Shown one piece after another: positions 1 through 64,000 of a stretch of DNA of 64,000 bases. Source of the stretch: Microbacterium schleiferi (GTDB lineage: Bacteria > Actinomycetota > Actinomycetes > Actinomycetales > Microbacteriaceae); NCBI RefSeq assembly GCF_015565955.1, contig NZ_CP064760.1, positions 1,426,001 through 1,490,000 of the forward strand, given 5' to 3'. The stretch's first letter is position 1. Each line of letters begins with the position of its first letter. The notes under the pieces were generated by a model. That model saw only the letters and a program-made list of their open reading frames with translations, did not search any database and was not told the DNA's origin. A program made the translations under genes and the position numbers.

Positions 1-196
1 CCCGGGTCGAGGGTTTGGACTTGCCCGCCTCGATGCCGGCCTTGCCGCCCTCGAGGAACTGGCGCTTCCAGTTCCCGATCGCTTGCTCGGACACCTTCTC
101 GCGGCGGGCGGCTTCGGCGATCGTGATCTCGCCTTGCAACACGGACAACACGATGCGGAGCTTCTTCTCTACCGGGATCGTCGGGGGACGACTCAT
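1..196 (-). CDS. IS3-type transposase OrfA-like helix-turn-helix protein, 3' end outside window
   Basis: The reverse strand reads from an ATG at 196 off the left edge of the window. The visible 65 residues start MSRPPTIPVEKK and contain a helix-turn-helix with AEAARREKVSEQAIGNWKRQ, the pattern of the N-terminal DNA-binding domain of IS3-type and related transposases. In such elements this protein recognises the terminal repeats and works with a downstream DDE integrase. The catalytic part is not in the window, so it is not clear whether the element is complete. It marks the left border of the restriction island. The family call is firm as 'transposase HTH' and only probable as IS3. Confidence 0.75.
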   Translation of the reverse strand, partial: MSRPPTIPVEKKLRIVLSVLQGEITIAEAARREKVSEQAIGNWKRQFLEGGKAGIEAGKSKPSTR

Positions 197-304
197 GCTT
201 CAGACCTCTCAGCTGGGGCGTTGCATCAGCAACTAACTACCCCTGCCAAACATTCTGACGCGCGACAACCCAACCCAGCCCCTGTATCTCGCTATGGTGT
301 GCCC

Positions 305-961
305 GTGACCCTGATCGACTCTGTCAGCGACGATGCTGTCGACCTCTACGCCGACATCCTCGAAGACGTTGCACACCTTCTCGCCAAGAAGGATGTCGAA
401 GACGCGCGAGCATCGCTGGCCCCGATAGCCGGCGAGCAATGGGCCGTCCGGGTGCCGACAACCCGCACCGTGACCGCCGGGACCAGAACGGCGGATGCGC
501 GTCGGGTCTCGGCTCGTTCGCGCGCTGAAGCCCTGATCCGCGATCGGTTCCGATGCTCGCGATGCGGCGGTCGTGGCGTGCCGCGGTGCGTCCTCGTGGC
601 GATCAGCGATGTGTTCCCCGAGGAGTTCCCATACGACCGCCACTATGGTCGTGGCCGCATCCATCCTGCCTACTGGCTGCTCGTGCTTGAAGCTGACCAC
701 ACGCTCGCGTTCGCGAAGGGCGGCGCAGATGACGTCACCAACCTCACCGCGATGCACGCGCTCTGCAACACGCAGAAGGCTGATGCTCTCCTCGACGAGC
801 TATCCCTTCGCAACCCGCTTCCCGAGCGCCCCGGCTGGGACGGCCTGCTGACCGCATACCCGGGGATCGTGCAGGCGGGGGAGGAAGTCGGCTCCCGGCA
901 CGCTTCGCCGAGATACCACGTCGACTGGATGCGGCGTTTCGGGCTTTCGCCTGTCGGCTAG
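305..961 (+). CDS. HNH endonuclease family protein
   Basis: This 218-residue protein has a C-terminal HNH nuclease module: a CSRCGG zinc-binding pair at about residue 77, then LEADHTLAFAKGGADDVTNL and ALCNTQK. That is the usual order of a CxxC knuckle, D-H catalytic core, and final N with a C-N motif. HNH enzymes nick or cut DNA, and stand-alone forms often lie in phage or defence regions. The start was set at GTG 305 because a TATGGT hexamer ends exactly 6 nt upstream, the spacing of leaderless actinobacterial genes. GTG 299 is an alternative. The N-terminal third is unassigned. Its neighbours are a transposase fragment and a disrupted mrr gene. The substrate is unknown. Confidence 0.8.
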   Translation: MTLIDSVSDDAVDLYADILEDVAHLLAKKDVEDARASLAPIAGEQWAVRVPTTRTVTAGTRTADARRVSARSRAEALIRDRFRCSRCGGRGVPRCVLVAISDVFPEEFPYDRHYGRGRIHPAYWLLVLEADHTLAFAKGGADDVTNLTAMHALCNTQKADALLDELSLRNPLPERPGWDGLLTAYPGIVQAGEEVGSRHASPRYHVDWMRRFGLSPVG

Positions 962-1178
962 TCCGTTTGTTGGCTCACTCGAAGAAGTCCTCGTCGATCT
1001 CAACGATGTTGACGGTCTGCCGCACCTGCACGCCGACGCCGAAGCGAATCATCAGTGTCGCCAATCGCTCGCCATCGATCAGGATGATGCGCGTCGGTAT
1101 CGATCCCGCGAACTCGCGCGCACCCGAGCTGAATCTTCCGGTGGTGATAAAGACCCCGCTGGAGGCCTTACCGCTTAG

Positions 1179-2844
1179 CCTCGATCCACCGATGAGCCGT
1201 GGGTGTGCCGGGGCGGCATGATCGGGGCGCGGTGACGCGTCGAGGGCAGGGTTGAGTTCCGGGCGTCGCATCCCGGTCGTCCACTTGGTCCTCGGTCGTG
1301 CCGCGTTGCGGCGATGGTCAGGTGGTCACCGTTGGCGGTGGCGCGTGCGTGGCTGTGAAGAGCCGGTCGAACGCGGTCTGCCATGGCCAGGCCTCGGGCA
1401 GGTGCAGCGTGATTCGGCGCGCGGAGCGCGCCAGCCGTGCGGGGACGTGGATCAGGGTGCGGCGGATCGTCGCGGTCGTTGCTCTCGCGAGCCGTCCCGC
1501 TCGGTCGGCGACGAGACCGGCAGCGCGGGTGAGGTTGAATGCGATCACGGCGATGACGAGCCAGGCGCTGTTCGCGGTGAACACCCCGGAGGGCAGGTGC
1601 GCGAGCGGCCCCGCTTTGAGGTCGGCGTGGACCTGCTCGATGATCGCGTGACCGCGGTGGGTCTTGTCCGCGGCCACCGTGTCCATCACCTCCTTCGCTG
1701 TGGTGGTGAAGAACGCGTGATGCCGGTAGACGTCGAACAGGGTCGGCTGCTCCACCTGTCTCGGGTTCAGATCGGGGATGCGCCGCACCACCAACCGTCC
1801 GGCGACCTGTTCCGCCTTCTTCCTCGAGCGGAACGCGGTGAACGGGACCTCGGCGACCTCGGCTTTGGAGATCAGCTGCCCGGTGGTCTCGTCACGGATC
1901 GCGTCGGTGTACTCGATCATCTCCCACGCATCATCCGGGATGGTCGCGATCGCGGCCTTCACCGCCGGGTCCATCCTCACGGTCACCGACACGTCGGCGC
2001 CCGCCTTGATCGCGGTGCCGACGGTCGCGTGTCCGTAGAACGCGGAGTCCGCCCGCAGCAACGGCCTGGCCCCGGTCGCGGCGCGGGTGCGGCGCAGGGT
2101 GGCGAGAGCATCGCCGACGATCCGCGCGGCCCCCTTCGGGGACCCGGTCTTCCCCTGCCGCAACCGCTGGGCCAGGATCACCGGCGCCGACGAGGTGGTC
2201 GATGCCGTGGCGAGGAGGGCGTTCAGCCCCCGGACGCCGGAGTACCCGAAACCGGCGCCCTGCTTCTGGTATCCGTGGACCTCGATGATGGTGTCGTCCA
2301 GATCCACCATCACCCGCTCGCCATCGCCTGCTCGGAGCAGCGGCGCGTCGACAGCGAGATTCGCGAACACCCGGGAGGCGACGGCGTCGAGCTGGCGGAC
2401 GTGTCCGAACCGGAACTCCCGCAGGAACGACCCGAGCGTCGACGGCGCATACGTCCGGTCGAACAACCGGCCCATTCCGCCATGGCGGAGCAGGTTCATG
2501 TCGTCGATCGAGTCCGCCCCGGCGAGCATGCCCGCGACCAGTGCCATCACCTTCGCACCCGCGTTGGCGCCCTTATCCGTCGGGACGCTCAACCGCTCAC
2601 GCGCGAGCTCGTCCAACCCCGCGGAACGCGCCAGGCGGAGCATCGGCACCAGCCCCGCGGCCGACACGAGATTCGGATCATCGAACACCGCAGACACTGC
2701 GGCGGGGGCGTGCTTGAATTGCATCTACGAGATGCCTCTCCGACCAGACGAACAGAACCCTAAGCAAGCTCTATTCTTCCTGATCAGAGGGGCATTTCTA
2801 CGTCACGACGCTCGCTCAACGCCCCGTCCATCGGTGGATCGAGG
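1179..2844 (-). mobile_element. IS1380-family insertion sequence, copy 1 (inserted in mrr)
   Basis: This is a 1666-bp element with perfect 16-bp terminal inverted repeats, CCTCGATCCACCGATG at 1179-1194 and its complement at 2829-2844. The ends start with CC, as is usual for IS1380. A 5-bp target duplication CTTAG flanks it (1174-1178 and 2845-2849). The single transposase gene is on the minus strand. Read in transposase orientation the duplicated target is CTAAG, the same as for the second copy at 30.8 kb. Confidence 0.93.
1318..2724 (-). CDS. IS1380-family DDE transposase
   Basis: This 468-residue transposase runs from the ATG at 2724. It has the IS1380 features of an N-terminal MLAGADSIDDMNLLR segment and a catalytic core with VMVDLDDTIIEVHG (first acid), PLLRADSAFYG (second acid region) and a C-terminal EQVHADLK segment carrying the last acid. 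It catalyses cut-and-paste movement of the element. It is full length and has no internal breaks, so the element may be active. It is colinear with the copy at 30879-32285 but differs at scattered positions, so the two copies did not arise from one recent event. Confidence 0.95.
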   Translation of the reverse strand: MQFKHAPAAVSAVFDDPNLVSAAGLVPMLRLARSAGLDELARERLSVPTDKGANAGAKVMALVAGMLAGADSIDDMNLLRHGGMGRLFDRTYAPSTLGSFLREFRFGHVRQLDAVASRVFANLAVDAPLLRAGDGERVMVDLDDTIIEVHGYQKQGAGFGYSGVRGLNALLATASTTSSAPVILAQRLRQGKTGSPKGAARIVGDALATLRRTRAATGARPLLRADSAFYGHATVGTAIKAGADVSVTVRMDPAVKAAIATIPDDAWEMIEYTDAIRDETTGQLISKAEVAEVPFTAFRSRKKAEQVAGRLVVRRIPDLNPRQVEQPTLFDVYRHHAFFTTTAKEVMDTVAADKTHRGHAIIEQVHADLKAGPLAHLPSGVFTANSAWLVIAVIAFNLTRAAGLVADRAGRLARATTATIRRTLIHVPARLARSARRITLHLPEAWPWQTAFDRLFTATHAPPPTVTT

Positions 2845-3637
2845 CTTAGCGCGCCGACGAACCCCTGGATCTCCGGCCGCTGCACGGGCGTGTCGAGCGA
2901 GTATCGCTTCGCCTGCACGTAGACGCGGTTGAGCCCGAGCGTGTCCTGATCGATCACCCCGTCGATTCCGCCATCATTCGTCATCGGTGTCACGCGTGCT
3001 TGGCCGTCCGCGCCCCCATACCCCATCGCTACAAGCAGATCGACAACCGTCTGTTCAAAGAACGAGGGTGACTTTGCGTGAAGGCGCGTCAGCAGCTCGC
3101 TCGCGACGTCCGCGTGGATCTGTTTAATCCCCTTGTCAATGAGTTCGGCTGGGTCAAGAGCGTCATCGTCGTCGACGTTCGACAGTTCAACTGTCGTCGC
3201 AGCGACAACGCGAGTACGGCGGTACCCAGTGACGGCCTCTACATCAGCCCTTGAGACGCCTGGCCGTTCAGCAAGGAGCACGCGGCCAGCATCCGTGATG
3301 AGATACCGCCCACGTTCCGGTCGGGTCAATGCACCGGATCGTGCCAGGTGAGAGATCGCCCATCCGACTCGATTCGCGTACATCGGCTGTCCCGTTGTGA
3401 GAACAATCGATTTCTCCTCGGGCGACAAGCCGACTTCGGACGCAGCAGCTTCGGTGATCTCGCGTCGATCCCGTGTGGCGCCATCAGACATGACTCGGAG
3501 GGCGGGCCCCATAAACTCGTGCCACTTCGGGATCGTCACGCTCGGACCTCCATCGTTACGGCGTACGTCGCATCACACGCTATCGGCTGGGCTTCGACGC
3601 GTCCGCGGCGGAGTCTTGCGCTGCACATTCCATCGGC

Positions 3638-4554
3638 CTAGAACGCGACGTAGTTGCCGTTGTCGTAGATGTAGAACGTCTGTGCCGTCTCCGGCACCCG
3701 GTAGGCGGTGTAGCCGGTGAACGATGAGCCGGGGTATACAGTCGGCGCGTCGCTCATTGAAGCCATCCCGTCACCCAGAATGATGTACTCGCTCGAATAG
3801 CGGTTGCCCTCGTCGGTGGCCAGAAAGAGGTCGAACTAGGCAAGGGCGGGCTCTATGCCGTCGGGGTCGAGCCCTGTCATCGTGAGTTCGACGACCACCC
3901 ACTTGTATCCGCTGGGGGCCTCCGTGTTGTAGGCGCTCCAGTCGCTTACGAGACTGTTGGCGTTGGCGTCCACGATCCGGGCTGTGAGGGCGTACTTCTC
4001 CCTCCAAACAGTCCCATTGCTGTGTACGGCTGGGGGTAAGGGTTCGCGACGCTGCCGAGTTCTGCGCCCTCATCCTGCGGTGGCGCGGTCGATACCTCCG
4101 ACTCTGATGACGAGGTTGGAGACGGCGTCGCCGAGTCTGAGGTCGGCGACTGATCGTCATCTGCCACGACGATCGGTGGGTTGGCCAAGAATGCGGTGAA
4201 GCTAACAGTTGCCACGGCGCTCGAGAGGAAAGCGAGTGCGCCGAGCACAAGGCCCGTGATGGCCATGCCTTTGCTCTGCTTGCGTACGGTCGCCACGATT
4301 CCGAAGGCGATCGCAGCGGCGCCGAAGACGAGGCCGACCCACGGGGCAAGCCCAGTGAGAAAGGCGACGATCCCGGTGATCAGAGCGGTCAGCGCGAAGC
4401 CGATGGGCTTGCCCCCGCCGGGATTCGTGCCGGATGCCGAGAGCGCGGGCGCGGGATGTGTTGGAGGGGTCGTCCACTGCTGACCGTCCCAGTACCCCTG
4501 GCTACCGTCTGGAAGGGGGTACCAGCCAGCAGGTGCGGGCGGTTGGTCCGTCAT
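3638..4554 (-). pseudogene. DUF2510 membrane protein with C-terminal DUF4352-like domain, frameshift plus stop
   Basis: The first 180 or so residues (from ATG 4554) are intact: a DUF2510 motif (AGWYPLPDGSQGYWDGQQWT), two hydrophobic segments (about 51-72 and 75-118) and a Ser/Thr-rich linker. After YTAMG the frame breaks. Adding one G to the GGG run (CCC on the plus strand at 4013-4015) gives GTVWREKYALTARIVD and then an extracellular beta-rich domain of the DUF4352 type ending at NGNYVAF and a TAG at 3638. A further in-frame TAG at 3836-3838 interrupts that domain. With the added base the coding span is an exact multiple of three (305 codons before the stop). The frameshift may be a sequencing error, but the internal stop suggests real decay. 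Function unknown; such proteins are surface or secreted. Confidence 0.7.
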
Positions 4555-4563
4555 CTTGCCTCG

Positions 4564-5655
4564 CTATGCGTATCGCGTCACTGCTTCGCGGATCTCGCCC
4601 GCGTGCTCGTAGATCTCGTCGAGTGACTCGATCGGATGCCGTGTCTCATCCTTGTTCTCATCGAGAAGACCGAGGTACTTCTGTCGACCGTTGAAGTGGA
4701 GCCGAGCGAGGGGCTTCCGGTTGTTGTCGTCGAGCAGGACTGCGAAGTAGCTCTTGGCATCGCGATGGGTGATCCGCTGCGGCTTGACCTCGCCGCACGC
4801 GATTGCCTTGACGATTTGATAGCCCTCAAGCTCTTCGAGCGTTGTCTCGATCTCGGTATCGCGCGAGATGTCCTCTCGCGCAACGGGCTCACTCGCGATG
4901 GCAGCGGGATCCGCATCCGGCACGAAGTCGCTCGTGCGGCCGGCGCCGAGTGCCAGCTTGAGTCGGTCATTGATTCGCTCGTTCAGGAACTGCGCGGATG
5001 CCTTCATCACGATCCCCGTGAACTGCTCGCGCACCTTCGCAGTGAACATGCCTTCATAAACGCGCTGCGTGAAGAACTTGACCCACTCGTCCGACGGATC
5101 GCGGAACTGGGCCGCAATTTCGCGCTTGAGCGCGCCGACGTACTTGAGCTCCTCTGCGGCGCTGATGATCGAGTCGAGATCGAAGCTGTCTTTGCTGAGT
5201 TTCTTGATCTCAGGGATGAGCGTGTCGTCGACGTCACTGAGATCGAGGACGAGGAAGGGCTTCTCGTCCATCCGGTTCGGGGCGTCGAGGTCGGTGTAGA
5301 ACTGCCACACCACCCCGTTGGTGAGGGCAGCGATGCGGGCGTTCGTCGTGGCGAAGTAGCGGAAGAGCTGCGATGCGTGCTCGATGCGCAGGTCGCCTTT
5401 AGAGACTTTGCACTCGATGAGGATCTGCACCTCACCGTTGCGCATGATGGCGTAGTCCACCTTCTCGCCGCGCTTCGTGCCGACATCGGCGACGAACTCC
5501 GGAACGACCTCGAGCGGGTCGAACACGTCGTATCCGAGGATCGTCGAGATGAAGGGCATCACGAACGCGTTCTTCGTGGCCTCCTCGGTCCCGATGGATC
5601 CGGCTTGGTTCTTCACCTTCGTGGCAAGCGCGGCGATGCGCTCATCGAACTCCAT
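4564..5655 (-). CDS. Stand-alone HsdR N-terminal-like (PD-(D/E)XK) nuclease
   Basis: This protein of about 363 residues resembles the N-terminal nuclease domain of type I restriction subunits (HSDR_N family) but has no helicase. The core is the pattern VDYAIMRNGEVQILIECK, in which D and E-x-K form the PD-(D/E)XK active site, followed by a helical region with EHASQLFRYFATTNAR. The C-terminal half is less conserved and ends in a beta-rich segment (FAVLLDDNNRKPLARLHF). The ATG at 5655 follows a GGGGG ribosome-binding site; a TTG four codons upstream is the alternative. Family members are common in defence regions and their role is often unproven. It is not joined to the hsd operon, which has its own HsdR. 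Confidence 0.8.
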   Translation of the reverse strand: MEFDERIAALATKVKNQAGSIGTEEATKNAFVMPFISTILGYDVFDPLEVVPEFVADVGTKRGEKVDYAIMRNGEVQILIECKVSKGDLRIEHASQLFRYFATTNARIAALTNGVVWQFYTDLDAPNRMDEKPFLVLDLSDVDDTLIPEIKKLSKDSFDLDSIISAAEELKYVGALKREIAAQFRDPSDEWVKFFTQRVYEGMFTAKVREQFTGIVMKASAQFLNERINDRLKLALGAGRTSDFVPDADPAAIASEPVAREDISRDTEIETTLEELEGYQIVKAIACGEVKPQRITHRDAKSYFAVLLDDNNRKPLARLHFNGRQKYLGLLDENKDETRHPIESLDEIYEHAGEIREAVTRYA

Positions 5656-5693
5656 ACGTGCCCCCAACAGTCACCTTCGACGTGACGGTGAGC

Positions 5694-6587
5694 CTAGGCC
5701 GTGTTGATCAAGTCTGATTTGATCCAGATCAGCGTGGCGGCGAGGCTGACGGCGGCGCGGTAGGTGCGGACGAGCTTGTCGGAGCGCATCGCGATGCCAC
5801 GCCACTGCTTGAGCCTGTTGAAGCAGCGTTCGACGACGTTGCGGCCCTTGTATCGCTCCTGCTGCTGGTCGCCGAAGTCGATCGGCCGGCCCGGCTTCTT
5901 GCGGCGGTGCGCGATCTGATCGTCACGCTCCGGGATGGTCGCGGCGATACCGCGGTCGCGCAGCCATGCCCGGTTCGCCTTCGATGGGTAGCCCTTATCG
6001 GCGAGTACCCGGTCGGGGCGGGTGCGGGGCCGGCCCTTCCCGTCGCGGGGCACGCGGATGTCCTCGAGCACGGCGGTCATCATCGTGGTGTCGTTGATGT
6101 TCCCGCCGGTGATCATCATCCCCAGCGGCCGGCCGCGACCGTCGCAGACCAGGTGCAGCTTGGTCGTGAGCCCGCCCCGGGAGCGGCCGATCCCGTGATC
6201 AGGCGGCTCGAACCACGGATTCTTGTGATTCGGCAGAGCCCCTGTGTCCCGGGCGAGGGTCGCGCCGTGCTGATGCACACGCGCGATCGTGGAGTCGATC
6301 GAGACGACCCAGTCGATCTTCCCGGCAGCGTCAGCCTGCTTCTGCACCTCGGCGAGCAGTCGCTCCCAGGTGCCGTCCTCGGCCCACCGGTTGAACCGCT
6401 TGTAGATCGAGTTCCACTTCCCGAACCGATCCGGCACGTCCCGCCACGGCGCCCCGGTCCGGTACTTCCACGCCATCCCCTCAACAGTGAGTCGGTGATC
6501 TGTCCACGGCCGCGACCTCCCGGTCGCCGTCGGCATCAACGGCTCCATCACGGCCCACACCTCGTCAGAGATCTCCTGTCGCGTCAC
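5694..6587 (-). CDS. IS5-family transposase
   Basis: This 297-residue transposase in a single reading frame carries the DUF4096-type N-terminus (DEVWAVMEPLMPTATGRSR, KYRTGAPWRDVPDRFGKW) and the DDE core: DWVVSIDSTIARVHQHG, RVLADKGYPSK and NVVERCFNRLKQWRGIA. Many relatives of this group need a frameshift between two frames; this one does not. The TAG stop (5694-5696) lies outside the element, in the duplicated CTAG target, so the insertion site supplies the end of the gene. Confidence 0.95.
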   Translation of the reverse strand: MTRQEISDEVWAVMEPLMPTATGRSRPWTDHRLTVEGMAWKYRTGAPWRDVPDRFGKWNSIYKRFNRWAEDGTWERLLAEVQKQADAAGKIDWVVSIDSTIARVHQHGATLARDTGALPNHKNPWFEPPDHGIGRSRGGLTTKLHLVCDGRGRPLGMMITGGNINDTTMMTAVLEDIRVPRDGKGRPRTRPDRVLADKGYPSKANRAWLRDRGIAATIPERDDQIAHRRKKPGRPIDFGDQQQERYKGRNVVERCFNRLKQWRGIAMRSDKLVRTYRAAVSLAATLIWIKSDLINTA

Positions 6588-6635
6588 CGTTCAAGACTTG
6601 CCCACCGAGGAACGAAACCTCTTGATCAACACGGC
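5698..6635 (-). mobile_element. IS5-family (IS427-group-like) insertion sequence
   Basis: This element of about 938 bp has 15-bp inverted repeats GCCGTGTTGATCAAG at 5698-5712 and its complement at 6621-6635. It is flanked by CTAG on both sides (5694-5697 and 6636-6639). Because CTAG is a palindrome, the exact boundary could be TA, CTAG or one base either way. It lies between the HsdR-N-like nuclease and the PD-(D/E)XK-like gene and does not visibly break either one. Confidence 0.9.
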
Positions 6636-6692
6636 CTAGCGCGAGGATCGACTGGCGCGGAAGGGTAGGTAGACCTATCGCATACTGGCTGG

Positions 6693-7966
6693 GTGCGTCA
6701 TCATGCGGGTGTGACGATCGTTCATGCGATTAAGGTACTCAGCGCCCCCGCGCCGGTACACGCGACAAGTGATTACCCCCTGACACATCGCGTCGAGGCG
6801 CTGCAGCGGCAGCTCGTGCACGAAAACCCGGGAATGCCCTTCAAAACTCCGTTGACGCCCGCGCAGGGACTGAATGGAGTTCTTACTATTCGGCCCATTC
6901 AAGCGCTACTGGAGCTCTCGCGTGCGACCGGACTCCTGCGGGACCCGGCTGTTTCTGCGCTGACTCGGGGTGGTCGGTGCTTCGATACCTTGGCGTATTC
7001 GGACGTGTGCCAGCGTCGGGCCACCTTTGTCTTGATGGCGAGGCGCTCCTCTTTATTGGAGCAAATCAGCGAAGGGTCCTGTCCGAGGAGATCGGCATTG
7101 GATTCGGCATCGTTGCAGCCAAGATGTGGGTTCGCGCGCGTAACCCGCAGGTTGGCCCGATTGCAGCGATCGACGTGGATCAAGCTCTTTACGACGAGGT
7201 CGTGCCCGCGCTCGAGCGCAATGGTCGTCGCCAGCCCGACTATTTGCTTGCTTTTCCAGACGAAAGCGACCCAAGCGTGCGGAACTTCGAGTTGCTGGAA
7301 ACGAAAGGCACCGTCTCTAGTTCCAACGCTGAGCATCAGCTTGCCCGTGGGACCACACAGTTGGCTGGGCTCACAGTGGACGCCAACTTGCTTCCTGGAG
7401 TCGTGGTGTCCACGGTCTCGAACGCAGCGGGGATCCGCCTCATGGCAGTCGACCCCGAGGAACGGAAAGTCAGGTGGTCTCCGAGTGACGATTCGTTAAG
7501 GTCTGCACGACACGCTAGCCGTCGGCGGTCAAGACCGACCGACAAGATCGACGTGGCTGCCGATGAACTCTTCGCGAGTTCGACGAACGTTGAGATGGCG
7601 TCACTGGCCGAGTTCGGTGGCCTATCGGAATCCGCTCGATTGTGGCGTCCGCATCTCCTCGATTGGCGAGGGAGGAGAGCGGATTCCGCGACGGTCCGCG
7701 AGAACGATCTTGGGGCATTCATCGGGGAGGAAATGGTCCTTGAGGCGCCAGGCCTCGAACGTATCCGCGTTTTTCAGGGTGTGGCGCGCGATGTCGCGAC
7801 CGCGTTGAAAGGCGACGACTATCGAGCCGTGGCGGAAACGCAGCGCCAGTTCGCAAGAATAGAGAAAGAGCGAGGCGACGCAGGGGGTGAGGATTTTCGC
7901 GCTGGCCAGCCCGTGGCGGAAGCTGTGTCGTCTGACGGGGCGTTGCTTCGGATCACGGTGCAATAG
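6693..7966 (+). CDS. PD-(D/E)XK nuclease-like protein of unknown family, frameshifted as sequenced
   Basis: Two reading frames join into one 424-residue protein if one G is added to the GGGG run at 6967-6970; the junction then reads VSALTRGWSVLRYLGVFGR. As sequenced, the second frame is open from GTG 6977 to 7966. The start at GTG 6693 has CATACT ending 6 nt upstream (leaderless); GTG 6711 is an alternative. The middle of the protein has RRQPDYLLAF, then RNFELLETKGTV and a helix with EHQLARGTTQL, the order expected for a PD ... ExK nuclease core. I do not recognise the family. It is about 140 bp upstream of hsdM on the same strand, inside the restriction island, so a defence role is inferred. 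Confidence 0.55.
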
Positions 7967-8108
7967 CGCGACTCCTGCGGCAACCTGATCAAGCGCCGGG
8001 AGCTCATCCGCGCCCCACGCCCGCTGAGAGCGATGGCGCGAAGTAGGCCACTCTGACCGAGTAGCGGCCCTCTAGAGTGAAGTTCGTAGTCGAGGGGGTC
8101 CCCGAACA

Positions 8109-10076
8109 GTGTCATCGCTGAACCACGCCACATTCATCTGGAACGCCGCCGATATCCTTCGCGGCACCTATAAGCAGCACGAGTATGGCGATGTCATCCT
8201 GCCGTTCACGGTGCTCTCTCGTCTCGACGCGGTGCTGGCGCCGACGAAGCAGGCCGTCCTCGCCGCTTGCGAAGGTCTTGGCCCCGACGACGAGCCGCCG
8301 CAGGCGATGCTCCGGGCGAAGGCGAAGCATCCGTACTCGTTCTGGAACCGCTCGCGCCACGATCTGAAGTCGCTGCAGGGCGATCCCGACAACCTCGAGA
8401 AGAACCTGCGCGACTACGTGCATGCGTTCTCGTCGAGCGTGCGCGACATCTTCGACAAGTACAAGTTCGAAGACACGATCGCCGACCTTGCCTCTCATGA
8501 CCTGTTGCTGCAGATCCTGCAGCACTTCGCGAAGGCGAATCTGCACCCGGATGCCGTGAGCAACGAACAGATGGGCCACATTTTCGAGGAACTGATCCGC
8601 AAGTTCGCGGAAGCCTCGAACGAGACGGCCGGTGAGCACTTCACTCCTCGTGAGGTGATCGAGCTCATGGTGTCTCTTCTCGTGGAGAGCGACGACAGCC
8701 TCATGACGCCGGGTATCGTGCGCGAGGTCTACGACCCGACGGCGGGTACCGGTGGGATGCTGTCGGTCGCGGCCGACCGGATCCATGGCCACAACGCCAA
8801 GGCCCATGTGAACCTGCTCGGGCAAGAGATCAACCCAGCCTCGTATGCGATCTGCAAGGCCGACATGGTGGTCAAGGGCCAGCCCATCGACAACATCGTG
8901 CTGGGCAACACGCTCACCGATCCGGCGTTCGAGGGACGCACCTTCCACTACGGCCTGTCCAACCCGCCGTTCGGCGTGGACTGGAAGCAGTACCGCAAGC
9001 AGATCGAGACCGAACACACAGTCGCGGGCTATGCCGGCAGGTTCGGGCCGGGGCTGCCGCGCGTCTCGGACGGGTCGCTGCTCTTTCTCATGCACCTCAT
9101 CTCGAAGCTGCGCGAGCCGAAGCCGGGTGAGGAGAATGCGGTAGCTGGTCGCGGCGCGATCGTGCTCAACGGTTCGCCGCTCTTCACCGGCGGCGCCGGC
9201 TCGGGGGAGTCGAACATCCGCAAGTGGATCCTCGAGTCCGACTACCTCGAAGCCATCGTCGGGCTGCCGACCGACATGTTCTACAACACCGGCATCGCGA
9301 CCTATGTCTGGGTGCTCAACAAGGACAAGCCGGCGCACCGGCGCGGGCTCGTGCAGCTGATCGATGCGACCGGCATGTTCGAGAAGATGCGCAAGTCCAT
9401 CGGCTCGAAGCGCCGCAAGCTCTCGGACGACCACATCCGCGAGATCACGAAGCTCTTTACCGACTTCACGGAGACCAAGCACTCCATGATCTTCCGCTCG
9501 ACCGACTTCTTCTACCGCACCATCACGGTCGAACGCCCGCTCCGCCTCAACTACGCCATCACGCAGGTGCGTGTCGAGAAGGCTCTCGCGTCACGAGCGT
9601 TCGCCAAGACGGATGCCGCGCAGCTTGCGGCGCTTCGTGCAGCACTCGAAGGCGTGACCAGCGACGTCGTCTCGACCAACCGCGCCGAGTTCTCGCGTTC
9701 GCTTGCCCAGGCACTGACGGATGCCGGCGTTACTCTCTCACCCGCACAGCTCAAGGCCCTCGTCACAGAGCTGGGTGAGCCCGACGACGAGGGCGAACTG
9801 GTGACCTCCGCGGGTGGACCTGTGGCGGATGCCGGGCGCCGCGACACCGAGAACGTCCCGTGGCACGAAGACATCCATGACTACCTCGAACGCGAGGTCA
9901 AGCCCTTCGCGCCGGATGCCTGGATCGACGGGTCCAAGACGAAGGAAGGCGCCGAGATCCCGTTCACGCGCCACTTCTACGAGTACGTGCCGCCGCGTCC
10001 GCTCGAGGAGATCGACCGCGACCTGGATCAAGTCCTCGGGCGCATCCGTGTCCGGCTAGAAGCGGTCAAGGCGTGA
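8109..10076 (+). CDS. hsdM: Type I restriction-modification system methyltransferase subunit HsdM
   Basis: HsdM transfers a methyl group from S-adenosylmethionine to adenine in the bipartite target chosen by HsdS, and is also part of the restriction complex. The 655-residue protein has an N-terminal helical HsdM domain, the SAM-binding motif DPTAGTGGM at about residue 209, and the N6-adenine catalytic motif NPPF at about residue 285. The long C-terminus (beyond about residue 480) is typical of the larger HsdM subfamily. The GTG start follows a GAGGGGG ribosome-binding site. It overlaps hsdS by 4 nt, which suggests coupled translation in an hsdMSR operon. It looks intact, so target methylation should still take place. 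Confidence 0.96.
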   Translation: MSSLNHATFIWNAADILRGTYKQHEYGDVILPFTVLSRLDAVLAPTKQAVLAACEGLGPDDEPPQAMLRAKAKHPYSFWNRSRHDLKSLQGDPDNLEKNLRDYVHAFSSSVRDIFDKYKFEDTIADLASHDLLLQILQHFAKANLHPDAVSNEQMGHIFEELIRKFAEASNETAGEHFTPREVIELMVSLLVESDDSLMTPGIVREVYDPTAGTGGMLSVAADRIHGHNAKAHVNLLGQEINPASYAICKADMVVKGQPIDNIVLGNTLTDPAFEGRTFHYGLSNPPFGVDWKQYRKQIETEHTVAGYAGRFGPGLPRVSDGSLLFLMHLISKLREPKPGEENAVAGRGAIVLNGSPLFTGGAGSGESNIRKWILESDYLEAIVGLPTDMFYNTGIATYVWVLNKDKPAHRRGLVQLIDATGMFEKMRKSIGSKRRKLSDDHIREITKLFTDFTETKHSMIFRSTDFFYRTITVERPLRLNYAITQVRVEKALASRAFAKTDAAQLAALRAALEGVTSDVVSTNRAEFSRSLAQALTDAGVTLSPAQLKALVTELGEPDDEGELVTSAGGPVADAGRRDTENVPWHEDIHDYLEREVKPFAPDAWIDGSKTKEGAEIPFTRHFYEYVPPRPLEEIDRDLDQVLGRIRVRLEAVKA

Positions 10077-11302
10077 GTAGCGCGACGAGTCCGCGTGAGA
10101 CAGCGCCAGAAGGATGGCGACCAGCCAGATTGCGCGACGTCGTCTCGTTTCGGAACGGCGCCGACTTCGCGCATGTTGAGGCCGAGGAGCCCGGATACCC
10201 CGTCTATGGCTCAGGTGGGCGGTTTCGGTGGGCCAGTGCATGGCTTCATGACGGGCCATCGGTGCTCTTCGGCCGAAAGGGAACGATCGACAGGCCAATC
10301 TACGTCACTGGGCGCTTCTGGACCGTGGACACAATGTACTACACAGTGCCAAATCAGCGGCTGATCAGCCCGAAGTTTCTCTACTACTGGGCAACAAGAC
10401 TCCCCTTCGACTACTACTCGACGGGAACGGCCCTACCGAGCATGACCCAGAGCGATCTCGGTAGCGAGCCCCTTCTTCTCCCGAGCATTGAGGTGCAGCA
10501 GCAGATCGCGGACTACCTCGACCACGAGACCGCCGAGATCGACGCCTTCATCGCCGATCTACGTCGACTGAGGGAACTTGAATCCGAGCGGATCAACGCC
10601 GAAGTTGATATCTCATTTCGGGCCTTCTCGGACCATCTGGTGCCGCTGAAGCGCCTGGGTCTCGCCCGGGAGTCTGGCGTTAGTGTCAATGGCGTCGCTT
10701 GGCCTGCTACGGGATCCGAACCCGGTGTGCTTCGGACAGGGTCAGTATCGAAGGGTTACTTTGACCCCGCGGAGAACAAGGCCGTACTTGAACCGGAGGA
10801 GCGCGAGCGGCTAGCCACTCCCGTCCTCGCGGACTCTCTCATCGTCAACCGTGCGAACACCCCCGATCTTGTTGGTCGGGGCGTCTATGTCCGTCACGCT
10901 CACCCGAATCTGTACCTCTCTGATCTTCTCTGGAGAGTTCAAGTTGGCGGGGGGTGTACGGAGTATGTAGGGGCTTGGATGGCTAGTCGCGCATACGCGG
11001 AGTCAATCGCACGCATTAGGGTCGGGGCCAGCGCAACCATGCAGAAGATTTCGTTCGAGAGCTTCTCGCGGATCGGCGTTCCTCTTCCGAATGAGCGAAG
11101 TCGCCGGGAAGTGGCGATCCGGGTGGACGAATTGAGGCGCGGCCGTGCTCGTTTCGAAGCTGACATTGACGCCGCGATCGCGCTGGCGAAGGAGCGGCGC
11201 GCGGCGCTCATCACCGCGGCTGTCACTGGCCAGATTGACGTCACGTCGCGGCAGAAGCCGGTGGTAGACAGTATTCAGACCGCCATCGAGGAGGCGCGAT
11301 GA
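10073..11302 (+). CDS. hsdS: Type I restriction-modification specificity subunit HsdS
   Basis: HsdS selects the DNA target and bridges the HsdM and HsdR subunits. The 409-residue protein has two target-recognition domains, each followed by a helical spacer: the first ends with LLLPSIEVQQQIADYLDHETAEIDAFI, and the second with RIGVPLPNERSRREVAIRVDELRR and RRAALITAAVTGQIDV. Both half-sites therefore seem to be present. The recognised sequence cannot be deduced. The GTG start overlaps the hsdM stop, and its own TGA overlaps the hsdR ATG, so the three genes form one tightly coupled operon. Confidence 0.95.
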   Translation: MSSATSPRETAPEGWRPARLRDVVSFRNGADFAHVEAEEPGYPVYGSGGRFRWASAWLHDGPSVLFGRKGTIDRPIYVTGRFWTVDTMYYTVPNQRLISPKFLYYWATRLPFDYYSTGTALPSMTQSDLGSEPLLLPSIEVQQQIADYLDHETAEIDAFIADLRRLRELESERINAEVDISFRAFSDHLVPLKRLGLARESGVSVNGVAWPATGSEPGVLRTGSVSKGYFDPAENKAVLEPEERERLATPVLADSLIVNRANTPDLVGRGVYVRHAHPNLYLSDLLWRVQVGGGCTEYVGAWMASRAYAESIARIRVGASATMQKISFESFSRIGVPLPNERSRREVAIRVDELRRGRARFEADIDAAIALAKERRAALITAAVTGQIDVTSRQKPVVDSIQTAIEEAR

Positions 11303-14300
11303 GCACGCTCTACGCCGAGACCGAGTTCCAGAAGCTGATCGTGAAACACCTTGCGGACCACGGTTGGGAAGTCGGCACGAGCGAGAGATACGACCGCGAG
11401 CGTGCGCTTTACCCCGACGATGTTCTGGCCTGGCTTGAGCTAGATGACGCGAAGAACCTGCGGAAGATCGTCACAGCCGATGGCGATGTTAGCGGTCGTG
11501 AGCGGATCCTCAAGCGCCTCGCAGACTCCCTCGCGGCCGACGAGCATCAAGGTGGCGGAACGCTCACGGTATTGCGCAAGGGGTTCGACGTCGTCGGTGC
11601 CAAGCGGTTCCGCATGGTGCAGCATCCGCCCGCTGACGACCGCAACCGCGCGATGCTCGACCTCTATCGGCGGAACATCCTGCGCGTCGTGCCCGAACTG
11701 CGTTACTCGACGAAGAAGGAAGACAGGCTCGACCTGGCTTTCTTCGTCAACGGCATCCCTGTCGCGACGGTGGAGATCAAGACAAACTTCGCTCAGAATC
11801 TCGCGGCGGCCACCACGCAGTACAAGCGTGATCGTCATCCGCAGGGAGAGCCGCTGCTGACCTCGGGTCGCGGCGCGCTCGTGCACTTTGCGCTCACGCA
11901 GGACGAGATCGCCATGACGACGCGGCTCGCGGGGGAGTCCACGTCGTTTCTGCCGTTCAACCGCGGCAACAACGGCGGTGCGGGTAACGCCCCGAACGGA
12001 GACAAGCCGCGCACGGCCTACTTCTGGGAAGACGTGCTCGACCGCGACGCGTGGCTCACGATCCTCACGAAGTTCGTCTACACCAACCATGAGAAGCAGA
12101 GCGACCCACTCACGGGCAAAGTGACGTACCGGTCGCAGATCCGCTTTCCACGGTTCCATCAGTGGCGGGCTGTCACGGCGCTTACCGCGGCAGCGCGGGC
12201 CGATGGTGCCGGGCATAGGTACCTCGTGCAGCACTCGGCCGGCTCGGGCAAGACAGACTCCATCGCGTGGACCGCGCACCGGCTCGCGTCACTCCATACC
12301 CTCGAGGGTGAGAAGGTGTTCGACTCGGTGATTGTGATCGCCGACCGACAGGTGCTCGATCGACAGTTACAAGACGCCGTCGACCAGCTCGTCACTGCGA
12401 CCGGCACCTTCCAGGCCATTACGAGAGGGTCCGAAGGATCCAAGACGGCGCAGCTCACCGAAGCGCTGGCCGCAGGTATCCCGATCATCGGCGTGACCCT
12501 GCAGACGTTCCCGCATGCACTCAAGCAGATTCGTGAGACGGGCGGTGCGCTAGCTGGGAAGCGGTTCGCCGTCATCGCGGATGAGGCCCACTCCTCACAG
12601 GCGGGGCGGCAGCCTCAGCGTTGAAAGATCTGCTGTACCTCGGCGAGAACGTGACCATCGACGAAGACGAACCCGGCGCCGACCAGGACGCGCTCGTCGC
12701 GATGGCTGCCCACGCCGACGACGAGCACCGCATCAGCTTCTTCGCGTTCACGGCGACCCCGAAGACGAAGACCCTGGAGCTGTTCGGCACGCCCGGACCC
12801 GACGGCAAGCCACAGCCGTTCGATCTCTACTCGATGAAGCAGGCGATCGAAGAGGGCTTCATCCTCGACGTGCTTCGCAACTACACGACTTACGAGATGG
12901 CCGCGCGCATCGCGAAACGCGCGATGGATGGGTCGGAGTCTGACGACGAAGAGGTCGACGTGCGGAAGGGGACGCGTGCGCTCATCGGGCTCGTCGAGTT
13001 GCATCCGACCAATATTGCGTCGAAGGTGTCGGAGATCATCACCCACTTCCGAGAAGTGGTGCAGCCGCAGCTCGGCGGTCGGGCGAAGGCGATGATCGTC
13101 ACTTCTTCACGCGCGGCGGCGGTGAAGTACGCGCGGGCCTTCGAGAAGCTTGCTCGCGAGCGGGGGCTCCCGCTCACAGCGCTCGTGGCGTTTTCGGGGG
13201 AGGTTCCCGATCCTGACGTTGTTGCGCTCCCTGGCCTCGAGCAGCCGACGGTGACCGAGGCATCCATGAACCCGTCACTCAAGGGTCGTGACCTCGCCGA
13301 CGTGTTCGCGCAGCCCGACCACCACGTGCTCATCGTGGCCAACAAGTACCAGACCGGTTTTGACCAGCCTCTGCTCGTGGCGATGTACGTCGACAAGCAG
13401 CTCTCGGGGATTGCCGCGGTTCAGACGCTGTCGCGCCTGAACCGCACAATGCCGGGCAAGACCGAGACGTACGTGCTCGACTTCGTCAATGAGCCCGAGC
13501 TGATCAAGCAGGCGTTCCAGGAGTACTACGAAGAGGCGCGGGTCGAGACATCCTCTGATCCGGATCTCGTGGCGAACCAACTGAACAAGCTCGACGCCGT
13601 TGGGGTGTTCACCTGGGCCGAGGTCGATCGCGTCTGGGCGGACTGGACACGCGCCGACGCAAACCCGGGTACTGCACACAACGCGCTCTCGGCGCATCTC
13701 GATCCTGCAGTCGATCGTTTCGTCGCGCGCTGGCGGGACTCGATCGACGACGCCGAGGAGCGGGAGCGTCTGGTCGACTTCCGTTCGACACTCGCGCAGT
13801 ACGTCACCTCGTACGCGTTCTTCTCCCAGATCCTTCACTTTGGCGACACGCGATACGAGAAGTTCTCGGTGTTTGCCGATCTGCTCGGTCGACGACTGCG
13901 CGCCGCTGTCGATGATGGCGGGAACGGCGAGGTCGTCGACGTGTCGGATGTCGTGCTCACCCACTACAAGCTCGAGAAACTGAAGCAGGAAGACCTCGCA
14001 CTCGTAACGGGGGACGCTGAGGGGCTCCGGGGCCTCACCGAAGCTGGCATGGCGAAGCTCCGCGAGAAGGAGCGAGCCTCCACCGCCGAGCTGATCGAGA
14101 AGGTGAACAAGTACCTTGGGGACCTCGACGCGAAGGACGAGCACAAGGTCGGCGCGATCGAAGGTGTACTTCTGGAGGCTGTCGCGGACGCTGGGCTGGC
14201 CGAGCAGGCCAAGAACAACACGAAGGTCGACTTCTCGAACTCGCCCGCCCTGCAGGTCGTGCTCGAAGACGCGATCTGGTCGCACGAGACCGCCAGCGCC

Positions 14301-14402
14301 GAGGTGCTAGCAGCGATCCGCAAACTCGAACCCCGCCAGCTCGTCCAGCTCGCGCTCGACTTCGGGCTGTACGAGCGACTGCGAGAGCGCCGGACAGGTT
14401 AG
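11299..14402 (+). CDS. hsdR: Type I restriction endonuclease subunit HsdR, frameshifted as sequenced
   Basis: HsdR is the ATP-dependent translocase and nuclease of the type I system. The first frame (to 12624) holds the N-terminal nuclease domain (RLDLAFFVNGIPVATVEIKTN, with D ... ExK), the Walker A segment QHSAGSGKTDS and the DEAH box VIADEAHSSQ. The second frame (12621-14402) holds the rest of the helicase (FFAFTATP, KYQTGFDQPLL, QTLSRLNRT) and the C-terminal domain. Adding one G to the GGGG run at 12603-12606 joins them through SSQAGAAASALKDLLYLG into 1034 residues, the normal HsdR length. As sequenced the restriction activity would be lost; a sequencing error is likely. The TTGA overlap at 12621-12624 has no ribosome-binding site. 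Confidence 0.88.
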
Positions 14403-14466
14403 CTTTTGCTGCTGACCAAGAACCGCCGCGACAGTTGCGGCTTCGGTACCAGGCGCCACCCAAAGC

Positions 14467-15273
14467 TCACAAGTTCTTACTTAGCTCGTCGAGGATCTGC
14501 TTCTTGCGCTTCTTCTCGATACCGGGGTCAAGTACCTGGATGAACTCGAGTTCGGCGAAACCGTCACCCTGGCGACGGTTCTGTGGGGGCTCAAGGGCCT
14601 CGATGAACAGCGCTTCGAGGGTATTGATCAGCGAGTCAAGGGTCACGGTAGCTGACGGTGAGAAGTCCGCGAGGCCGGTATCGGTCACAGCCCGAACTCC
14701 GAACCAAGAGAAGCGGTCCCATCTTCCGCTTAGACGATCTCGCGTGTGTTCGCGCAGCCGTTTAGCGAGTCGGGGTTCATTCACGCGACCGACATAAACT
14801 AGTCGACTGCCGTCGTAGAGCACATAGATGCCCGCCTGCGATCCAAAGTCAACCGCCGTGCTCCCAGCGAGTTGTACGCCGAATAGCTTCGGCGCGGCTG
14901 CCGTCCAATCCACTTCTGCGCGTCGCCAGAACAATCCGAACGCGTTCAGTAGCCCCGGCTCGTCCTGAGTCAGCTCAGTCCCCGACTTGGTTGGGCCTGA
15001 CTCCGCGGGGGGAGCGTCGCCGTCCGCTGCTGCAGTGCCGCCTTCGACTTCGTTGCTAGGCGGGTACCTGTAGATCCCGCGCTCCACCTTCTCGACTTCA
15101 TCGCGGAGAGGGGGTTGCGAGAGGATCGAGCCGACGGTTGTGTTTGGTGTAGCTCCGACCTTCACTCGGTACTTTTTGTCAACGATTGTCTGCGCGATTT
15201 CTGAGGCGCGCATTGGCTCGCCTTGCTCGCTTAAGACCAGCTTGATGGCGTCAACCCACGGCATGTCAGGCAT
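14467..15273 (-). CDS. HARE-HTH / GIY-YIG fusion nuclease
   Basis: This protein of 268 residues starts at ATG 15273, which has CATACT ending 6 nt upstream on its strand (leaderless). Residues 4-75 match the HARE-type winged helix: MPWVDAIKLVLSEQGEPMRA, an EIA motif, and IYRYPP at the end. This domain is known from restriction enzymes and chromatin proteins, where it is thought to sense modified DNA. After an acidic, low-complexity linker, the C-terminal half has GIYVLYDGSRLVYVGRV, then RLAKRLREHTRD, and a downstream catalytic Glu in LEALFIEALEPPQNRR; this is a GIY-YIG nuclease. It converges with hsdR. A role as a modification-directed nuclease is inferred. Confidence 0.78.
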   Translation of the reverse strand: MPDMPWVDAIKLVLSEQGEPMRASEIAQTIVDKKYRVKVGATPNTTVGSILSQPPLRDEVEKVERGIYRYPPSNEVEGGTAAADGDAPPAESGPTKSGTELTQDEPGLLNAFGLFWRRAEVDWTAAAPKLFGVQLAGSTAVDFGSQAGIYVLYDGSRLVYVGRVNEPRLAKRLREHTRDRLSGRWDRFSWFGVRAVTDTGLADFSPSATVTLDSLINTLEALFIEALEPPQNRRQGDGFAELEFIQVLDPGIEKKRKKQILDELSKNL

Positions 15274-15760
15274 TCCGTCAGTATGGCGGACCGATGCAAC
15301 GGCGGGATAGACCCGCATATTGAGTGCCGATAAGTCTGGTGACATAGAGGCTTTCGTAGGAAGCACCAGTCACGCGGGCGTCCCGAGGTGCCCGCTGTTC
15401 GTCGGTCGCGTCATGAGGGAGAGTTGAGACTGGCGCTCGTGTTGGTAGATCTCAATCCGCAGTGTCGGGCCGAAACTTACGGCGCCCGCGTTCAGCGCCG
15501 TCGAATCCGGCCTTCCTCTCTGATATCCTGAAGTGTCACTCGTGGGCTTCGTTCTGCATGCCTGCCCGCGGGAACGCGGGGGAGTGACATCGCATAACCC
15601 AATCCACCTGGCCTTGGTGCGGCATCCGTTTGAGTGAAGTGCGTTTCGACTCGCTTTGCTCGCTCAACGACCGAGAGGCGCGTTTCGACTCGCTTCGCTC
15701 GCTCAACGAACGGAAAGCATCTGGCCCCGACTACAACACCATCCAAGGACAACCCACTAC
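15274..15760. other. Intergenic region upstream of rpsA
   Basis: No convincing gene is present between the HARE/GIY-YIG gene and rpsA. The region holds the leaderless promoter of the minus-strand gene (reverse complement of AGTATG at 15280-15285), the rpsA leader, and two copies of a dispersed repeat (15641-15713). An rpsA promoter is expected here but I could not pick one with confidence. Confidence 0.6.
15641..15713 (+). repeat. Two copies of a dispersed GTTTCGACTCGC-type repeat
   Basis: Copies of a ~33-bp sequence beginning GCGTTTCGACTCGCT and ending CGCTCAACGA occur at 15641-15673 and 15680-15713 in tandem. The same repeat is at 24725-24758 and, in the reverse orientation, twice at 40853-40929. 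All copies lie between genes. It behaves like a REP-type element; a function is not known from the sequence. Confidence 0.85.
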
Positions 15761-17233
15761 ATGACTACTGCAACGACCGCCCCGGCCACCAAGCAGGTTG
15801 CGATCAACGACATCGGATCTGCTGAGGACTTCCTGGCCGCGGTCGAAGAGACCCTCAAGGGCAAGGACTTCAACGACGGCTCGCTCATCGAGGGCATCGT
15901 CGTCAAGATCGACCGCGACGAGGTGCTCCTCGACGTCGGATACAAGACCGAGGGTGTCATCCCCTCCCGTGAACTTTCCATCAAGCACGATGTTGACCCC
16001 AACGAGGTCGTCAACGTCGGCGACCAGGTCGAGGCGCTGGTTCTCCAGAAGGAGGACAAGGAAGGCCGCCTCATCCTCTCGAAGAAGCGTGCCCAGTACG
16101 AGCGTGCGTGGGGCGACGTCGAGAAGATCAAGGAGAACGACGGTGTTGTCACCGGTTCCGTGATCGAGGTCGTCAAGGGTGGACTCATCGTCGACATCGG
16201 CCTGCGCGGATTCCTCCCCGCATCGCTGATCGAGCTGCGCCGCGTCCGTGACCTGACCCCGTACCTGGGTCAGGAGATCGAGGCGAAGATCCTCGAGCTC
16301 GACAAGAACCGCAACAACGTCGTGCTCTCGCGCCGTGCGCTGCTCGAGCAGACCCAGTCGGAGTCGCGCTCGAACTTCCTCAACAACCTGCACAAGGGCC
16401 AGGTCCGCAAGGGCACCGTCTCGTCGATCGTCAACTTCGGTGCGTTCGTCGACCTCGGTGGCGTCGACGGTCTCGTGCACGTCTCGGAGCTCTCGTGGAA
16501 GCACATCGAGCACGCATCCGAGGTCGTCGAGGTGGGCCAGGAAGTCACCGTCGAGATCCTCGAGGTCGACCTCGACCGCGAGCGCGTGTCGCTCTCGCTC
16601 AAGGCCACCCAGGAAGACCCGTGGCAGGTGTTCGCCCGTACCCACGCGATCGGTCAGATCGCTGCGGGTAAGGTCACCAAGCTCGTTCCGTTCGGTGCGT
16701 TCGTTCGCGTCGCGGACGGCATCGAGGGCCTCGTGCACATCTCGGAGCTCTCGGGCAAGCACGTCGAGCTCGCCGAGCAGGTTGTCTCGGTCGGCGAAGA
16801 GGTGTTCGTCAAGGTCATCGACATCGACCTCGAGCGTCGCCGCATCTCGCTCTCGCTGAAGCAGGCCAACGAGTCCATCGACCCCTTCGGTGTCGAGTTC
16901 GACCCGGCCCTCTACGGCATGGTCACGGAGTACGACGAGAACGGGGAGTACAAGTACCCCGAGGGCTTCGACCCCGAGACCAACCAGTGGAAGGAAGGCT
17001 TCGACGAGCAGCGCGAGAAGTGGGAGCAGGAATACGCTGCAGCCCAGGCGCGCTGGGAAGCCCACAAGGCCACCGTCGCCGCTGCCGCCGAAGCCGAGGC
17101 CACCAAGGCCAAGGACGAGGACTACAGCGGTTCGGCATCCGGTTCGGGCTCGTACTCGAGCGAAAGCCCCGTGGGCACGCTCGCGGATGACGAGGCTCTC
17201 GCGGCTCTTCGCGAGAAGCTCTCGGGCCGCTAA
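15761..17233 (+). CDS. rpsA: 30S ribosomal protein S1
   Basis: S1 binds mRNA on the small ribosomal subunit and helps initiation. The 490-residue protein has four S1 (OB-fold) repeats, at about residues 35-105, 122-188, 209-277 and 294-363, each with the pattern G-x-V/I ... F-V-x-L ... G-L-V-H-x-S-E-L in the last two copies (for example GAFVDLGGVDGLVHVSELSW). The C-terminal 130 residues are acidic and low in complexity (Ser/Gly/Glu-rich), as in other actinobacterial S1 proteins, which are shorter than the six-domain E. coli protein. The ATG at 15761 has an AAGGA ribosome-binding site about 10 nt upstream. A terminator follows at 17281. Confidence 0.97.
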   Translation: MTTATTAPATKQVAINDIGSAEDFLAAVEETLKGKDFNDGSLIEGIVVKIDRDEVLLDVGYKTEGVIPSRELSIKHDVDPNEVVNVGDQVEALVLQKEDKEGRLILSKKRAQYERAWGDVEKIKENDGVVTGSVIEVVKGGLIVDIGLRGFLPASLIELRRVRDLTPYLGQEIEAKILELDKNRNNVVLSRRALLEQTQSESRSNFLNNLHKGQVRKGTVSSIVNFGAFVDLGGVDGLVHVSELSWKHIEHASEVVEVGQEVTVEILEVDLDRERVSLSLKATQEDPWQVFARTHAIGQIAAGKVTKLVPFGAFVRVADGIEGLVHISELSGKHVELAEQVVSVGEEVFVKVIDIDLERRRISLSLKQANESIDPFGVEFDPALYGMVTEYDENGEYKYPEGFDPETNQWKEGFDEQREKWEQEYAAAQARWEAHKATVAAAAEAEATKAKDEDYSGSASGSGSYSSESPVGTLADDEALAALREKLSGR

Positions 17234-17280
17234 GACCCGGCACCACCCGCGTCACAGCCGGTAGCACCACACAGCAACGG

Positions 17281-17313
17281 AAGGCCGGGATCCCTTATGG
17301 GGGTCCCGGCCTT
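17281..17313 (+). terminator. Hairpin terminator after rpsA
   Basis: The arms AAGGCCGGGATCCC and GGGGGTCCCGGCCTT flank a TTAT loop, with a short pyrimidine tail after it. It lies 48 nt past the rpsA stop and faces the convergent lipoprotein gene, so it may work in both directions. Confidence 0.8.
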
Positions 17314-17331
17314 TCAGCGTTCACGGATGCC

Positions 17332-18054
17332 TCATTCGGCGACGACCTCCCCACTGCCGGAGACATCCGCATCGACCCGTGCCGGGTCACCGGAGTAGGT
17401 AAGGCCACCGCTCCCGCTCGCGGTCGCCACTAGGGCACCGGAGACGTGCACGCGTGCGGAACCGCTGCCGGCCACCGACGCCGTCGTCGCCCGGGTACGC
17501 AGTTCCGTGCCGTCGAAGTCCCCGGACCCATCCATCGTGAGCTCCAGTGCGTCGCTTGATCCCTCCAGCGTCACGCTTCCCGATCCATCGATCATCACTG
17601 TCAGATCGTCGGTGTGGAGGCCCGTGAACACGGCGCTACCTGAACCGCCGAGGTCGAGCGTTCCCGTCGACCCGAACACTCCCGTGCCCGTGACGCTGCC
17701 GGAGCCGCTCACCTGCACCCGTTCCAGCGAGCGCACCGTCAGCGCGTACGTGATGCGGGCGGCGCCGAGGGCGAGGCCATTCATGTCCAGCACGAGCGTG
17801 CCGCCATGCACCTCAGAGGTGAGAGACGACAGCTCGACGCCCGAGGCGGTGATCGTCAGCGACTCGGCCTCGCCCACCGAAATGATCAGGTCACCGCTCG
17901 TGTGCAACTCCACGGAGTCGATGCCGGCGACATCCCGTGTCTGCGTCTGGAGGGGAGCGCTGCCGGTGAGGTGCCCGCATGCTGCCAGGGGCAGGGCGAC
18001 GACGAGCGCGGCGGCAAGAGCCGCCGCGCGCATCGAGATTGTCGGACGGTTCAT
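17332..18054 (-). CDS. DUF2807 (head GIN) domain lipoprotein
   Basis: This 240-residue exported protein begins with a signal peptide ending in the lipobox LAAC (about residue 26), so it should be lipid-anchored outside the membrane. The rest is a repetitive beta structure with many GSGS turns (VQVSGSGSVTGTGVFGSTG, LGGSGSAVFTG, MDGSGDFDGTEL), typical of the DUF2807 family, whose members form right-handed beta-helix-like folds. No enzymatic role is known. The ATG overlaps the TGA of the upstream gene (ATGA), so the two are probably translated together. Confidence 0.85.
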   Translation of the reverse strand: MNRPTISMRAAALAAALVVALPLAACGHLTGSAPLQTQTRDVAGIDSVELHTSGDLIISVGEAESLTITASGVELSSLTSEVHGGTLVLDMNGLALGAARITYALTVRSLERVQVSGSGSVTGTGVFGSTGTLDLGGSGSAVFTGLHTDDLTVMIDGSGSVTLEGSSDALELTMDGSGDFDGTELRTRATTASVAGSGSARVHVSGALVATASGSGGLTYSGDPARVDADVSGSGEVVAE

Positions 18055-18530
18055 CGGTGCCCGGCGTGAGCAGGAGCATCCATGGCCGTCGCCGGGGCAA
18101 CCTCGCGTGGCCATGCCCAGGCACTGCGCAGGATGAAGGCCAGCAGCAGCAGCTCGAGGCCGATCGACAGGGCGTAGAAGGACGCCCACTCCCAGGTTTC
18201 GCCCACCGCGTTGAACACGGTCACCGGGATGTAGACAACAGCGGCGACAAGGTTGGTGATGCGGTTGACCCGCGCCGGGAGCACTGCCGAGAGCACCACC
18301 ATCATCGTCGGGATCCCGGTCACGACGAGAAAGCCCGTCATCAACGCTGGACTGACGGCGAACTCGAAGACCTGGCCGGCGCGGAGGTTGTCGATGACCT
18401 CGGGCTTGTGCAGGTGGTAGTAGTCCACATAGATGTACAGGAACATGAAGCTGGTCCAGGCTGCAGCGATCTTGGCTTGCACGGGAATCGGGCGGTTCTG
18501 CAGGGGGGTCGATGGGGAGGGGGTGTTCAT
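18051..18530 (-). CDS. DUF6326-type four-helix membrane protein
   Basis: This 159-residue protein has four hydrophobic segments (about residues 20-36, 56-80, 90-112 and 118-138), consistent with an integral membrane protein. The first carries the aromatic motif FMFLYIYVDYYHLHKP that I associate with the DUF6326 family. Function unknown. It is the first gene of a two-gene operon with the DUF2807 lipoprotein, overlapping by 4 nt. Confidence 0.7.
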   Translation of the reverse strand: MNTPSPSTPLQNRPIPVQAKIAAAWTSFMFLYIYVDYYHLHKPEVIDNLRAGQVFEFAVSPALMTGFLVVTGIPTMMVVLSAVLPARVNRITNLVAAVVYIPVTVFNAVGETWEWASFYALSIGLELLLLAFILRSAWAWPREVAPATAMDAPAHAGHR

Positions 18531-19057
18531 GGGTTCCTCTTTCTTGGGGGTGGTCCTGTCGCCGGGCGGCGAAAGGACTGTTCAGGGATGCGGCGATGGA
18601 TGCCGGCATCATGGTCAGAGCGCGACGACGACCTTTCCGCGCGTGTGTCCGCTCGCAACGTGCAGGAACGCGTCAGACGCGTCATCCAGCGAGTACGCGC
18701 GATCGATGATCGGAGTGATCCGTTGGTCCGCGATGAGGTCCGCCAGCGTGAGCAGATCTTCCCGCGTGCCGATCGAGGTGAACGGGCGCAGGCGCTGCCG
18801 GGAGAAGGCTGACAGGATCCGGGCGCGCGCGATGCGTCCCAGCGGGCCGAACCAGCGCCCACCTCGACCACTGTTGGGAATCAGCGTGCCGGTGGGAGTC
18901 AGCACTCGGCGGAGGACGCCGAGGGGCGTGGACTCCACGTTGTCGAGGATGACGTCGTAGCGCGTGGTCAGCTGCGACAGATCGGTTCGCTCGTAGTCGA
19001 TGACGTGATCGGCGCCCAGCGACGCGACGAGGGCCATGTTCCGCGCACTGCACACGT

Positions 19058-20506
19058 GGGCTTGTCAAGTCTTCTGTGTAAGCGGGTTGGTGTTGGTGGT
19101 TAGAGGTAGGGGGTGATGCGGTCGGGGTAGGCGAGTGCGAGTTGTTCGAGGGCTTGTTTCCAGTTCGTGGTCACGTTGCCCTCGATGAGTCGGCCGGAAG
19201 CTTTTCGCTGGCTGGAGGGGCGCCCGCGTTCCTTCTCGCGTTCTCGGGCGCGCTTGTCTTCGATGTCGCAGATCGCCAGCCAGAGCAGCTTGACCGCGGC
19301 GGCGTCGTTGGGAAAGTGACCCCGCGATTTCGTCACTTTCCGCAGCTGGTAGTTCAGCGACTCGATCGCGTTGGTGGTGTAGATCACGCGGCGCAGCTCG
19401 GGCGGGAACGCCAGGAACGGGGTGAACCGGTCCCAGGCGTCCTGGAACGTCTTCACCGCCGAGGGGTAGCGGCGGCCGAGCTCGGAGTCGCTGAACGCCT
19501 CGAGCGCTTCGAGCGCGGCGTCCTCGTTCACCGCGGTGTAAATCGGTTTCAGCGCGGCGGCGACGGCTTTGCGGTCTTTGTAGTTCACGAACCGCATCGC
19601 CGCGCGGATCAGGTGGACCACGCAGGTCTGCACGGTCGCTTGCGGCCACGTCGCCGCGACCGCCTCGGGAAATCCGGTGAGCCCGTCGGTGCAGACGATC
19701 AGCACGTCGCGGATGCCACGGTTGGCAAGCTCGGCGCAGACCGATGCCCAGAACTTCGCGCCTTCGGTGGCCTGCACCCAGATACCCAGGACGTGCTTGA
19801 TCCCGTCCATGTCGACCCCGACGGCGATATGCGCGGCCTTGTTGCGCACGTGACCGCCGTCACGGATCTTCACGATGATCGCGTCGAGATAGATCACCGG
19901 ATACAACGCTTCCAATGGGCGGGTCTGCCACGCGAGGACCTCGTCGGCGACCTGGTCGGTGATCTTCGAGATCGTCTCATGGCTGAGCTCGGTGCCGATC
20001 GTGTTCGCGAGATGATGCTGGATATCGCGGATGGTCATCCCGCCGGCATAGAGCGAGATGATCATCCCGTCCAGCCCATCCAGCCGGCGCTGCCCCTTCG
20101 GGACGAGCATCGGGGTGAACGACCCGTTCCGATCCCGCGGGACCGATAGGTCGATCTCACCGATCTCGGTCGACACCGTCTTCGGCGTCGTGCCGTTGCG
20201 GGAGTTCGGATACAGCGACGCTTCCGCATCACCACGCTCGTACCCGACGTGCTCGGTCAGCTCCGCGTCCAGGCCCCGCTCCAGCGCGGCCTTCAGCATG
20301 CCACCGAGCAGCCCCTGATCGCCCGTCAGCGGGGTGCCGGCATCGATCTTCGCGAAGATCTCATCCATCGCACCCGACGACTTCAACTGATCAGCGAGCT
20401 CCTTCTGCCGACGCCTGCGCTCCTCGCGCTCCGGACTGATAGCCATGGTCTCCATGATGTTCTCCTTCGAGGTGAACCCCACTCACACAGACCATCTGAC
20501 ACCCCC
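19058..20506 (-). mobile_element. IS256-family insertion sequence (inserted in an alcohol dehydrogenase gene)
   Basis: This is a 1449-bp element. Its ends, GGGCTTGTCAAGTCTTCTGT on the left and the complement of GGGGGTGTCAGATGGTCTGT on the right, form imperfect inverted repeats. It is flanked by 8-bp repeats GCACACGT (19050-19057) and GCACACGC (20507-20514), which differ in the last base. An 8-bp duplication is normal for IS256; the mismatch suggests the insertion is not brand new or that one base is misread. Confidence 0.88.
19100..20455 (-). CDS. IS256-family (mutator-type) transposase
   Basis: This transposase of about 451 residues shows the mutator family features: LERGLDAELTEHVGYERGD near the N-terminus, a DDE core with YPVIYLDAIIVKIRDGG (first Asp), DVLIVCTDGLTGFPEAV (second Asp) and IYTTNAIESLNYQLRK (Glu), the last being the family signature. 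The ATG at 20455 has an AAGGAG ribosome-binding site 7 nt upstream; a GTG at 20482 is in frame but less likely. It is full length and uninterrupted, so the element may be able to move. Confidence 0.96.
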   Translation of the reverse strand: METMAISPEREERRRRQKELADQLKSSGAMDEIFAKIDAGTPLTGDQGLLGGMLKAALERGLDAELTEHVGYERGDAEASLYPNSRNGTTPKTVSTEIGEIDLSVPRDRNGSFTPMLVPKGQRRLDGLDGMIISLYAGGMTIRDIQHHLANTIGTELSHETISKITDQVADEVLAWQTRPLEALYPVIYLDAIIVKIRDGGHVRNKAAHIAVGVDMDGIKHVLGIWVQATEGAKFWASVCAELANRGIRDVLIVCTDGLTGFPEAVAATWPQATVQTCVVHLIRAAMRFVNYKDRKAVAAALKPIYTAVNEDAALEALEAFSDSELGRRYPSAVKTFQDAWDRFTPFLAFPPELRRVIYTTNAIESLNYQLRKVTKSRGHFPNDAAAVKLLWLAICDIEDKRAREREKERGRPSSQRKASGRLIEGNVTTNWKQALEQLALAYPDRITPYL

Positions 20507-21189
20507 GCACACGCCGGTGACCTCAGCACCCAACGCCTTGGCGATCTGCACCGCAAACGTGCCCACACCGCCCGAAGCGCCGATGATCAGCACCTTCTGT
20601 CCGGGCGCCACGTGAGCGATATCGCGAAGTGCTTGCAACGCCGTCATCCCGGACGTGGGCACGGCGGCGGCATCCGTCATCGTGACGTTCTTCGGCACCG
20701 GCGCGAGATGTTTCGCCGGCACGCGGGCGTATTCAGCCAGAGATCCTGTCCCGCTCCAGCCGAACACCGCGTCACCGGGCTCGAGATCGGCGACGTCTTC
20801 GCCGATCGCCGCGACCTCGCCCGCCAGGTCCATGCCGCGGATCGGATGACGTGGCCGTCGCATCCCGAACGCCAGCCGCACGATGTACGGCTCGCCAGCC
20901 AGGATGAAGCAGTCACCGGGTGGAGGGATGCGGCGCTGACACGCACCACCACGTCGCCCCGTCGGGGCTGAGGCATCTCGACTGCGGCGCACTCCAGCAC
21001 TGACGGGGGACCGTATCGTCGCTGCACCACGGCACGCATCGTCGTTGTCGTTGTCATGCCTTGAGCATGTGACGCAGGGCCAGCGTCCGTCATCGGTCGG
21101 AAGACCGCCACCCGGGTAGCCGAAAGGACGATTGTTCATCCGTACCGTGGGCTGATGCCCGGGGTCGCAGATCGCGCGAGCATCGACGC

Positions 21190-21888
21190 ATGCCGCATCA
21201 CCTCAACGACGCTCCCACCGTGGAGCCTCAGTCCGCCGCTCGACCCAACGCCCCGACCGGATGGCTCGCGATCTGTGGGCTCCTCGTTCTGAGCGCGCTC
21301 CCGATCATCGGCGGTGCCCTCAGTCTGCGAGACGTGGCATCCGGCTCCGGCAGTCCACTGACGTGGGTCGCGACTGCCGCGATCGTCGCGCACATCGTGT
21401 CGATGAGCGTGTTCTGCCTAGTGGGAGCGTTTCAGTTCTCGCCCGCACTCCGATCGCGGCGAGCGTGGCATCGCCGCGCCGGTCGGATGCTGATCCCGAT
21501 CGGATTTCTGGCAGCACTCTCCGGGGCATGGCTGGCGATCTTCTTCCGCGGACCCGACGACGAGTATCCGCTCGCCGTCGTGAGGTTGGTCTTCAGCGCC
21601 GCCATGGCGGCATTCCTCGCTCTCTCGGTGCGTGCCATCGCGCAGCGGGACTTCAGGGCGCACGCCGCGTGGTCGATCCGGGCTTTCGCGATCGCCGTCT
21701 CGGGCGGAACCCAGGCCCTGGTCGCGATCCTGTGGGCGATCCCCTTCGGCGAAGCTGACGCAGCCGGTGAAACGTGGGTCGTCGCCGCAGGCTTCCTCAT
21801 CAACCTCGGCGTGGCCGAGCTCATCATCCGGCGGCGACGGGCCGACGCGTCGCGGCAGCGGGCAGGGCGTGGCGCGCTTGTATCCTGA
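21190..21888 (+). CDS. DUF2306 multi-pass membrane protein
   Basis: This 232-residue membrane protein has about six hydrophobic segments. It carries conserved features of the DUF2306 family: a histidine early in the second helix (AIVAHIVSMSVFCLVGAFQF), WHRRAGRM, and FRAHAAWSIRAFAIAVSGGT. Such proteins are often seen beside two-component systems; the biochemical role is not known, although the histidine-rich helices suggest a redox or haem link. It is followed 4 nt later by a histidine kinase on the same strand, so the three genes through 23667 probably form an operon. Confidence 0.8.
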   Translation: MPHHLNDAPTVEPQSAARPNAPTGWLAICGLLVLSALPIIGGALSLRDVASGSGSPLTWVATAAIVAHIVSMSVFCLVGAFQFSPALRSRRAWHRRAGRMLIPIGFLAALSGAWLAIFFRGPDDEYPLAVVRLVFSAAMAAFLALSVRAIAQRDFRAHAAWSIRAFAIAVSGGTQALVAILWAIPFGEADAAGETWVVAAGFLINLGVAELIIRRRRADASRQRAGRGALVS

Positions 21889-21892
21889 GCCG

Positions 21893-23008
21893 GTGAGAGG
21901 GCTGTTGCGTTCTGTGTGGGATGCCCCGCGCGCTTCCCCTCCGCCGCCACGCCGGGTCTGGCGAGACTGGATGCTGCTCGCGGTCGTCGCGGCGAGCGCT
22001 GTCGCCGAAGGCATCCTCACCCCCGACCTGACGAACCCGCTGCTTTCGGTAGCCGCGGTGCTGGTCGTCGCGCCCACCGTGCTGTGGCGCCGGGCCCACC
22101 CGCTCTGGATGCTCGTCATCGTTCTGGTGCCGCTCGACATCGTCGTGCCCGTGTCGAACCTCACGAGCAGCCTGTTCCTGCTCGTGCTGGTGTATGCCCT
22201 CTTCCGCTGGGGGTCCGGCCGTGACCTGGTTATCGGGTCAGTGCTCCTGCTCGGTAGCCTCGGGCTCACCTTCATCCGTGGCGGGGGACTTGTCGAGCTG
22301 ATCGGCGGATTCGCGCTGCTCCTGTCGGCGCTGCTGCTGGGCATGGCCTTCCGCTACCGTGCCGCAGCCCGGCAGCGCCAGACGGATCGGATCCGGATGC
22401 TCGAGCGTGAGCACCTCGCTCGAGACCTCCATGACACCGTCGCCCACCACGTCACAGCGATCGCCATCCGCGCGCAAGCAGGCCTCGCCGTGGCCGGGAA
22501 TGATCCGGCCGCGGCGACGAATGCGCTCGGTGTGATCGAGGCAGAGGCGGCGCAGACGCTGAGTGAGCTCCGGTCCATGGTTCGCGTCCTGCGGCTGGGG
22601 GAGAGTGCGGATCTCGCCCCGAGCCCCGGCCTCGACGCCATCGGGCAGCTGTCTGGCGTGCGGCCGGGAGGTGTTGTCGTCGACGTGATGGTCACCGAAA
22701 GTAGCCCCAGCGTTCCGCCGCCCGTTGCGGGTGCGGTCTATCGAATCGCTCAGGAGTCGGTGACCAACGCCCTGCGCCACGCCCGCCACGCGACGCGGGT
22801 CGACGTTCGTGTCACCGCCGATGATGCGGGAGTCCGACTGAGCGTCACCAACGACGGCGACCCCGCTCCGCCGTCCGCCCCGGGATTCGGGCTTATCGGG
22901 ATGACCGAACGCGCTGCCCTGCTCGGGGGCACGTGCACGAGCGGTCCCGCACCGGGCGGTGGGTGGATTGTCACGGCAGAGCTTCCTCGGGAAGGGTGGG
23001 CTCCGTGA
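21893..23008 (+). CDS. Sensor histidine kinase (NarL/DesK-type)
   Basis: This 371-residue kinase has four or five N-terminal membrane segments without a large extracellular sensor. It is followed by a HisKA_3 dimerisation domain with the phosphorylated His in ARDLHDTVAHHVTAIAIRAQ (about residue 183) and a short HATPase domain with AQESVTNALRHARHAT (N box) and GFGLIGMTERAALLGG (G box). This layout matches kinases that sense the membrane itself and signal to LuxR-type regulators. The GTG start at 21893 lies 4 nt after the DUF2306 stop. Its stop overlaps the start of the response regulator. The signal is unknown. Confidence 0.93.
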   Translation: MRGLLRSVWDAPRASPPPPRRVWRDWMLLAVVAASAVAEGILTPDLTNPLLSVAAVLVVAPTVLWRRAHPLWMLVIVLVPLDIVVPVSNLTSSLFLLVLVYALFRWGSGRDLVIGSVLLLGSLGLTFIRGGGLVELIGGFALLLSALLLGMAFRYRAAARQRQTDRIRMLEREHLARDLHDTVAHHVTAIAIRAQAGLAVAGNDPAAATNALGVIEAEAAQTLSELRSMVRVLRLGESADLAPSPGLDAIGQLSGVRPGGVVVDVMVTESSPSVPPPVAGAVYRIAQESVTNALRHARHATRVDVRVTADDAGVRLSVTNDGDPAPPSAPGFGLIGMTERAALLGGTCTSGPAPGGGWIVTAELPREGWAP

Positions 23009-23667
23009 CGATCCGGGTGCTCATCGCCGACGACCAGGAACTCGTGCGCACGGGCCTGAGCATGATCCTGAGCGCACAGCCCGACATCGAGATCGTGGGC
23101 GAGGCCTCCGACGGCAACGAAGCAATCACCCTCGCGCGGCGGCTGCGTCCCGACGTCTGCCTGTTCGACATCCGTATGCCCGATCTCGACGGCATCGAGG
23201 CGACCCGCATCCTGGCCGGCCCGGGCGTGGACGACCCGATGGCGGTTGTCATCATCACGACGTTCGATCTCGACGCGTACGTCTTCGAGGCGCTCCGTGC
23301 CGGTGCGAGGGGATTCCTGCTCAAGGATGCGGGTGCTGCACTCCTTGCTCAGGCAGTGCGCGCTGCCGCCGGCGGAGATGCCCTGATCGCGCCGAACGTC
23401 ACCGTGCGGCTGTTGGAAGCCTTTAGCGGTTCCCAGCCCGCAGCGCCGCTGCCGCAGCCCATCGAGCCGCTGACGGAACGGGAAGAGCAGGTGCTCGCCG
23501 AAGTCGCGCGGGGACTGAGCAACACCGAGATCGCGAGCGCGCTGTACATCACGCTCAGCACGGTCAAGTCGCACGTCGCGAGCCTCATGACCAAGCTCGG
23601 CGCCCGGAACCGTGTCGAGATCGCGATCTGGGCGCATCAGACGGGGCGGATGCGTGGTGGGCGGTGA
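23005..23667 (+). CDS. LuxR/NarL-family response regulator
   Basis: This 220-residue regulator has an N-terminal receiver domain with the acidic pair DDQE (residues 9-12), the phosphorylated Asp in CLFDIRMPDLDG (about residue 55) and the conserved Lys in GFLLKDAG (about 105). The C-terminus is a LuxR helix-turn-helix, PLTEREEQVLAEVARGLSNT, with TVKSHVASLMTKLGARNR. It is the partner of the kinase it overlaps by 4 nt (GTGA). Likely targets include its own operon, but no operator could be read. Confidence 0.95.
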   Translation: MTIRVLIADDQELVRTGLSMILSAQPDIEIVGEASDGNEAITLARRLRPDVCLFDIRMPDLDGIEATRILAGPGVDDPMAVVIITTFDLDAYVFEALRAGARGFLLKDAGAALLAQAVRAAAGGDALIAPNVTVRLLEAFSGSQPAAPLPQPIEPLTEREEQVLAEVARGLSNTEIASALYITLSTVKSHVASLMTKLGARNRVEIAIWAHQTGRMRGGR

Positions 23668-23784
23668 AACGGCCGGGATCCCTGTCGGGGCCGCGCCCTT
23701 TCAGTGTTCCCGGGGCGGGCCGGGCCGGGCGTTTCGTCTCGCAGCGCTCGCGCAACGGCTGGGGCGTTGTGTCACACTGGGCGC

Positions 23785-24204
23785 ATGCATCGGGGGATCG
23801 CCGTGCTTGCTGTTGGGTTCGTTGGCGTGCTCGGATTGGCGGGCTGCACGGCGGCCACGGAGCCGCCAGAGCGGTACAGCGTTTTCCAGCGAACACCGAC
23901 GGCAGAAGACACGGTGCCTGGGGCCGTCGAGGGTGGGCAAACCAAGATCGAACGCAAGGAGACGCGATACATCGGCGAGCACGACGACAAGAGGTTGTGG
24001 ATCGCCCGAGGACCATCGATGTACGGGATGGAGATCTGCCTCGTCGTATACCCCGATAGTGAACCGTGGTTCATCGGATGCAGCGGTCCGAATGGCGTGA
24101 CCGTCAGCGGCACGGACCACTACGAGTACCACCTCGTACCCGACGGTGCGACGGCGCCCGAGGACGCCACTGTCATCAGCGAGAACGTCTACGTCATCGG
24201 CTGA
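23785..24204 (+). CDS. Small lipoprotein, paralogue of the next gene
   Basis: This 139-residue protein has a signal peptide and lipobox LAGC at about residue 20, so it is predicted to be a lipoprotein on the outer face of the membrane. The mature part has no domain I recognise; it contains two Cys residues (MEICLVVYP and IGCSGPNG) that could form a disulfide, and ends with the sequence VISENVYVIG. The ATG at 23785 lies 6 nt after CACACT, consistent with a leaderless start. The gene downstream encodes a related protein with the same ending and the same Cys spacing, so these are tandem paralogues. Confidence 0.75.
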   Translation: MHRGIAVLAVGFVGVLGLAGCTAATEPPERYSVFQRTPTAEDTVPGAVEGGQTKIERKETRYIGEHDDKRLWIARGPSMYGMEICLVVYPDSEPWFIGCSGPNGVTVSGTDHYEYHLVPDGATAPEDATVISENVYVIG

Positions 24205-24270
24205 CGTCGCCCGTCAGGTGCGCGAATGTCGAGGTTCGACATCCGTCGTGATCTGTGATGACCATGGAGC

Positions 24271-24717
24271 ATGCGCTCATTCAGACGACGCACACTAGCC
24301 ACCGCGATCGGAACGCTGGTCGCAGCGCTGGCTCTCACCGCATGCACCGGCGGCAACGACGGTTACGCGATCTTTGACCGCGAAGCCACGGCGGCCGACC
24401 AGCCGCCGCAAGAGATCCTCGACCAGATGAGCGAGAGTGACCCCGGCGGTGTCCGTCCGGAACCCGAGACGGCGCGGCTTGCGGGAACCTACGACGGCGT
24501 CTCGGTGTGGCTCGTCAATACGGATACGCCCGGCTATGTGTGCCTGATCGCTGACCCGCAGAACGGGCCGGAATGGGTCGCTGGTTGCGCGCTGGAATCC
24601 GGCGGTGTCTCGGCGCCGGGGGTCGGCACTTTCCACTTCCACCCGGGCGACGAGGAACTGCCCTCCAACGGCACGGCCATCAGCGAGAACGTCTACGTCC
24701 TCCACGGATTGGACTGA
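24271..24717 (+). CDS. Small lipoprotein, paralogue of the previous gene
   Basis: This 148-residue protein carries a signal peptide with lipobox LTAC at about residue 25. The mature part parallels the gene at 23785: RLAGTYDGVSVWLVNTD aligns with RYIGEHDDKRLWIARG, YVCLIADP with EICLVVYP, WVAGCALESGGVSA with WFIGCSGPNGVTVS, and AISENVYVLHG with VISENVYVIG. The two Cys residues are conserved, which suggests a small disulfide-stabilised extracellular domain. Function unknown. The two genes diverge strongly outside these blocks, so the duplication is old. Confidence 0.75.
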   Translation: MRSFRRRTLATAIGTLVAALALTACTGGNDGYAIFDREATAADQPPQEILDQMSESDPGGVRPEPETARLAGTYDGVSVWLVNTDTPGYVCLIADPQNGPEWVAGCALESGGVSAPGVGTFHFHPGDEELPSNGTAISENVYVLHGLD

Positions 24718-24724
24718 GTCTGCG

Positions 24725-24758
24725 GCGTTTCGACTCGCTCCGCTCGTTCAACGACCGG
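24725..24758 (+). repeat. Dispersed GTTTCGACTCGC-type repeat, single copy
   Basis: This is one copy of the repeat also found at 15641-15713 and 40853-40929. It lies 8 nt after the lipoprotein stop codon, in the gap before the convergent FUSC gene. Confidence 0.8.
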
Positions 24759-24816
24759 GTGACGGGCTGAACACGACAGTCCCGCACGCCGCGGGGGAGT
24801 AGCCACGGGCGCGCGT

Positions 24817-24899
24817 AGCTAACTCCTCATATCCGGACGTCGCGAGGGACTAGAGCCGGGCAGAACGCGGCTGGGCCGCGTGGATATGAGGATTTAGCT
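24817..24899. repeat. Long inverted repeat with AT-richer arms
   Basis: The arms are AGCTAACTCCTCATATCC (24817-24834) and GGATATGAGGATTTAGCT (24882-24899), 18 bp with one mismatch, around a GC-rich 47-bp centre. It lies between two convergent genes and stands out from its GC-rich surroundings. It has no T-tail, so it is not a standard terminator. A MITE-like remnant or a structured element are both possible. Confidence 0.7.
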
Positions 24900-24956
24900 G
24901 AGGGGAGTCGCACCTGAGCGTGAGCGCGGCTGCGCGGCATCCGTGGCATAGCGCGT

Positions 24957-25925
24957 TCAGCGAGGTCGGGCGGGCAGGGCGCGCGCGACCACCGCAGCGA
25001 CGGCCGCGGTCACCAGGGCGGTGCCGACCGTGATCCCCACCCGCAACGCATCACCGGCCAGCACCTGTTGCGGCGCGAACGAGGTCATCACGATTGTCAC
25101 GGTCAAGGTCGACGCGTAGACCCAGTAGGGCTGCGCGGTGAGCTTGACGATCGCCGTGGCCAGGGCCGCGAGGCCTCCGACGAGGCCGAGGAGCCCGGGT
25201 GGAAGCGCGACGGCGAGAGTGAGCGCCACGGATCCGCCAAGCACCGTGCCGCCTACCCGCGCCGCCAGTCGCGACAGGGTTCGCTTTCCGGTGGGCTGCA
25301 GCACCACGGCCACCGTGAGTACCGACCACCAGGCGTTCGTCTCCCGAAACCACATCAACGTCACGAACGTGAAAGCTCCCGCCAGCGCAGCCAGAAGCAA
25401 GGTGTAGGGCAGCGTTGGCGGGGGCACCGCGGACCTCGGGATTTTCACCTGTCGCAGCGCCAGCGCGATCACGCCGATCGCCCACAGTGTTGCGAACGCG
25501 ACCAGTACGGCGAGCGCGAGGGCGACGCCCAGGGGGCCCAGACCCCGGAAGGGTGCGGATGCCGCATCCGGAACCGCCATGAGATGCGCTGCCAACACGA
25601 TGACGAGAGCCCCCGTGCTCGCTCGTCCCGCCGCGACCAGTGGCGAAGCCGCAAGGGCGAGCACGACCACCAGTGCCGTTCCGAGCCAGGGGAGGAGCGG
25701 ACCCGTCTGCACCAGAAGCAGCGCGATCAACACCGTCGCGGTGGCCGCGCCCGCGACGGTGAGCATCGGGCGGACGCCTGCCGTCGCGACGCCCAGCACG
25801 GGAAGGAGCGACAGGACCAGTGTGCCCGTCGCGCCCGCCCACGGTGAGAAAGCCGTCACAAGCGCGGGGAGGGCAGCGACGATCGCGAGGAGCGAGAGGC
25901 GCAGCATCCGTCGTGTTCCCGGCAT
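24957..25925 (-). CDS. FUSC-family membrane protein
   Basis: This 322-residue integral membrane protein has about ten hydrophobic segments in two blocks. The second block matches the FUSC_2 pattern: FRETNAWWSVLTVAVVLQPT, KRTLSRLAARVGGTVLGG, YWVYASTLTVTIVM. The family includes aromatic-acid and fusaric-acid exporters, but many members have no known substrate. The ATG at 25925 has an AAGGA ribosome-binding site 7 nt upstream. It is divergent from an MFS exporter, and a 60-bp palindrome lies between them. Confidence 0.82.
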   Translation of the reverse strand: MPGTRRMLRLSLLAIVAALPALVTAFSPWAGATGTLVLSLLPVLGVATAGVRPMLTVAGAATATVLIALLLVQTGPLLPWLGTALVVVLALAASPLVAAGRASTGALVIVLAAHLMAVPDAASAPFRGLGPLGVALALAVLVAFATLWAIGVIALALRQVKIPRSAVPPPTLPYTLLLAALAGAFTFVTLMWFRETNAWWSVLTVAVVLQPTGKRTLSRLAARVGGTVLGGSVALTLAVALPPGLLGLVGGLAALATAIVKLTAQPYWVYASTLTVTIVMTSFAPQQVLAGDALRVGITVGTALVTAAVAAVVARALPARPR

Positions 25926-25988
25926 GGTCGTTCCTTCGTGGCTGGCGTCTGACGCTCAGCATCCCACGGCTCCGAATCGCGTGCTCAT

Positions 25989-26048
25989 GCGAAGGATCGC
26001 AACACGCCGCGCGCGCGTGGTGGGATGCGGCGTGTTGCGACCCCTCGC
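25989..26048. repeat. 60-bp palindromic element, copy 1
   Basis: Two 22-bp arms (25989-26010 and 26027-26048) share the core TCGCAACACGCCGC and its complement, with two mismatches between the arms and a 16-bp loop. A second copy with the same arm length and a 16-bp loop of different sequence is at 38650-38709. Both lie between divergently transcribed genes. Confidence 0.85.
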
Positions 26049-26110
26049 GTGCAACGCCTCGGCCGGGGGCGCCGTGAACGACGGGTACGCCGCATCGCTA
26101 GGGTTATCGG

Positions 26111-27703
26111 GTGACCGACGCTGCTGCATCCGCCGCCCGCACCGCCCCGGCTGCTCCGGAGCGCCCCAAACTGGTGCTGACCGCGCTGATACTCGGGGCG
26201 CTGGTGTGCAACATCAACCTCGCGGCAGCCAACATCGCGCTGCCCGACATCGGCGACGCATTCGGCGCCGGGCAGACCTCCCTGAACCTCGTCGCTGTGG
26301 GATGCTCGCTCGGACTTGCGATGTCGGTGCTCTACCTCGGCGCCGTCGCCGACCGGTACGGGCGCAAGCAGCTCCTGGTTCTCGGGCTGGGGCTGACGGT
26401 CATCATCAGCTTCTTCGCCGCCTTCGCGGCATCCGTCGAGATGCTCATCGTCGCCCGTATCGTCACCGGCATTGCCGCCGGTATGGCCTACCCCGTGACG
26501 CTTTCGCTCATCACGGCGCTGTGGGGCCCCGGCAAGCAGCGCACCCTCGCGATCGCGCTGTGGTCGGCGGTGAGTGCAACCGCGACGGTCATCGGCTCGG
26601 TGCTGGCCGGCATCGTGCTGCTGTGGTTCTGGTGGGGCTCGGCGTTCTTGCTCGCGGTGCCCTTCGCCCTCGGCGGCTTCGTCCTGGTCTGGCTGTTCGT
26701 CCCGTCACACGTCGCCGAGAACAAGGAAAAGGTCGATCACCTCGGCGGCATCATCTCGGTGTTCATGATCGGCTCTATCGTGCTGGGCCTGTCGACGGTT
26801 TTCGTCCCCGAGACCGCGACGTTCGGTCTCATCCTGCTGATCGCCGCGGTCGTGCTCATCGCCCTGTTCGCATGGCGCCAGCTCACGGCATCCTCGCCCC
26901 TCTATGACCTCGCCGTCGCGCGACGCCGCATGTTCTGGGCTCCTGCGACCGGCGGCCTCATCGTGTTCGGATCGCTCATGGGAGCGATGTTCGTGGGGCA
27001 GCAGTTCCAGCAGAACATCCTCGGATACTCGACCCTGGATGCCTCGCTCTCGATCGTCCCTGCCGGCATCGGCCTTCTCGCCGTGGCGCCGCAGTCCGCG
27101 AAGCTCGTCATCTCGCGCGGGTCGCGCTTCACAATGATGCTCGGCTTCGGCTTCGTGCTGGTCGGGTTCATCACGATGCTGTTCTGGAACGAGACAACAC
27201 CTTTCTGGTATGTCTCGATCGCGTACCTAGTGATCGGCATTGGCGCCGGATTCGCGATGACCCCCGCCTCCCGCGCCATCACCGAATCGACGCCGGTGCG
27301 GCGGGTGGGCATGGCCTCGGCCACCGCCGACCTGCAGCGGGACCTCGGCGGATCGATCATGCAGGGCGTGCTCGGCGCCATCCTCGCGGCGGGCTTCGCG
27401 CACGTGTTCGGCAAGCTCATTTCGGAGTCCTCCGAAGCCTCGAGCATCAGCGACCAGGTCACCGCAGCCCTGCAGGCGTCGTACGCGTCGGCGCTGCACG
27501 TGGCCGACCAGTATCCGCAGTACAAGGACCAGATCATCCAGGCCGCACAGCAATCGCTCGAGACCGGCGCGATCGCCGCCTATGCGGTCGGCGCCATCGC
27601 CATCGCGCTCGGCGGCGCGGTGGTGTGGTTCTTCCTGCCGAAGAAGTCGCGCGAACTCGAGCTCGTCGCTTCGTACGAGAAGGCGGATGCCGAGAAGCCC
27701 TGA
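26111..27703 (+). CDS. MFS transporter, 14-helix drug-exporter (DHA2) type
   Basis: This 530-residue transporter starts with helix 1 at about residue 23. Motif A is present as GAVADRYGRKQ in loop 2-3, and the antiporter motif C-like region is in VSATATVIGSVLAGIV of helix 5. The number of hydrophobic segments (about 14) and the C-terminal periplasmic loop of around 70 residues (SESSEASSISDQV onward) fit the DHA2 group of proton-driven drug exporters. The GTG at 26111 has TAGGGT ending 6 nt upstream, so it is probably leaderless. The substrate cannot be read from the sequence. Confidence 0.9.
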   Translation: MTDAAASAARTAPAAPERPKLVLTALILGALVCNINLAAANIALPDIGDAFGAGQTSLNLVAVGCSLGLAMSVLYLGAVADRYGRKQLLVLGLGLTVIISFFAAFAASVEMLIVARIVTGIAAGMAYPVTLSLITALWGPGKQRTLAIALWSAVSATATVIGSVLAGIVLLWFWWGSAFLLAVPFALGGFVLVWLFVPSHVAENKEKVDHLGGIISVFMIGSIVLGLSTVFVPETATFGLILLIAAVVLIALFAWRQLTASSPLYDLAVARRRMFWAPATGGLIVFGSLMGAMFVGQQFQQNILGYSTLDASLSIVPAGIGLLAVAPQSAKLVISRGSRFTMMLGFGFVLVGFITMLFWNETTPFWYVSIAYLVIGIGAGFAMTPASRAITESTPVRRVGMASATADLQRDLGGSIMQGVLGAILAAGFAHVFGKLISESSEASSISDQVTAALQASYASALHVADQYPQYKDQIIQAAQQSLETGAIAAYAVGAIAIALGGAVVWFFLPKKSRELELVASYEKADAEKP

Positions 27704-27756
27704 CCCTGGAGTCGGTTCGCCTCGCCTGCTGGCGCGCGAAACACGGTAGCCGCGCC

Positions 27757-27803
27757 GAGACACCGTGCGGCACGCAGCGCCTCGCGCCGCACACGGTGCC
27801 TCG
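27757..27803. terminator. Imperfect hairpin between convergent genes
   Basis: The arms GAGACACCGTGCGGC (27757-27771) and GCCGCACACGGTGCCTC (27786-27802) pair with a 2-nt bulge. The hairpin lies between the MFS gene and the UvrA-like gene, which converge here. There is no T-tract, so its action as a terminator is inferred from position. Confidence 0.5.
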
Positions 27804-27855
27804 TGCGATCTGCGGTGCCTCCTGGGGAGCGCAGCGTATCGGGCAAGAGCGGGGG

Positions 27856-30219
<2,364 letters not shown>

Positions 30220-30236
30220 GAGCACACGTTATCCGG

Positions 30237-30671
30237 ATGCCGCGGCATCCGTCTTCTCGATTCGTGACGGCATCCGCCCCGGCCGCCCCGCCTGGCTCGC
30301 GCAGCAGCCTCCCCGCGCCAACTCCGCAGTTTCGCGCGAACCTCGCAGCCGCAGCGGCGCAAGAGTGCGGAGTACGTCCGATTCTGCGAAGTTCGTCGCG
30401 GCCACGTGGGCGAATCTCGCCCTGGCCGCGGAGGCGAGTCTTGCCCCTGGCCACGCGGGTGAAGCTCGCCATGGTGACGGATGCCGCGGCGTCCGCATGG
30501 TTTCGGATGCCGCGGCGTCCGCCCTGGTCGCCCGGCGTGGCCCACGGATCAGCCTCCCCGCGCCAACTTCGCAGTTTCGCGCGAATCTCGCAGCCGCAGC
30601 GGCGCGAGAGTGCGGAGTACGTCGAATTCTGCGAAGTTCGCTGCGGCCGCGTGGGCGAATGTCGCCCTAGC
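30237..30671. repeat. Structured tandem repeat, copies 1 and 2
   Basis: A unit of about 200 bp repeats twice here and once more at 33454-33662, beyond the IS481 insertion. Each unit contains the paired arms AACTTCGCAG ... CTGCGAAGTT (copy 2: 30565-30574 and 30629-30638; copy 1 has one mismatch) around an inner GCCGC/GCGGC stem, plus several GGATGCCGCGG blocks. Translation gives no credible protein. The array is best seen as intergenic structured DNA or RNA. Confidence 0.8.
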
Positions 30672-30757
30672 TGTGATGCCCAGGGACGTTGCTTCGTGAA
30701 TCACTCCTGATCTGCTGACACGGGAAGGCCTCCCGTTGTGAAGTGGAGCTGTCTAAG

Positions 30758-32426
30758 CCTTGATCCACCGATGAGCCGTGGGGTTGAGCGGGCGCGGTGA
30801 CGCAGAAATGCCCCTCTGATCAGGAAGAATAGTGATTGTCTAGACCGCTGTTCGACCGATCCGAGAGGCATCTCGTAGGTGCAATTCAAGCATGCTCCCG
30901 CTGCTGTGTCAGCGATGTTCGATGATCCGAATCTCGTGTCGGCCGCGGGTCTGGTCCCGATGCTCCGCCTCGCCCGTTCCGTGGGCCTCGACGAGCTCGC
31001 GCAGTCGAGGTTGAGCGTCCCGACGGACAGGGGCGCGAACGCCGGGTCGAAGGTGATGGCGCTGGTGGCGGGGATGCTCGCCGGTGCGGACTCGATCGAC
31101 GACATGAACCTGCTCCGTCACGGCGGGATGGGGCGATTGTTCGATCGGACGTATGCGCCGTCGACGTTGGGCTCGTTCCTGCGCGAGTTCCGTTTCGGGC
31201 ATGTCCGCCAGCTCGATGCCGTCGCTTCCCGGACTCTGGTGAACCTCGCCTCGGCCGCACCGCTGCTGCAGGTTCGGGGCGGTGAGCGGGTGATGGTGGA
31301 TCTGGACGACACGATCGTCGAGGTCCACGGATACAAGAAGCAGGGCGCCTCGTTCGGGTACTCCGGCGTCCGCGGACTCAACGCACTCCTTGCGACGGCG
31401 TCGACGACCTCGTCAGCACCGGTGATCCTGGGTCAGCGGCTCCGGCAGGGGAAGACCGGCTCCCCGAAAGGCGCCGCCAGGATCGTCGGTGACGTCCTCG
31501 CAACCCTCCGCCGCATGAACATCGGGAGCAGTGTCCGGCCGCTGCTGCGGGCCGACTCCGCGTTCTATGGGCACGGCACCGTTGGCACCGCGATCAAGTC
31601 CGGCGCGGACGTATCTGTCACGGTCCGGATGGACCCTGCGGTGAAGACAGCGATCTCGTCGATCCCCGAGGACGGGTGGGAGACGATCGAGTATCCGAAC
31701 GCGATCCGTGACGAGGCCACCGGGCGGTGGATCTCGAAAGCCGAAGTCGCCGAAGTGCCCTTCGTCGCGTTCCGCTCCCGGAAGATCGCCGAACGGGTCG
31801 AAGGACGTCTCGTGGTGCGGCGCATCCCGGACCTGAACCCGAACAAGGTGGAGCAGCCGACCTTGTTCGACTTCTACCGGCACCACGCGTTCTTCACCAC
31901 CACCGACAAGCAGACGATGGGCACCGTCGCGGCGGACAAGACCCACCGTGCCCACGCGATCATCGAACAGGTCCACGCCGATCTGAAGGGCGGACCGCTC
32001 GCTCACCTTCCGTCCGGGGTGTTCACCGCGAACAGCGCCTGGCTCGTGCTCGCGGTGATCGCGTTCAACCTCACCCGCACCGCCGGACTCATCTCCGACC
32101 GCGCCGGGCGGCTCGCCAGAGCGACAACCGCGACGATCCGCCGCACCCTCATCACTGTCCCGGCACGCCTCGCACGATCCGCCCGGCGCATCACCATGCA
32201 CCTGCCCGCGGCCTGGCCCTGGCAGGCCGCGTTCGATCGCCTGTTCACGGCCACCCACGCCCCACCACACGTCAGCACGAACTGACCACCGCCGCGACGA
32301 CGGCCCGACCGAGAACACAGTGGACGACCGGGATGCGACGCCCGGAACACAACCCTGCCCGCGGCCGGTCAAAGCCGCATCCATCAAGTCGAGCCCCCTC
32401 GCCCAAGGCTCATCGGTGGATCGAGG
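30758..32426 (+). mobile_element. IS1380-family insertion sequence, copy 2 (nested in IS481)
   Basis: This is a 1669-bp element with inverted repeats CCTTGATCCACCGATG (30758-30773) and the complement of CCTCGATCCACCGATG (32411-32426), one mismatch. A 5-bp duplication CTAAG flanks it (30753-30757 and 32427-32431). It is inserted 5' of the IS481 transposase gene, between the left end and the start codon, and leaves that gene unbroken. Confidence 0.93.
30879..32285 (+). CDS. IS1380-family DDE transposase
   Basis: This 468-residue transposase is the same length as the copy at 1318-2724 and is colinear along its whole length, including VMVDLDDTIVEVHG, PLLRADSAFYG and EQVHADLKGGPLAHLPSG. It starts with GTG where the other copy has ATG. 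Differences are spread over the protein (for example QSRLSVPTDRG against RERLSVPTDKG), so the copies are related but separate arrivals. It has no breaks. Confidence 0.95.
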   Translation: MQFKHAPAAVSAMFDDPNLVSAAGLVPMLRLARSVGLDELAQSRLSVPTDRGANAGSKVMALVAGMLAGADSIDDMNLLRHGGMGRLFDRTYAPSTLGSFLREFRFGHVRQLDAVASRTLVNLASAAPLLQVRGGERVMVDLDDTIVEVHGYKKQGASFGYSGVRGLNALLATASTTSSAPVILGQRLRQGKTGSPKGAARIVGDVLATLRRMNIGSSVRPLLRADSAFYGHGTVGTAIKSGADVSVTVRMDPAVKTAISSIPEDGWETIEYPNAIRDEATGRWISKAEVAEVPFVAFRSRKIAERVEGRLVVRRIPDLNPNKVEQPTLFDFYRHHAFFTTTDKQTMGTVAADKTHRAHAIIEQVHADLKGGPLAHLPSGVFTANSAWLVLAVIAFNLTRTAGLISDRAGRLARATTATIRRTLITVPARLARSARRITMHLPAAWPWQAAFDRLFTATHAPPHVSTN

Positions 32427-32459
32427 CTAAGGAACCGCTTCACGCAACAGGAGGCCTTC

Positions 32460-33458
32460 GTGTCCCACGCTAACGCTGCACTCACCCCACGCGCTCGGTT
32501 ACGGCTGGCCAGACTCATCGTCGACGAGCGCTGGCCGGTCACCGTCGCGGCGAAGATGTTCATGGTCTCGCCGATCACCGCACGCAAATGGGCGACCCGG
32601 TATCGCACCGAAGGGCCGGCCGGGATGATCGACCGGTCCAGCCGCCCGCACACGATGCCGTCCAAGACACCGCCCGAGCTCGTCCGTCAGATCGTCCGAC
32701 TGCGGTGGCGCCGCCGGCTCGGTCCGGTGCAAATCGCCGGTGAGCTGGGCGTCCCGGCCTCGACCGTCCACGCGGTGCTCACTCGCTGCCGCATCAACCG
32801 GCTGAGCCGCATCGACCGAGTCACCGGGGAACCGATCCGCCGCTACGAGCACGACCACCCCGGATCGCTCATCCACGTCGATGTCACCAAGTTCGGCAAC
32901 ATCCCCGATGGCGGCGGCTGGCGCTACGTCGGTAAACAGCAAGGCGATCGGAACCGGTCCGCGACCGTCGAACGCACCGGCGCGCCACGCTCAAAATGGC
33001 GTGGCCCACTGTTGGGCACCGCGTTCCTCCACACCGTCGTCGACGACTACTCCCGCGTCGCCTACGTCGAGATCTGCGCCGACGAGAAGGCTGACACCGC
33101 GATCGGAGTGCTCCGCCGCGCCGTCGCCTGGTTCAAAGACCGCAACGTCACGGTCGAGCGAGTCCTGTCCGACAACGGCTCGGCATACAAGTCCCACGCC
33201 TGGCGCGACGCCTGCGCGCAACTCGACATCCACCCAAAGCACACTCGCCCCTACCGGCCGCAGACGAACGGAAAGATCGAGAGATTCCACCGGACCCTCG
33301 CCGACGGTTGGGCCTACGCCCGCTTCTACCCGTCAGAAACCGAGCGCCGAAACGCGCTGCCGGGCTGGATCCACTTCTACAATCACCACAGGCGACACTC
33401 CGCAATCGGCGCCGCACCCATCAGCAGACTCAACAACCTCCCTGGGCATCACACCTAG
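32460..33458 (+). CDS. IS481-family transposase
   Basis: This 332-residue transposase has an N-terminal helix-turn-helix (AAKMFMVSPITARKWATRY) and a second one (AGELGVPASTVHAVLTR), followed by an rve integrase core: LIHVDVTKFG (Asp), VERVLSDNGSAYKS (Asp) and PQTNGKIERFHRTL (Glu). The GTG start has a GGAGG ribosome-binding site. The TAG stop at 33456-33458 lies in the duplicated CCTAGC target, outside the element. The IS1380 insertion sits 33 bp upstream of the start, so its native promoter is probably cut off. Confidence 0.95.
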   Translation: MSHANAALTPRARLRLARLIVDERWPVTVAAKMFMVSPITARKWATRYRTEGPAGMIDRSSRPHTMPSKTPPELVRQIVRLRWRRRLGPVQIAGELGVPASTVHAVLTRCRINRLSRIDRVTGEPIRRYEHDHPGSLIHVDVTKFGNIPDGGGWRYVGKQQGDRNRSATVERTGAPRSKWRGPLLGTAFLHTVVDDYSRVAYVEICADEKADTAIGVLRRAVAWFKDRNVTVERVLSDNGSAYKSHAWRDACAQLDIHPKHTRPYRPQTNGKIERFHRTLADGWAYARFYPSETERRNALPGWIHFYNHHRRHSAIGAAPISRLNNLPGHHT

Positions 33459-33662
33459 CCACGCGGGTGAAGCTCGCCATGGCTACGGATACCGCGGCGT
33501 CCGCATGGTTTCGGATGCCGCGGCATCCGCCCTGACCGCCCGGCGTGGGCCACGGACCAGCCTCCTCGCGCCAACTTCGCAGTTTCGCGCGAACGTCGCA
33601 GCCGCTGCGGCGCGAGAGTGCGGAGTACGTCGAATTCTGCGAAGTTCGTCGCGGTCACGGAT
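33454..33662. repeat. Structured tandem repeat, copy 3
   Basis: This is the third unit of the array described at 30237-30671, separated from it by the IS481 element. The arms AACTTCGCAG (33573-33582) and CTGCGAAGTT (33637-33646) are perfect. Copies 2 and 3 were adjacent before the insertion, which took place in the CCTAGC at their junction. Confidence 0.8.
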
Positions 33663-33749
33663 GCCGCGGAGCAATGGCTGCTCACAGCGGTCCCAAAGCT
33701 GCGCTGGATAGCGTGAGGAGTCCCCGAACTCGACCCCACGGAGGACACC

Positions 33750-34373
33750 ATGGGTTTCCTTGACCGACTTTTCGGCACCGAGCCCCAGAACCCGCGGCCA
33801 TCGCAGCCCTACGGGCAGCAGCCCGCCCCGCCCCGACCCGCCGGGTATCCCTCAACGACTCCGCCGCAGAGTGAGGACGAACGGGCGATCGAACGCTACC
33901 GGTACCTCCTGCGCACGGCGCCCCCCGAAACGATCGAGCAGGTCCACGCCGAGGCCTTTTCGAAGCTCACCGAGCAACAGCGTCAGCAGGTTCTCGCTGA
34001 CATGACGGCATCGCTCCCGGCATCCGAGCGCCCCCGGTCAGCAGACCCGAACGACATGGCCCGTGCCGCGACCCGCGCCGAGTACATGAACCCGGGCGCC
34101 ATGGAACGCACCCTGGGCGGTCAGCGGCAGGGCCCGTCGTTCGGATCGATGGTCGGCTCATCGCTGCTCGGCACGGTCGCCGGGTACGTCATCGGATCCG
34201 CGCTCGTTTCGGCGTTCATGGCGCCGATGGTCGCCGCCGACGCCGGCGCGACGGATGCTGGACCAGCTGATGCCGGGACCGGACCCGACCAGGGCTGGGC
34301 CGACGCATCCGGACCCGCTGACGGAGGCTTCTCCGACGGTGGTTTCGGCGGTTTCGGCGACTTCGGTTTCTGA
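33750..34373 (+). CDS. Hypothetical protein with Gly/Asp-rich C-terminus
   Basis: This 207-residue protein begins MGFLDRLFGTEPQ, continues with a Pro/Gln-rich stretch, then a helical segment (SEDERAIERYRYLLRTAPPE and EAFSKLTEQQRQQVLADMT). It has one hydrophobic segment (LLGTVAGYVIGSALVSAFM, about residues 139-157) and an Ala/Gly/Asp tail ending GFGDFGF. Similar proteins occur in actinobacteria but I know no function; the hydrophobic segment and tail suggest a membrane-associated protein. The ATG has a GGAGG ribosome-binding site. It is a monocistronic gene beside the repeat array. Confidence 0.65.
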   Translation: MGFLDRLFGTEPQNPRPSQPYGQQPAPPRPAGYPSTTPPQSEDERAIERYRYLLRTAPPETIEQVHAEAFSKLTEQQRQQVLADMTASLPASERPRSADPNDMARAATRAEYMNPGAMERTLGGQRQGPSFGSMVGSSLLGTVAGYVIGSALVSAFMAPMVAADAGATDAGPADAGTGPDQGWADASGPADGGFSDGGFGGFGDFGF

Positions 34374-34425
34374 TCGCGCGGCGCGCGGAGGAGCCGAGCG
34401 CTCACCCGCGCGATAACGTTCACTC

Positions 34426-36195
34426 ATGGGGAACGTGGGGACGCGCTCTGCACGCCGAGGTGAGGATCGCTCCGGACGTCGCAGCACGCTGTGGCGATCC
34501 CTCATCGGAGAGTTGACCCCGTACCGCGACGGGACATCTGCCCGCGTTGCGGTGTTGCAGCAGCTCATGCTCGGTCTCGTCGTGCTGGCGGTCGCCGCCT
34601 TCGCGATCATCGCGGCGATTCCCGGCGACCTCACCCTCTTCTTCACCGGCGTCGGGGTTGTGTTCGTCCTGACGATCGTGACGCTGCTCGTTCCCTGGAA
34701 CGCGCTCTCGCCGTGGGCGGTGGGTATCGTTCCGGTGCTGGACATCGTCGCGATCTTGCTGATGCGCGCCGCGTTCCCCGAGTCGGGACTCGCGTTGCTG
34801 TGGCTGTTCCCCGTGATGTGGATGTCTGGCGCGCTGGGACTGGTCGGCTATATTGCGGCGAACCTTTTCATCTGGGTCTCGTACGGCTGGGTGATCGCCG
34901 TGGGACAAGAGTCGGCATTCAGCTTTGCGCTCCTGCTCCTGCCGATCGTGGTGTTGGCCGTCTCCACCGGTGCGTATCTCAGCGTGCGCAGGTTCGCCGC
35001 GCAGCGAAAGCTCCTCGACAAGCAGGCACTCGTGCTCGGGCAGAGCCTGGAGCGCACCCAGCACCAGGAGCAACTGGTCACGCAGGTCCTGGACTCCGTC
35101 GACTTCGGCGTCATCCGGATCTCCGCCGACGGCGTCACCATCACGAACGAGGCGCAAGCGCGGATGCAGCACGCGCTCATGACCGCCGACGGACAAAACC
35201 GCCTGCCCGCGTTCGATGCTGACGGACAGACGCCCCTCGACCCGGAACGGATGCCGGTAGCCCGCGCCCGCCGCGGCGAGGTGTTCGACAACCAGATCGT
35301 GTGGTTCGGCTCCCCGGACACCACCCGACGCGCGCTGAGCGTCACAGCGCGGCGCCTGCGCGACACGCAGGGAGGGGACGCCGGAGTCGTCGTCATCTCG
35401 CGGGACGTCACCGCCGAGCGGACTGCCCTGTTCGCGCGCGACAACGTCGTGGCATCCGTCTCGCACGAGTTGCGCGCCCCGCTGACCGCGATCGTCGGGT
35501 ATCTCGACCTCGCCCTGGAAACAGATGGCATTCCCGAGAAGGTTCGCGGTGACCTCGACGTGGCGATGCACAACGCCGAGCGGATGATTCAGATCATCTC
35601 CGACATTCTCTCGGCGACCTCGTCGTCGAAGTCGACGGTCGATGTGACGGTCTCGCCCGAGAATGTCGATCTGCAGCGACTCGTGATCGAGTCGGCCGCC
35701 GCGTGGCAGCCGACCGCGCTCGAGCGGCGGATCACGATCTTCACCGACGACGTTCAGCCCACTCACGCCTACGTCGATCCGGCACGGATGCGGCAGGTCG
35801 CTGACAACCTCGTCAGCAACGCCATCAAGTACGGGCGCGAAGGAGGCTCGGTCCAGTTGGCCGTCTACGGCGACGCCGTCGCCTCGTATGTGCTGGTCCG
35901 CGATGACGGCATCGGTCTGTCGCCGGACGACCAGAACCGCCTGTTCCGGCGCTTCTTCCGCGCCAGCACCGACGTCGGCGGCACGGGGCTCGGACTCGCG
36001 ATCTGCCGCGACATCGTTCGTGCCCACGGTGGCGAGATCATCGTCGGGAGCGAGCAGGGCGTCGGCACAGCGTTCCTCGTGCGCGTCCCCGCGCAGGTCG
36101 ATGTGACGCTGCCGCCGATCGATCCCGAAGAAGCTCTGAGCATCTCGGGGGCGATCACGACGGCGGGCCGCTCCGACATGGAGGCGACGGGATGA
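34426..36195 (+). CDS. Membrane sensor histidine kinase with PAS-like domain
   Basis: This 589-residue kinase has about six to seven N-terminal membrane segments (residues 40-190), a coiled linker (KLLDKQALVLGQSLERTQ), a PAS-like domain (DSVDFGVIRISADGVTIT), HisKA with the phosphorylated His in SVSHELRAPLTAIVGYLDL (about residue 345) and a HATPase domain with NLVSNAIKYGREGG, DDGIGLS and GGTGLGLAIC. This is the EnvZ/PhoR-type catalytic layout. The ATG at 34426 lies 6 nt after TAACGT (leaderless). No response regulator follows; instead the stop overlaps the start of a degenerate GGDEF protein, so the partner regulator is elsewhere or the pair works alone. Confidence 0.92.
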   Translation: MGNVGTRSARRGEDRSGRRSTLWRSLIGELTPYRDGTSARVAVLQQLMLGLVVLAVAAFAIIAAIPGDLTLFFTGVGVVFVLTIVTLLVPWNALSPWAVGIVPVLDIVAILLMRAAFPESGLALLWLFPVMWMSGALGLVGYIAANLFIWVSYGWVIAVGQESAFSFALLLLPIVVLAVSTGAYLSVRRFAAQRKLLDKQALVLGQSLERTQHQEQLVTQVLDSVDFGVIRISADGVTITNEAQARMQHALMTADGQNRLPAFDADGQTPLDPERMPVARARRGEVFDNQIVWFGSPDTTRRALSVTARRLRDTQGGDAGVVVISRDVTAERTALFARDNVVASVSHELRAPLTAIVGYLDLALETDGIPEKVRGDLDVAMHNAERMIQIISDILSATSSSKSTVDVTVSPENVDLQRLVIESAAAWQPTALERRITIFTDDVQPTHAYVDPARMRQVADNLVSNAIKYGREGGSVQLAVYGDAVASYVLVRDDGIGLSPDDQNRLFRRFFRASTDVGGTGLGLAICRDIVRAHGGEIIVGSEQGVGTAFLVRVPAQVDVTLPPIDPEEALSISGAITTAGRSDMEATG

Positions 36196-37397
36196 CCCTC
36201 GACCTCTTCTCGGTCAACGTGATGACCGCGGCCGTCGTGCTGATCGTCGGGGTCATCTACGTCTCCGAGACCCTCATCCGCCGCGACGAGGTCTCGGGGC
36301 GACACTGGTCGGGCGCGTTTCTTGCCGGCATCCTGACCACCATCGCCTATGTCATCTGGTCAGCGGGAGGTGGCTGGGCCGCTATCGCCGCGGGCAACGC
36401 CGCGTTCGTGGCGGCAACCGGGTTCATCTGGATCGGATGCCGCAGCTACAACGGAAACCGCACCGGCTGGGCCTACGCGACGGTCGGGGCAGGCATGGCC
36501 ATCGCGTTCGTCGCCGTCGCGGCAGCGGGGCCTGACGGCGGTGATTGGGCGGGCGTCGTCTGGATGTACGCCGTGCTGACGGTGCTTGCCTCGTTGGGGG
36601 TGTGGGAGACCGCTCGCGGCCGCCTGGCACAGACGCGCACGACGATCGCTCTCGGGGTCGTGCTCGGCGTCGAAGCGGTCTACACGGCGGCGAGAGCCAT
36701 TGCGTTCCTCGTGCTCGGGCCCGACGATCCCGAGTTCCAGATGTGGTTCGCGACGATCCCGGCGAGTTTCGTGACGATTGCGCTCGTGATCACGGCGGCG
36801 ATCGTCACGTCCATCCTGCGCGCTGGCCGCGCCGGGATGCGCGGCTACACCAACCTCGTCGCGGCGGACGGAGCCGACCGCATCCTGACCGAGCCGCAGT
36901 TTCGGGCGACGGTGACGGATGTGCTCGAGCGGGCCGCGGAGAAGGGCATCGGCATCGGTGTGATCGCGATGCGTATCGACGACCTGCCGTTCATCGCGAA
37001 GGCGTTCGGGAACGAGGTCGGACGCCATGTCGCCGTCGCCGCCCGCGATGCCGTGCGGCGCACCGTCGAGCCCCTGGCCATCATCGGCGACGACGGTGCG
37101 ACGGTGCTGTGGGTGTGCGACACGGCCTGGGACGCGACCGAGGCGCGACGCCAAGCGACGCGACTGGCAACAGCCGTCTTCGAGGCCCTTCGAGCCGTTC
37201 CGGATGCCGTCGTCCCCGTCGTCGGAATCGGCGTCGCCGTCGCCCAGGACTTCGGCTACAGTGCCGGTGACCTCATCCACGCGGCGGATGCGGCATCCGT
37301 CCGCTCCGCCAAGACGGGAGACATCTCCGTGCTGATCGCCGAGCCGTCGCATCCTGCGCTCCCCGAGTCCGACGCGACCCCCGTGGCGGGGAGCTGA
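36192..37397 (+). CDS. Membrane protein with degenerate GGDEF-like domain
   Basis: This 401-residue protein has about seven membrane segments (residues 8-205) and a cytoplasmic C-terminal domain with the size and order of a GGDEF domain: GYTNLVAADGADRILTEPQF, IGVIAMRIDDLPFIAKAFG, an AIIGDDGATVLWV segment where the GGDEF motif would be, and VGIGVAVAQDFGYSAGDLIHAADAA near the end. The catalytic GG(D/E)EF is absent, so it is unlikely to make cyclic-di-GMP and may instead bind a ligand. The ATGA overlap with the kinase gene suggests one functional unit. The family call is made from layout and is only moderate. Confidence 0.7.
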   Translation: MTLDLFSVNVMTAAVVLIVGVIYVSETLIRRDEVSGRHWSGAFLAGILTTIAYVIWSAGGGWAAIAAGNAAFVAATGFIWIGCRSYNGNRTGWAYATVGAGMAIAFVAVAAAGPDGGDWAGVVWMYAVLTVLASLGVWETARGRLAQTRTTIALGVVLGVEAVYTAARAIAFLVLGPDDPEFQMWFATIPASFVTIALVITAAIVTSILRAGRAGMRGYTNLVAADGADRILTEPQFRATVTDVLERAAEKGIGIGVIAMRIDDLPFIAKAFGNEVGRHVAVAARDAVRRTVEPLAIIGDDGATVLWVCDTAWDATEARRQATRLATAVFEALRAVPDAVVPVVGIGVAVAQDFGYSAGDLIHAADAASVRSAKTGDISVLIAEPSHPALPESDATPVAGS

Positions 37398-37399
37398 CC

Positions 37400-38020
37400 G
37401 TGCCGCTGATCGCCTTGACAGGCGGAATCGCCGCCGGCAAATCCACGGTCGCGGCACGCCTGGCAGAGCTCGGGGCCGTGATCGTCGACGCCGACCAGGT
37501 CGTGCGGGACGTGCAGGGCGCCGGGTCGCCGGTGCTGCAACGGATCGCGGACGAGTTCGGCGACGACATCCTGACGGACGAGGGATCACTGGACCGGCCG
37601 GCACTCGGCGCGCTCGTGTTCGGCAACCCCGATCGCCTGGCCGCGCTCAACGCGATCGTGCATCCGGCGGTGCGTGAGGAGTCGGCACGCCGTTTCGGGG
37701 AGGCTTTCGCCGCCGATCCCGACGCCGTCGTCGTCTACGACGTGCCGCTGCTGGTCGAGGCGCGGGTTGACGATCCGTGGGAACTGATCGTCGTCGCCCA
37801 TGCGCCGGCCGACCTGCGCGAACAGCGCCTCGTCGACCTGCGCGGCATGTCTCGGCAGGAGGCGGCATCCCGGATCGCCTCGCAGGTTCCCGACGAGGCT
37901 CGTCTGGCGATCGCCGATGTCGTCATCGACACGACGGGAACCCTCGCGCAGACCCTCGATCAGGTCGACGTGCTCTGGGAGGCGTTGCCGTTGCGGATCG
38001 CCGCCCGCCGGTCGCGCTGA
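37400..38020 (+). CDS. coaE: Dephospho-CoA kinase
   Basis: CoaE phosphorylates dephospho-CoA in the last step of coenzyme A synthesis. This 206-residue protein has the P-loop GGIAAGKST at residues 8-16, the substrate-binding region VIVDADQVVRDVQ, VVYDVPLLVEA, and the DLR / RIASQVPDEAR lid segment. It starts with GTG, 2 nt after the stop of the upstream gene, so it is probably cotranscribed with it. Its 3' end overlaps the convergent DUF4126 gene by about 60 bp. In related genomes coaE lies between rpsA and uvrB, as it does here apart from the accessory genes inserted after rpsA. Confidence 0.95.
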   Translation: MPLIALTGGIAAGKSTVAARLAELGAVIVDADQVVRDVQGAGSPVLQRIADEFGDDILTDEGSLDRPALGALVFGNPDRLAALNAIVHPAVREESARRFGEAFAADPDAVVVYDVPLLVEARVDDPWELIVVAHAPADLREQRLVDLRGMSRQEAASRIASQVPDEARLAIADVVIDTTGTLAQTLDQVDVLWEALPLRIAARRSR

Positions 38021-38589
38021 CGCCACCAGCGCGGAACCACCACGACCGCCGTCACGATCGCGCCGATCAGCAGCACGAACCCGACGATCGGCAACACGAT
38101 CGCGAATATCGACAGCGCGAGGCTCGAGACATCCTCCGCGGTGCTCACGATCGGGGCTGCGACGCCGGCGGTCGCGGCATTCGCGACCGGGCGAATCGAC
38201 GCCTTCACCACGTGGATGCCGAGCGCGATCGCAACGCCGATCCCGATGGCCACCCAGTTCTGATTCGCGAAGAACTCGCCCGGGTCATCCACGCGCAGGG
38301 TCTCTGCGCTCGCCCCGGCACCGAACGCGATGCCGCCGGAGGCAGGACGGATGACGGTTTGCACGGCGTCATTGATGGAGTCGAGCACCGGGACTTTGTC
38401 GGCGATGATCTCGAGGACGAGGAGGGCCCCGATGACCCAGAGGGCGACGTCACTGGAGAGCCAGGCCCAACCGGCCGGCAGCGCGATCGCGTCGAAGAAG
38501 CGATTGGCCAGCCCGAGCACCAGCAGCGGCATCCACGCATTCAGCCCCGCCGCCGCGGCAAGGCCGGATCCCACGAAGAACTCGAGCAC
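37960..38589 (-). CDS. DUF4126 membrane protein
   Basis: This protein of 209 residues has the family N-terminus EFFVGSGLAAAAGLNAWMPL, then about four more hydrophobic segments including HVVKASIRPVANAATAG and LALSIFAIVLPIVGFVLLI. It is an integral membrane protein of unknown role. The GTG start at 38589 has TACCCT ending 6 nt upstream on its strand, so it is probably leaderless. Its 3' end overlaps the convergent coaE by about 60 bp, and it is divergent from uvrB. Confidence 0.8.
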   Translation of the reverse strand: MLEFFVGSGLAAAAGLNAWMPLLVLGLANRFFDAIALPAGWAWLSSDVALWVIGALLVLEIIADKVPVLDSINDAVQTVIRPASGGIAFGAGASAETLRVDDPGEFFANQNWVAIGIGVAIALGIHVVKASIRPVANAATAGVAAPIVSTAEDVSSLALSIFAIVLPIVGFVLLIGAIVTAVVVVPRWWRQRDRRAAIRNGNASQSTST

Positions 38590-38595
38590 CCCTCC

Positions 38596-38601
38596 AGGGT
38601 A
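38596..38601 (-). promoter_or_regulatory. -10 element of the leaderless DUF4126 gene
   Basis: TACCCT on the minus strand, 6 nt before the GTG start at 38589. It mirrors the uvrB promoter at 38753. Confidence 0.6.
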
Positions 38602-38649
38602 GGCATCCTTCTTCCCGCGCGCACCGCCCCGCTCGGCCCGAACTCTCGC

Positions 38650-38709
38650 GCGAAGGGTCACAACACGCCGCAACCCGCGCCGGACGTGCGGCGTGTTGCG
38701 ACCCCTCGC
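38650..38709. repeat. 60-bp palindromic element, copy 2
   Basis: The arms at 38650-38671 and 38688-38709 (core CACAACACGCCGC and its near-complement) surround a 16-bp loop. It is equivalent in design to 25989-26048, with a different loop. It lies between the divergent promoters of DUF4126 and uvrB. Confidence 0.85.
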
Positions 38710-38752
38710 GCCAGAGTGTGGCGGAGCACGCCCCGATGTCTGACCCCGCGCC

Positions 38753-38758
38753 TACCCT
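38753..38758 (+). promoter_or_regulatory. -10 element of leaderless uvrB
   Basis: TACCCT followed by 6 nt and the GTG start of uvrB at 38765. A GGAG lies only 1-2 nt before the start, too close to act as a normal ribosome-binding site. No SOS box could be found nearby. Confidence 0.6.
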
Positions 38759-38764
38759 GGGAGA

Positions 38765-40846
38765 GTGCAAACCACACGATCCGTCAGGCCCTTCGAAGTC
38801 GTCAGCGAGTACCAGCCCTCGGGCGACCAACCGCAGGCGATCGCCGAGCTTGCGGCGCGCATCAACGCGGGCGAGACGGATGTCGTTCTGCTCGGCGCGA
38901 CGGGAACCGGCAAGTCCGCGACCACGGCGTGGCTCATCGAGCAGGTACAGCGGCCGACGCTTGTGCTCGCCCACAACAAGACCCTCGCCGCGCAGCTGGC
39001 CAACGAGTTCCGCGAGCTCATGCCGAATAACGCGGTCGAGTACTTCGTCTCGTACTACGACTACTACCAACCAGAGGCGTACGTGCCGCAGACAGACACC
39101 TTCATCGAGAAGGACTCGTCGATCAACGCCGAGGTCGAGCGGTTGCGCCACTCCACGACCAACTCCCTGCTCTCACGCCGCGACGTCGTCGTGGTCTCGA
39201 CGGTCTCCTGCATCTACGGCCTGGGTGCGCCCGAGGAGTACCTGCGGGCCATGGTGGCGCTGCAGGTGGGGGAGCGGTACGACCGCGATGCTCTCATCCG
39301 CAAGTTCATCGCGATGCAGTACAACCGCAACGACGTCGACTTCTCGCGCGGAAACTTCCGCGTCCGCGGCGACACGATCGAGATCATCCCGGTGTACGAG
39401 GAGTACGCCATTCGCATTGACCTGTTCGGCGATGAGATCGAGGCGCTCTACCTGCTGCATCCGCTCACCGGCGACGTCATCCAGAAGATGGATTCGATCC
39501 CGATCTTCCCCGCCTCGCACTACGTCGCCGGAACCGAGACGGTGCAGCGCGCGATCGGCACGATCGAAGATGAGCTCGCGGGGCGACTGAAGGAGCTCGA
39601 GTCTCAGCAGAAGCTGCTCGAAGCGCAGCGCCTGCGCATGCGAACGACCTTTGACCTCGAGATGCTCCAGCAGTTGGGCTTCTGCTCCGGCATCGAGAAC
39701 TATTCGCGGCACCTGGACGGGCGGCAGCCGGGCGAGCCGCCCCACACCCTGCTCGACTTCTTCCCCGACGACTTCCTGATGGTCATCGACGAGTCCCACG
39801 TCACGGTGCCGCAGATCGGGGCGATGTACGAGGGGGATGCCTCGCGAAAGCGCACGCTGGTCGACCACGGCTTCCGGCTCCCGTCGGCGCTCGATAACCG
39901 ACCACTGCGTTTCGACGAGTTCAAGAACCGCATCGGCCAGACCGTCTACCTGTCCGCGACCCCGGGTCGCTACGAGATGGGGATCGCCGACGGCATCGTG
40001 GAGCAGATCATCCGCCCCACGGGTCTTGTCGACCCCGAGATCGTGGTGAAACCGTCCAAGGGGCAGATCGACGACCTGCTCGAAGAGATCCGCATTCGCG
40101 TCGAGCGCGACGAACGCGTTCTGGTCACAACCCTCACGAAGAAGATGGCCGAGGAGCTCACCGACTTCCTCGGCGAGCACGGCGTGCGGGTGCGCTACCT
40201 GCACTCGGATGTCGACACTCTCCGCCGCGTCGAGTTGTTAAGTGAGTTGCGCGCGGGCATCTACGACGTGCTGGTGGGCATCAACCTGCTTCGCGAGGGT
40301 CTTGACCTTCCCGAGGTCTCCCTGGTGTCGATCCTGGATGCCGACAAGGAGGGATTCCTGCGGTCGGGAACCTCCCTCATCCAGACGATCGGTCGCGCCG
40401 CCCGAAACGTCTCCGGTCAGGTGCACATGTACGCCGACACCATCACCGATTCGATGCGCGCGGCGATCGACGAGACCGACCGGCGTCGCGAGAAGCAGGT
40501 CGCTTACAACCTCGAGCACGGCATCGACCCCCAACCGCTTCGCAAGAAGATCGCCGACATCACCGATGCGCTGATCCGCGAAGGTGCCGACACGAAGGCG
40601 ATGCTGAACCGCAAGGATGCTGCCGGGTCGAAGAACGGCAAGGGCAAGAGCCCGACACCGAACCTGCGGCGCGAGGGGATCGCGGCCGAGGGAGCGACGC
40701 AACTCGAAGCGATGATCGCGGATGTGTCAGACCAGATGCTCGCTGCGGCCGGTGAACTGAAGTTCGAGCTTGCAGCCCGTCTGCGCGATGAACTGCAAGA
40801 TCTGAAGAAGGAGCTGCGAGCCATGGAGCGCGCCGGCCACGCCTGA
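38765..40846 (+). CDS. uvrB: Excinuclease ABC subunit UvrB
   Basis: UvrB is the damage-verifying helicase of nucleotide excision repair. This 693-residue protein has Walker [10 protein letters not shown] near residue 41, the beta-hairpin region [20 protein letters not shown] that inserts into the [13 protein letters not shown], the helicase motifs [15 protein letters not shown] and QTIGRAARN, and the C-terminal UVR coiled-coil for UvrC ([19 protein letters not shown]). The length is standard. The GTG start is leaderless, 6 nt after TACCCT. It is divergent from DUF4126 and upstream of uvrA and uvrC, so all three Uvr proteins are encoded within 9 kb. Confidence 0.98.
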
Positions 40847-40852
40847 CCCGCC

Positions 40853-40929
40853 CCGGTCGTCGAGCGAGCGGGCGAGTCGAAACGAGAGTTTGGCCTCCGG
40901 TCGTCGAGCGAGTGGAGCGAGTCGAAACG
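40853..40929 (-). repeat. Two reversed copies of the dispersed GTTTCGACTCGC-type repeat
   Basis: Copies at about 40853-40884 and 40897-40929, starting CCGGTCGTCGAGCGAG and ending GAGTCGAAACG, are the reverse complement of the repeat at 15641. They lie between uvrB and the VOC gene. Confidence 0.82.
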
Positions 40930-40946
40930 AGAGCGCGGGAGGAACC

Positions 40947-41372
40947 ATGGAACAGCGGCTGAGCCTCATCACGCTCGGGGTCGCCGACCTCGACCGTGCC
41001 ATCGCCTTCTATCGCGCGATGGGGTGGGAGCCGCATCCGGGTTCCGTGCCCGGCGCGGTCGCCTTCTTCCAGCTCGATGGCCTGGCGTTTGCCCTGTGGA
41101 GTCGCGCTGAACTGGCGGCTGACTCCGTCGTCGACGATCCGGGCGGATGGGGCGGTGTGACGCTTGCGCACAACGTGCGCGCACCCGGCGAGGTGGACGC
41201 GATTCTTGCGGCCGCGGAGGCCGCGGGAGCCCGCCTGGGGCGAGCCGGTGCTCCGACCCCGTGGGGAGGGTACTCCGGCATCTTCATCGACCCAGACGGA
41301 CATCCGTGGGAGGTAGCGCACAACCCCGCCTGGCCACTCGACGAGACCGGCCGTGTGACGATCGAACCGTGA
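40947..41372 (+). CDS. VOC-family (glyoxalase/dioxygenase-fold) protein
   Basis: This 141-residue protein has two beta-alpha-beta-beta-beta units of the vicinal-oxygen-chelate fold: LSLITLGVADLDRAIAFYRAMG at the N-terminus, and GGYSGIFIDPDGHPWEVAHNP at the C-terminus. The metal-ligand positions look partly replaced, so the protein could bind a ligand (as in antibiotic-binding or glyoxalase-like members) and not necessarily act as an enzyme. The ATG follows a GGGAGGA ribosome-binding site. It has no obvious operon partner. The substrate is unknown. Confidence 0.85.
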   Translation: MEQRLSLITLGVADLDRAIAFYRAMGWEPHPGSVPGAVAFFQLDGLAFALWSRAELAADSVVDDPGGWGGVTLAHNVRAPGEVDAILAAAEAAGARLGRAGAPTPWGGYSGIFIDPDGHPWEVAHNPAWPLDETGRVTIEP

Positions 41373-41625
41373 TGAGATTCGTCGACCCTCAGGTGATCCT
41401 CTTCGTGGCTGACTGAGACGGGCACCTGGTTCACCTGGTGCAGCGCGTCAGCTGACCTCTGTGGTCATCGACCGGCCGATCCTGGAGCGTCGCAACGGCG
41501 CATGTCTTCCGCGACTCGCCGGCGTCGGCGGCCAGTCATCGGCGTGTCGGGGGCTTCTTGCGCCGTTGCGACCGGCGTAGACGGGCGCGACATCCTTGGG
41601 CTGCCCCGGCGGCCCGACGGATGCC

Positions 41626-42072
41626 TCAGCCGGCGAGGTGCGGCATCCGGCCCGCGAACGGCCGCAGTCCGTCGCGGAGGTCCTTCAACTCCTCCACACC
41701 CAGTCCGGTGACTGCCATGATGCGCCGAGGAACCTCAAGCGCGTCCTCGCGGAGTGCGCGTCCGGCCGTCGTCAGCCCGATGTCGAGCACGCGCTCGTCA
41801 TCGGGCCGGCGCGTGCGGGTCACGCGTCCCTGCGCTTCGAGGCGTTTGACGAGAGGGGAGAGTGTTGCAGGTTCCATGGCGAGCTCGTCGGCGAGCTCGC
41901 CGAGGGAACGCGGAGACTGCTCCCAGAGGGCGAGCATCACAAGGTACTGCGGATGCGTCAGCCCGAGCGGCTCGAGGATCGGGCGATAGATCGACACGAC
42001 GTTGCGGGCGGCTGTGACCAGCGCAAAACACACCTGGTTGTCGAGCTTGAGCAGATCTTCCTCGTCGGACAT
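41626..42072 (-). CDS. MarR-family transcriptional regulator
   Basis: This 148-residue regulator has the MarR winged helix: an N-terminal dimer helix (QVCFALVTAARNVVSIYRPILEPLG), HTH with LGELADELAMEPATLSPLVKRLEAQG, the wing VTRTRRPDDERVLDIGLTTAG, and a C-terminal dimer helix. The N-terminal Cys in QVCFAL (about residue 15) is where the redox-sensing Cys of the OhrR group lies, so organic-peroxide sensing is possible, but no ohr gene is nearby. It is divergent from a small zinc-ribbon gene, and a probable operator (42093-42104) lies between them. Confidence 0.9.
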   Translation of the reverse strand: MSDEEDLLKLDNQVCFALVTAARNVVSIYRPILEPLGLTHPQYLVMLALWEQSPRSLGELADELAMEPATLSPLVKRLEAQGRVTRTRRPDDERVLDIGLTTAGRALREDALEVPRRIMAVTGLGVEELKDLRDGLRPFAGRMPHLAG

Positions 42073-42092
42073 ATCGCCAGTCTAGCGATTCA

Positions 42093-42104
42093 TTAGTACA
42101 CTAA
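42093..42104. promoter_or_regulatory. Probable MarR operator
   Basis: The inverted repeat TTAGT-AC-ACTAA lies between the divergent marR-like gene and the small gene at 42110. It contains the TACACT that serves as the -10 element of the small gene, so binding of the regulator would block that promoter. The arm length of 5 bp is short; the call rests on position and symmetry. Confidence 0.6.
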
Positions 42105-42109
42105 ACATC

Positions 42110-42352
42110 ATGACGCAAACGAATGAGGTGCCGAAGCGACCGCTCCGCGAGCGGGTGCGCGAGGCCGGCGGTTGGTACACGTGGTTCAACACCAACCTCA
42201 TCCGCGTCGCCGGGCCGCCTGCCGTCAGCCCGCTCGAGCCGGGCCCGACGGCCGAGGAGCGCGCCGAGCGCGCCTGCCCGCTGTGTCACCAGCCGATGAA
42301 TCGCCATACGTTCGATCGCTCGGGCGACAAACCCCTCATGCACTGCCCCTGA
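42110..42352 (+). CDS. Small zinc-ribbon-like protein
   Basis: This 80-residue protein has an N-terminal helical part (RPLRERVREAGGWYTWFNTNL) and a C-terminal CPLCHQPMNRHTFDRSGDKP followed by LMHCP, with three Cys and two His residues that could bind a zinc ion. I do not recognise a named family. The ATG has TACACT ending 7 nt upstream and no ribosome-binding site, so it is probably leaderless and overlaps the presumed operator. Likely regulated by the divergent MarR-type protein. Confidence 0.65.
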   Translation: MTQTNEVPKRPLRERVREAGGWYTWFNTNLIRVAGPPAVSPLEPGPTAEERAERACPLCHQPMNRHTFDRSGDKPLMHCP

Positions 42353-42410
42353 CAGGGGACCTCTCGGCCGCGCGATTCGCGGGGCCGGAGCCGATGTCGG
42401 AGGCCACACC

Positions 42411-42416
42411 TACACT
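42411..42416 (+). promoter_or_regulatory. -10 element of leaderless uvrA
   Basis: TACACT followed by TGACGG and the GTG start at 42423, the spacing expected for a transcript starting on the first codon. There is no ribosome-binding site before the start. Confidence 0.6.
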
Positions 42417-42422
42417 TGACGG

Positions 42423-45328
<2,906 letters not shown>

Positions 45329-45330
45329 GC

Positions 45331-47294
45331 GTGGCTCGCGCCAGCCACCCCCAGCTTGCGTACCGGCCCGCGCCGGGGAGATCCCCACCAACCCCGGCGT
45401 CTACCGGTTCCGCGATGACGCCGGGCGTGTGCTCTACGTCGGCAAGGCGAAGAACCTGCGTGCCCGCCTGTCCAACTACTTCGCGCCGTTGCACACGCTG
45501 CACGAGCGGACACGGCGCATGGTGACAACGGCCACCGGCGTCGAATGGACGGTCGTCGGCAGCGACGTCGAGGCGCTGCAGCTCGAGTACATGTGGATCC
45601 AGGAGTACTCGCCGCCCTTCAACGTGCGCTACAAGGACGACAAGTCCTACCCGTACATGGCGATCACCCTCGCCGACGAGGCGCCGCGCGTCATGGTCAC
45701 GCGAAACCACAAGATCCGCGGGGCGAAGTACTTCGGTCCATACCCCAAGGTGTGGGCGGTGCACGAGGTCATCGACCTCATGATCAAGGTGTTCCCGATC
45801 CGCACATGCAGTGACTCCTCGTACAAGCGGGCCATGGCCACGGGCAGGCCCTGCTTTCCCGGACAGATCGGACGCTGCGGCGGACCGTGCTCCGGTCGCG
45901 TCACGATCGAGGAGCACCGCGCGATCGTCGACGACTTCGTGGCGTTCATGTCCGGGGGCGATCAGCGCTTCACGAAACAGTTGACGGCACGGATGCGGGA
46001 GGCATCCGCCGCGATGGACTACGAGTCTGCGGCCGTCTTCCGCGACCGGCTCCAGGCGATCGAGGCGGTGCTCAACAAGAGTGCTCTCGTGTTGCCCGAT
46101 GACACGGATGCCGACCTGTTCGGCATCGCCGAGGACGAGCTGGCCGCCGCCGTGCAGCACTTCGTCGTCCGCGGCGGTCGCGTCCGTGGTGTGCGGGCGA
46201 CTACGATCGAGAAAGAACTGGACATCAGCGGGGGAGAGCTGGTCGATCAGATCCTGCAGCGGACGTACGGTCCCTCCGGCAGTGCCGACATCCCCAAGCA
46301 GGTCCTCGTTCCCGCCCTCCCCGAGGATGCCGCCGAACTCGAAGCGTGGCTGCGAGACAAGCGCGGCACGAACGTCACGATTCAGATCGCGCAGCGCGGC
46401 GCGAAGGCCGAGCTCATGAAGAGCGCGGCGCTCAATGCCCAGCAGGCGCTCTTGCTGCACAAGACCCGCCGCACGAGCGACTACGTCGCGCGCACGCAGG
46501 CGCTCACCGACCTCCAGGAGGCGCTCGGGCTCGACGAGGCCCCGCTCCGGATCGAGTGCTATGACGTGTCCCACCTGAGCGGCACGAATGTCGTGGCCTC
46601 GATGGTCGTGTTCGAAGATGGCCTGCCTCGCAAGGATCAGTACCGGACGTTCGGCGTCCCCGAGACCACCGACGACACCGACTCGCTGTATCAAGTGCTC
46701 ATGCGCCGCCTCGCATATATCGACGACGAGCGGGACGCCGACGAGGAAGTACCCGTGACTGTCGGAGAGGACGAGACGGATGCCGACGGCCTCGCTGTCG
46801 TCAGTTCCGATCCGACCAGCGATGGCACTGTCGTCACGGTACGAAACCGCCCCCGCTTTGCCTACCGCCCGCAACTGCTCGTCGTCGACGGTGGCAAGCC
46901 GCAGGTGAACGCGGCAGCGCGCGCGCTGTCCGACGCGGGCCACACCGACATCGCGTTGTGCGGGATTGCCAAGCGCCTCGAGGAAGTGTGGTTGCCTGAC
47001 GAGGACTACCCGGTGATCCTTCCGCGCACGAGCGAGGCGCTCTATCTGCTGCAGCGGCTGCGCGACGAGGCCCATCGCTTTGCGATCACGAAGCAGCGCG
47101 GAAAGCGCAAACGCGACATCCAGACCGTCCTCGCGGAAATCCCCGGGCTGGGGGAGGCTCGCATTCGCGCCCTGCTGCGCCACTTCGGGTCGGTCACGGC
47201 GCTCAGGAACGCGACGCCGGAAGAGATTCAGGAGCTCCCCGGAGTGGGCCCGAAGCTCGCCGCGACGATCCACGCGCACCTGGCAAGTCGATAG
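45331..47294 (+). CDS. uvrC: Excinuclease ABC subunit UvrC, frameshifted near the start as sequenced
   Basis: UvrC makes both cuts around the lesion marked by UvrA and UvrB. The body of the protein is in frame to 47294: GIY-YIG nuclease ([20 protein letters not shown]), a UVR domain ([19 protein letters not shown]), the RNase-H-like second nuclease ([21 protein letters not shown]) and a tandem helix-hairpin-helix end ([29 protein letters not shown]). The start GTG 45331 ([16 protein letters not shown]) is in another frame; adding one G to GGGG at 45375-45378 joins it to [12 protein letters not shown]. The result is 654 residues. The gene begins 2 nt after uvrA, so they are probably cotranscribed. 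Confidence 0.94.
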
Positions 47295-47392
47295 GCTGGC
47301 AGTGCGCGCGGGAGCCCGCTGCCCGGCAGCGAACGGCCCATCCGACGACCGCGCGACCAGTGCACAGCGACACCCGAGGACGAGGGGTCCCG

Positions 47393-48271
47393 ATGGATGA
47401 GACGACACCCGCGAGAAGCGATGTGCTCATCCTGACCGGAATGTCCGGCGCAGGGCGATCCACGGCTGCCAACGCTCTCGAGGACCTCGGCTGGTACGTC
47501 GTCGATAATCTGCCCCCGCAGATGCTCAAACCGCTCCTCGAGCTCTCGGAGATCGCGGCGTCCGCACTGCCGAAGGTCGCCGCCGTCGTCGACGTGCGCG
47601 GTGGCGATCTGTTCGCCGCGCTTCCCGCGGAAGTGGGGGAGCTGCGTTCCCGCCGGAATGTCCGCATCGTCTTCCTCGACGCCTCCGACGACGTCCTCGT
47701 GCGGCGTTTCGAGGCCGTGCGCCGGCCCCATCCGCTGCAGGGTGATGGCACGATCATCGACGGCATCCGCGTCGAACGTGAGCGGCTCTCGGAGATTCGC
47801 GAGCGCGCAGACATCGTCGTGGACACCACGTCGCTGAACGTCCACCAACTCGCGACCCGCATCTTCGAGCTCTTCTCCGACGAGGGCGCCGCTCGACACA
47901 TGCTCACGATCATGAGCTTCGGGTTCAAGTACGGCCTCCCGACGGATGCCGACATGGTCGCCGACATGCGCTTTCTGCCCAACCCCTATTGGGATCCCGC
48001 GCTGCGGACCTTCACGGGGCAGGATCCTCAGGTGCGCGACTACGTGCTCGGCCAGCCCGGGGCCCGCGAATTCGTGGACGCCTATGCGGCAGCCCTGCAG
48101 CCCGTGCTCCAGGGGTATCAGCGCGAGAACAAACGGCACTCCGTCGTCGCAATCGGCTGCACCGGAGGCAAGCATCGCTCGGTCGTCGTCGTCGAGGAGC
48201 TCGCTCAGCGACTGGCAGCCGAGGCAGGTGTCGCGGTGCGCGTGAAGCACCGCGACCTCGGCCGGGAGTAG
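47393..48271 (+). CDS. rapZ: RNase adapter RapZ / nucleotide-binding protein (YvcJ family)
   Basis: This 292-residue protein has the P-loop TGMSGAGRST near residue 17, DLGWYVVDNLPPQML, a Walker B-like VVDVR, the RRPHPL segment, and the C-terminal domain with MSFGFKYGLPTDADMVADMR, FLPNPYWDP and IGCTGGKHRSVV. Family members bind nucleotides; in enterobacteria RapZ controls an aminosugar-synthesis mRNA through RNase E, but in actinobacteria the target is not settled. It is followed by whiA as in most Gram-positive bacteria, with an intervening gap of 95 nt. The ATG follows a GGGTCCCG sequence without a strong ribosome-binding site. Confidence 0.95.
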   Translation: MDETTPARSDVLILTGMSGAGRSTAANALEDLGWYVVDNLPPQMLKPLLELSEIAASALPKVAAVVDVRGGDLFAALPAEVGELRSRRNVRIVFLDASDDVLVRRFEAVRRPHPLQGDGTIIDGIRVERERLSEIRERADIVVDTTSLNVHQLATRIFELFSDEGAARHMLTIMSFGFKYGLPTDADMVADMRFLPNPYWDPALRTFTGQDPQVRDYVLGQPGAREFVDAYAAALQPVLQGYQRENKRHSVVAIGCTGGKHRSVVVVEELAQRLAAEAGVAVRVKHRDLGRE

Positions 48272-48366
48272 CGCGCGGGCGGCATCCCGCCGAGATTTCT
48301 CGACCTCGGCCCGAGTAGGCTAGAGCGTTATCCGCCGGCCCTGCCGGCACCCTCGAAAGGAGCCAC

Positions 48367-49344
48367 GTGTCGCTGACGGCCGATGTCAAAGCAGAACTCA
48401 TCGCGGTACGGGACCCGCTTCCCAGCGCCCGTGTCGCCGAGTTGACATCACTGCTCCGGTTCGCCGGCGGCCTGCACTCCATCGCCAACCGTGTTGCGGT
48501 CGAGGCGGAGGTGGACTCCGAGGCTCTTGCGCGCCGCGTCGCGCGCGAACTCATGGAGATCTACGGCGTGCGGCCCGAGATCGTTCAGACGCAAGGCTCG
48601 GGATCCCGAGCCGGAGCGTTGTTCGCGGTGCGCGTCATCGACGGGGGAGAGACGCTGGCCCGTCAGACCGGACTGCTCGACCAGCGGCGCCGGCCCGTGC
48701 GCGGCCTCCCGAACAAGCTCACGACCGGTTCCCGGGGCGACCTCGCCGCCGTGTGGCGCGGCGCGTTCCTGGGCTCGGGTGCTCTCACCGACCCCGGCCG
48801 CTCAGCGTCGCTCGACGTACTGTGCCCGTCCTCGGAAGCGGCGATGGCCCTCGTCGGGGCAGCGCACCGGCTCGGCATCGGCGCGAAGGCGCGGGAGGTG
48901 CGCGGCGCGCCCCGCGTGGTCGTCCGCGAGGGTGACGCCATCCGGGCGGCGCTGGCTGTCATGGGGGCTCGCCAGGTCGCCGCGCACTGGGACGAGATGC
49001 GTCAGCGCCGGGAGGTTCGCGCCGGTGTGAACCGACTCGTGAACTTCGACGACGCGAACCTGCGTCGGTCTGCGCAGGCGGCTGTCGCCGCGTGCGCGCG
49101 GGTTGAGCGCGCCCTCGAGATCCTGGGCGAGGACATTCCCGATCACCTGCGCGAGGCCGGCGACCTGCGGCTGGCGCACCGCGATGCGAGCCTCGACGAA
49201 CTGGGTCACCACGCCGATCCGCCACTCACGAAAGATGCCGTCGCCGGACGTATCCGTCGTCTTCTCGCGATGGCCGACAAGAAGGCCTCCGCGGAGGGTA
49301 TTCCCGGAACAGAATCTGCGGTTCCGGCGAGCGCTCTGGACTGA
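48367..49344 (+). CDS. whiA: WhiA, sporulation-type transcription/cell-division regulator
   Basis: This 325-residue protein has the N-terminal LAGLIDADG-derived domain ([38 protein letters not shown]) without nuclease residues, and a C-terminal helix-turn-helix ([26 protein letters not shown]). WhiA controls division genes; in Streptomyces it works with WhiB, in non-sporulating relatives it affects growth and division. The GTG start follows an AAAGGAG ribosome-binding site. Position after rapZ is conserved. Confidence 0.97.
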
Positions 49345-49492
49345 CCGCGCTTCACCAGCGCCACCCCGTAACGCGTCCTAGCTTCTTCCGCAAGACCCGC
49401 CGAGGGGTCGCCCAGGCTCACTAGGATGACAACTGTCACCCCAGCGACGCCGGGGCATTCCTGGCGCCGCGACGACAGGAAGAGAAGAGCGA

Positions 49493-50119
49493 ATGGCCAC
49501 CTACACCCTGCCCGACCTCCCCTACGACTACGCTGCGCTCGAGCCGCACATCAGTGCCACGATCATGCAGCTGCACCACGACAAGCACCACCAGGCGTAC
49601 GTGACGGGCGCCAACACGGCGCTGGAGCAGCTGGCCGAGGCGCGTGAGACGGGGAACCTCGCCAACGTCAACAAGCTCGAGAAGGATCTCTCGTTCAACC
49701 TCGGCGGTCACACGAACCACTCGATCTTCTGGACGAACATGTCGCCGAATGGTGGCGACAAGCCCACCGGCGAACTTGCCGCGGCGATCGACGAGTACTT
49801 CGGCTCGTTCGACAAGTTCCAGGCTCACTTCACCGCCGCCGCTCTCGGTGTGCAGGGTTCGGGCTGGGCGGCGCTGTTCTGGGACTCGATCGGTGAGCGT
49901 CTCATCATCCAGCAGATCTTCGACCAGCAGGGTCAGCTCGCCGCTGCCAGCGTCCCGCTGCTCATGCTGGACGTGTGGGAGCACGCGTACTACCTGGACT
50001 ACAAGAACGTCCGCGCTGACTACGTCAAGGCGTTCTGGAACATCGTGAACTGGGCCAACGTCCAGGACCGCTTTGTTACGGCTCGTGAGAAGACGGCGGC
50101 TCTGCTGCTAGGGTCATGA
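49493..50119 (+). CDS. sodA: Superoxide dismutase, Mn/Fe type
   Basis: SodA converts superoxide to hydrogen peroxide and oxygen in the cytoplasm. This 208-residue protein has the metal ligands His in [13 protein letters not shown] (about residue 27), His in HTNHSIFW (about 78), and Asp and His in [15 protein letters not shown] (about 164 and 168), the signature DVWEHAYY. Other family features are [13 protein letters not shown] and NWANVQDRF. Whether it uses Mn or Fe is not settled from sequence alone; the actinobacterial type is usually Mn. An AGGAAGAGAAGAG ribosome-binding site precedes the ATG. It stands alone between whiA and gap. Confidence 0.97.
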
Positions 50120-50131
50120 TCAGGTGAGGAT

Positions 50132-50165
50132 GCCGCGGAGCCCTCGCCCGCTCGGGGGCTCCGGC
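50132..50165 (+). terminator. Possible hairpin terminator after sodA
   Basis: GGAGCCC and GGGCTCC arms with flanking GCC/GGC, 13 nt past the sodA stop. There is no T-tract and the left arm has a 2-nt bulge, so it is a weak call. Confidence 0.45.
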
Positions 50166-50232
50166 AACCTCATTTGTCTGCTGGAATACACCACAAATGA
50201 CACCCCTCTCCGGGTCGTCGATCCGGAGCTGA

Positions 50233-51282
<1,050 letters not shown>

Positions 51283-51305
51283 GTCGCGGCATCCGGTAAC
51301 CAGAC

Positions 51306-52523
51306 ATGGCTCTGCGCACCCTCGATTCGCTGGGTCCGCTGGCCGGCAAGCGCGTCATCGTCCGTTGTGACCTCAACGTTCCGTTGAAAGACGGGGTCAT
51401 AACGGACGATGGCCGCGTGCGGGCCTCGGTTCCCACGCTCAACGCCCTCATCAACCAGGGAGCGCGCCTTGTCGTGTGCTCGCACCTGGGACGCCCCGAC
51501 GGGGCACCCGACCCGAAGTACAGTCTGGAGCCCGTTGCTCAGCGCCTGTCGGAGCTGCTCGGCAAGCCGGTCGCCTTCGCGCGCGACACGGTCGGCGAGT
51601 CAGCTCACGACGCCGTTGCCGCCCTGGAGGACGGCGATGTCGCGGTCATCGAGAACCTGCGGTTCAACGCGGGGGAGACAGCGAAGGATGCCGAGGTTCG
51701 TGGCGCGTTCGCTCGTGAGCTTGTCGGCCTCGGCGATGCTCTCGTGTCGGACGGCTTCGGTGTCGTGCACCGCAAGCAGGCCAGCGTCTACGACCTCGCC
51801 GAGATTCTGCCCTCCGCGGCGGGCTTCCTCATCGAGAAGGAGGTCGACGTTCTCGACCGCCTCACCGAGAAGCCGGAGCGGCCCTACACGGTCGTGCTCG
51901 GCGGATCGAAGGTCAGCGACAAGCTCGGCGTCATCGAACACCTGCTCCCGCGCGTTGACCGCATCCTGGTCGGCGGCGGCATGCTGTTCACCTTCCTCAA
52001 GGCCCAGGGCTATGAGGTGGGGAAGAGCCTGCTGGAAGAGGATCAGATCGACACGGTCACGCGCTACATGACCACCGCGCACGAGCGCGGCGTCGAGATC
52101 GTTCTACCGGTGGATGCCGTCATGGCTGCATCCTTCAGCGCCGACGCGGAGCACGTGGTAGCTCCCGCCGACTCCCTCGAAGAGACACCGTTCGGCGCCA
52201 CGGGCCTGGGGCTGGACATCGGCCCTGACACGGCGAAGATCTTCGCCGACGCGATCCGCGAGAGCAAGACCGTCTTCTGGAACGGCCCCATGGGCGTTTT
52301 CGAGATGCCGGCCTTTGCCGCAGGGACCAAGACCGTCGCGCAGGCGCTCACCGAGGTCGACGGCCTCAGCGTCGTCGGCGGTGGCGACTCGGCAGCAGCC
52401 GTGCGTCAGCTCGGCTTCTCGGACGACCAGTTCGGCCACATTTCCACCGGCGGTGGGGCCAGCCTCGAATTCCTCGAGGGCAAGAAGCTACCCGGACTGG
52501 AGGTCCTCGGATGGGAGCAGTGA
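51306..52523 (+). CDS. pgk: Phosphoglycerate kinase
   Basis: Pgk moves phosphate from 1,3-bisphosphoglycerate to ADP in glycolysis. This 405-residue protein shows RVIVRCDLNVPLKDG (substrate binding), SHLGRPDG, the hinge region VLGGSKVSDKLGVIEHL, and FWNGPMGVFE with SVVGGGDSAAAV at the C-terminal nucleotide-binding site. The gene overlaps tpiA by 13 nt. Confidence 0.98.
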   Translation: MALRTLDSLGPLAGKRVIVRCDLNVPLKDGVITDDGRVRASVPTLNALINQGARLVVCSHLGRPDGAPDPKYSLEPVAQRLSELLGKPVAFARDTVGESAHDAVAALEDGDVAVIENLRFNAGETAKDAEVRGAFARELVGLGDALVSDGFGVVHRKQASVYDLAEILPSAAGFLIEKEVDVLDRLTEKPERPYTVVLGGSKVSDKLGVIEHLLPRVDRILVGGGMLFTFLKAQGYEVGKSLLEEDQIDTVTRYMTTAHERGVEIVLPVDAVMAASFSADAEHVVAPADSLEETPFGATGLGLDIGPDTAKIFADAIRESKTVFWNGPMGVFEMPAFAAGTKTVAQALTEVDGLSVVGGGDSAAAVRQLGFSDDQFGHISTGGGASLEFLEGKKLPGLEVLGWEQ

Positions 52524-53299
52524 GAACACCGCTCATCGCCGGCAACTGGAAGATGAACCTCGACCACCTGCAGGCTGTCGCGTTCGTCCAGAAGTTGCAC
52601 TGGACACTGAAGGACGCCAAGCACGAGGACGGGTCCGTGGAGGTGGCGGTCTTCCCGCCGTTCACGGATCTGCGCACCGTGCAGACGCTGCTGGATGCCG
52701 ACAAGATTCCGTTCTCCCTCGGTGGGCAGGACCTGTCGCCGAAGGACTCCGGCGCGTTCACCGGTGACATCTCCGGCGCGTTCCTGGCCAAGCTCGATGC
52801 GCAGTACGTGATCATCGGTCACTCCGAGCGCCGTGAGTACCACCACGAGACCGACGAGGTCGTGGCCAGCAAGGTGCAGGCAGCCCTGCGGCACGGGCTC
52901 GTTCCCGTGATCTGCGTCGGTGAGACCGCGGAAGACCTGGAGAAGTACGGTGCCAGCGCTGTCCCGGTGGGACAGCTGAAGACCGCGCTTGCCGACGTCC
53001 CGGCGGATGCCGACATCGTCGTGGCCTACGAGCCGGTCTGGGCGATCGGTTCCGGTCAGGCCGCGACCCCCGACCAGGCTCAGGATGTCTGTGCGAAGCT
53101 GCGCGCGGTCGTCGCTGACACACTGGGCGCGGACGCAGCAGAACGCACGCGTGTGCTCTACGGCGGGTCGGTGAAGGCCGCGAACATCGCGAGCTTCATG
53201 CGGGAGCCCGACGTGGATGGAGCCCTGGTGGGCGGTGCGAGCCTCGTCGTGGACGAGTTCGCTGCCATCATCCGCTACCAGAAGCACGTCGGCGTCTGA
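52511..53299 (+). CDS. tpiA: Triose-phosphate isomerase
   Basis: TpiA interconverts dihydroxyacetone phosphate and glyceraldehyde-3-phosphate. This 262-residue TIM barrel has LIAGNWKMN (catalytic Asn/Lys), IIGHSERREY (His) and AYEPVWAIGSG (Glu), with the phosphate loop LYGGSVKAANI. The ATG at 52511 lies 8 nt after GGAGG inside the end of pgk; a GTG at 52520 that overlaps the pgk stop is the alternative. It is followed by a strong hairpin at 53322. Confidence 0.98.
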   Translation: MGAVRTPLIAGNWKMNLDHLQAVAFVQKLHWTLKDAKHEDGSVEVAVFPPFTDLRTVQTLLDADKIPFSLGGQDLSPKDSGAFTGDISGAFLAKLDAQYVIIGHSERREYHHETDEVVASKVQAALRHGLVPVICVGETAEDLEKYGASAVPVGQLKTALADVPADADIVVAYEPVWAIGSGQAATPDQAQDVCAKLRAVVADTLGADAAERTRVLYGGSVKAANIASFMREPDVDGALVGGASLVVDEFAAIIRYQKHVGV

Positions 53300-53321
53300 C
53301 GGCGTTTCGTCTCGCTGCTTT

Positions 53322-53361
53322 CGCGGGGCGAGCGTGAAGTCATCTTCGCGCTCGCCCCGCG
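53322..53361 (+). terminator. Strong hairpin after tpiA
   Basis: Perfect 13-bp arms CGCGGGGCGAGCG (53322-53334) and CGCTCGCCCCGCG (53349-53361) around a 14-nt loop, between tpiA and secG. There is no T-tail. It could end or attenuate the glycolysis transcript before the secG promoter. Confidence 0.65.
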
Positions 53362-53402
53362 ACGCGCGTCACGCCGAGACCAAACGCGCACGCCTCTTTC
53401 CG

Positions 53403-53408
53403 TATACT
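53403..53408 (+). promoter_or_regulatory. Probable -10 element of the secG-rbpA operon
   Basis: TATACT lies 47 nt before the secG start and just past the tpiA hairpin, in an otherwise GC-rich stretch. A clear -35 was not identified. Confidence 0.5.
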
Positions 53409-53454
53409 GGACGCTTGTGCGACGAGACATCGTCGCGACGAAAGGTTTCACGTC

Positions 53455-53703
53455 TTGGCGATTCTCGAACTGATTCTGCAGGTCATCCTGGGCATCACGA
53501 GCCTGCTGCTCACGCTGCTGATCCTGCTGCACAAGGGCCGAGGCGGTGGCCTGTCCGACATGTTCGGCGGGGGAATGACGTCAGCTCTGGGATCGTCGGG
53601 TCTCGCTGAGCGCAACCTCAACCGATTCACGATCGTGCTGGCCCTCGTATGGTTCGTCACCATCGTCGGACTCGGCCTCATTACGAAGTTCCAGGTGATC
53701 TGA
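53455..53703 (+). CDS. secG: Preprotein translocase subunit SecG
   Basis: SecG assists the SecYEG channel in protein export. This 82-residue protein has two membrane helices (about residues 3-25 and 58-77) with the cytoplasmic loop LLHKGRGGGLSDMFGGGMTSA, which is the SecG signature. It probably starts with TTG at 53455, after an AAAGG ribosome-binding site. The TGA overlaps the ATG of rbpA. Position after tpiA is conserved in actinobacteria. Confidence 0.95.
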   Translation: MAILELILQVILGITSLLLTLLILLHKGRGGGLSDMFGGGMTSALGSSGLAERNLNRFTIVLALVWFVTIVGLGLITKFQVI

Positions 53704-54056
53704 TGGCAACCGGCGGCAACGCAATCCGCGGCACCCGGGTGGGTGCCGGCCCCATGGGCGAACAGGACCACGGCTATCACGCAGACCGCGTCGCCGTCTC
53801 GTACTGGGATGCCCTCGGCAACGAGACAGTCCGCTACTTCGCGGCGGGAATTCCCGATGAGGAGATTCCCGAAACGATCGACTCCCCGCACTCCGGGCTC
53901 CCGGCCGGCCGCGACAAGGAAAACCCGCCGCAGATGGCCAAGGCCGAGCCCTACAAGACGCACCTCGCGTACGTCAAAGAGCGTCGCACTGAAGAAGAAG
54001 CCGACGCGCTTCTGGATGACGCGCTCAAGTCGCTGCGGGAGCGCCGCGGCCTCTGA
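53703..54056 (+). CDS. rbpA: RNA polymerase-binding protein RbpA
   Basis: RbpA binds the primary sigma factor and RNA polymerase and stabilises open promoter complexes; it is found only in actinobacteria. This 117-residue protein has the N-terminal tail (NAIRGTRVGAGPMGE), the core beta domain with RVAVSYWDALGNETVRYFAAG, and the C-terminal sigma-interaction helix (KTHLAYVKERRTEEEADALLDDAL). The zinc-binding cysteines of some family members are missing, as in many RbpA proteins outside Streptomyces. It overlaps secG by one base. Confidence 0.95.
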   Translation: MATGGNAIRGTRVGAGPMGEQDHGYHADRVAVSYWDALGNETVRYFAAGIPDEEIPETIDSPHSGLPAGRDKENPPQMAKAEPYKTHLAYVKERRTEEEADALLDDALKSLRERRGL

Positions 54057-54080
54057 TCTTTGGCGCGGGTACCACCCCGC

Positions 54081-54129
54081 ACGCACACAGCCCCGGCCTC
54101 CGACGAGGGAGGACCGGGGCGTTGTGCGT
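54081..54129. terminator. Bidirectional hairpin between rbpA and pgl
   Basis: The segments ACGCACACAGCCCCGG (left) and CCGGGGCGTTGTGCGT (right) pair, extended by CCTCC/GGAGG near the loop. The hairpin lies between the convergent ends of rbpA and pgl and is placed to stop transcription from both sides. Confidence 0.75.
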
Positions 54130-54148
54130 CGTCAGCGGCAGTGCCGCC

Positions 54149-54928
54149 TCAGTACTCCTGATCGATGAGCTCGGGCGGCACCTGTTCGGCAGCTTCCCGG
54201 TCGACGAAGAACACGGTGCGTCGACGCCCCTTCGCGCCACCAGCCGGGACGCTCGTGTAGTTGGCGCCGGCGAGCGCCAGCCCGAGGGCGGCAGCCTTGT
54301 CGGGGCCGGACATGACCAGCCAGACACGCTGTGACCCGTTGATGACCGGACGTGTGAAGGTCACGCGCTCGGGCGGCGGCTTGGGGGAGTTGCGCACCGG
54401 AAGCACGGCGTGCTCGGTGTCACGGATCTCGGGGTGATCGGGGAACAGCGATGCGATGTGTGCGTCGGGACCGACGCCCAGGAAGCACATGTCGAAGGAC
54501 GGCCACGCGGGGCCGCCAGGCTGTCCGAAGCGGGCGAGCTCGGCCGCGTACGCCCGCGCTGCCTCATCGAGGTCGACACCCTCGTCGCTGGCGACGACCG
54601 AGTGGATGTTCTCTGCCGGGATGTCGAGCTGGTCGAGCAGCGCCTCGCGGGCCTGCTTCTCGTTCCGCTCCCCATCGTGGCGGGGAACGAAACGCTCATC
54701 GCTCCACCAGAAATGCACATTGCCCCAGTTCAGGCCCGCGAGTCGCGGGCTCGCCGCAGCTGCCTCGAGCACCGCGATGCCCATCGTGCCGCCGGTGAGC
54801 GAGACATGAACGGCGGGCTTTGCGGCCTGCTTCTCGATGCGCCGCAGGAACCGGTTCGCGACATACGACGCGAGGGCGTCCCGGTCGGGGCTGATGAGCA
54901 CCCGCTTCTCGTTCGTGATCTCAGCCAT
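54149..54928 (-). CDS. pgl: 6-phosphogluconolactonase
   Basis: Pgl hydrolyses 6-phosphogluconolactone in the oxidative pentose phosphate pathway. This 259-residue protein has HVSLTGGTMG near residue 41, VHFWWSDERFVP, and FDMCFLGVGPDAHIASLFP with the catalytic His, and VWLVMSGPDKAAALGLALAGA. It overlaps opcA by 8 nt and is the last gene of the tkt-tal-pgi-zwf-opcA-pgl operon. Confidence 0.96.
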   Translation of the reverse strand: MAEITNEKRVLISPDRDALASYVANRFLRRIEKQAAKPAVHVSLTGGTMGIAVLEAAAASPRLAGLNWGNVHFWWSDERFVPRHDGERNEKQAREALLDQLDIPAENIHSVVASDEGVDLDEAARAYAAELARFGQPGGPAWPSFDMCFLGVGPDAHIASLFPDHPEIRDTEHAVLPVRNSPKPPPERVTFTRPVINGSQRVWLVMSGPDKAAALGLALAGANYTSVPAGGAKGRRRTVFFVDREAAEQVPPELIDQEY

Positions 54929-55868
54929 CGGTCTCCTGCGACTGTGCCGGGCCGAGCAACGCCCAGCCCTCGGTGATCACTCGACCATACAAGAGGTCGG
55001 CGTCGAGGCGACGAAGCTCCTCGGCGAGGCACTCGCGCAGTGTGCGACGCGGCAGCACGAGATCGTGCTCGGGCTGCCCGGGTTGCAACAGCCGGGCGAT
55101 CGCGGCGGTCGAGCGCTCGAGAACGATGTCGCCGCTGGCGCGGGTGAGGCGGACGGACTTGATGCCGTCGCTCCACTCCTCTGACGGCAGGTAGTGCCAG
55201 TCGACGGGCACCCCGAGAGTCAGGCGCAGCCAGGCCGCCAGAAGCGCCGTGGACGGCGATGTGGCCGCGCCGCGCACCTCGATTGCGGTGATCGGCTCGT
55301 ACGGCGGCTGGTCCAGCACGGCGGCAAGCTGCTCGCGCCAGTGCGTGAGACGTGTCCACGCGAGGTCGGTGTCGCCGGGGGAGTAGCAGTCGCCGAGATG
55401 GGCGACACGCGCGGACTCGAACGGCACCGTGGCGGCATCGGTGATGCGCCGCTGTGCGATCCGACCGAGCGGGGAGTGCGACGGGGTCGCGGGCGGATTA
55501 TCGGGCCACCAGACCACGACCGGTGCGTCCGGCAGCAGCAGCCCGGTCACGAGGCTCTCGACGTTGGATGCCGCGTCGCCCGATGCGCGCAGCACGACGA
55601 CTTCACTCGCGCCAGCGTCGCCGCCCACACGGATCTCGGCATCCAGCTTCGGTTCGCCGACCGGGTCGAGACGGAGGCTGATCACGCGCATGGGATGCTC
55701 GCGGGACGCGTCGTTCGCAGCCTCGATGCCGTCTTCGCTGCCGCCGTCGGTGGTCACGATGATGAGCGTGAGGACGCGCCCGAGCGCTACCGCGCCGCCC
55801 TCCTCGCGCACATCGATGAGAGCGCGGGAGATCTTGCTGACTGTCGTGTCGGGAAGATCGACGATCAT
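54921..55868 (-). CDS. opcA: Glucose-6-phosphate dehydrogenase assembly protein OpcA
   Basis: OpcA is needed for assembly and activation of glucose-6-phosphate dehydrogenase in cyanobacteria and actinobacteria. This 315-residue protein starts MIVDLPDTTVSKISRALIDVREEGG and has the central LLPDAPVVVWWPDNPPATPS and the C-terminal RRTLRECLAEELRRLDADLLYGRVI. Its ATG overlaps the stop of zwf (ATGA). It lies between its target zwf and pgl, as is usual. Confidence 0.95.
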   Translation of the reverse strand: MIVDLPDTTVSKISRALIDVREEGGAVALGRVLTLIIVTTDGGSEDGIEAANDASREHPMRVISLRLDPVGEPKLDAEIRVGGDAGASEVVVLRASGDAASNVESLVTGLLLPDAPVVVWWPDNPPATPSHSPLGRIAQRRITDAATVPFESARVAHLGDCYSPGDTDLAWTRLTHWREQLAAVLDQPPYEPITAIEVRGAATSPSTALLAAWLRLTLGVPVDWHYLPSEEWSDGIKSVRLTRASGDIVLERSTAAIARLLQPGQPEHDLVLPRRTLRECLAEELRRLDADLLYGRVITEGWALLGPAQSQETDG

Positions 55869-57414
55869 GGCCGCCTCCAGGTGCGTCCGTCGCGGGCAAG
55901 GAGCTGGTCGGCTGACTTCGGCCCCCAGGATCCGGGTTCGTACTGGTCGAGCGGTCCGCCCTGCTCAGCCCAGAACTTCTCGACCGGGTCGAGGATCTTC
56001 CACGAGAGCTCGACCTCTTCGTGGCGGGGGAACAGCGGCGGGTCGCCGAGGAGCACATCGAGGATGAGCCGCTCGTAGGCCTCGGGGCTGGCCTCGGTGA
56101 AGGCGTGGCCGTAGCCGAAGTCCATCGTGACGTCGCGAACGTGCGTGCTTGCGCCGGGCACCTTGGAACCGAATCGGATCGTGACACCCTCATCGGGCTG
56201 CACGCGGATCACGAGGGCGTTCTCGCCGAGCCCCGACGTCTGCGAACGTGTGAACAGGTGCTCCGGGGCACGCTTGAACACCACGGCGATCTCGGTCACC
56301 CGGCGTCCCAGGCGCTTCCCGGTGCGCAGGTAGAACGGTACGTCGGCCCAGCGTCGAGTGTTGATCTCGAGCTTCAGGGCCGCGTAGGTCTCCGTTGTCG
56401 AATCCGGCTTCATGCCGTCTTCGTCGAGGAACCCGGTGATGTGCTCTCCGCCCTGCCATCCGCCGGCGTACTGTCCCCGCGCTGTTGCCAGAGAGAGGTC
56501 GGCGGGGAGGGTGACGGCGGCGAGGACCTTCTCTTTCTCGGCACGAAGGTGGCTCGCGTCGAAGCTGATGGGTTCTTCCATGGCCGTCAGCGCGAGAAGC
56601 TGCAGCAGGTGGTTCTGGATGACATCGCGCGCCGCACCGATGCCGTCGTAGTAGCCGGCGCGACCGCCCACGCCGATGTCCTCGGCCATGGTGATCTGCA
56701 CGTGGTCGACGTAGTTGCGGTTCCAGATGGGCTCGAACAGTTCGTTGGCGAACCGCAGCGCGAGGATGTTCTGGACCGTCTCTTTGCCGAGGTAGTGGTC
56801 GATCCGGAAGATCGAGTCGGCCGGGAAGGTCGAACGCAGCGCTTCGTTGAGTTCCCGCGCGGAGGCGAGGTCGTGCCCGAACGGCTTCTCGATGACGACG
56901 CGCCGCCACCGCTCCGGCTGATCGGCGGTGTCGTCCACGAGCCCGGATGTGCGCAACTGCCGCGCGACCACGGGGAAGTCCTTCGGGGGATCGACAGGTA
57001 GAACGCGTGGTTTCCCATCGTGCCGCGCTCTTCGTCCAGGCTCTGCACGGTCTCTCGGAGGCGCGCGAAGGCTGCATCGTCGCCGAACTCGCCGGGCACG
57101 AACCGAATGCCCTGCAGCAGCTGCTGCCAGGTCTCCTCGCGGAACGCCGTGCGGGCGTGCTGGCGAACCGCATCGTGCACGACCTGCGCGAAGTCCTGGT
57201 CCTCCCAGTCCCGGCGGGCGAACCCGACCAGGCCGAACCCGGGAGGCAGCAGGCCTCGGTTCGCGAGGTCGTACACGGCCGGCATGAGCTTCTTGCGGGA
57301 GAGGTCGCCGGTCACGCCGAAGATCACGAGAGCACTGGGGCCCGCGATCCGATTCAGGCGTGCGTCTTCGGGGTCGCGTAGCGGATTGTGCCCGCGAGTG
57401 ATCTCGACTGTCAT
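55865..57414 (-). CDS. zwf: Glucose-6-phosphate dehydrogenase, frameshifted as sequenced
   Basis: Zwf makes NADPH in the first step of the oxidative pentose phosphate pathway. The N-terminal frame (from ATG 57414) has ALVIFGVTGDLSRKKLMPAVYDLANRG, the nucleotide-binding site, and breaks after HAFYLSIP. Adding one base to the GGGGG run at 56985-56989 (plus strand) restores the reading into DFPVVARQLRTSGLVDD and the second frame, with the active site RIDHYLGKETVQNILALRFAN. The total is then 516 residues, as expected. A real break would inactivate the protein; an error in the consensus is more likely given the other cases. It is 13 nt downstream of pgi. Confidence 0.94.
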
Positions 57415-57427
57415 CGGATGGGATGCC

Positions 57428-59047
57428 TTACTGGGCCGCTTCGAACAGGGAAAGAACTTCGACCTGCGGGTCGGTGAGGGTCAGGGTCACCACGGGACGT
57501 CCGTGCGCCGCGAGAACCTCGGCGTCGCCGGCTGCCTGCGCGTCGATCAACTGACCGAACGTGAAGGGACGGCCGGGGATCTCGACATCCATGTCGGTGC
57601 GCTCCACGATCTGCAGGAAGACACCGTTCGCGGGTCCCCCCTTGTGGTACTGGCCCGTGGAGTGCAGGAACCGGGGGCCCCACCCGAACGTGGTCGGTCG
57701 TCCCGAATCCGCCGCGACAAGTTCCCGCAGGCCCTGGAGCTGGGGGATCGAGAGGCGGTCGACGTAGGCCTGCACCGACACATAGCCGTCGGCCGGGATC
57801 TGCGCCCACAGCGCGTCGAGGACACCGGCGATCGTGCCGGATGCCGCGAGTGCGGCATCCGTGACCCGCACCTCGACACCATCGACCGAGAAGGCCGGGG
57901 CTGTGGGTTCGGGCTGACGCTCAAGGAGGCCCCGTGTGGCCTCCTTCGCCGACTCGACGTCGGGCTGGTCGAACGGGTTGATGCCCAACATCCGGCCCGC
58001 GATCGCGGTGGCGTACTCCCAGACGACGAATTGCGCGCCGAGGGAACCGCTCACCAGGATCTCACCCGAGTGGTGCTCGAACAGGTGGAACTGACGTGCC
58101 TCATCGACCAGACGCAGAACCTGCAGGTCCGCCGGCTTGGTCTCAAGTTCGGGCGAGACCGGCAGCATGACGACGGGCAGGATGCCGGTGCCGTTCTTTC
58201 CGGTCGATTCCGCGATCAGCTGCTCGATCCAGTCGGGCAGGCCCACGATGTGGGTTCCGTCGCTGATGAGGCCGAGCTTGTCGCGGCGCGGATCTCCGCC
58301 GGCAATCGCCGCGGCCAGCACGAGTGCCGGGTTCTCGGGGCTGTCGATCGCGACCTCGAGCAGCGTCGCATCCGCTTCGGCGAGGAGCTCCTCGATGTTG
58401 GCGCCGGCAAGTCCCGCGGGGACGAGTCCGAACGCCGTGAGCGCGGAGTAGCGTCCGCCGACGCTCGGGTCGGCGTTGAACACGCGGTATCCGTCGGCGC
58501 GGGCCGATTCATCCAGCGGCGACCCGGGGTCGGTGACCACGATGATGCGCTCGAGGGGGTCGATGCCGAGATCGCGGAATGCCGCCTCGAAGGCGCGCTT
58601 CGCGGAGTCCGTCTCGACCGTGGACCCGGACTTCGATGACACCACGAGAACAGTGCGTTCGAGTCCACCGGCTTCCGGGTCACCATCGAGGGCCGCGAGA
58701 ACCTGGCCCGGCGCTGTCGAGTCCAGGACGACGAGCGGAACTCCCGCGGTCTGAGCGATCACTTCGGGTGCCAGCGAAGACCCGCCCATGCCGGCGAGCA
58801 CGATGCGGGTCAGGCCCTTCTCGACCAGCTCCTCCCGCAGCGCCACGATCTGCGGCACCAGGGGAAGGGAGACCGTGACTGCCTCAAGCCACCCGAGCCG
58901 GCGCGAGGCCTCCGCCTCGGCGGCGGGTCCCCACAGGGAGGTGTCGCCAGCGGTGACTCCGGATGCGACGAGATCGCCGACGAGGCCGGGCAGTGTCGTC
59001 TCGACGACCGACTTGACGTGCCCGGTCAGGTGGATGTCGAAGGCCAT
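57428..59047 (-). CDS. pgi: Glucose-6-phosphate isomerase
   Basis: Pgi interconverts glucose-6-phosphate and fructose-6-phosphate, linking glycolysis and the pentose phosphate pathway. This 539-residue protein belongs to the actinobacterial form, with IVLAGMGGSSLAPEVIAQT, VVSSKSGSTVETDSAKRAFE (sugar-phosphate binding), VTDPGSPLDESARADGYR, NPFDQPDVESAKEATRG and RFLHSTGQYHKGGPANGVF near the C-terminus. It lies 7 nt after tal in the operon. Confidence 0.95.
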   Translation of the reverse strand: MAFDIHLTGHVKSVVETTLPGLVGDLVASGVTAGDTSLWGPAAEAEASRRLGWLEAVTVSLPLVPQIVALREELVEKGLTRIVLAGMGGSSLAPEVIAQTAGVPLVVLDSTAPGQVLAALDGDPEAGGLERTVLVVSSKSGSTVETDSAKRAFEAAFRDLGIDPLERIIVVTDPGSPLDESARADGYRVFNADPSVGGRYSALTAFGLVPAGLAGANIEELLAEADATLLEVAIDSPENPALVLAAAIAGGDPRRDKLGLISDGTHIVGLPDWIEQLIAESTGKNGTGILPVVMLPVSPELETKPADLQVLRLVDEARQFHLFEHHSGEILVSGSLGAQFVVWEYATAIAGRMLGINPFDQPDVESAKEATRGLLERQPEPTAPAFSVDGVEVRVTDAALAASGTIAGVLDALWAQIPADGYVSVQAYVDRLSIPQLQGLRELVAADSGRPTTFGWGPRFLHSTGQYHKGGPANGVFLQIVERTDMDVEIPGRPFTFGQLIDAQAAGDAEVLAAHGRPVVTLTLTDPQVEVLSLFEAAQ

Positions 59048-59054
59048 CGCCGGC

Positions 59055-60164
59055 TCAGACGTCCGCGTTCTCGAGGGCGGTGGTCACCGTTGCCTGCAGT
59101 TCGTGCCACGAGGCGATGAACTTGTCGACGCCCTCGTCTTCGAGCACCTGCGTGACATCGGCGAAATCCACGCCGACCGACGCGAGCCCGTCGAACACGC
59201 CGTGTGCATCCGCGTAGTTGCCGGTGATCCTGTCACCCGTGACATCCGCGTGGTCGTACGTTGCCTCGAGGGTCTTCTCGGGCATCGTGTTGACGGTGCC
59301 GCGGGCGACGAGTTCGGTGACGTAGAGGGTGTCGGGAAGCGCGGGGTCCTTGACACCGGTGGAGGCCCACAGGGGTCGCTGCACGGTTGCGCCGGCAGCG
59401 ATGAGTCCCTTCGCGCGATCGGTTGCGAACTCCTTCTCGAACAGCTCGAACGCCAGGCGCGCGTTGGCCACGCCAGCCCGCGACTTCAGTGCCGTTGCGG
59501 CATCCGTTCCGATCGCCGTGAGGCGCTTGTCGACCTCGGTGTCCACGCGGGACACGAAGAACGAGGCAACCGAGTGGATCGCGCTGATGTCGTGACCGGC
59601 GGCCTGGGCCTGCTCGATCCCGGTCAGGTACGCGTCGACGACTTCTGCGTACCGCTCGAGGCTGAAGATGAGCGTGACGTTGACCGAGATTCCCGAACCG
59701 ATGACCTCGGTGATCGCGGGAAGACCCGCCTTGGTCGCGGGGATCTTGATGAGCGCGTTCGGCCGGTCGACGGTCTTCCACAGCTCCTTGGCCTGCGCGA
59801 TCGTTGCCGCGGTGTCGTGTGCGAGCTCGGGGGAGACCTCGATCGACACGCGACCGTCGACGCCACCGGTCGCGTCGTACACCGGACGGAAGACGTCGGC
59901 GGCATCGCGCACGTCAGTGGTGGTGATCGTGAAGATCGCGGTCTCGGTGTCGGCACCCTGCGACTTCAGGTCGCGGATGGCTCCGTCGTAGGCGCTGCCC
60001 TTCGCGAGGGCGCCGGCGAAGATCGTCGGGTTGGTCGTGACACCGGTGACGTTGCGGTCGACGATGAGGGCCGCGAGGTTGCCGGAGGTGATCCGCTCCC
60101 GCGACAGGTCATCGAGCCAGATGCTGACGCCCTCGGCGGCGAGCTTCTCGGTGGGGGTGGTCAT
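59055..60164 (-). CDS. tal: Transaldolase
   Basis: Tal moves a dihydroxyacetone unit between sugar phosphates in the non-oxidative pentose phosphate branch. This 369-residue protein has [41 protein letters not shown], the Schiff-base Lys in [13 protein letters not shown] and the phosphate-binding [14 protein letters not shown]. Position and size fit the actinobacterial (Tal-Pgi neighbour) form. It is 27 nt downstream of tkt. Confidence 0.97.
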
Positions 60165-60191
60165 GGCTTCTCCTTCGTGTGCGGCCGCGGC

Positions 60192-62290
60192 TCAGGCGCC
60201 AGCGGCAGCGATTGTCTCGTGGGCGGCAGCGACGACCGCATCGGTCGTGATGCCGAACTTCTGGAACAGCGTCTTGTAGTCAGCCGACGCCCCGAAGTGC
60301 TCGATGGACACCGAGCGGCCGGCGTCGCCGACGATCCCGCGCCAGGGCAGGGCGAGGCCTGCCTCGACCGAGACGCGGGCCTTGACGGATGCCGGCAGCA
60401 CGCTCTCGTGGTACGCGGCGTCCTGCTCGGCGAACCACTCGAGCGAGGGCGCGGAGACGACGCGCGCGCCGATGCCCTGCTCGGCAAGCTGCTCGCGTGC
60501 TGCCACGGCGAGCTGCACCTCGGAGCCGGTCGCGATGAGGATCACGTCGACGGTGCCCGTCGGTGAGTCAGCGAGCACGTACGCACCCTTGGCGGCGAGG
60601 TCAGCCGATGCGAACTCGTCGCCGGATGCCTCACCCGCCCCGCGAGCGAACGTCGGAACGTTCTGGCGGGTCAGGGCGATACCCGCGGGTCCCTCGTGTC
60701 GGCGGACCAGCTCGAGCCACACGGCAGCCGTCTCGTTGGCGTCAGCGGGACGGACCACCGCGAAGTTCGGAATCGCGCGGAGGGCAGCCAGCTGTTCGAT
60801 CGGCTGGTGCGTCGGTCCGTCCTCACCCAGAGCAACAGAGTCGTGGGTCCACACGAACAGCGACGGGATGTTCATCAGCGCGGCCAGGCGCACCGGGGGC
60901 GCATGTAGTCGCTGAAGATCAGGAACGTGCCACCGAAGGCGCGCGTCGGGCCGTGCAGCACGATGCCGTTGAGGATGGACCCCATCGCGTGCTCACGGAT
61001 GCCGAAGTGCAGCACGCGACCGTAGGGCGAACCACTCCACTCGTGTGTGGACCACTCCTCGGGGATGAACGATGCCGCCCCCTTGATGGTGGTCAGGTTG
61101 GACTCCGCGAGGTCAGCGGAGCCACCCCAGAGCTCGGGCAGCTCGGCGGCCAGAGCATTGATGACCTGGCCCGACGCGGCGCGGGTCGAGACATCCTTGC
61201 CCGCCTCGAACTGGGGGAGGGCGTCAGCGATATCGGCGGGCAGCTCGCGGGCCTGCAGGCGATCCCACAGCGCCTTGCGCTCCGGGTTCGCAGCGGCCCA
61301 GGCGTCGAACTTCTCCTGCCACGCCGCCTTCTCGGCCTCGCCGCGCTCGACGAGCGAGCGGGTGTGGGCGATGACCTCGTCAGGCACCTCGAACGTCTTG
61401 TCGGGGTCCCAGCCGAGCACCTTCTTTGTGGCGGCGAGCTCGTCGCCACCGAGAGCGGCGCCGTGGATCTTGCCGCTGTTCTGCTTGCCGGGGGAGGGCC
61501 AGCCGATGATCGTCTTCAGGATGATGATGGAGGGCTTGTCGGTAACGCCCTTGGCTTTTTCGATGGCGTCGTAGAGCTCGTGGACGTCTTCGACGTACTC
61601 GCCGCTCTTCTTCCAGTCGACGGTCTGGACATGCCAGTCGTACGCCTCGTAGCGCTTCGCGACGTCTTCGGTCAGGGCGACGTTGGTGTCGTCTTCGATC
61701 GAGATCTGGTTCGAGTCGTAGATGACGACGAGGTTGCCGAGCTGCTGGTGTCCGGCGAGCGAGGATGCTTCGCTGGTCACCCCCTCTTCGAGGTCGCCGT
61801 CTGAGGCGATGACGTAGATGAAGTGATCGAAGGGGGACTCACCGGGCGCAGCATCCGGGTCGAACAGACCGCGCTCGTAGCGAGCGGCGTAGGCGAAGCC
61901 CACCGAGGATGCGAGGCCCTGGCCGAGGGGACCCGTCGTGATCTCGACGCCCTTGGTGTGGCCGTACTCGGGGTGTCCCGGCGTGAGCGATCCCCACGTG
62001 CGCAGGCTCTTGAGGTCGTCGAGCTCAAGGCCGAACCCGCCGAGGTAGAGCTGGATGTACTGCGTGAGCGACGAGTGGCCGCACGACAGGATGAAGCGGT
62101 CGCGCCCGGGCCACAGCGTGTCCGCGGGGTCATGCTGCATGACCCGCTGATACAGCAGGTAGGCCGCGGGAGCGAGGCTCATCGCGGTTCCCGGGTGGCC
62201 ATTGCCGACCTTCTCCACGGCATCCGCCGCGAGAACGCGAACGGTGTCCACCGCGCGCTTGTCGATCTCTTCCCAACGCAGTTCCGTCAC
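60192..62290 (-). CDS. tkt: Transketolase, frameshifted as sequenced
   Basis: Tkt uses thiamine diphosphate to transfer two-carbon units in the pentose phosphate pathway. The first frame, from GTG 62290 with a GAAGG ribosome-binding site, has NGHPGTAMSLAP, GHSSLTQYIQLYLGGFGLE and the cofactor motif GDLEEGVTSEASSLAGHQQ with IYDSNQISIEDD. It breaks after IFSDYMRP. Adding one base to GGGGG at 60895-60899 (plus strand) gives [30 protein letters not shown] and joins the C-terminal frame to 60192. The total is 699 residues, the usual length. Probably a sequencing error. It heads the operon. Confidence 0.95.
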
Positions 62291-62516
62291 CGGATTGCCT
62301 TCCGTTCGAGAGGGGGTGCGCCCTGAGACCACCGGTCCGCAGACCGCGTCACCACGGGAAGAGCAGCCGGCGCAGAGCGCGCGTGTGCTTTCAGCATAGC
62401 GATTTCGACCCACCCAGTGGGCCGTGTTTCGATGCCCCGGACCGGCCTCGGCGCGAGCCGGGCGCGAGCGATGCCATAGACTGGAAACCCCTGGGTGACG
62501 GCCGATAGTGAGGGCA

Positions 62517-63437
62517 ATGGACATTTCCACGACGACGCGTGCGCAGCTCGCACCCGCCTCGTTCGGCCGCACCGTCCGCGCCTATATCGCTCTGACCAAG
62601 CCGCGCGTTCTCGAGCTGCTGCTGGTGACGACGGTTCCGGTCATGATCCTCGCCCAGCAGGGGTTCCCGCCGCTGTGGCTGGTCATCGCCACCGTCATCG
62701 GCGGCTCGGCCAGCGCCGGGTCGGCCGCAGCGTTCAACATGTACCTCGACCGCGACATCGACGCGCACATGCAGCGCACCGAGAATCGGCCCCTGGTCAC
62801 CGGTGAGGTTTCGCCCCGCGGCGCGCTGGTTTTCGCCTGGTCGCTCGCGGTCGGCTCGACACTGTGGCTCGGTCTCACGACAAACTGGCTGGCCGCGGCG
62901 CTGTCGGCTGGTGCGATCTTCTTCTACGTCGTCATCTACACGATGATCCTCAAGCGCCGTACCGAGCAGAACATCGTGTGGGGCGGGATCGCCGGATGCT
63001 TCCCGGTGCTCATCGGCTGGAGCGCTGTCACCGGCTCGCTGGCTTGGCCGGCCCTCATCCTGTTCCTGCTCGTGTTCCTGTGGACGCCGCCGCACTACTG
63101 GCCGCTGTCGATGAAGTACCGCGACCAGTACGACGAGGTCGATGTCCCGATGCTCGGCGCGACCCGCTCCGGTTCGCAGGTCGGGCTGCAGGTGATCCTG
63201 TACGCGTGGGCGACCGTCGTCACCTCGCTGCTGCTGATCCCCGTCGCATCGATGGGGCTCGTGTACACGGCATCCGCACTCGTGTTCGGCGGCTGGTTCA
63301 TCTACGAATCACACCTTCTCTACGCCCGGGCCGTGCGCGGCACCGAGCCCCGGCCGATGCGGGTCTTCCACGCATCCATCACGTACCTGACGCTGCTGTT
63401 CGTCGCGATCGCGGTCGACCCGCTGTTGCCTTTCTGA
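62517..63437 (+). CDS. ctaB: Protoheme IX farnesyltransferase (heme O synthase)
   Basis: CtaB adds a farnesyl group to haem B to make haem O for cytochrome oxidase. This 306-residue protein has about eight to nine membrane helices, the first aspartate motif [20 protein letters not shown] (N-x-x-x-D-x-x-x-D), the [24 protein letters not shown] segment and [17 protein letters not shown]. The ATG at 62517 follows GTGAGGGC; GTG 62508 is in frame and could also serve. It is divergent from tkt, with the common promoter region at 62291-62516, as in related genomes. Confidence 0.95.
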
Positions 63438-63490
63438 TCGGCGTCGCGGCGACCTGATCGGGCGCCGGAAGCCGAGTCGTACACGGACGA

Positions 63491-63537
63491 GAAAGCCCCG
63501 CCCGGCGAACCGTGTGGGTTCGGTGGGCGGGGCTTTC
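63491..63537. terminator. Strong bidirectional terminator
   Basis: Perfect 13-bp arms GAAAGCCCCGCCC (63491-63503) and GGGCGGGGCTTTC (63525-63537), with A-rich and T-rich ends that give a T-tail on both strands. It lies between the convergent ends of ctaB and the last gene. Confidence 0.9.
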
Positions 63538-63559
63538 GCTGTCAGCGGGCGCCGCGATC

Positions 63560-64000
63560 TCAGCGCTTCTCGGGAGCCTCCGACTCGGGCTCCGCCTCGG
63601 CCTGCGCGGCGGCTTCGGCTGCCGCGGCGGGAGGGGCAGCATCCGTCGCCGAGGTCTCGACGTCAGCATCCTCGAACACGGGTGCTTCGTCGGTGACGGG
63701 AGCAGCCTCGACGATGACGGTCTCTTCCACGACGGCTGCTTCGGTCACGGGCGTCGGCAGAGCCGAGCGGAGAGCAGCGAGGGTCAGCACAAGCAGCAGT
63801 CCGACGATGCCGGCCCCGACGAAGACGCCGCCGAACCCGATCCAGACGGGATTGACATACACCTGCTCATAGGTCGCGCTGCCGTCGGCCAGCGTCGAGC
63901 TCATCGCCGCGATCTTGCTCAAGACGATCCACAGCCCGAAGCCGATGCTGGCAAGAGAGGCGAGGACCAGCACCCAGAACGGGACGCTACGGGCAAGACG
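63560..64000 (-). CDS. Membrane protein with acidic Ala/Glu-rich tail, 5' end outside window
   Basis: The open frame runs to the right edge of the window and past it. The visible 146 residues have two hydrophobic segments (WVLVLASLASIGFGLWIVL and WIGFGGVFVGAGIVGLLLVLTLAAL) and a long C-terminal stretch of Ala, Glu, Val and Pro ending SEAPEKR. The low-complexity tail would face the cytoplasm or outside depending on topology. I recognise no catalytic motif and give no function. Confidence 0.7.
   Translation of the reverse strand, partial: RLARSVPFWVLVLASLASIGFGLWIVLSKIAAMSSTLADGSATYEQVYVNPVWIGFGGVFVGAGIVGLLLVLTLAALRSALPTPVTEAAVVEETVIVEAAPVTDEAPVFEDADVETSATDAAPPAAAAEAAAQAEAEPESEAPEKR

Follow-up and report, generated by a model that had tools for sequence, protein, structure and literature searches.

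Gene-fragmenting homopolymer deletions in long-read assemblies are already well described. In one study of bacterial long-read assemblies (PMC12007338), indel errors were mostly false deletions that fragmented genes and were commonest after 4-5 equal bases, and A/T runs yielded most deletions, ahead of G/C runs. A limited literature search for such a Microbacterium genome yielded a single paper, on Propionibacterium; we do not claim that no report is in print. The DNA analyzed here, referred to as the window (64,000 nucleotides), comprises bases 1426001-1490000 of a single 3,296,665-bp Microbacterium contig with a completeness of 95.31 and a contamination of 0.58; a hand count of about 93 other scored single-contig genomes of the genus gave three with a completeness below 95.31 (G098, G286, and G327). 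The UvrB protein of the window shares 90% identity with its Microbacterium commune counterpart, and the closest members of the genus at uvrA-uvrC are G260, G238, and G321, with 89% DNA identity (324 of 366 genomes scored). Gene order is colinear with G337 across the 464-kb stretch surveyed below, and with G337, G283, G316, and G092 around the window.

Interrupted genes in the window

A first-pass annotation had placed single missing bases at eight G or C runs of the window, each with a conserved junction between two frames, and had attributed them to systematic under-calling of such runs. This genome was searched for breaks by comparison with proteins predicted in six relatives, and a break had to be supported by two or more reference genomes to be counted. 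The comparison was made twice, as the ORFs of the initial survey pass, chosen by length and G+C content at codon positions, had let in shadow ORFs and were replaced by ORFs scored by codon usage, which were used for the final counts. As listed in Table 1, the interruption is firm for five of the eight genes, uvrA, uvrC, zwf, tkt, and hsdR, for which homologues match both pieces, and these join at the runs given in the first-pass annotation. The lengths predicted for the repaired products, 968, 654, 516, 699, and 1034 residues, correspond to those of natural homologues (P0001 for UvrA, P0121 for UvrC, zwf of G283 and G337, tkt of G238 and G260, and P0241 for HsdR, respectively).

Table 1. Interrupted genes and the insertion element in the window (positions are those of the window).
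Feature	Position	Strand	Basis
DUF2510-containing protein, possible frame change near 4013; lower bound approximate	3840..4554	-	codon-usage frame switch, domains
Protein of unknown function, frame change somewhere near 6967-7037	6693..7966	+	distant G057 homologue; weak codon-usage signal
hsdR, type I restriction system, two frames, junction 12603-12606	11299..14402	+	P0241, codon-usage frame switch
Zinc-type dehydrogenase gene, frame change near 20917-20920, also insertion-split	18618..21057	-	G238/G260 homologues, ADH_N domain
1,450-bp insertion, Mutator-family transposase (ORF 19100-20482, - strand)	19057..20506	.	PF00872
uvrA, two frames, junction near 44624-44654 at C run	42423..45325	+	P0001, 6/6 relatives, NCBIfam
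uvrC, two frames, junction near 45375-45396 at G run	45331..47294	+	P0121; intact near-identical proteins elsewhere
zwf (glucose-6-phosphate dehydrogenase), two frames, junction near 56980-56989	55865..57414	-	6/6 relatives, NCBIfam zwf
tkt (transketolase), outer bounds of two frames, junction near 60893-60899	60192..62572	-	6/6 relatives, NCBIfam

In uvrA, residues 1-744 of P0001 (968 aa, 97% identity) align to 42423-44654 and residues 735-968 to 44624-45325 in the other frame. Both pieces match the NCBIfam UvrA family, and the break was backed by five of the six relatives in the initial survey pass and by all six in the second. The same numbers of relatives backed the zwf break (~56980-56987), and the tkt break (~60897) was backed by all six in both passes; the two pieces of zwf and those of tkt each match their NCBIfam family, and the true start of tkt lies inside the upper of its two frames. 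Residues 1-436 of P0241 (1034 aa, 96% identity) align to 11299-12606 of hsdR and residues 436-1034 to 12603-14399. Next to the broken hsdR, the other genes of this type I restriction system (8109-14402) are in open frames, hsdM at 8109-10076 and hsdS at 10073-11302. A single open frame of 788 aa at 27856-30225 (- strand) encodes a second UvrA-like protein, which shares about 35% identity with UvrA and is a paralogue of the interrupted one.

The uvrC break was backed by two of the six relatives in both passes. Residues 1-22 of P0121 (654 aa) align to 45331-45396 and residues 16-654 to 45375-47291 in a different frame, and the long piece is identical throughout its 639 residues. A search with the window uvrC frame gave seven UvrC proteins (P0121-P0127) of 654-656 aa that are at least 99% identical to that of the window and have an intact start; the longest contigs bearing them range from 4,131 to 16,053 bp. 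Two UvrC proteins from the 3,296,665-bp contig itself, P0128 and P0129, are 637 and 621 aa long and both begin past the break, and thus proteins shortened by these breaks have already entered protein collections. A same-species intact copy was found for uvrC only, as the searches with the uvrA and hsdR pieces gave the 97% and 96% identical homologues mentioned above, which are not same-species copies. The contigs carrying P0121-P0127 may derive from other strains, in which case uvrC alone could conceivably have undergone a strain-specific change.

A three-way DNA alignment of this genome with G238 and G260 (31,481 columns) contained 7, 2, and 3 genome-specific one-base losses and 3, 1, and 0 gains, respectively. 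The only ones that fit supported breaks are the losses at 44623, 45374, 56986, and 60896, in uvrA, uvrC, zwf, and tkt; several of the other gaps are in poorly aligned parts.

For the remaining three sites the evidence is graded. Support is good at 20916, where the 338-aa homologue of G260 and the 328-aa homologue of G238 align to the dehydrogenase gene in three pieces with a frame change at ~20917-20920. This gene is also split by the transposon insertion of Table 1, which is flanked by a 7-bp direct repeat (19050-19056 and 20507-20513) and whose uninterrupted site is present in G238 and G260. The one-base loss may be an assembly error or real decay, the latter because the gene was already split by the transposon. 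As the transposon splits this gene, the warning that a pseudogene label would be misleading does not apply to it. At 6967, where the case is weak, a single homologue, 26-39% identical over the aligned parts, places the frame change between 6971 and 7037. The weakest site is 4013, where the codon-usage signal alone changes frame (~4000-4050) and no conserved junction was found: the second piece of the best homologue was not found, and its match continues to 4000. Confidence in an assembly error is accordingly lower at 6967 and 4013 than for the core genes.

Supported breaks in 464 kb and in relatives

The survey covered bases 1286001-1750000 (464 kb, 14% of the chromosome), with single-family searches elsewhere, and every genome was tested likewise in turn. 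Reference genes were counted when they encoded at least 100 aa and at least 75% was matched, and these size and coverage criteria leave out the accessory genes in the window's first 15 kb as well as the gene at 20916. This genome showed 33 supported breaks, 4 in the window and 29 outside, all of the one-base-loss class, whereas no supported in-frame stop was found in the same 464 kb. The density was about 12 per 100 kb (33 in 271 kb of aligned coding sequence). In the same test, the complete relatives G337 and G316 (460 kb each) showed no supported breaks, nor did G238 (74 kb) and G260 (80 kb). With G283 as the reference, a supported break was present in 28 of 233 genes here against 0 of 279 in G316 (Fisher p ~1e-10), and with G337 and G316 as references the numbers for this genome were 30 of 226 and 30 of 219, respectively, thus roughly one in eight tested genes is broken. 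The reference set itself contains breaks, since G283 showed 5 in 460 kb, 3 of the loss class and 2 of the gain class, and G092 showed 4 in 60 kb, all of the one-base-loss class.

The initial survey pass had given 31 supported breaks here, 2 in G337, 5 in G283, 2 in G316, and 6 in G092. An early count of in-frame stops was dropped, as shadow ORFs gave 0-32 raw hits per comparison, and an apparent one-base gain in a hisF homologue (stretch position 278140), seen in the initial pass and absent in the second, was not counted.

To identify the affected functions, 20 intact reference proteins from the initial-pass breaks were scanned with NCBIfam; 2 had no match. The broken families include mraY, an RluA-family pseudouridine synthase, lnt, a glutamate synthase small subunit, trpB, metK, aroC, a RelA/SpoT protein, dxs, a gyrase-B-type subunit, glnA, fabF, and a fabG relative. 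The breaks thus hit indispensable genes of unrelated function alike, among them metK, mraY, dxs, trpB, aroC, and glnA. The metK gene is present in a single copy whose two pieces meet at the break, and mraY lies in three pieces at one locus and is the sole clear mraY of the genome; elsewhere, an uninterrupted 522-aa frame gives a weaker mraY-like match (E 2.1e-15) and probably encodes a related transferase. The two best dxs matches are pieces that lie side by side, and five weaker matches are found elsewhere, one inside tkt. Among 119 genomes of the genus, metK is present in at least one full-length copy in 116 and as a partial copy in G053, and it is split in two frames in two, this genome and G098.

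These data bear on whether the genes are truly broken, either because the strain is going through a burst of gene loss or because G/C runs slipped during a mutator history. Slippage is generally known to rise with run length, as the breaks do (see below), and the gene at 20916 really is split by a transposon. However, neither in-frame stops nor one-base gains were found among the 33 supported breaks, true breakage would cost the strain its sole metK and its only clear mraY, and near-identical UvrC is intact on other contigs, which makes this explanation very unlikely. It is also hardly conceivable that the losses are real in about one in eight genes, metK and mraY included, and that the frame is restored at the runs during transcription or translation. 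Slippage of this kind has been recorded at long runs in other organisms, but the runs here are mostly of 4-5 bases and differ between genes, and the shift sites are not conserved, as G337, G316, G238, and G260 show no supported breaks. We therefore regard it as nearly certain that the breaks in the core genes are assembly errors of some kind, and in the living strain uvrA, uvrC, zwf, and tkt are very probably intact.

Run length and sequence context of the breaks

When aligned to the DNA of relatives, 30 of the 33 breaks resolved to a one-base gap, and 28 of these 30 fall at G/C runs of at least 3, which, together with the uniform loss class, supports the systematic under-calling of G/C runs proposed earlier. 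The printed run lengths were 3 (2 gaps), 4 (14), 5 (11), and 7 (1); the other two gaps lie beside runs of 1 and 2, and none of the 30 is at an A/T run. The remaining three breaks showed gaps of 4 and 29 bases, or none. G/C runs of at least 3 make up 10.2% of the aligned coding bases and those of at least 4 make up 3.0%; the same sequence contains 88 A/T runs of at least 4 versus 1925 G/C runs. Expressed by true length, i.e., printed length plus one, the losses affect 2 of 1537 runs of 4, 14 of 377 runs of 5, and 11 of 35 runs of 6. In line with this, G/C runs of 6 are scarce in the coding sequence here, with 35 in 464 kb against 23 in the combined 154 kb of G238 and G260, which have a similar G+C content, and 57, 50, and 53 in 460 kb each of G337, G283, and G316, all richer in G+C than this genome.

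The broken genes are, in our judgment, highly likely to be base-level assembly errors in which G/C runs were reported one base short. Runs of true length 4 would seldom be shortened and those of 6 often, and this shortening would change the frame in about one in eight genes of the tested stretch. Under-calling would account for the direction of the changes, their placement at G/C runs, and their rise with run length, and also for the breaks in sole-copy indispensable genes together with the intact UvrC on other contigs. Against it stand the three breaks that did not resolve to one base and the two resolved gaps outside runs of at least 3.

A different artifact, in which the errors depend less on run length than on a sequence motif, for instance a modified base next to the run, is improbable, although the contexts of the breaks do show a bias. 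In the 27 contexts given for the 33 breaks (two with multi-base gaps), 24 have a C-G border at the run, compared with 1670 of the 2627 runs of 4-5 that serve as background, and A follows 11 of 14 G runs compared with 349 of 1250. With runs of 5 as the fitter background, 127 of 259 G runs are already followed by A, and much of the excess is lost; moreover, a motif is not needed to explain the steep rise with run length. We infer that the under-calling stems from a long-read consensus without adequate polishing, and that the remaining 86% of the chromosome is affected alike.

Consequences and comparison with known cases

Taken at face value, this genome would describe a bacterium that lacks nucleotide-excision repair, glucose-6-phosphate dehydrogenase, transketolase, SAM synthesis, and lipid I synthesis, and pangenome, pseudogene, or metabolic studies using it would be misled. 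What we report is therefore a caution on the quality of this sequence and no finding about the organism itself.

Genuine bacterial pseudogenes likewise have interrupted open frames. The genes described here differ from them in the absence of supported in-frame stops, the single class of change, and the indispensable genes hit; the mixture of disabling changes expected of pseudogenes was not found in the 464 kb, the insertion-split dehydrogenase gene being the exception.

Comparable breaks are present in other genomes of the genus. The single-contig genome G092 resembles this one in that its four one-base-loss breaks in 60 kb are at G/C runs of 3-5, and differs in its completeness of 99; because G092 has the defect at this value, a completeness score alone misses it. 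The G092 breaks (loci L146-L148) include the uvrA and uvrC homologues. In G283 (stretch 3360001-3820000), the three one-base losses among the five breaks lie in C runs, which makes it a similar but milder case. In G098, a single contig of 68% completeness in which only metK was examined, this gene (C1:73909-75076) is split into two matches as here, which suggests that G098 shares the same fault. Compared with the errors in PMC12007338, which were led by A/T runs, the runs affected here are G/C runs only, in a genome that is poor in A/T runs.
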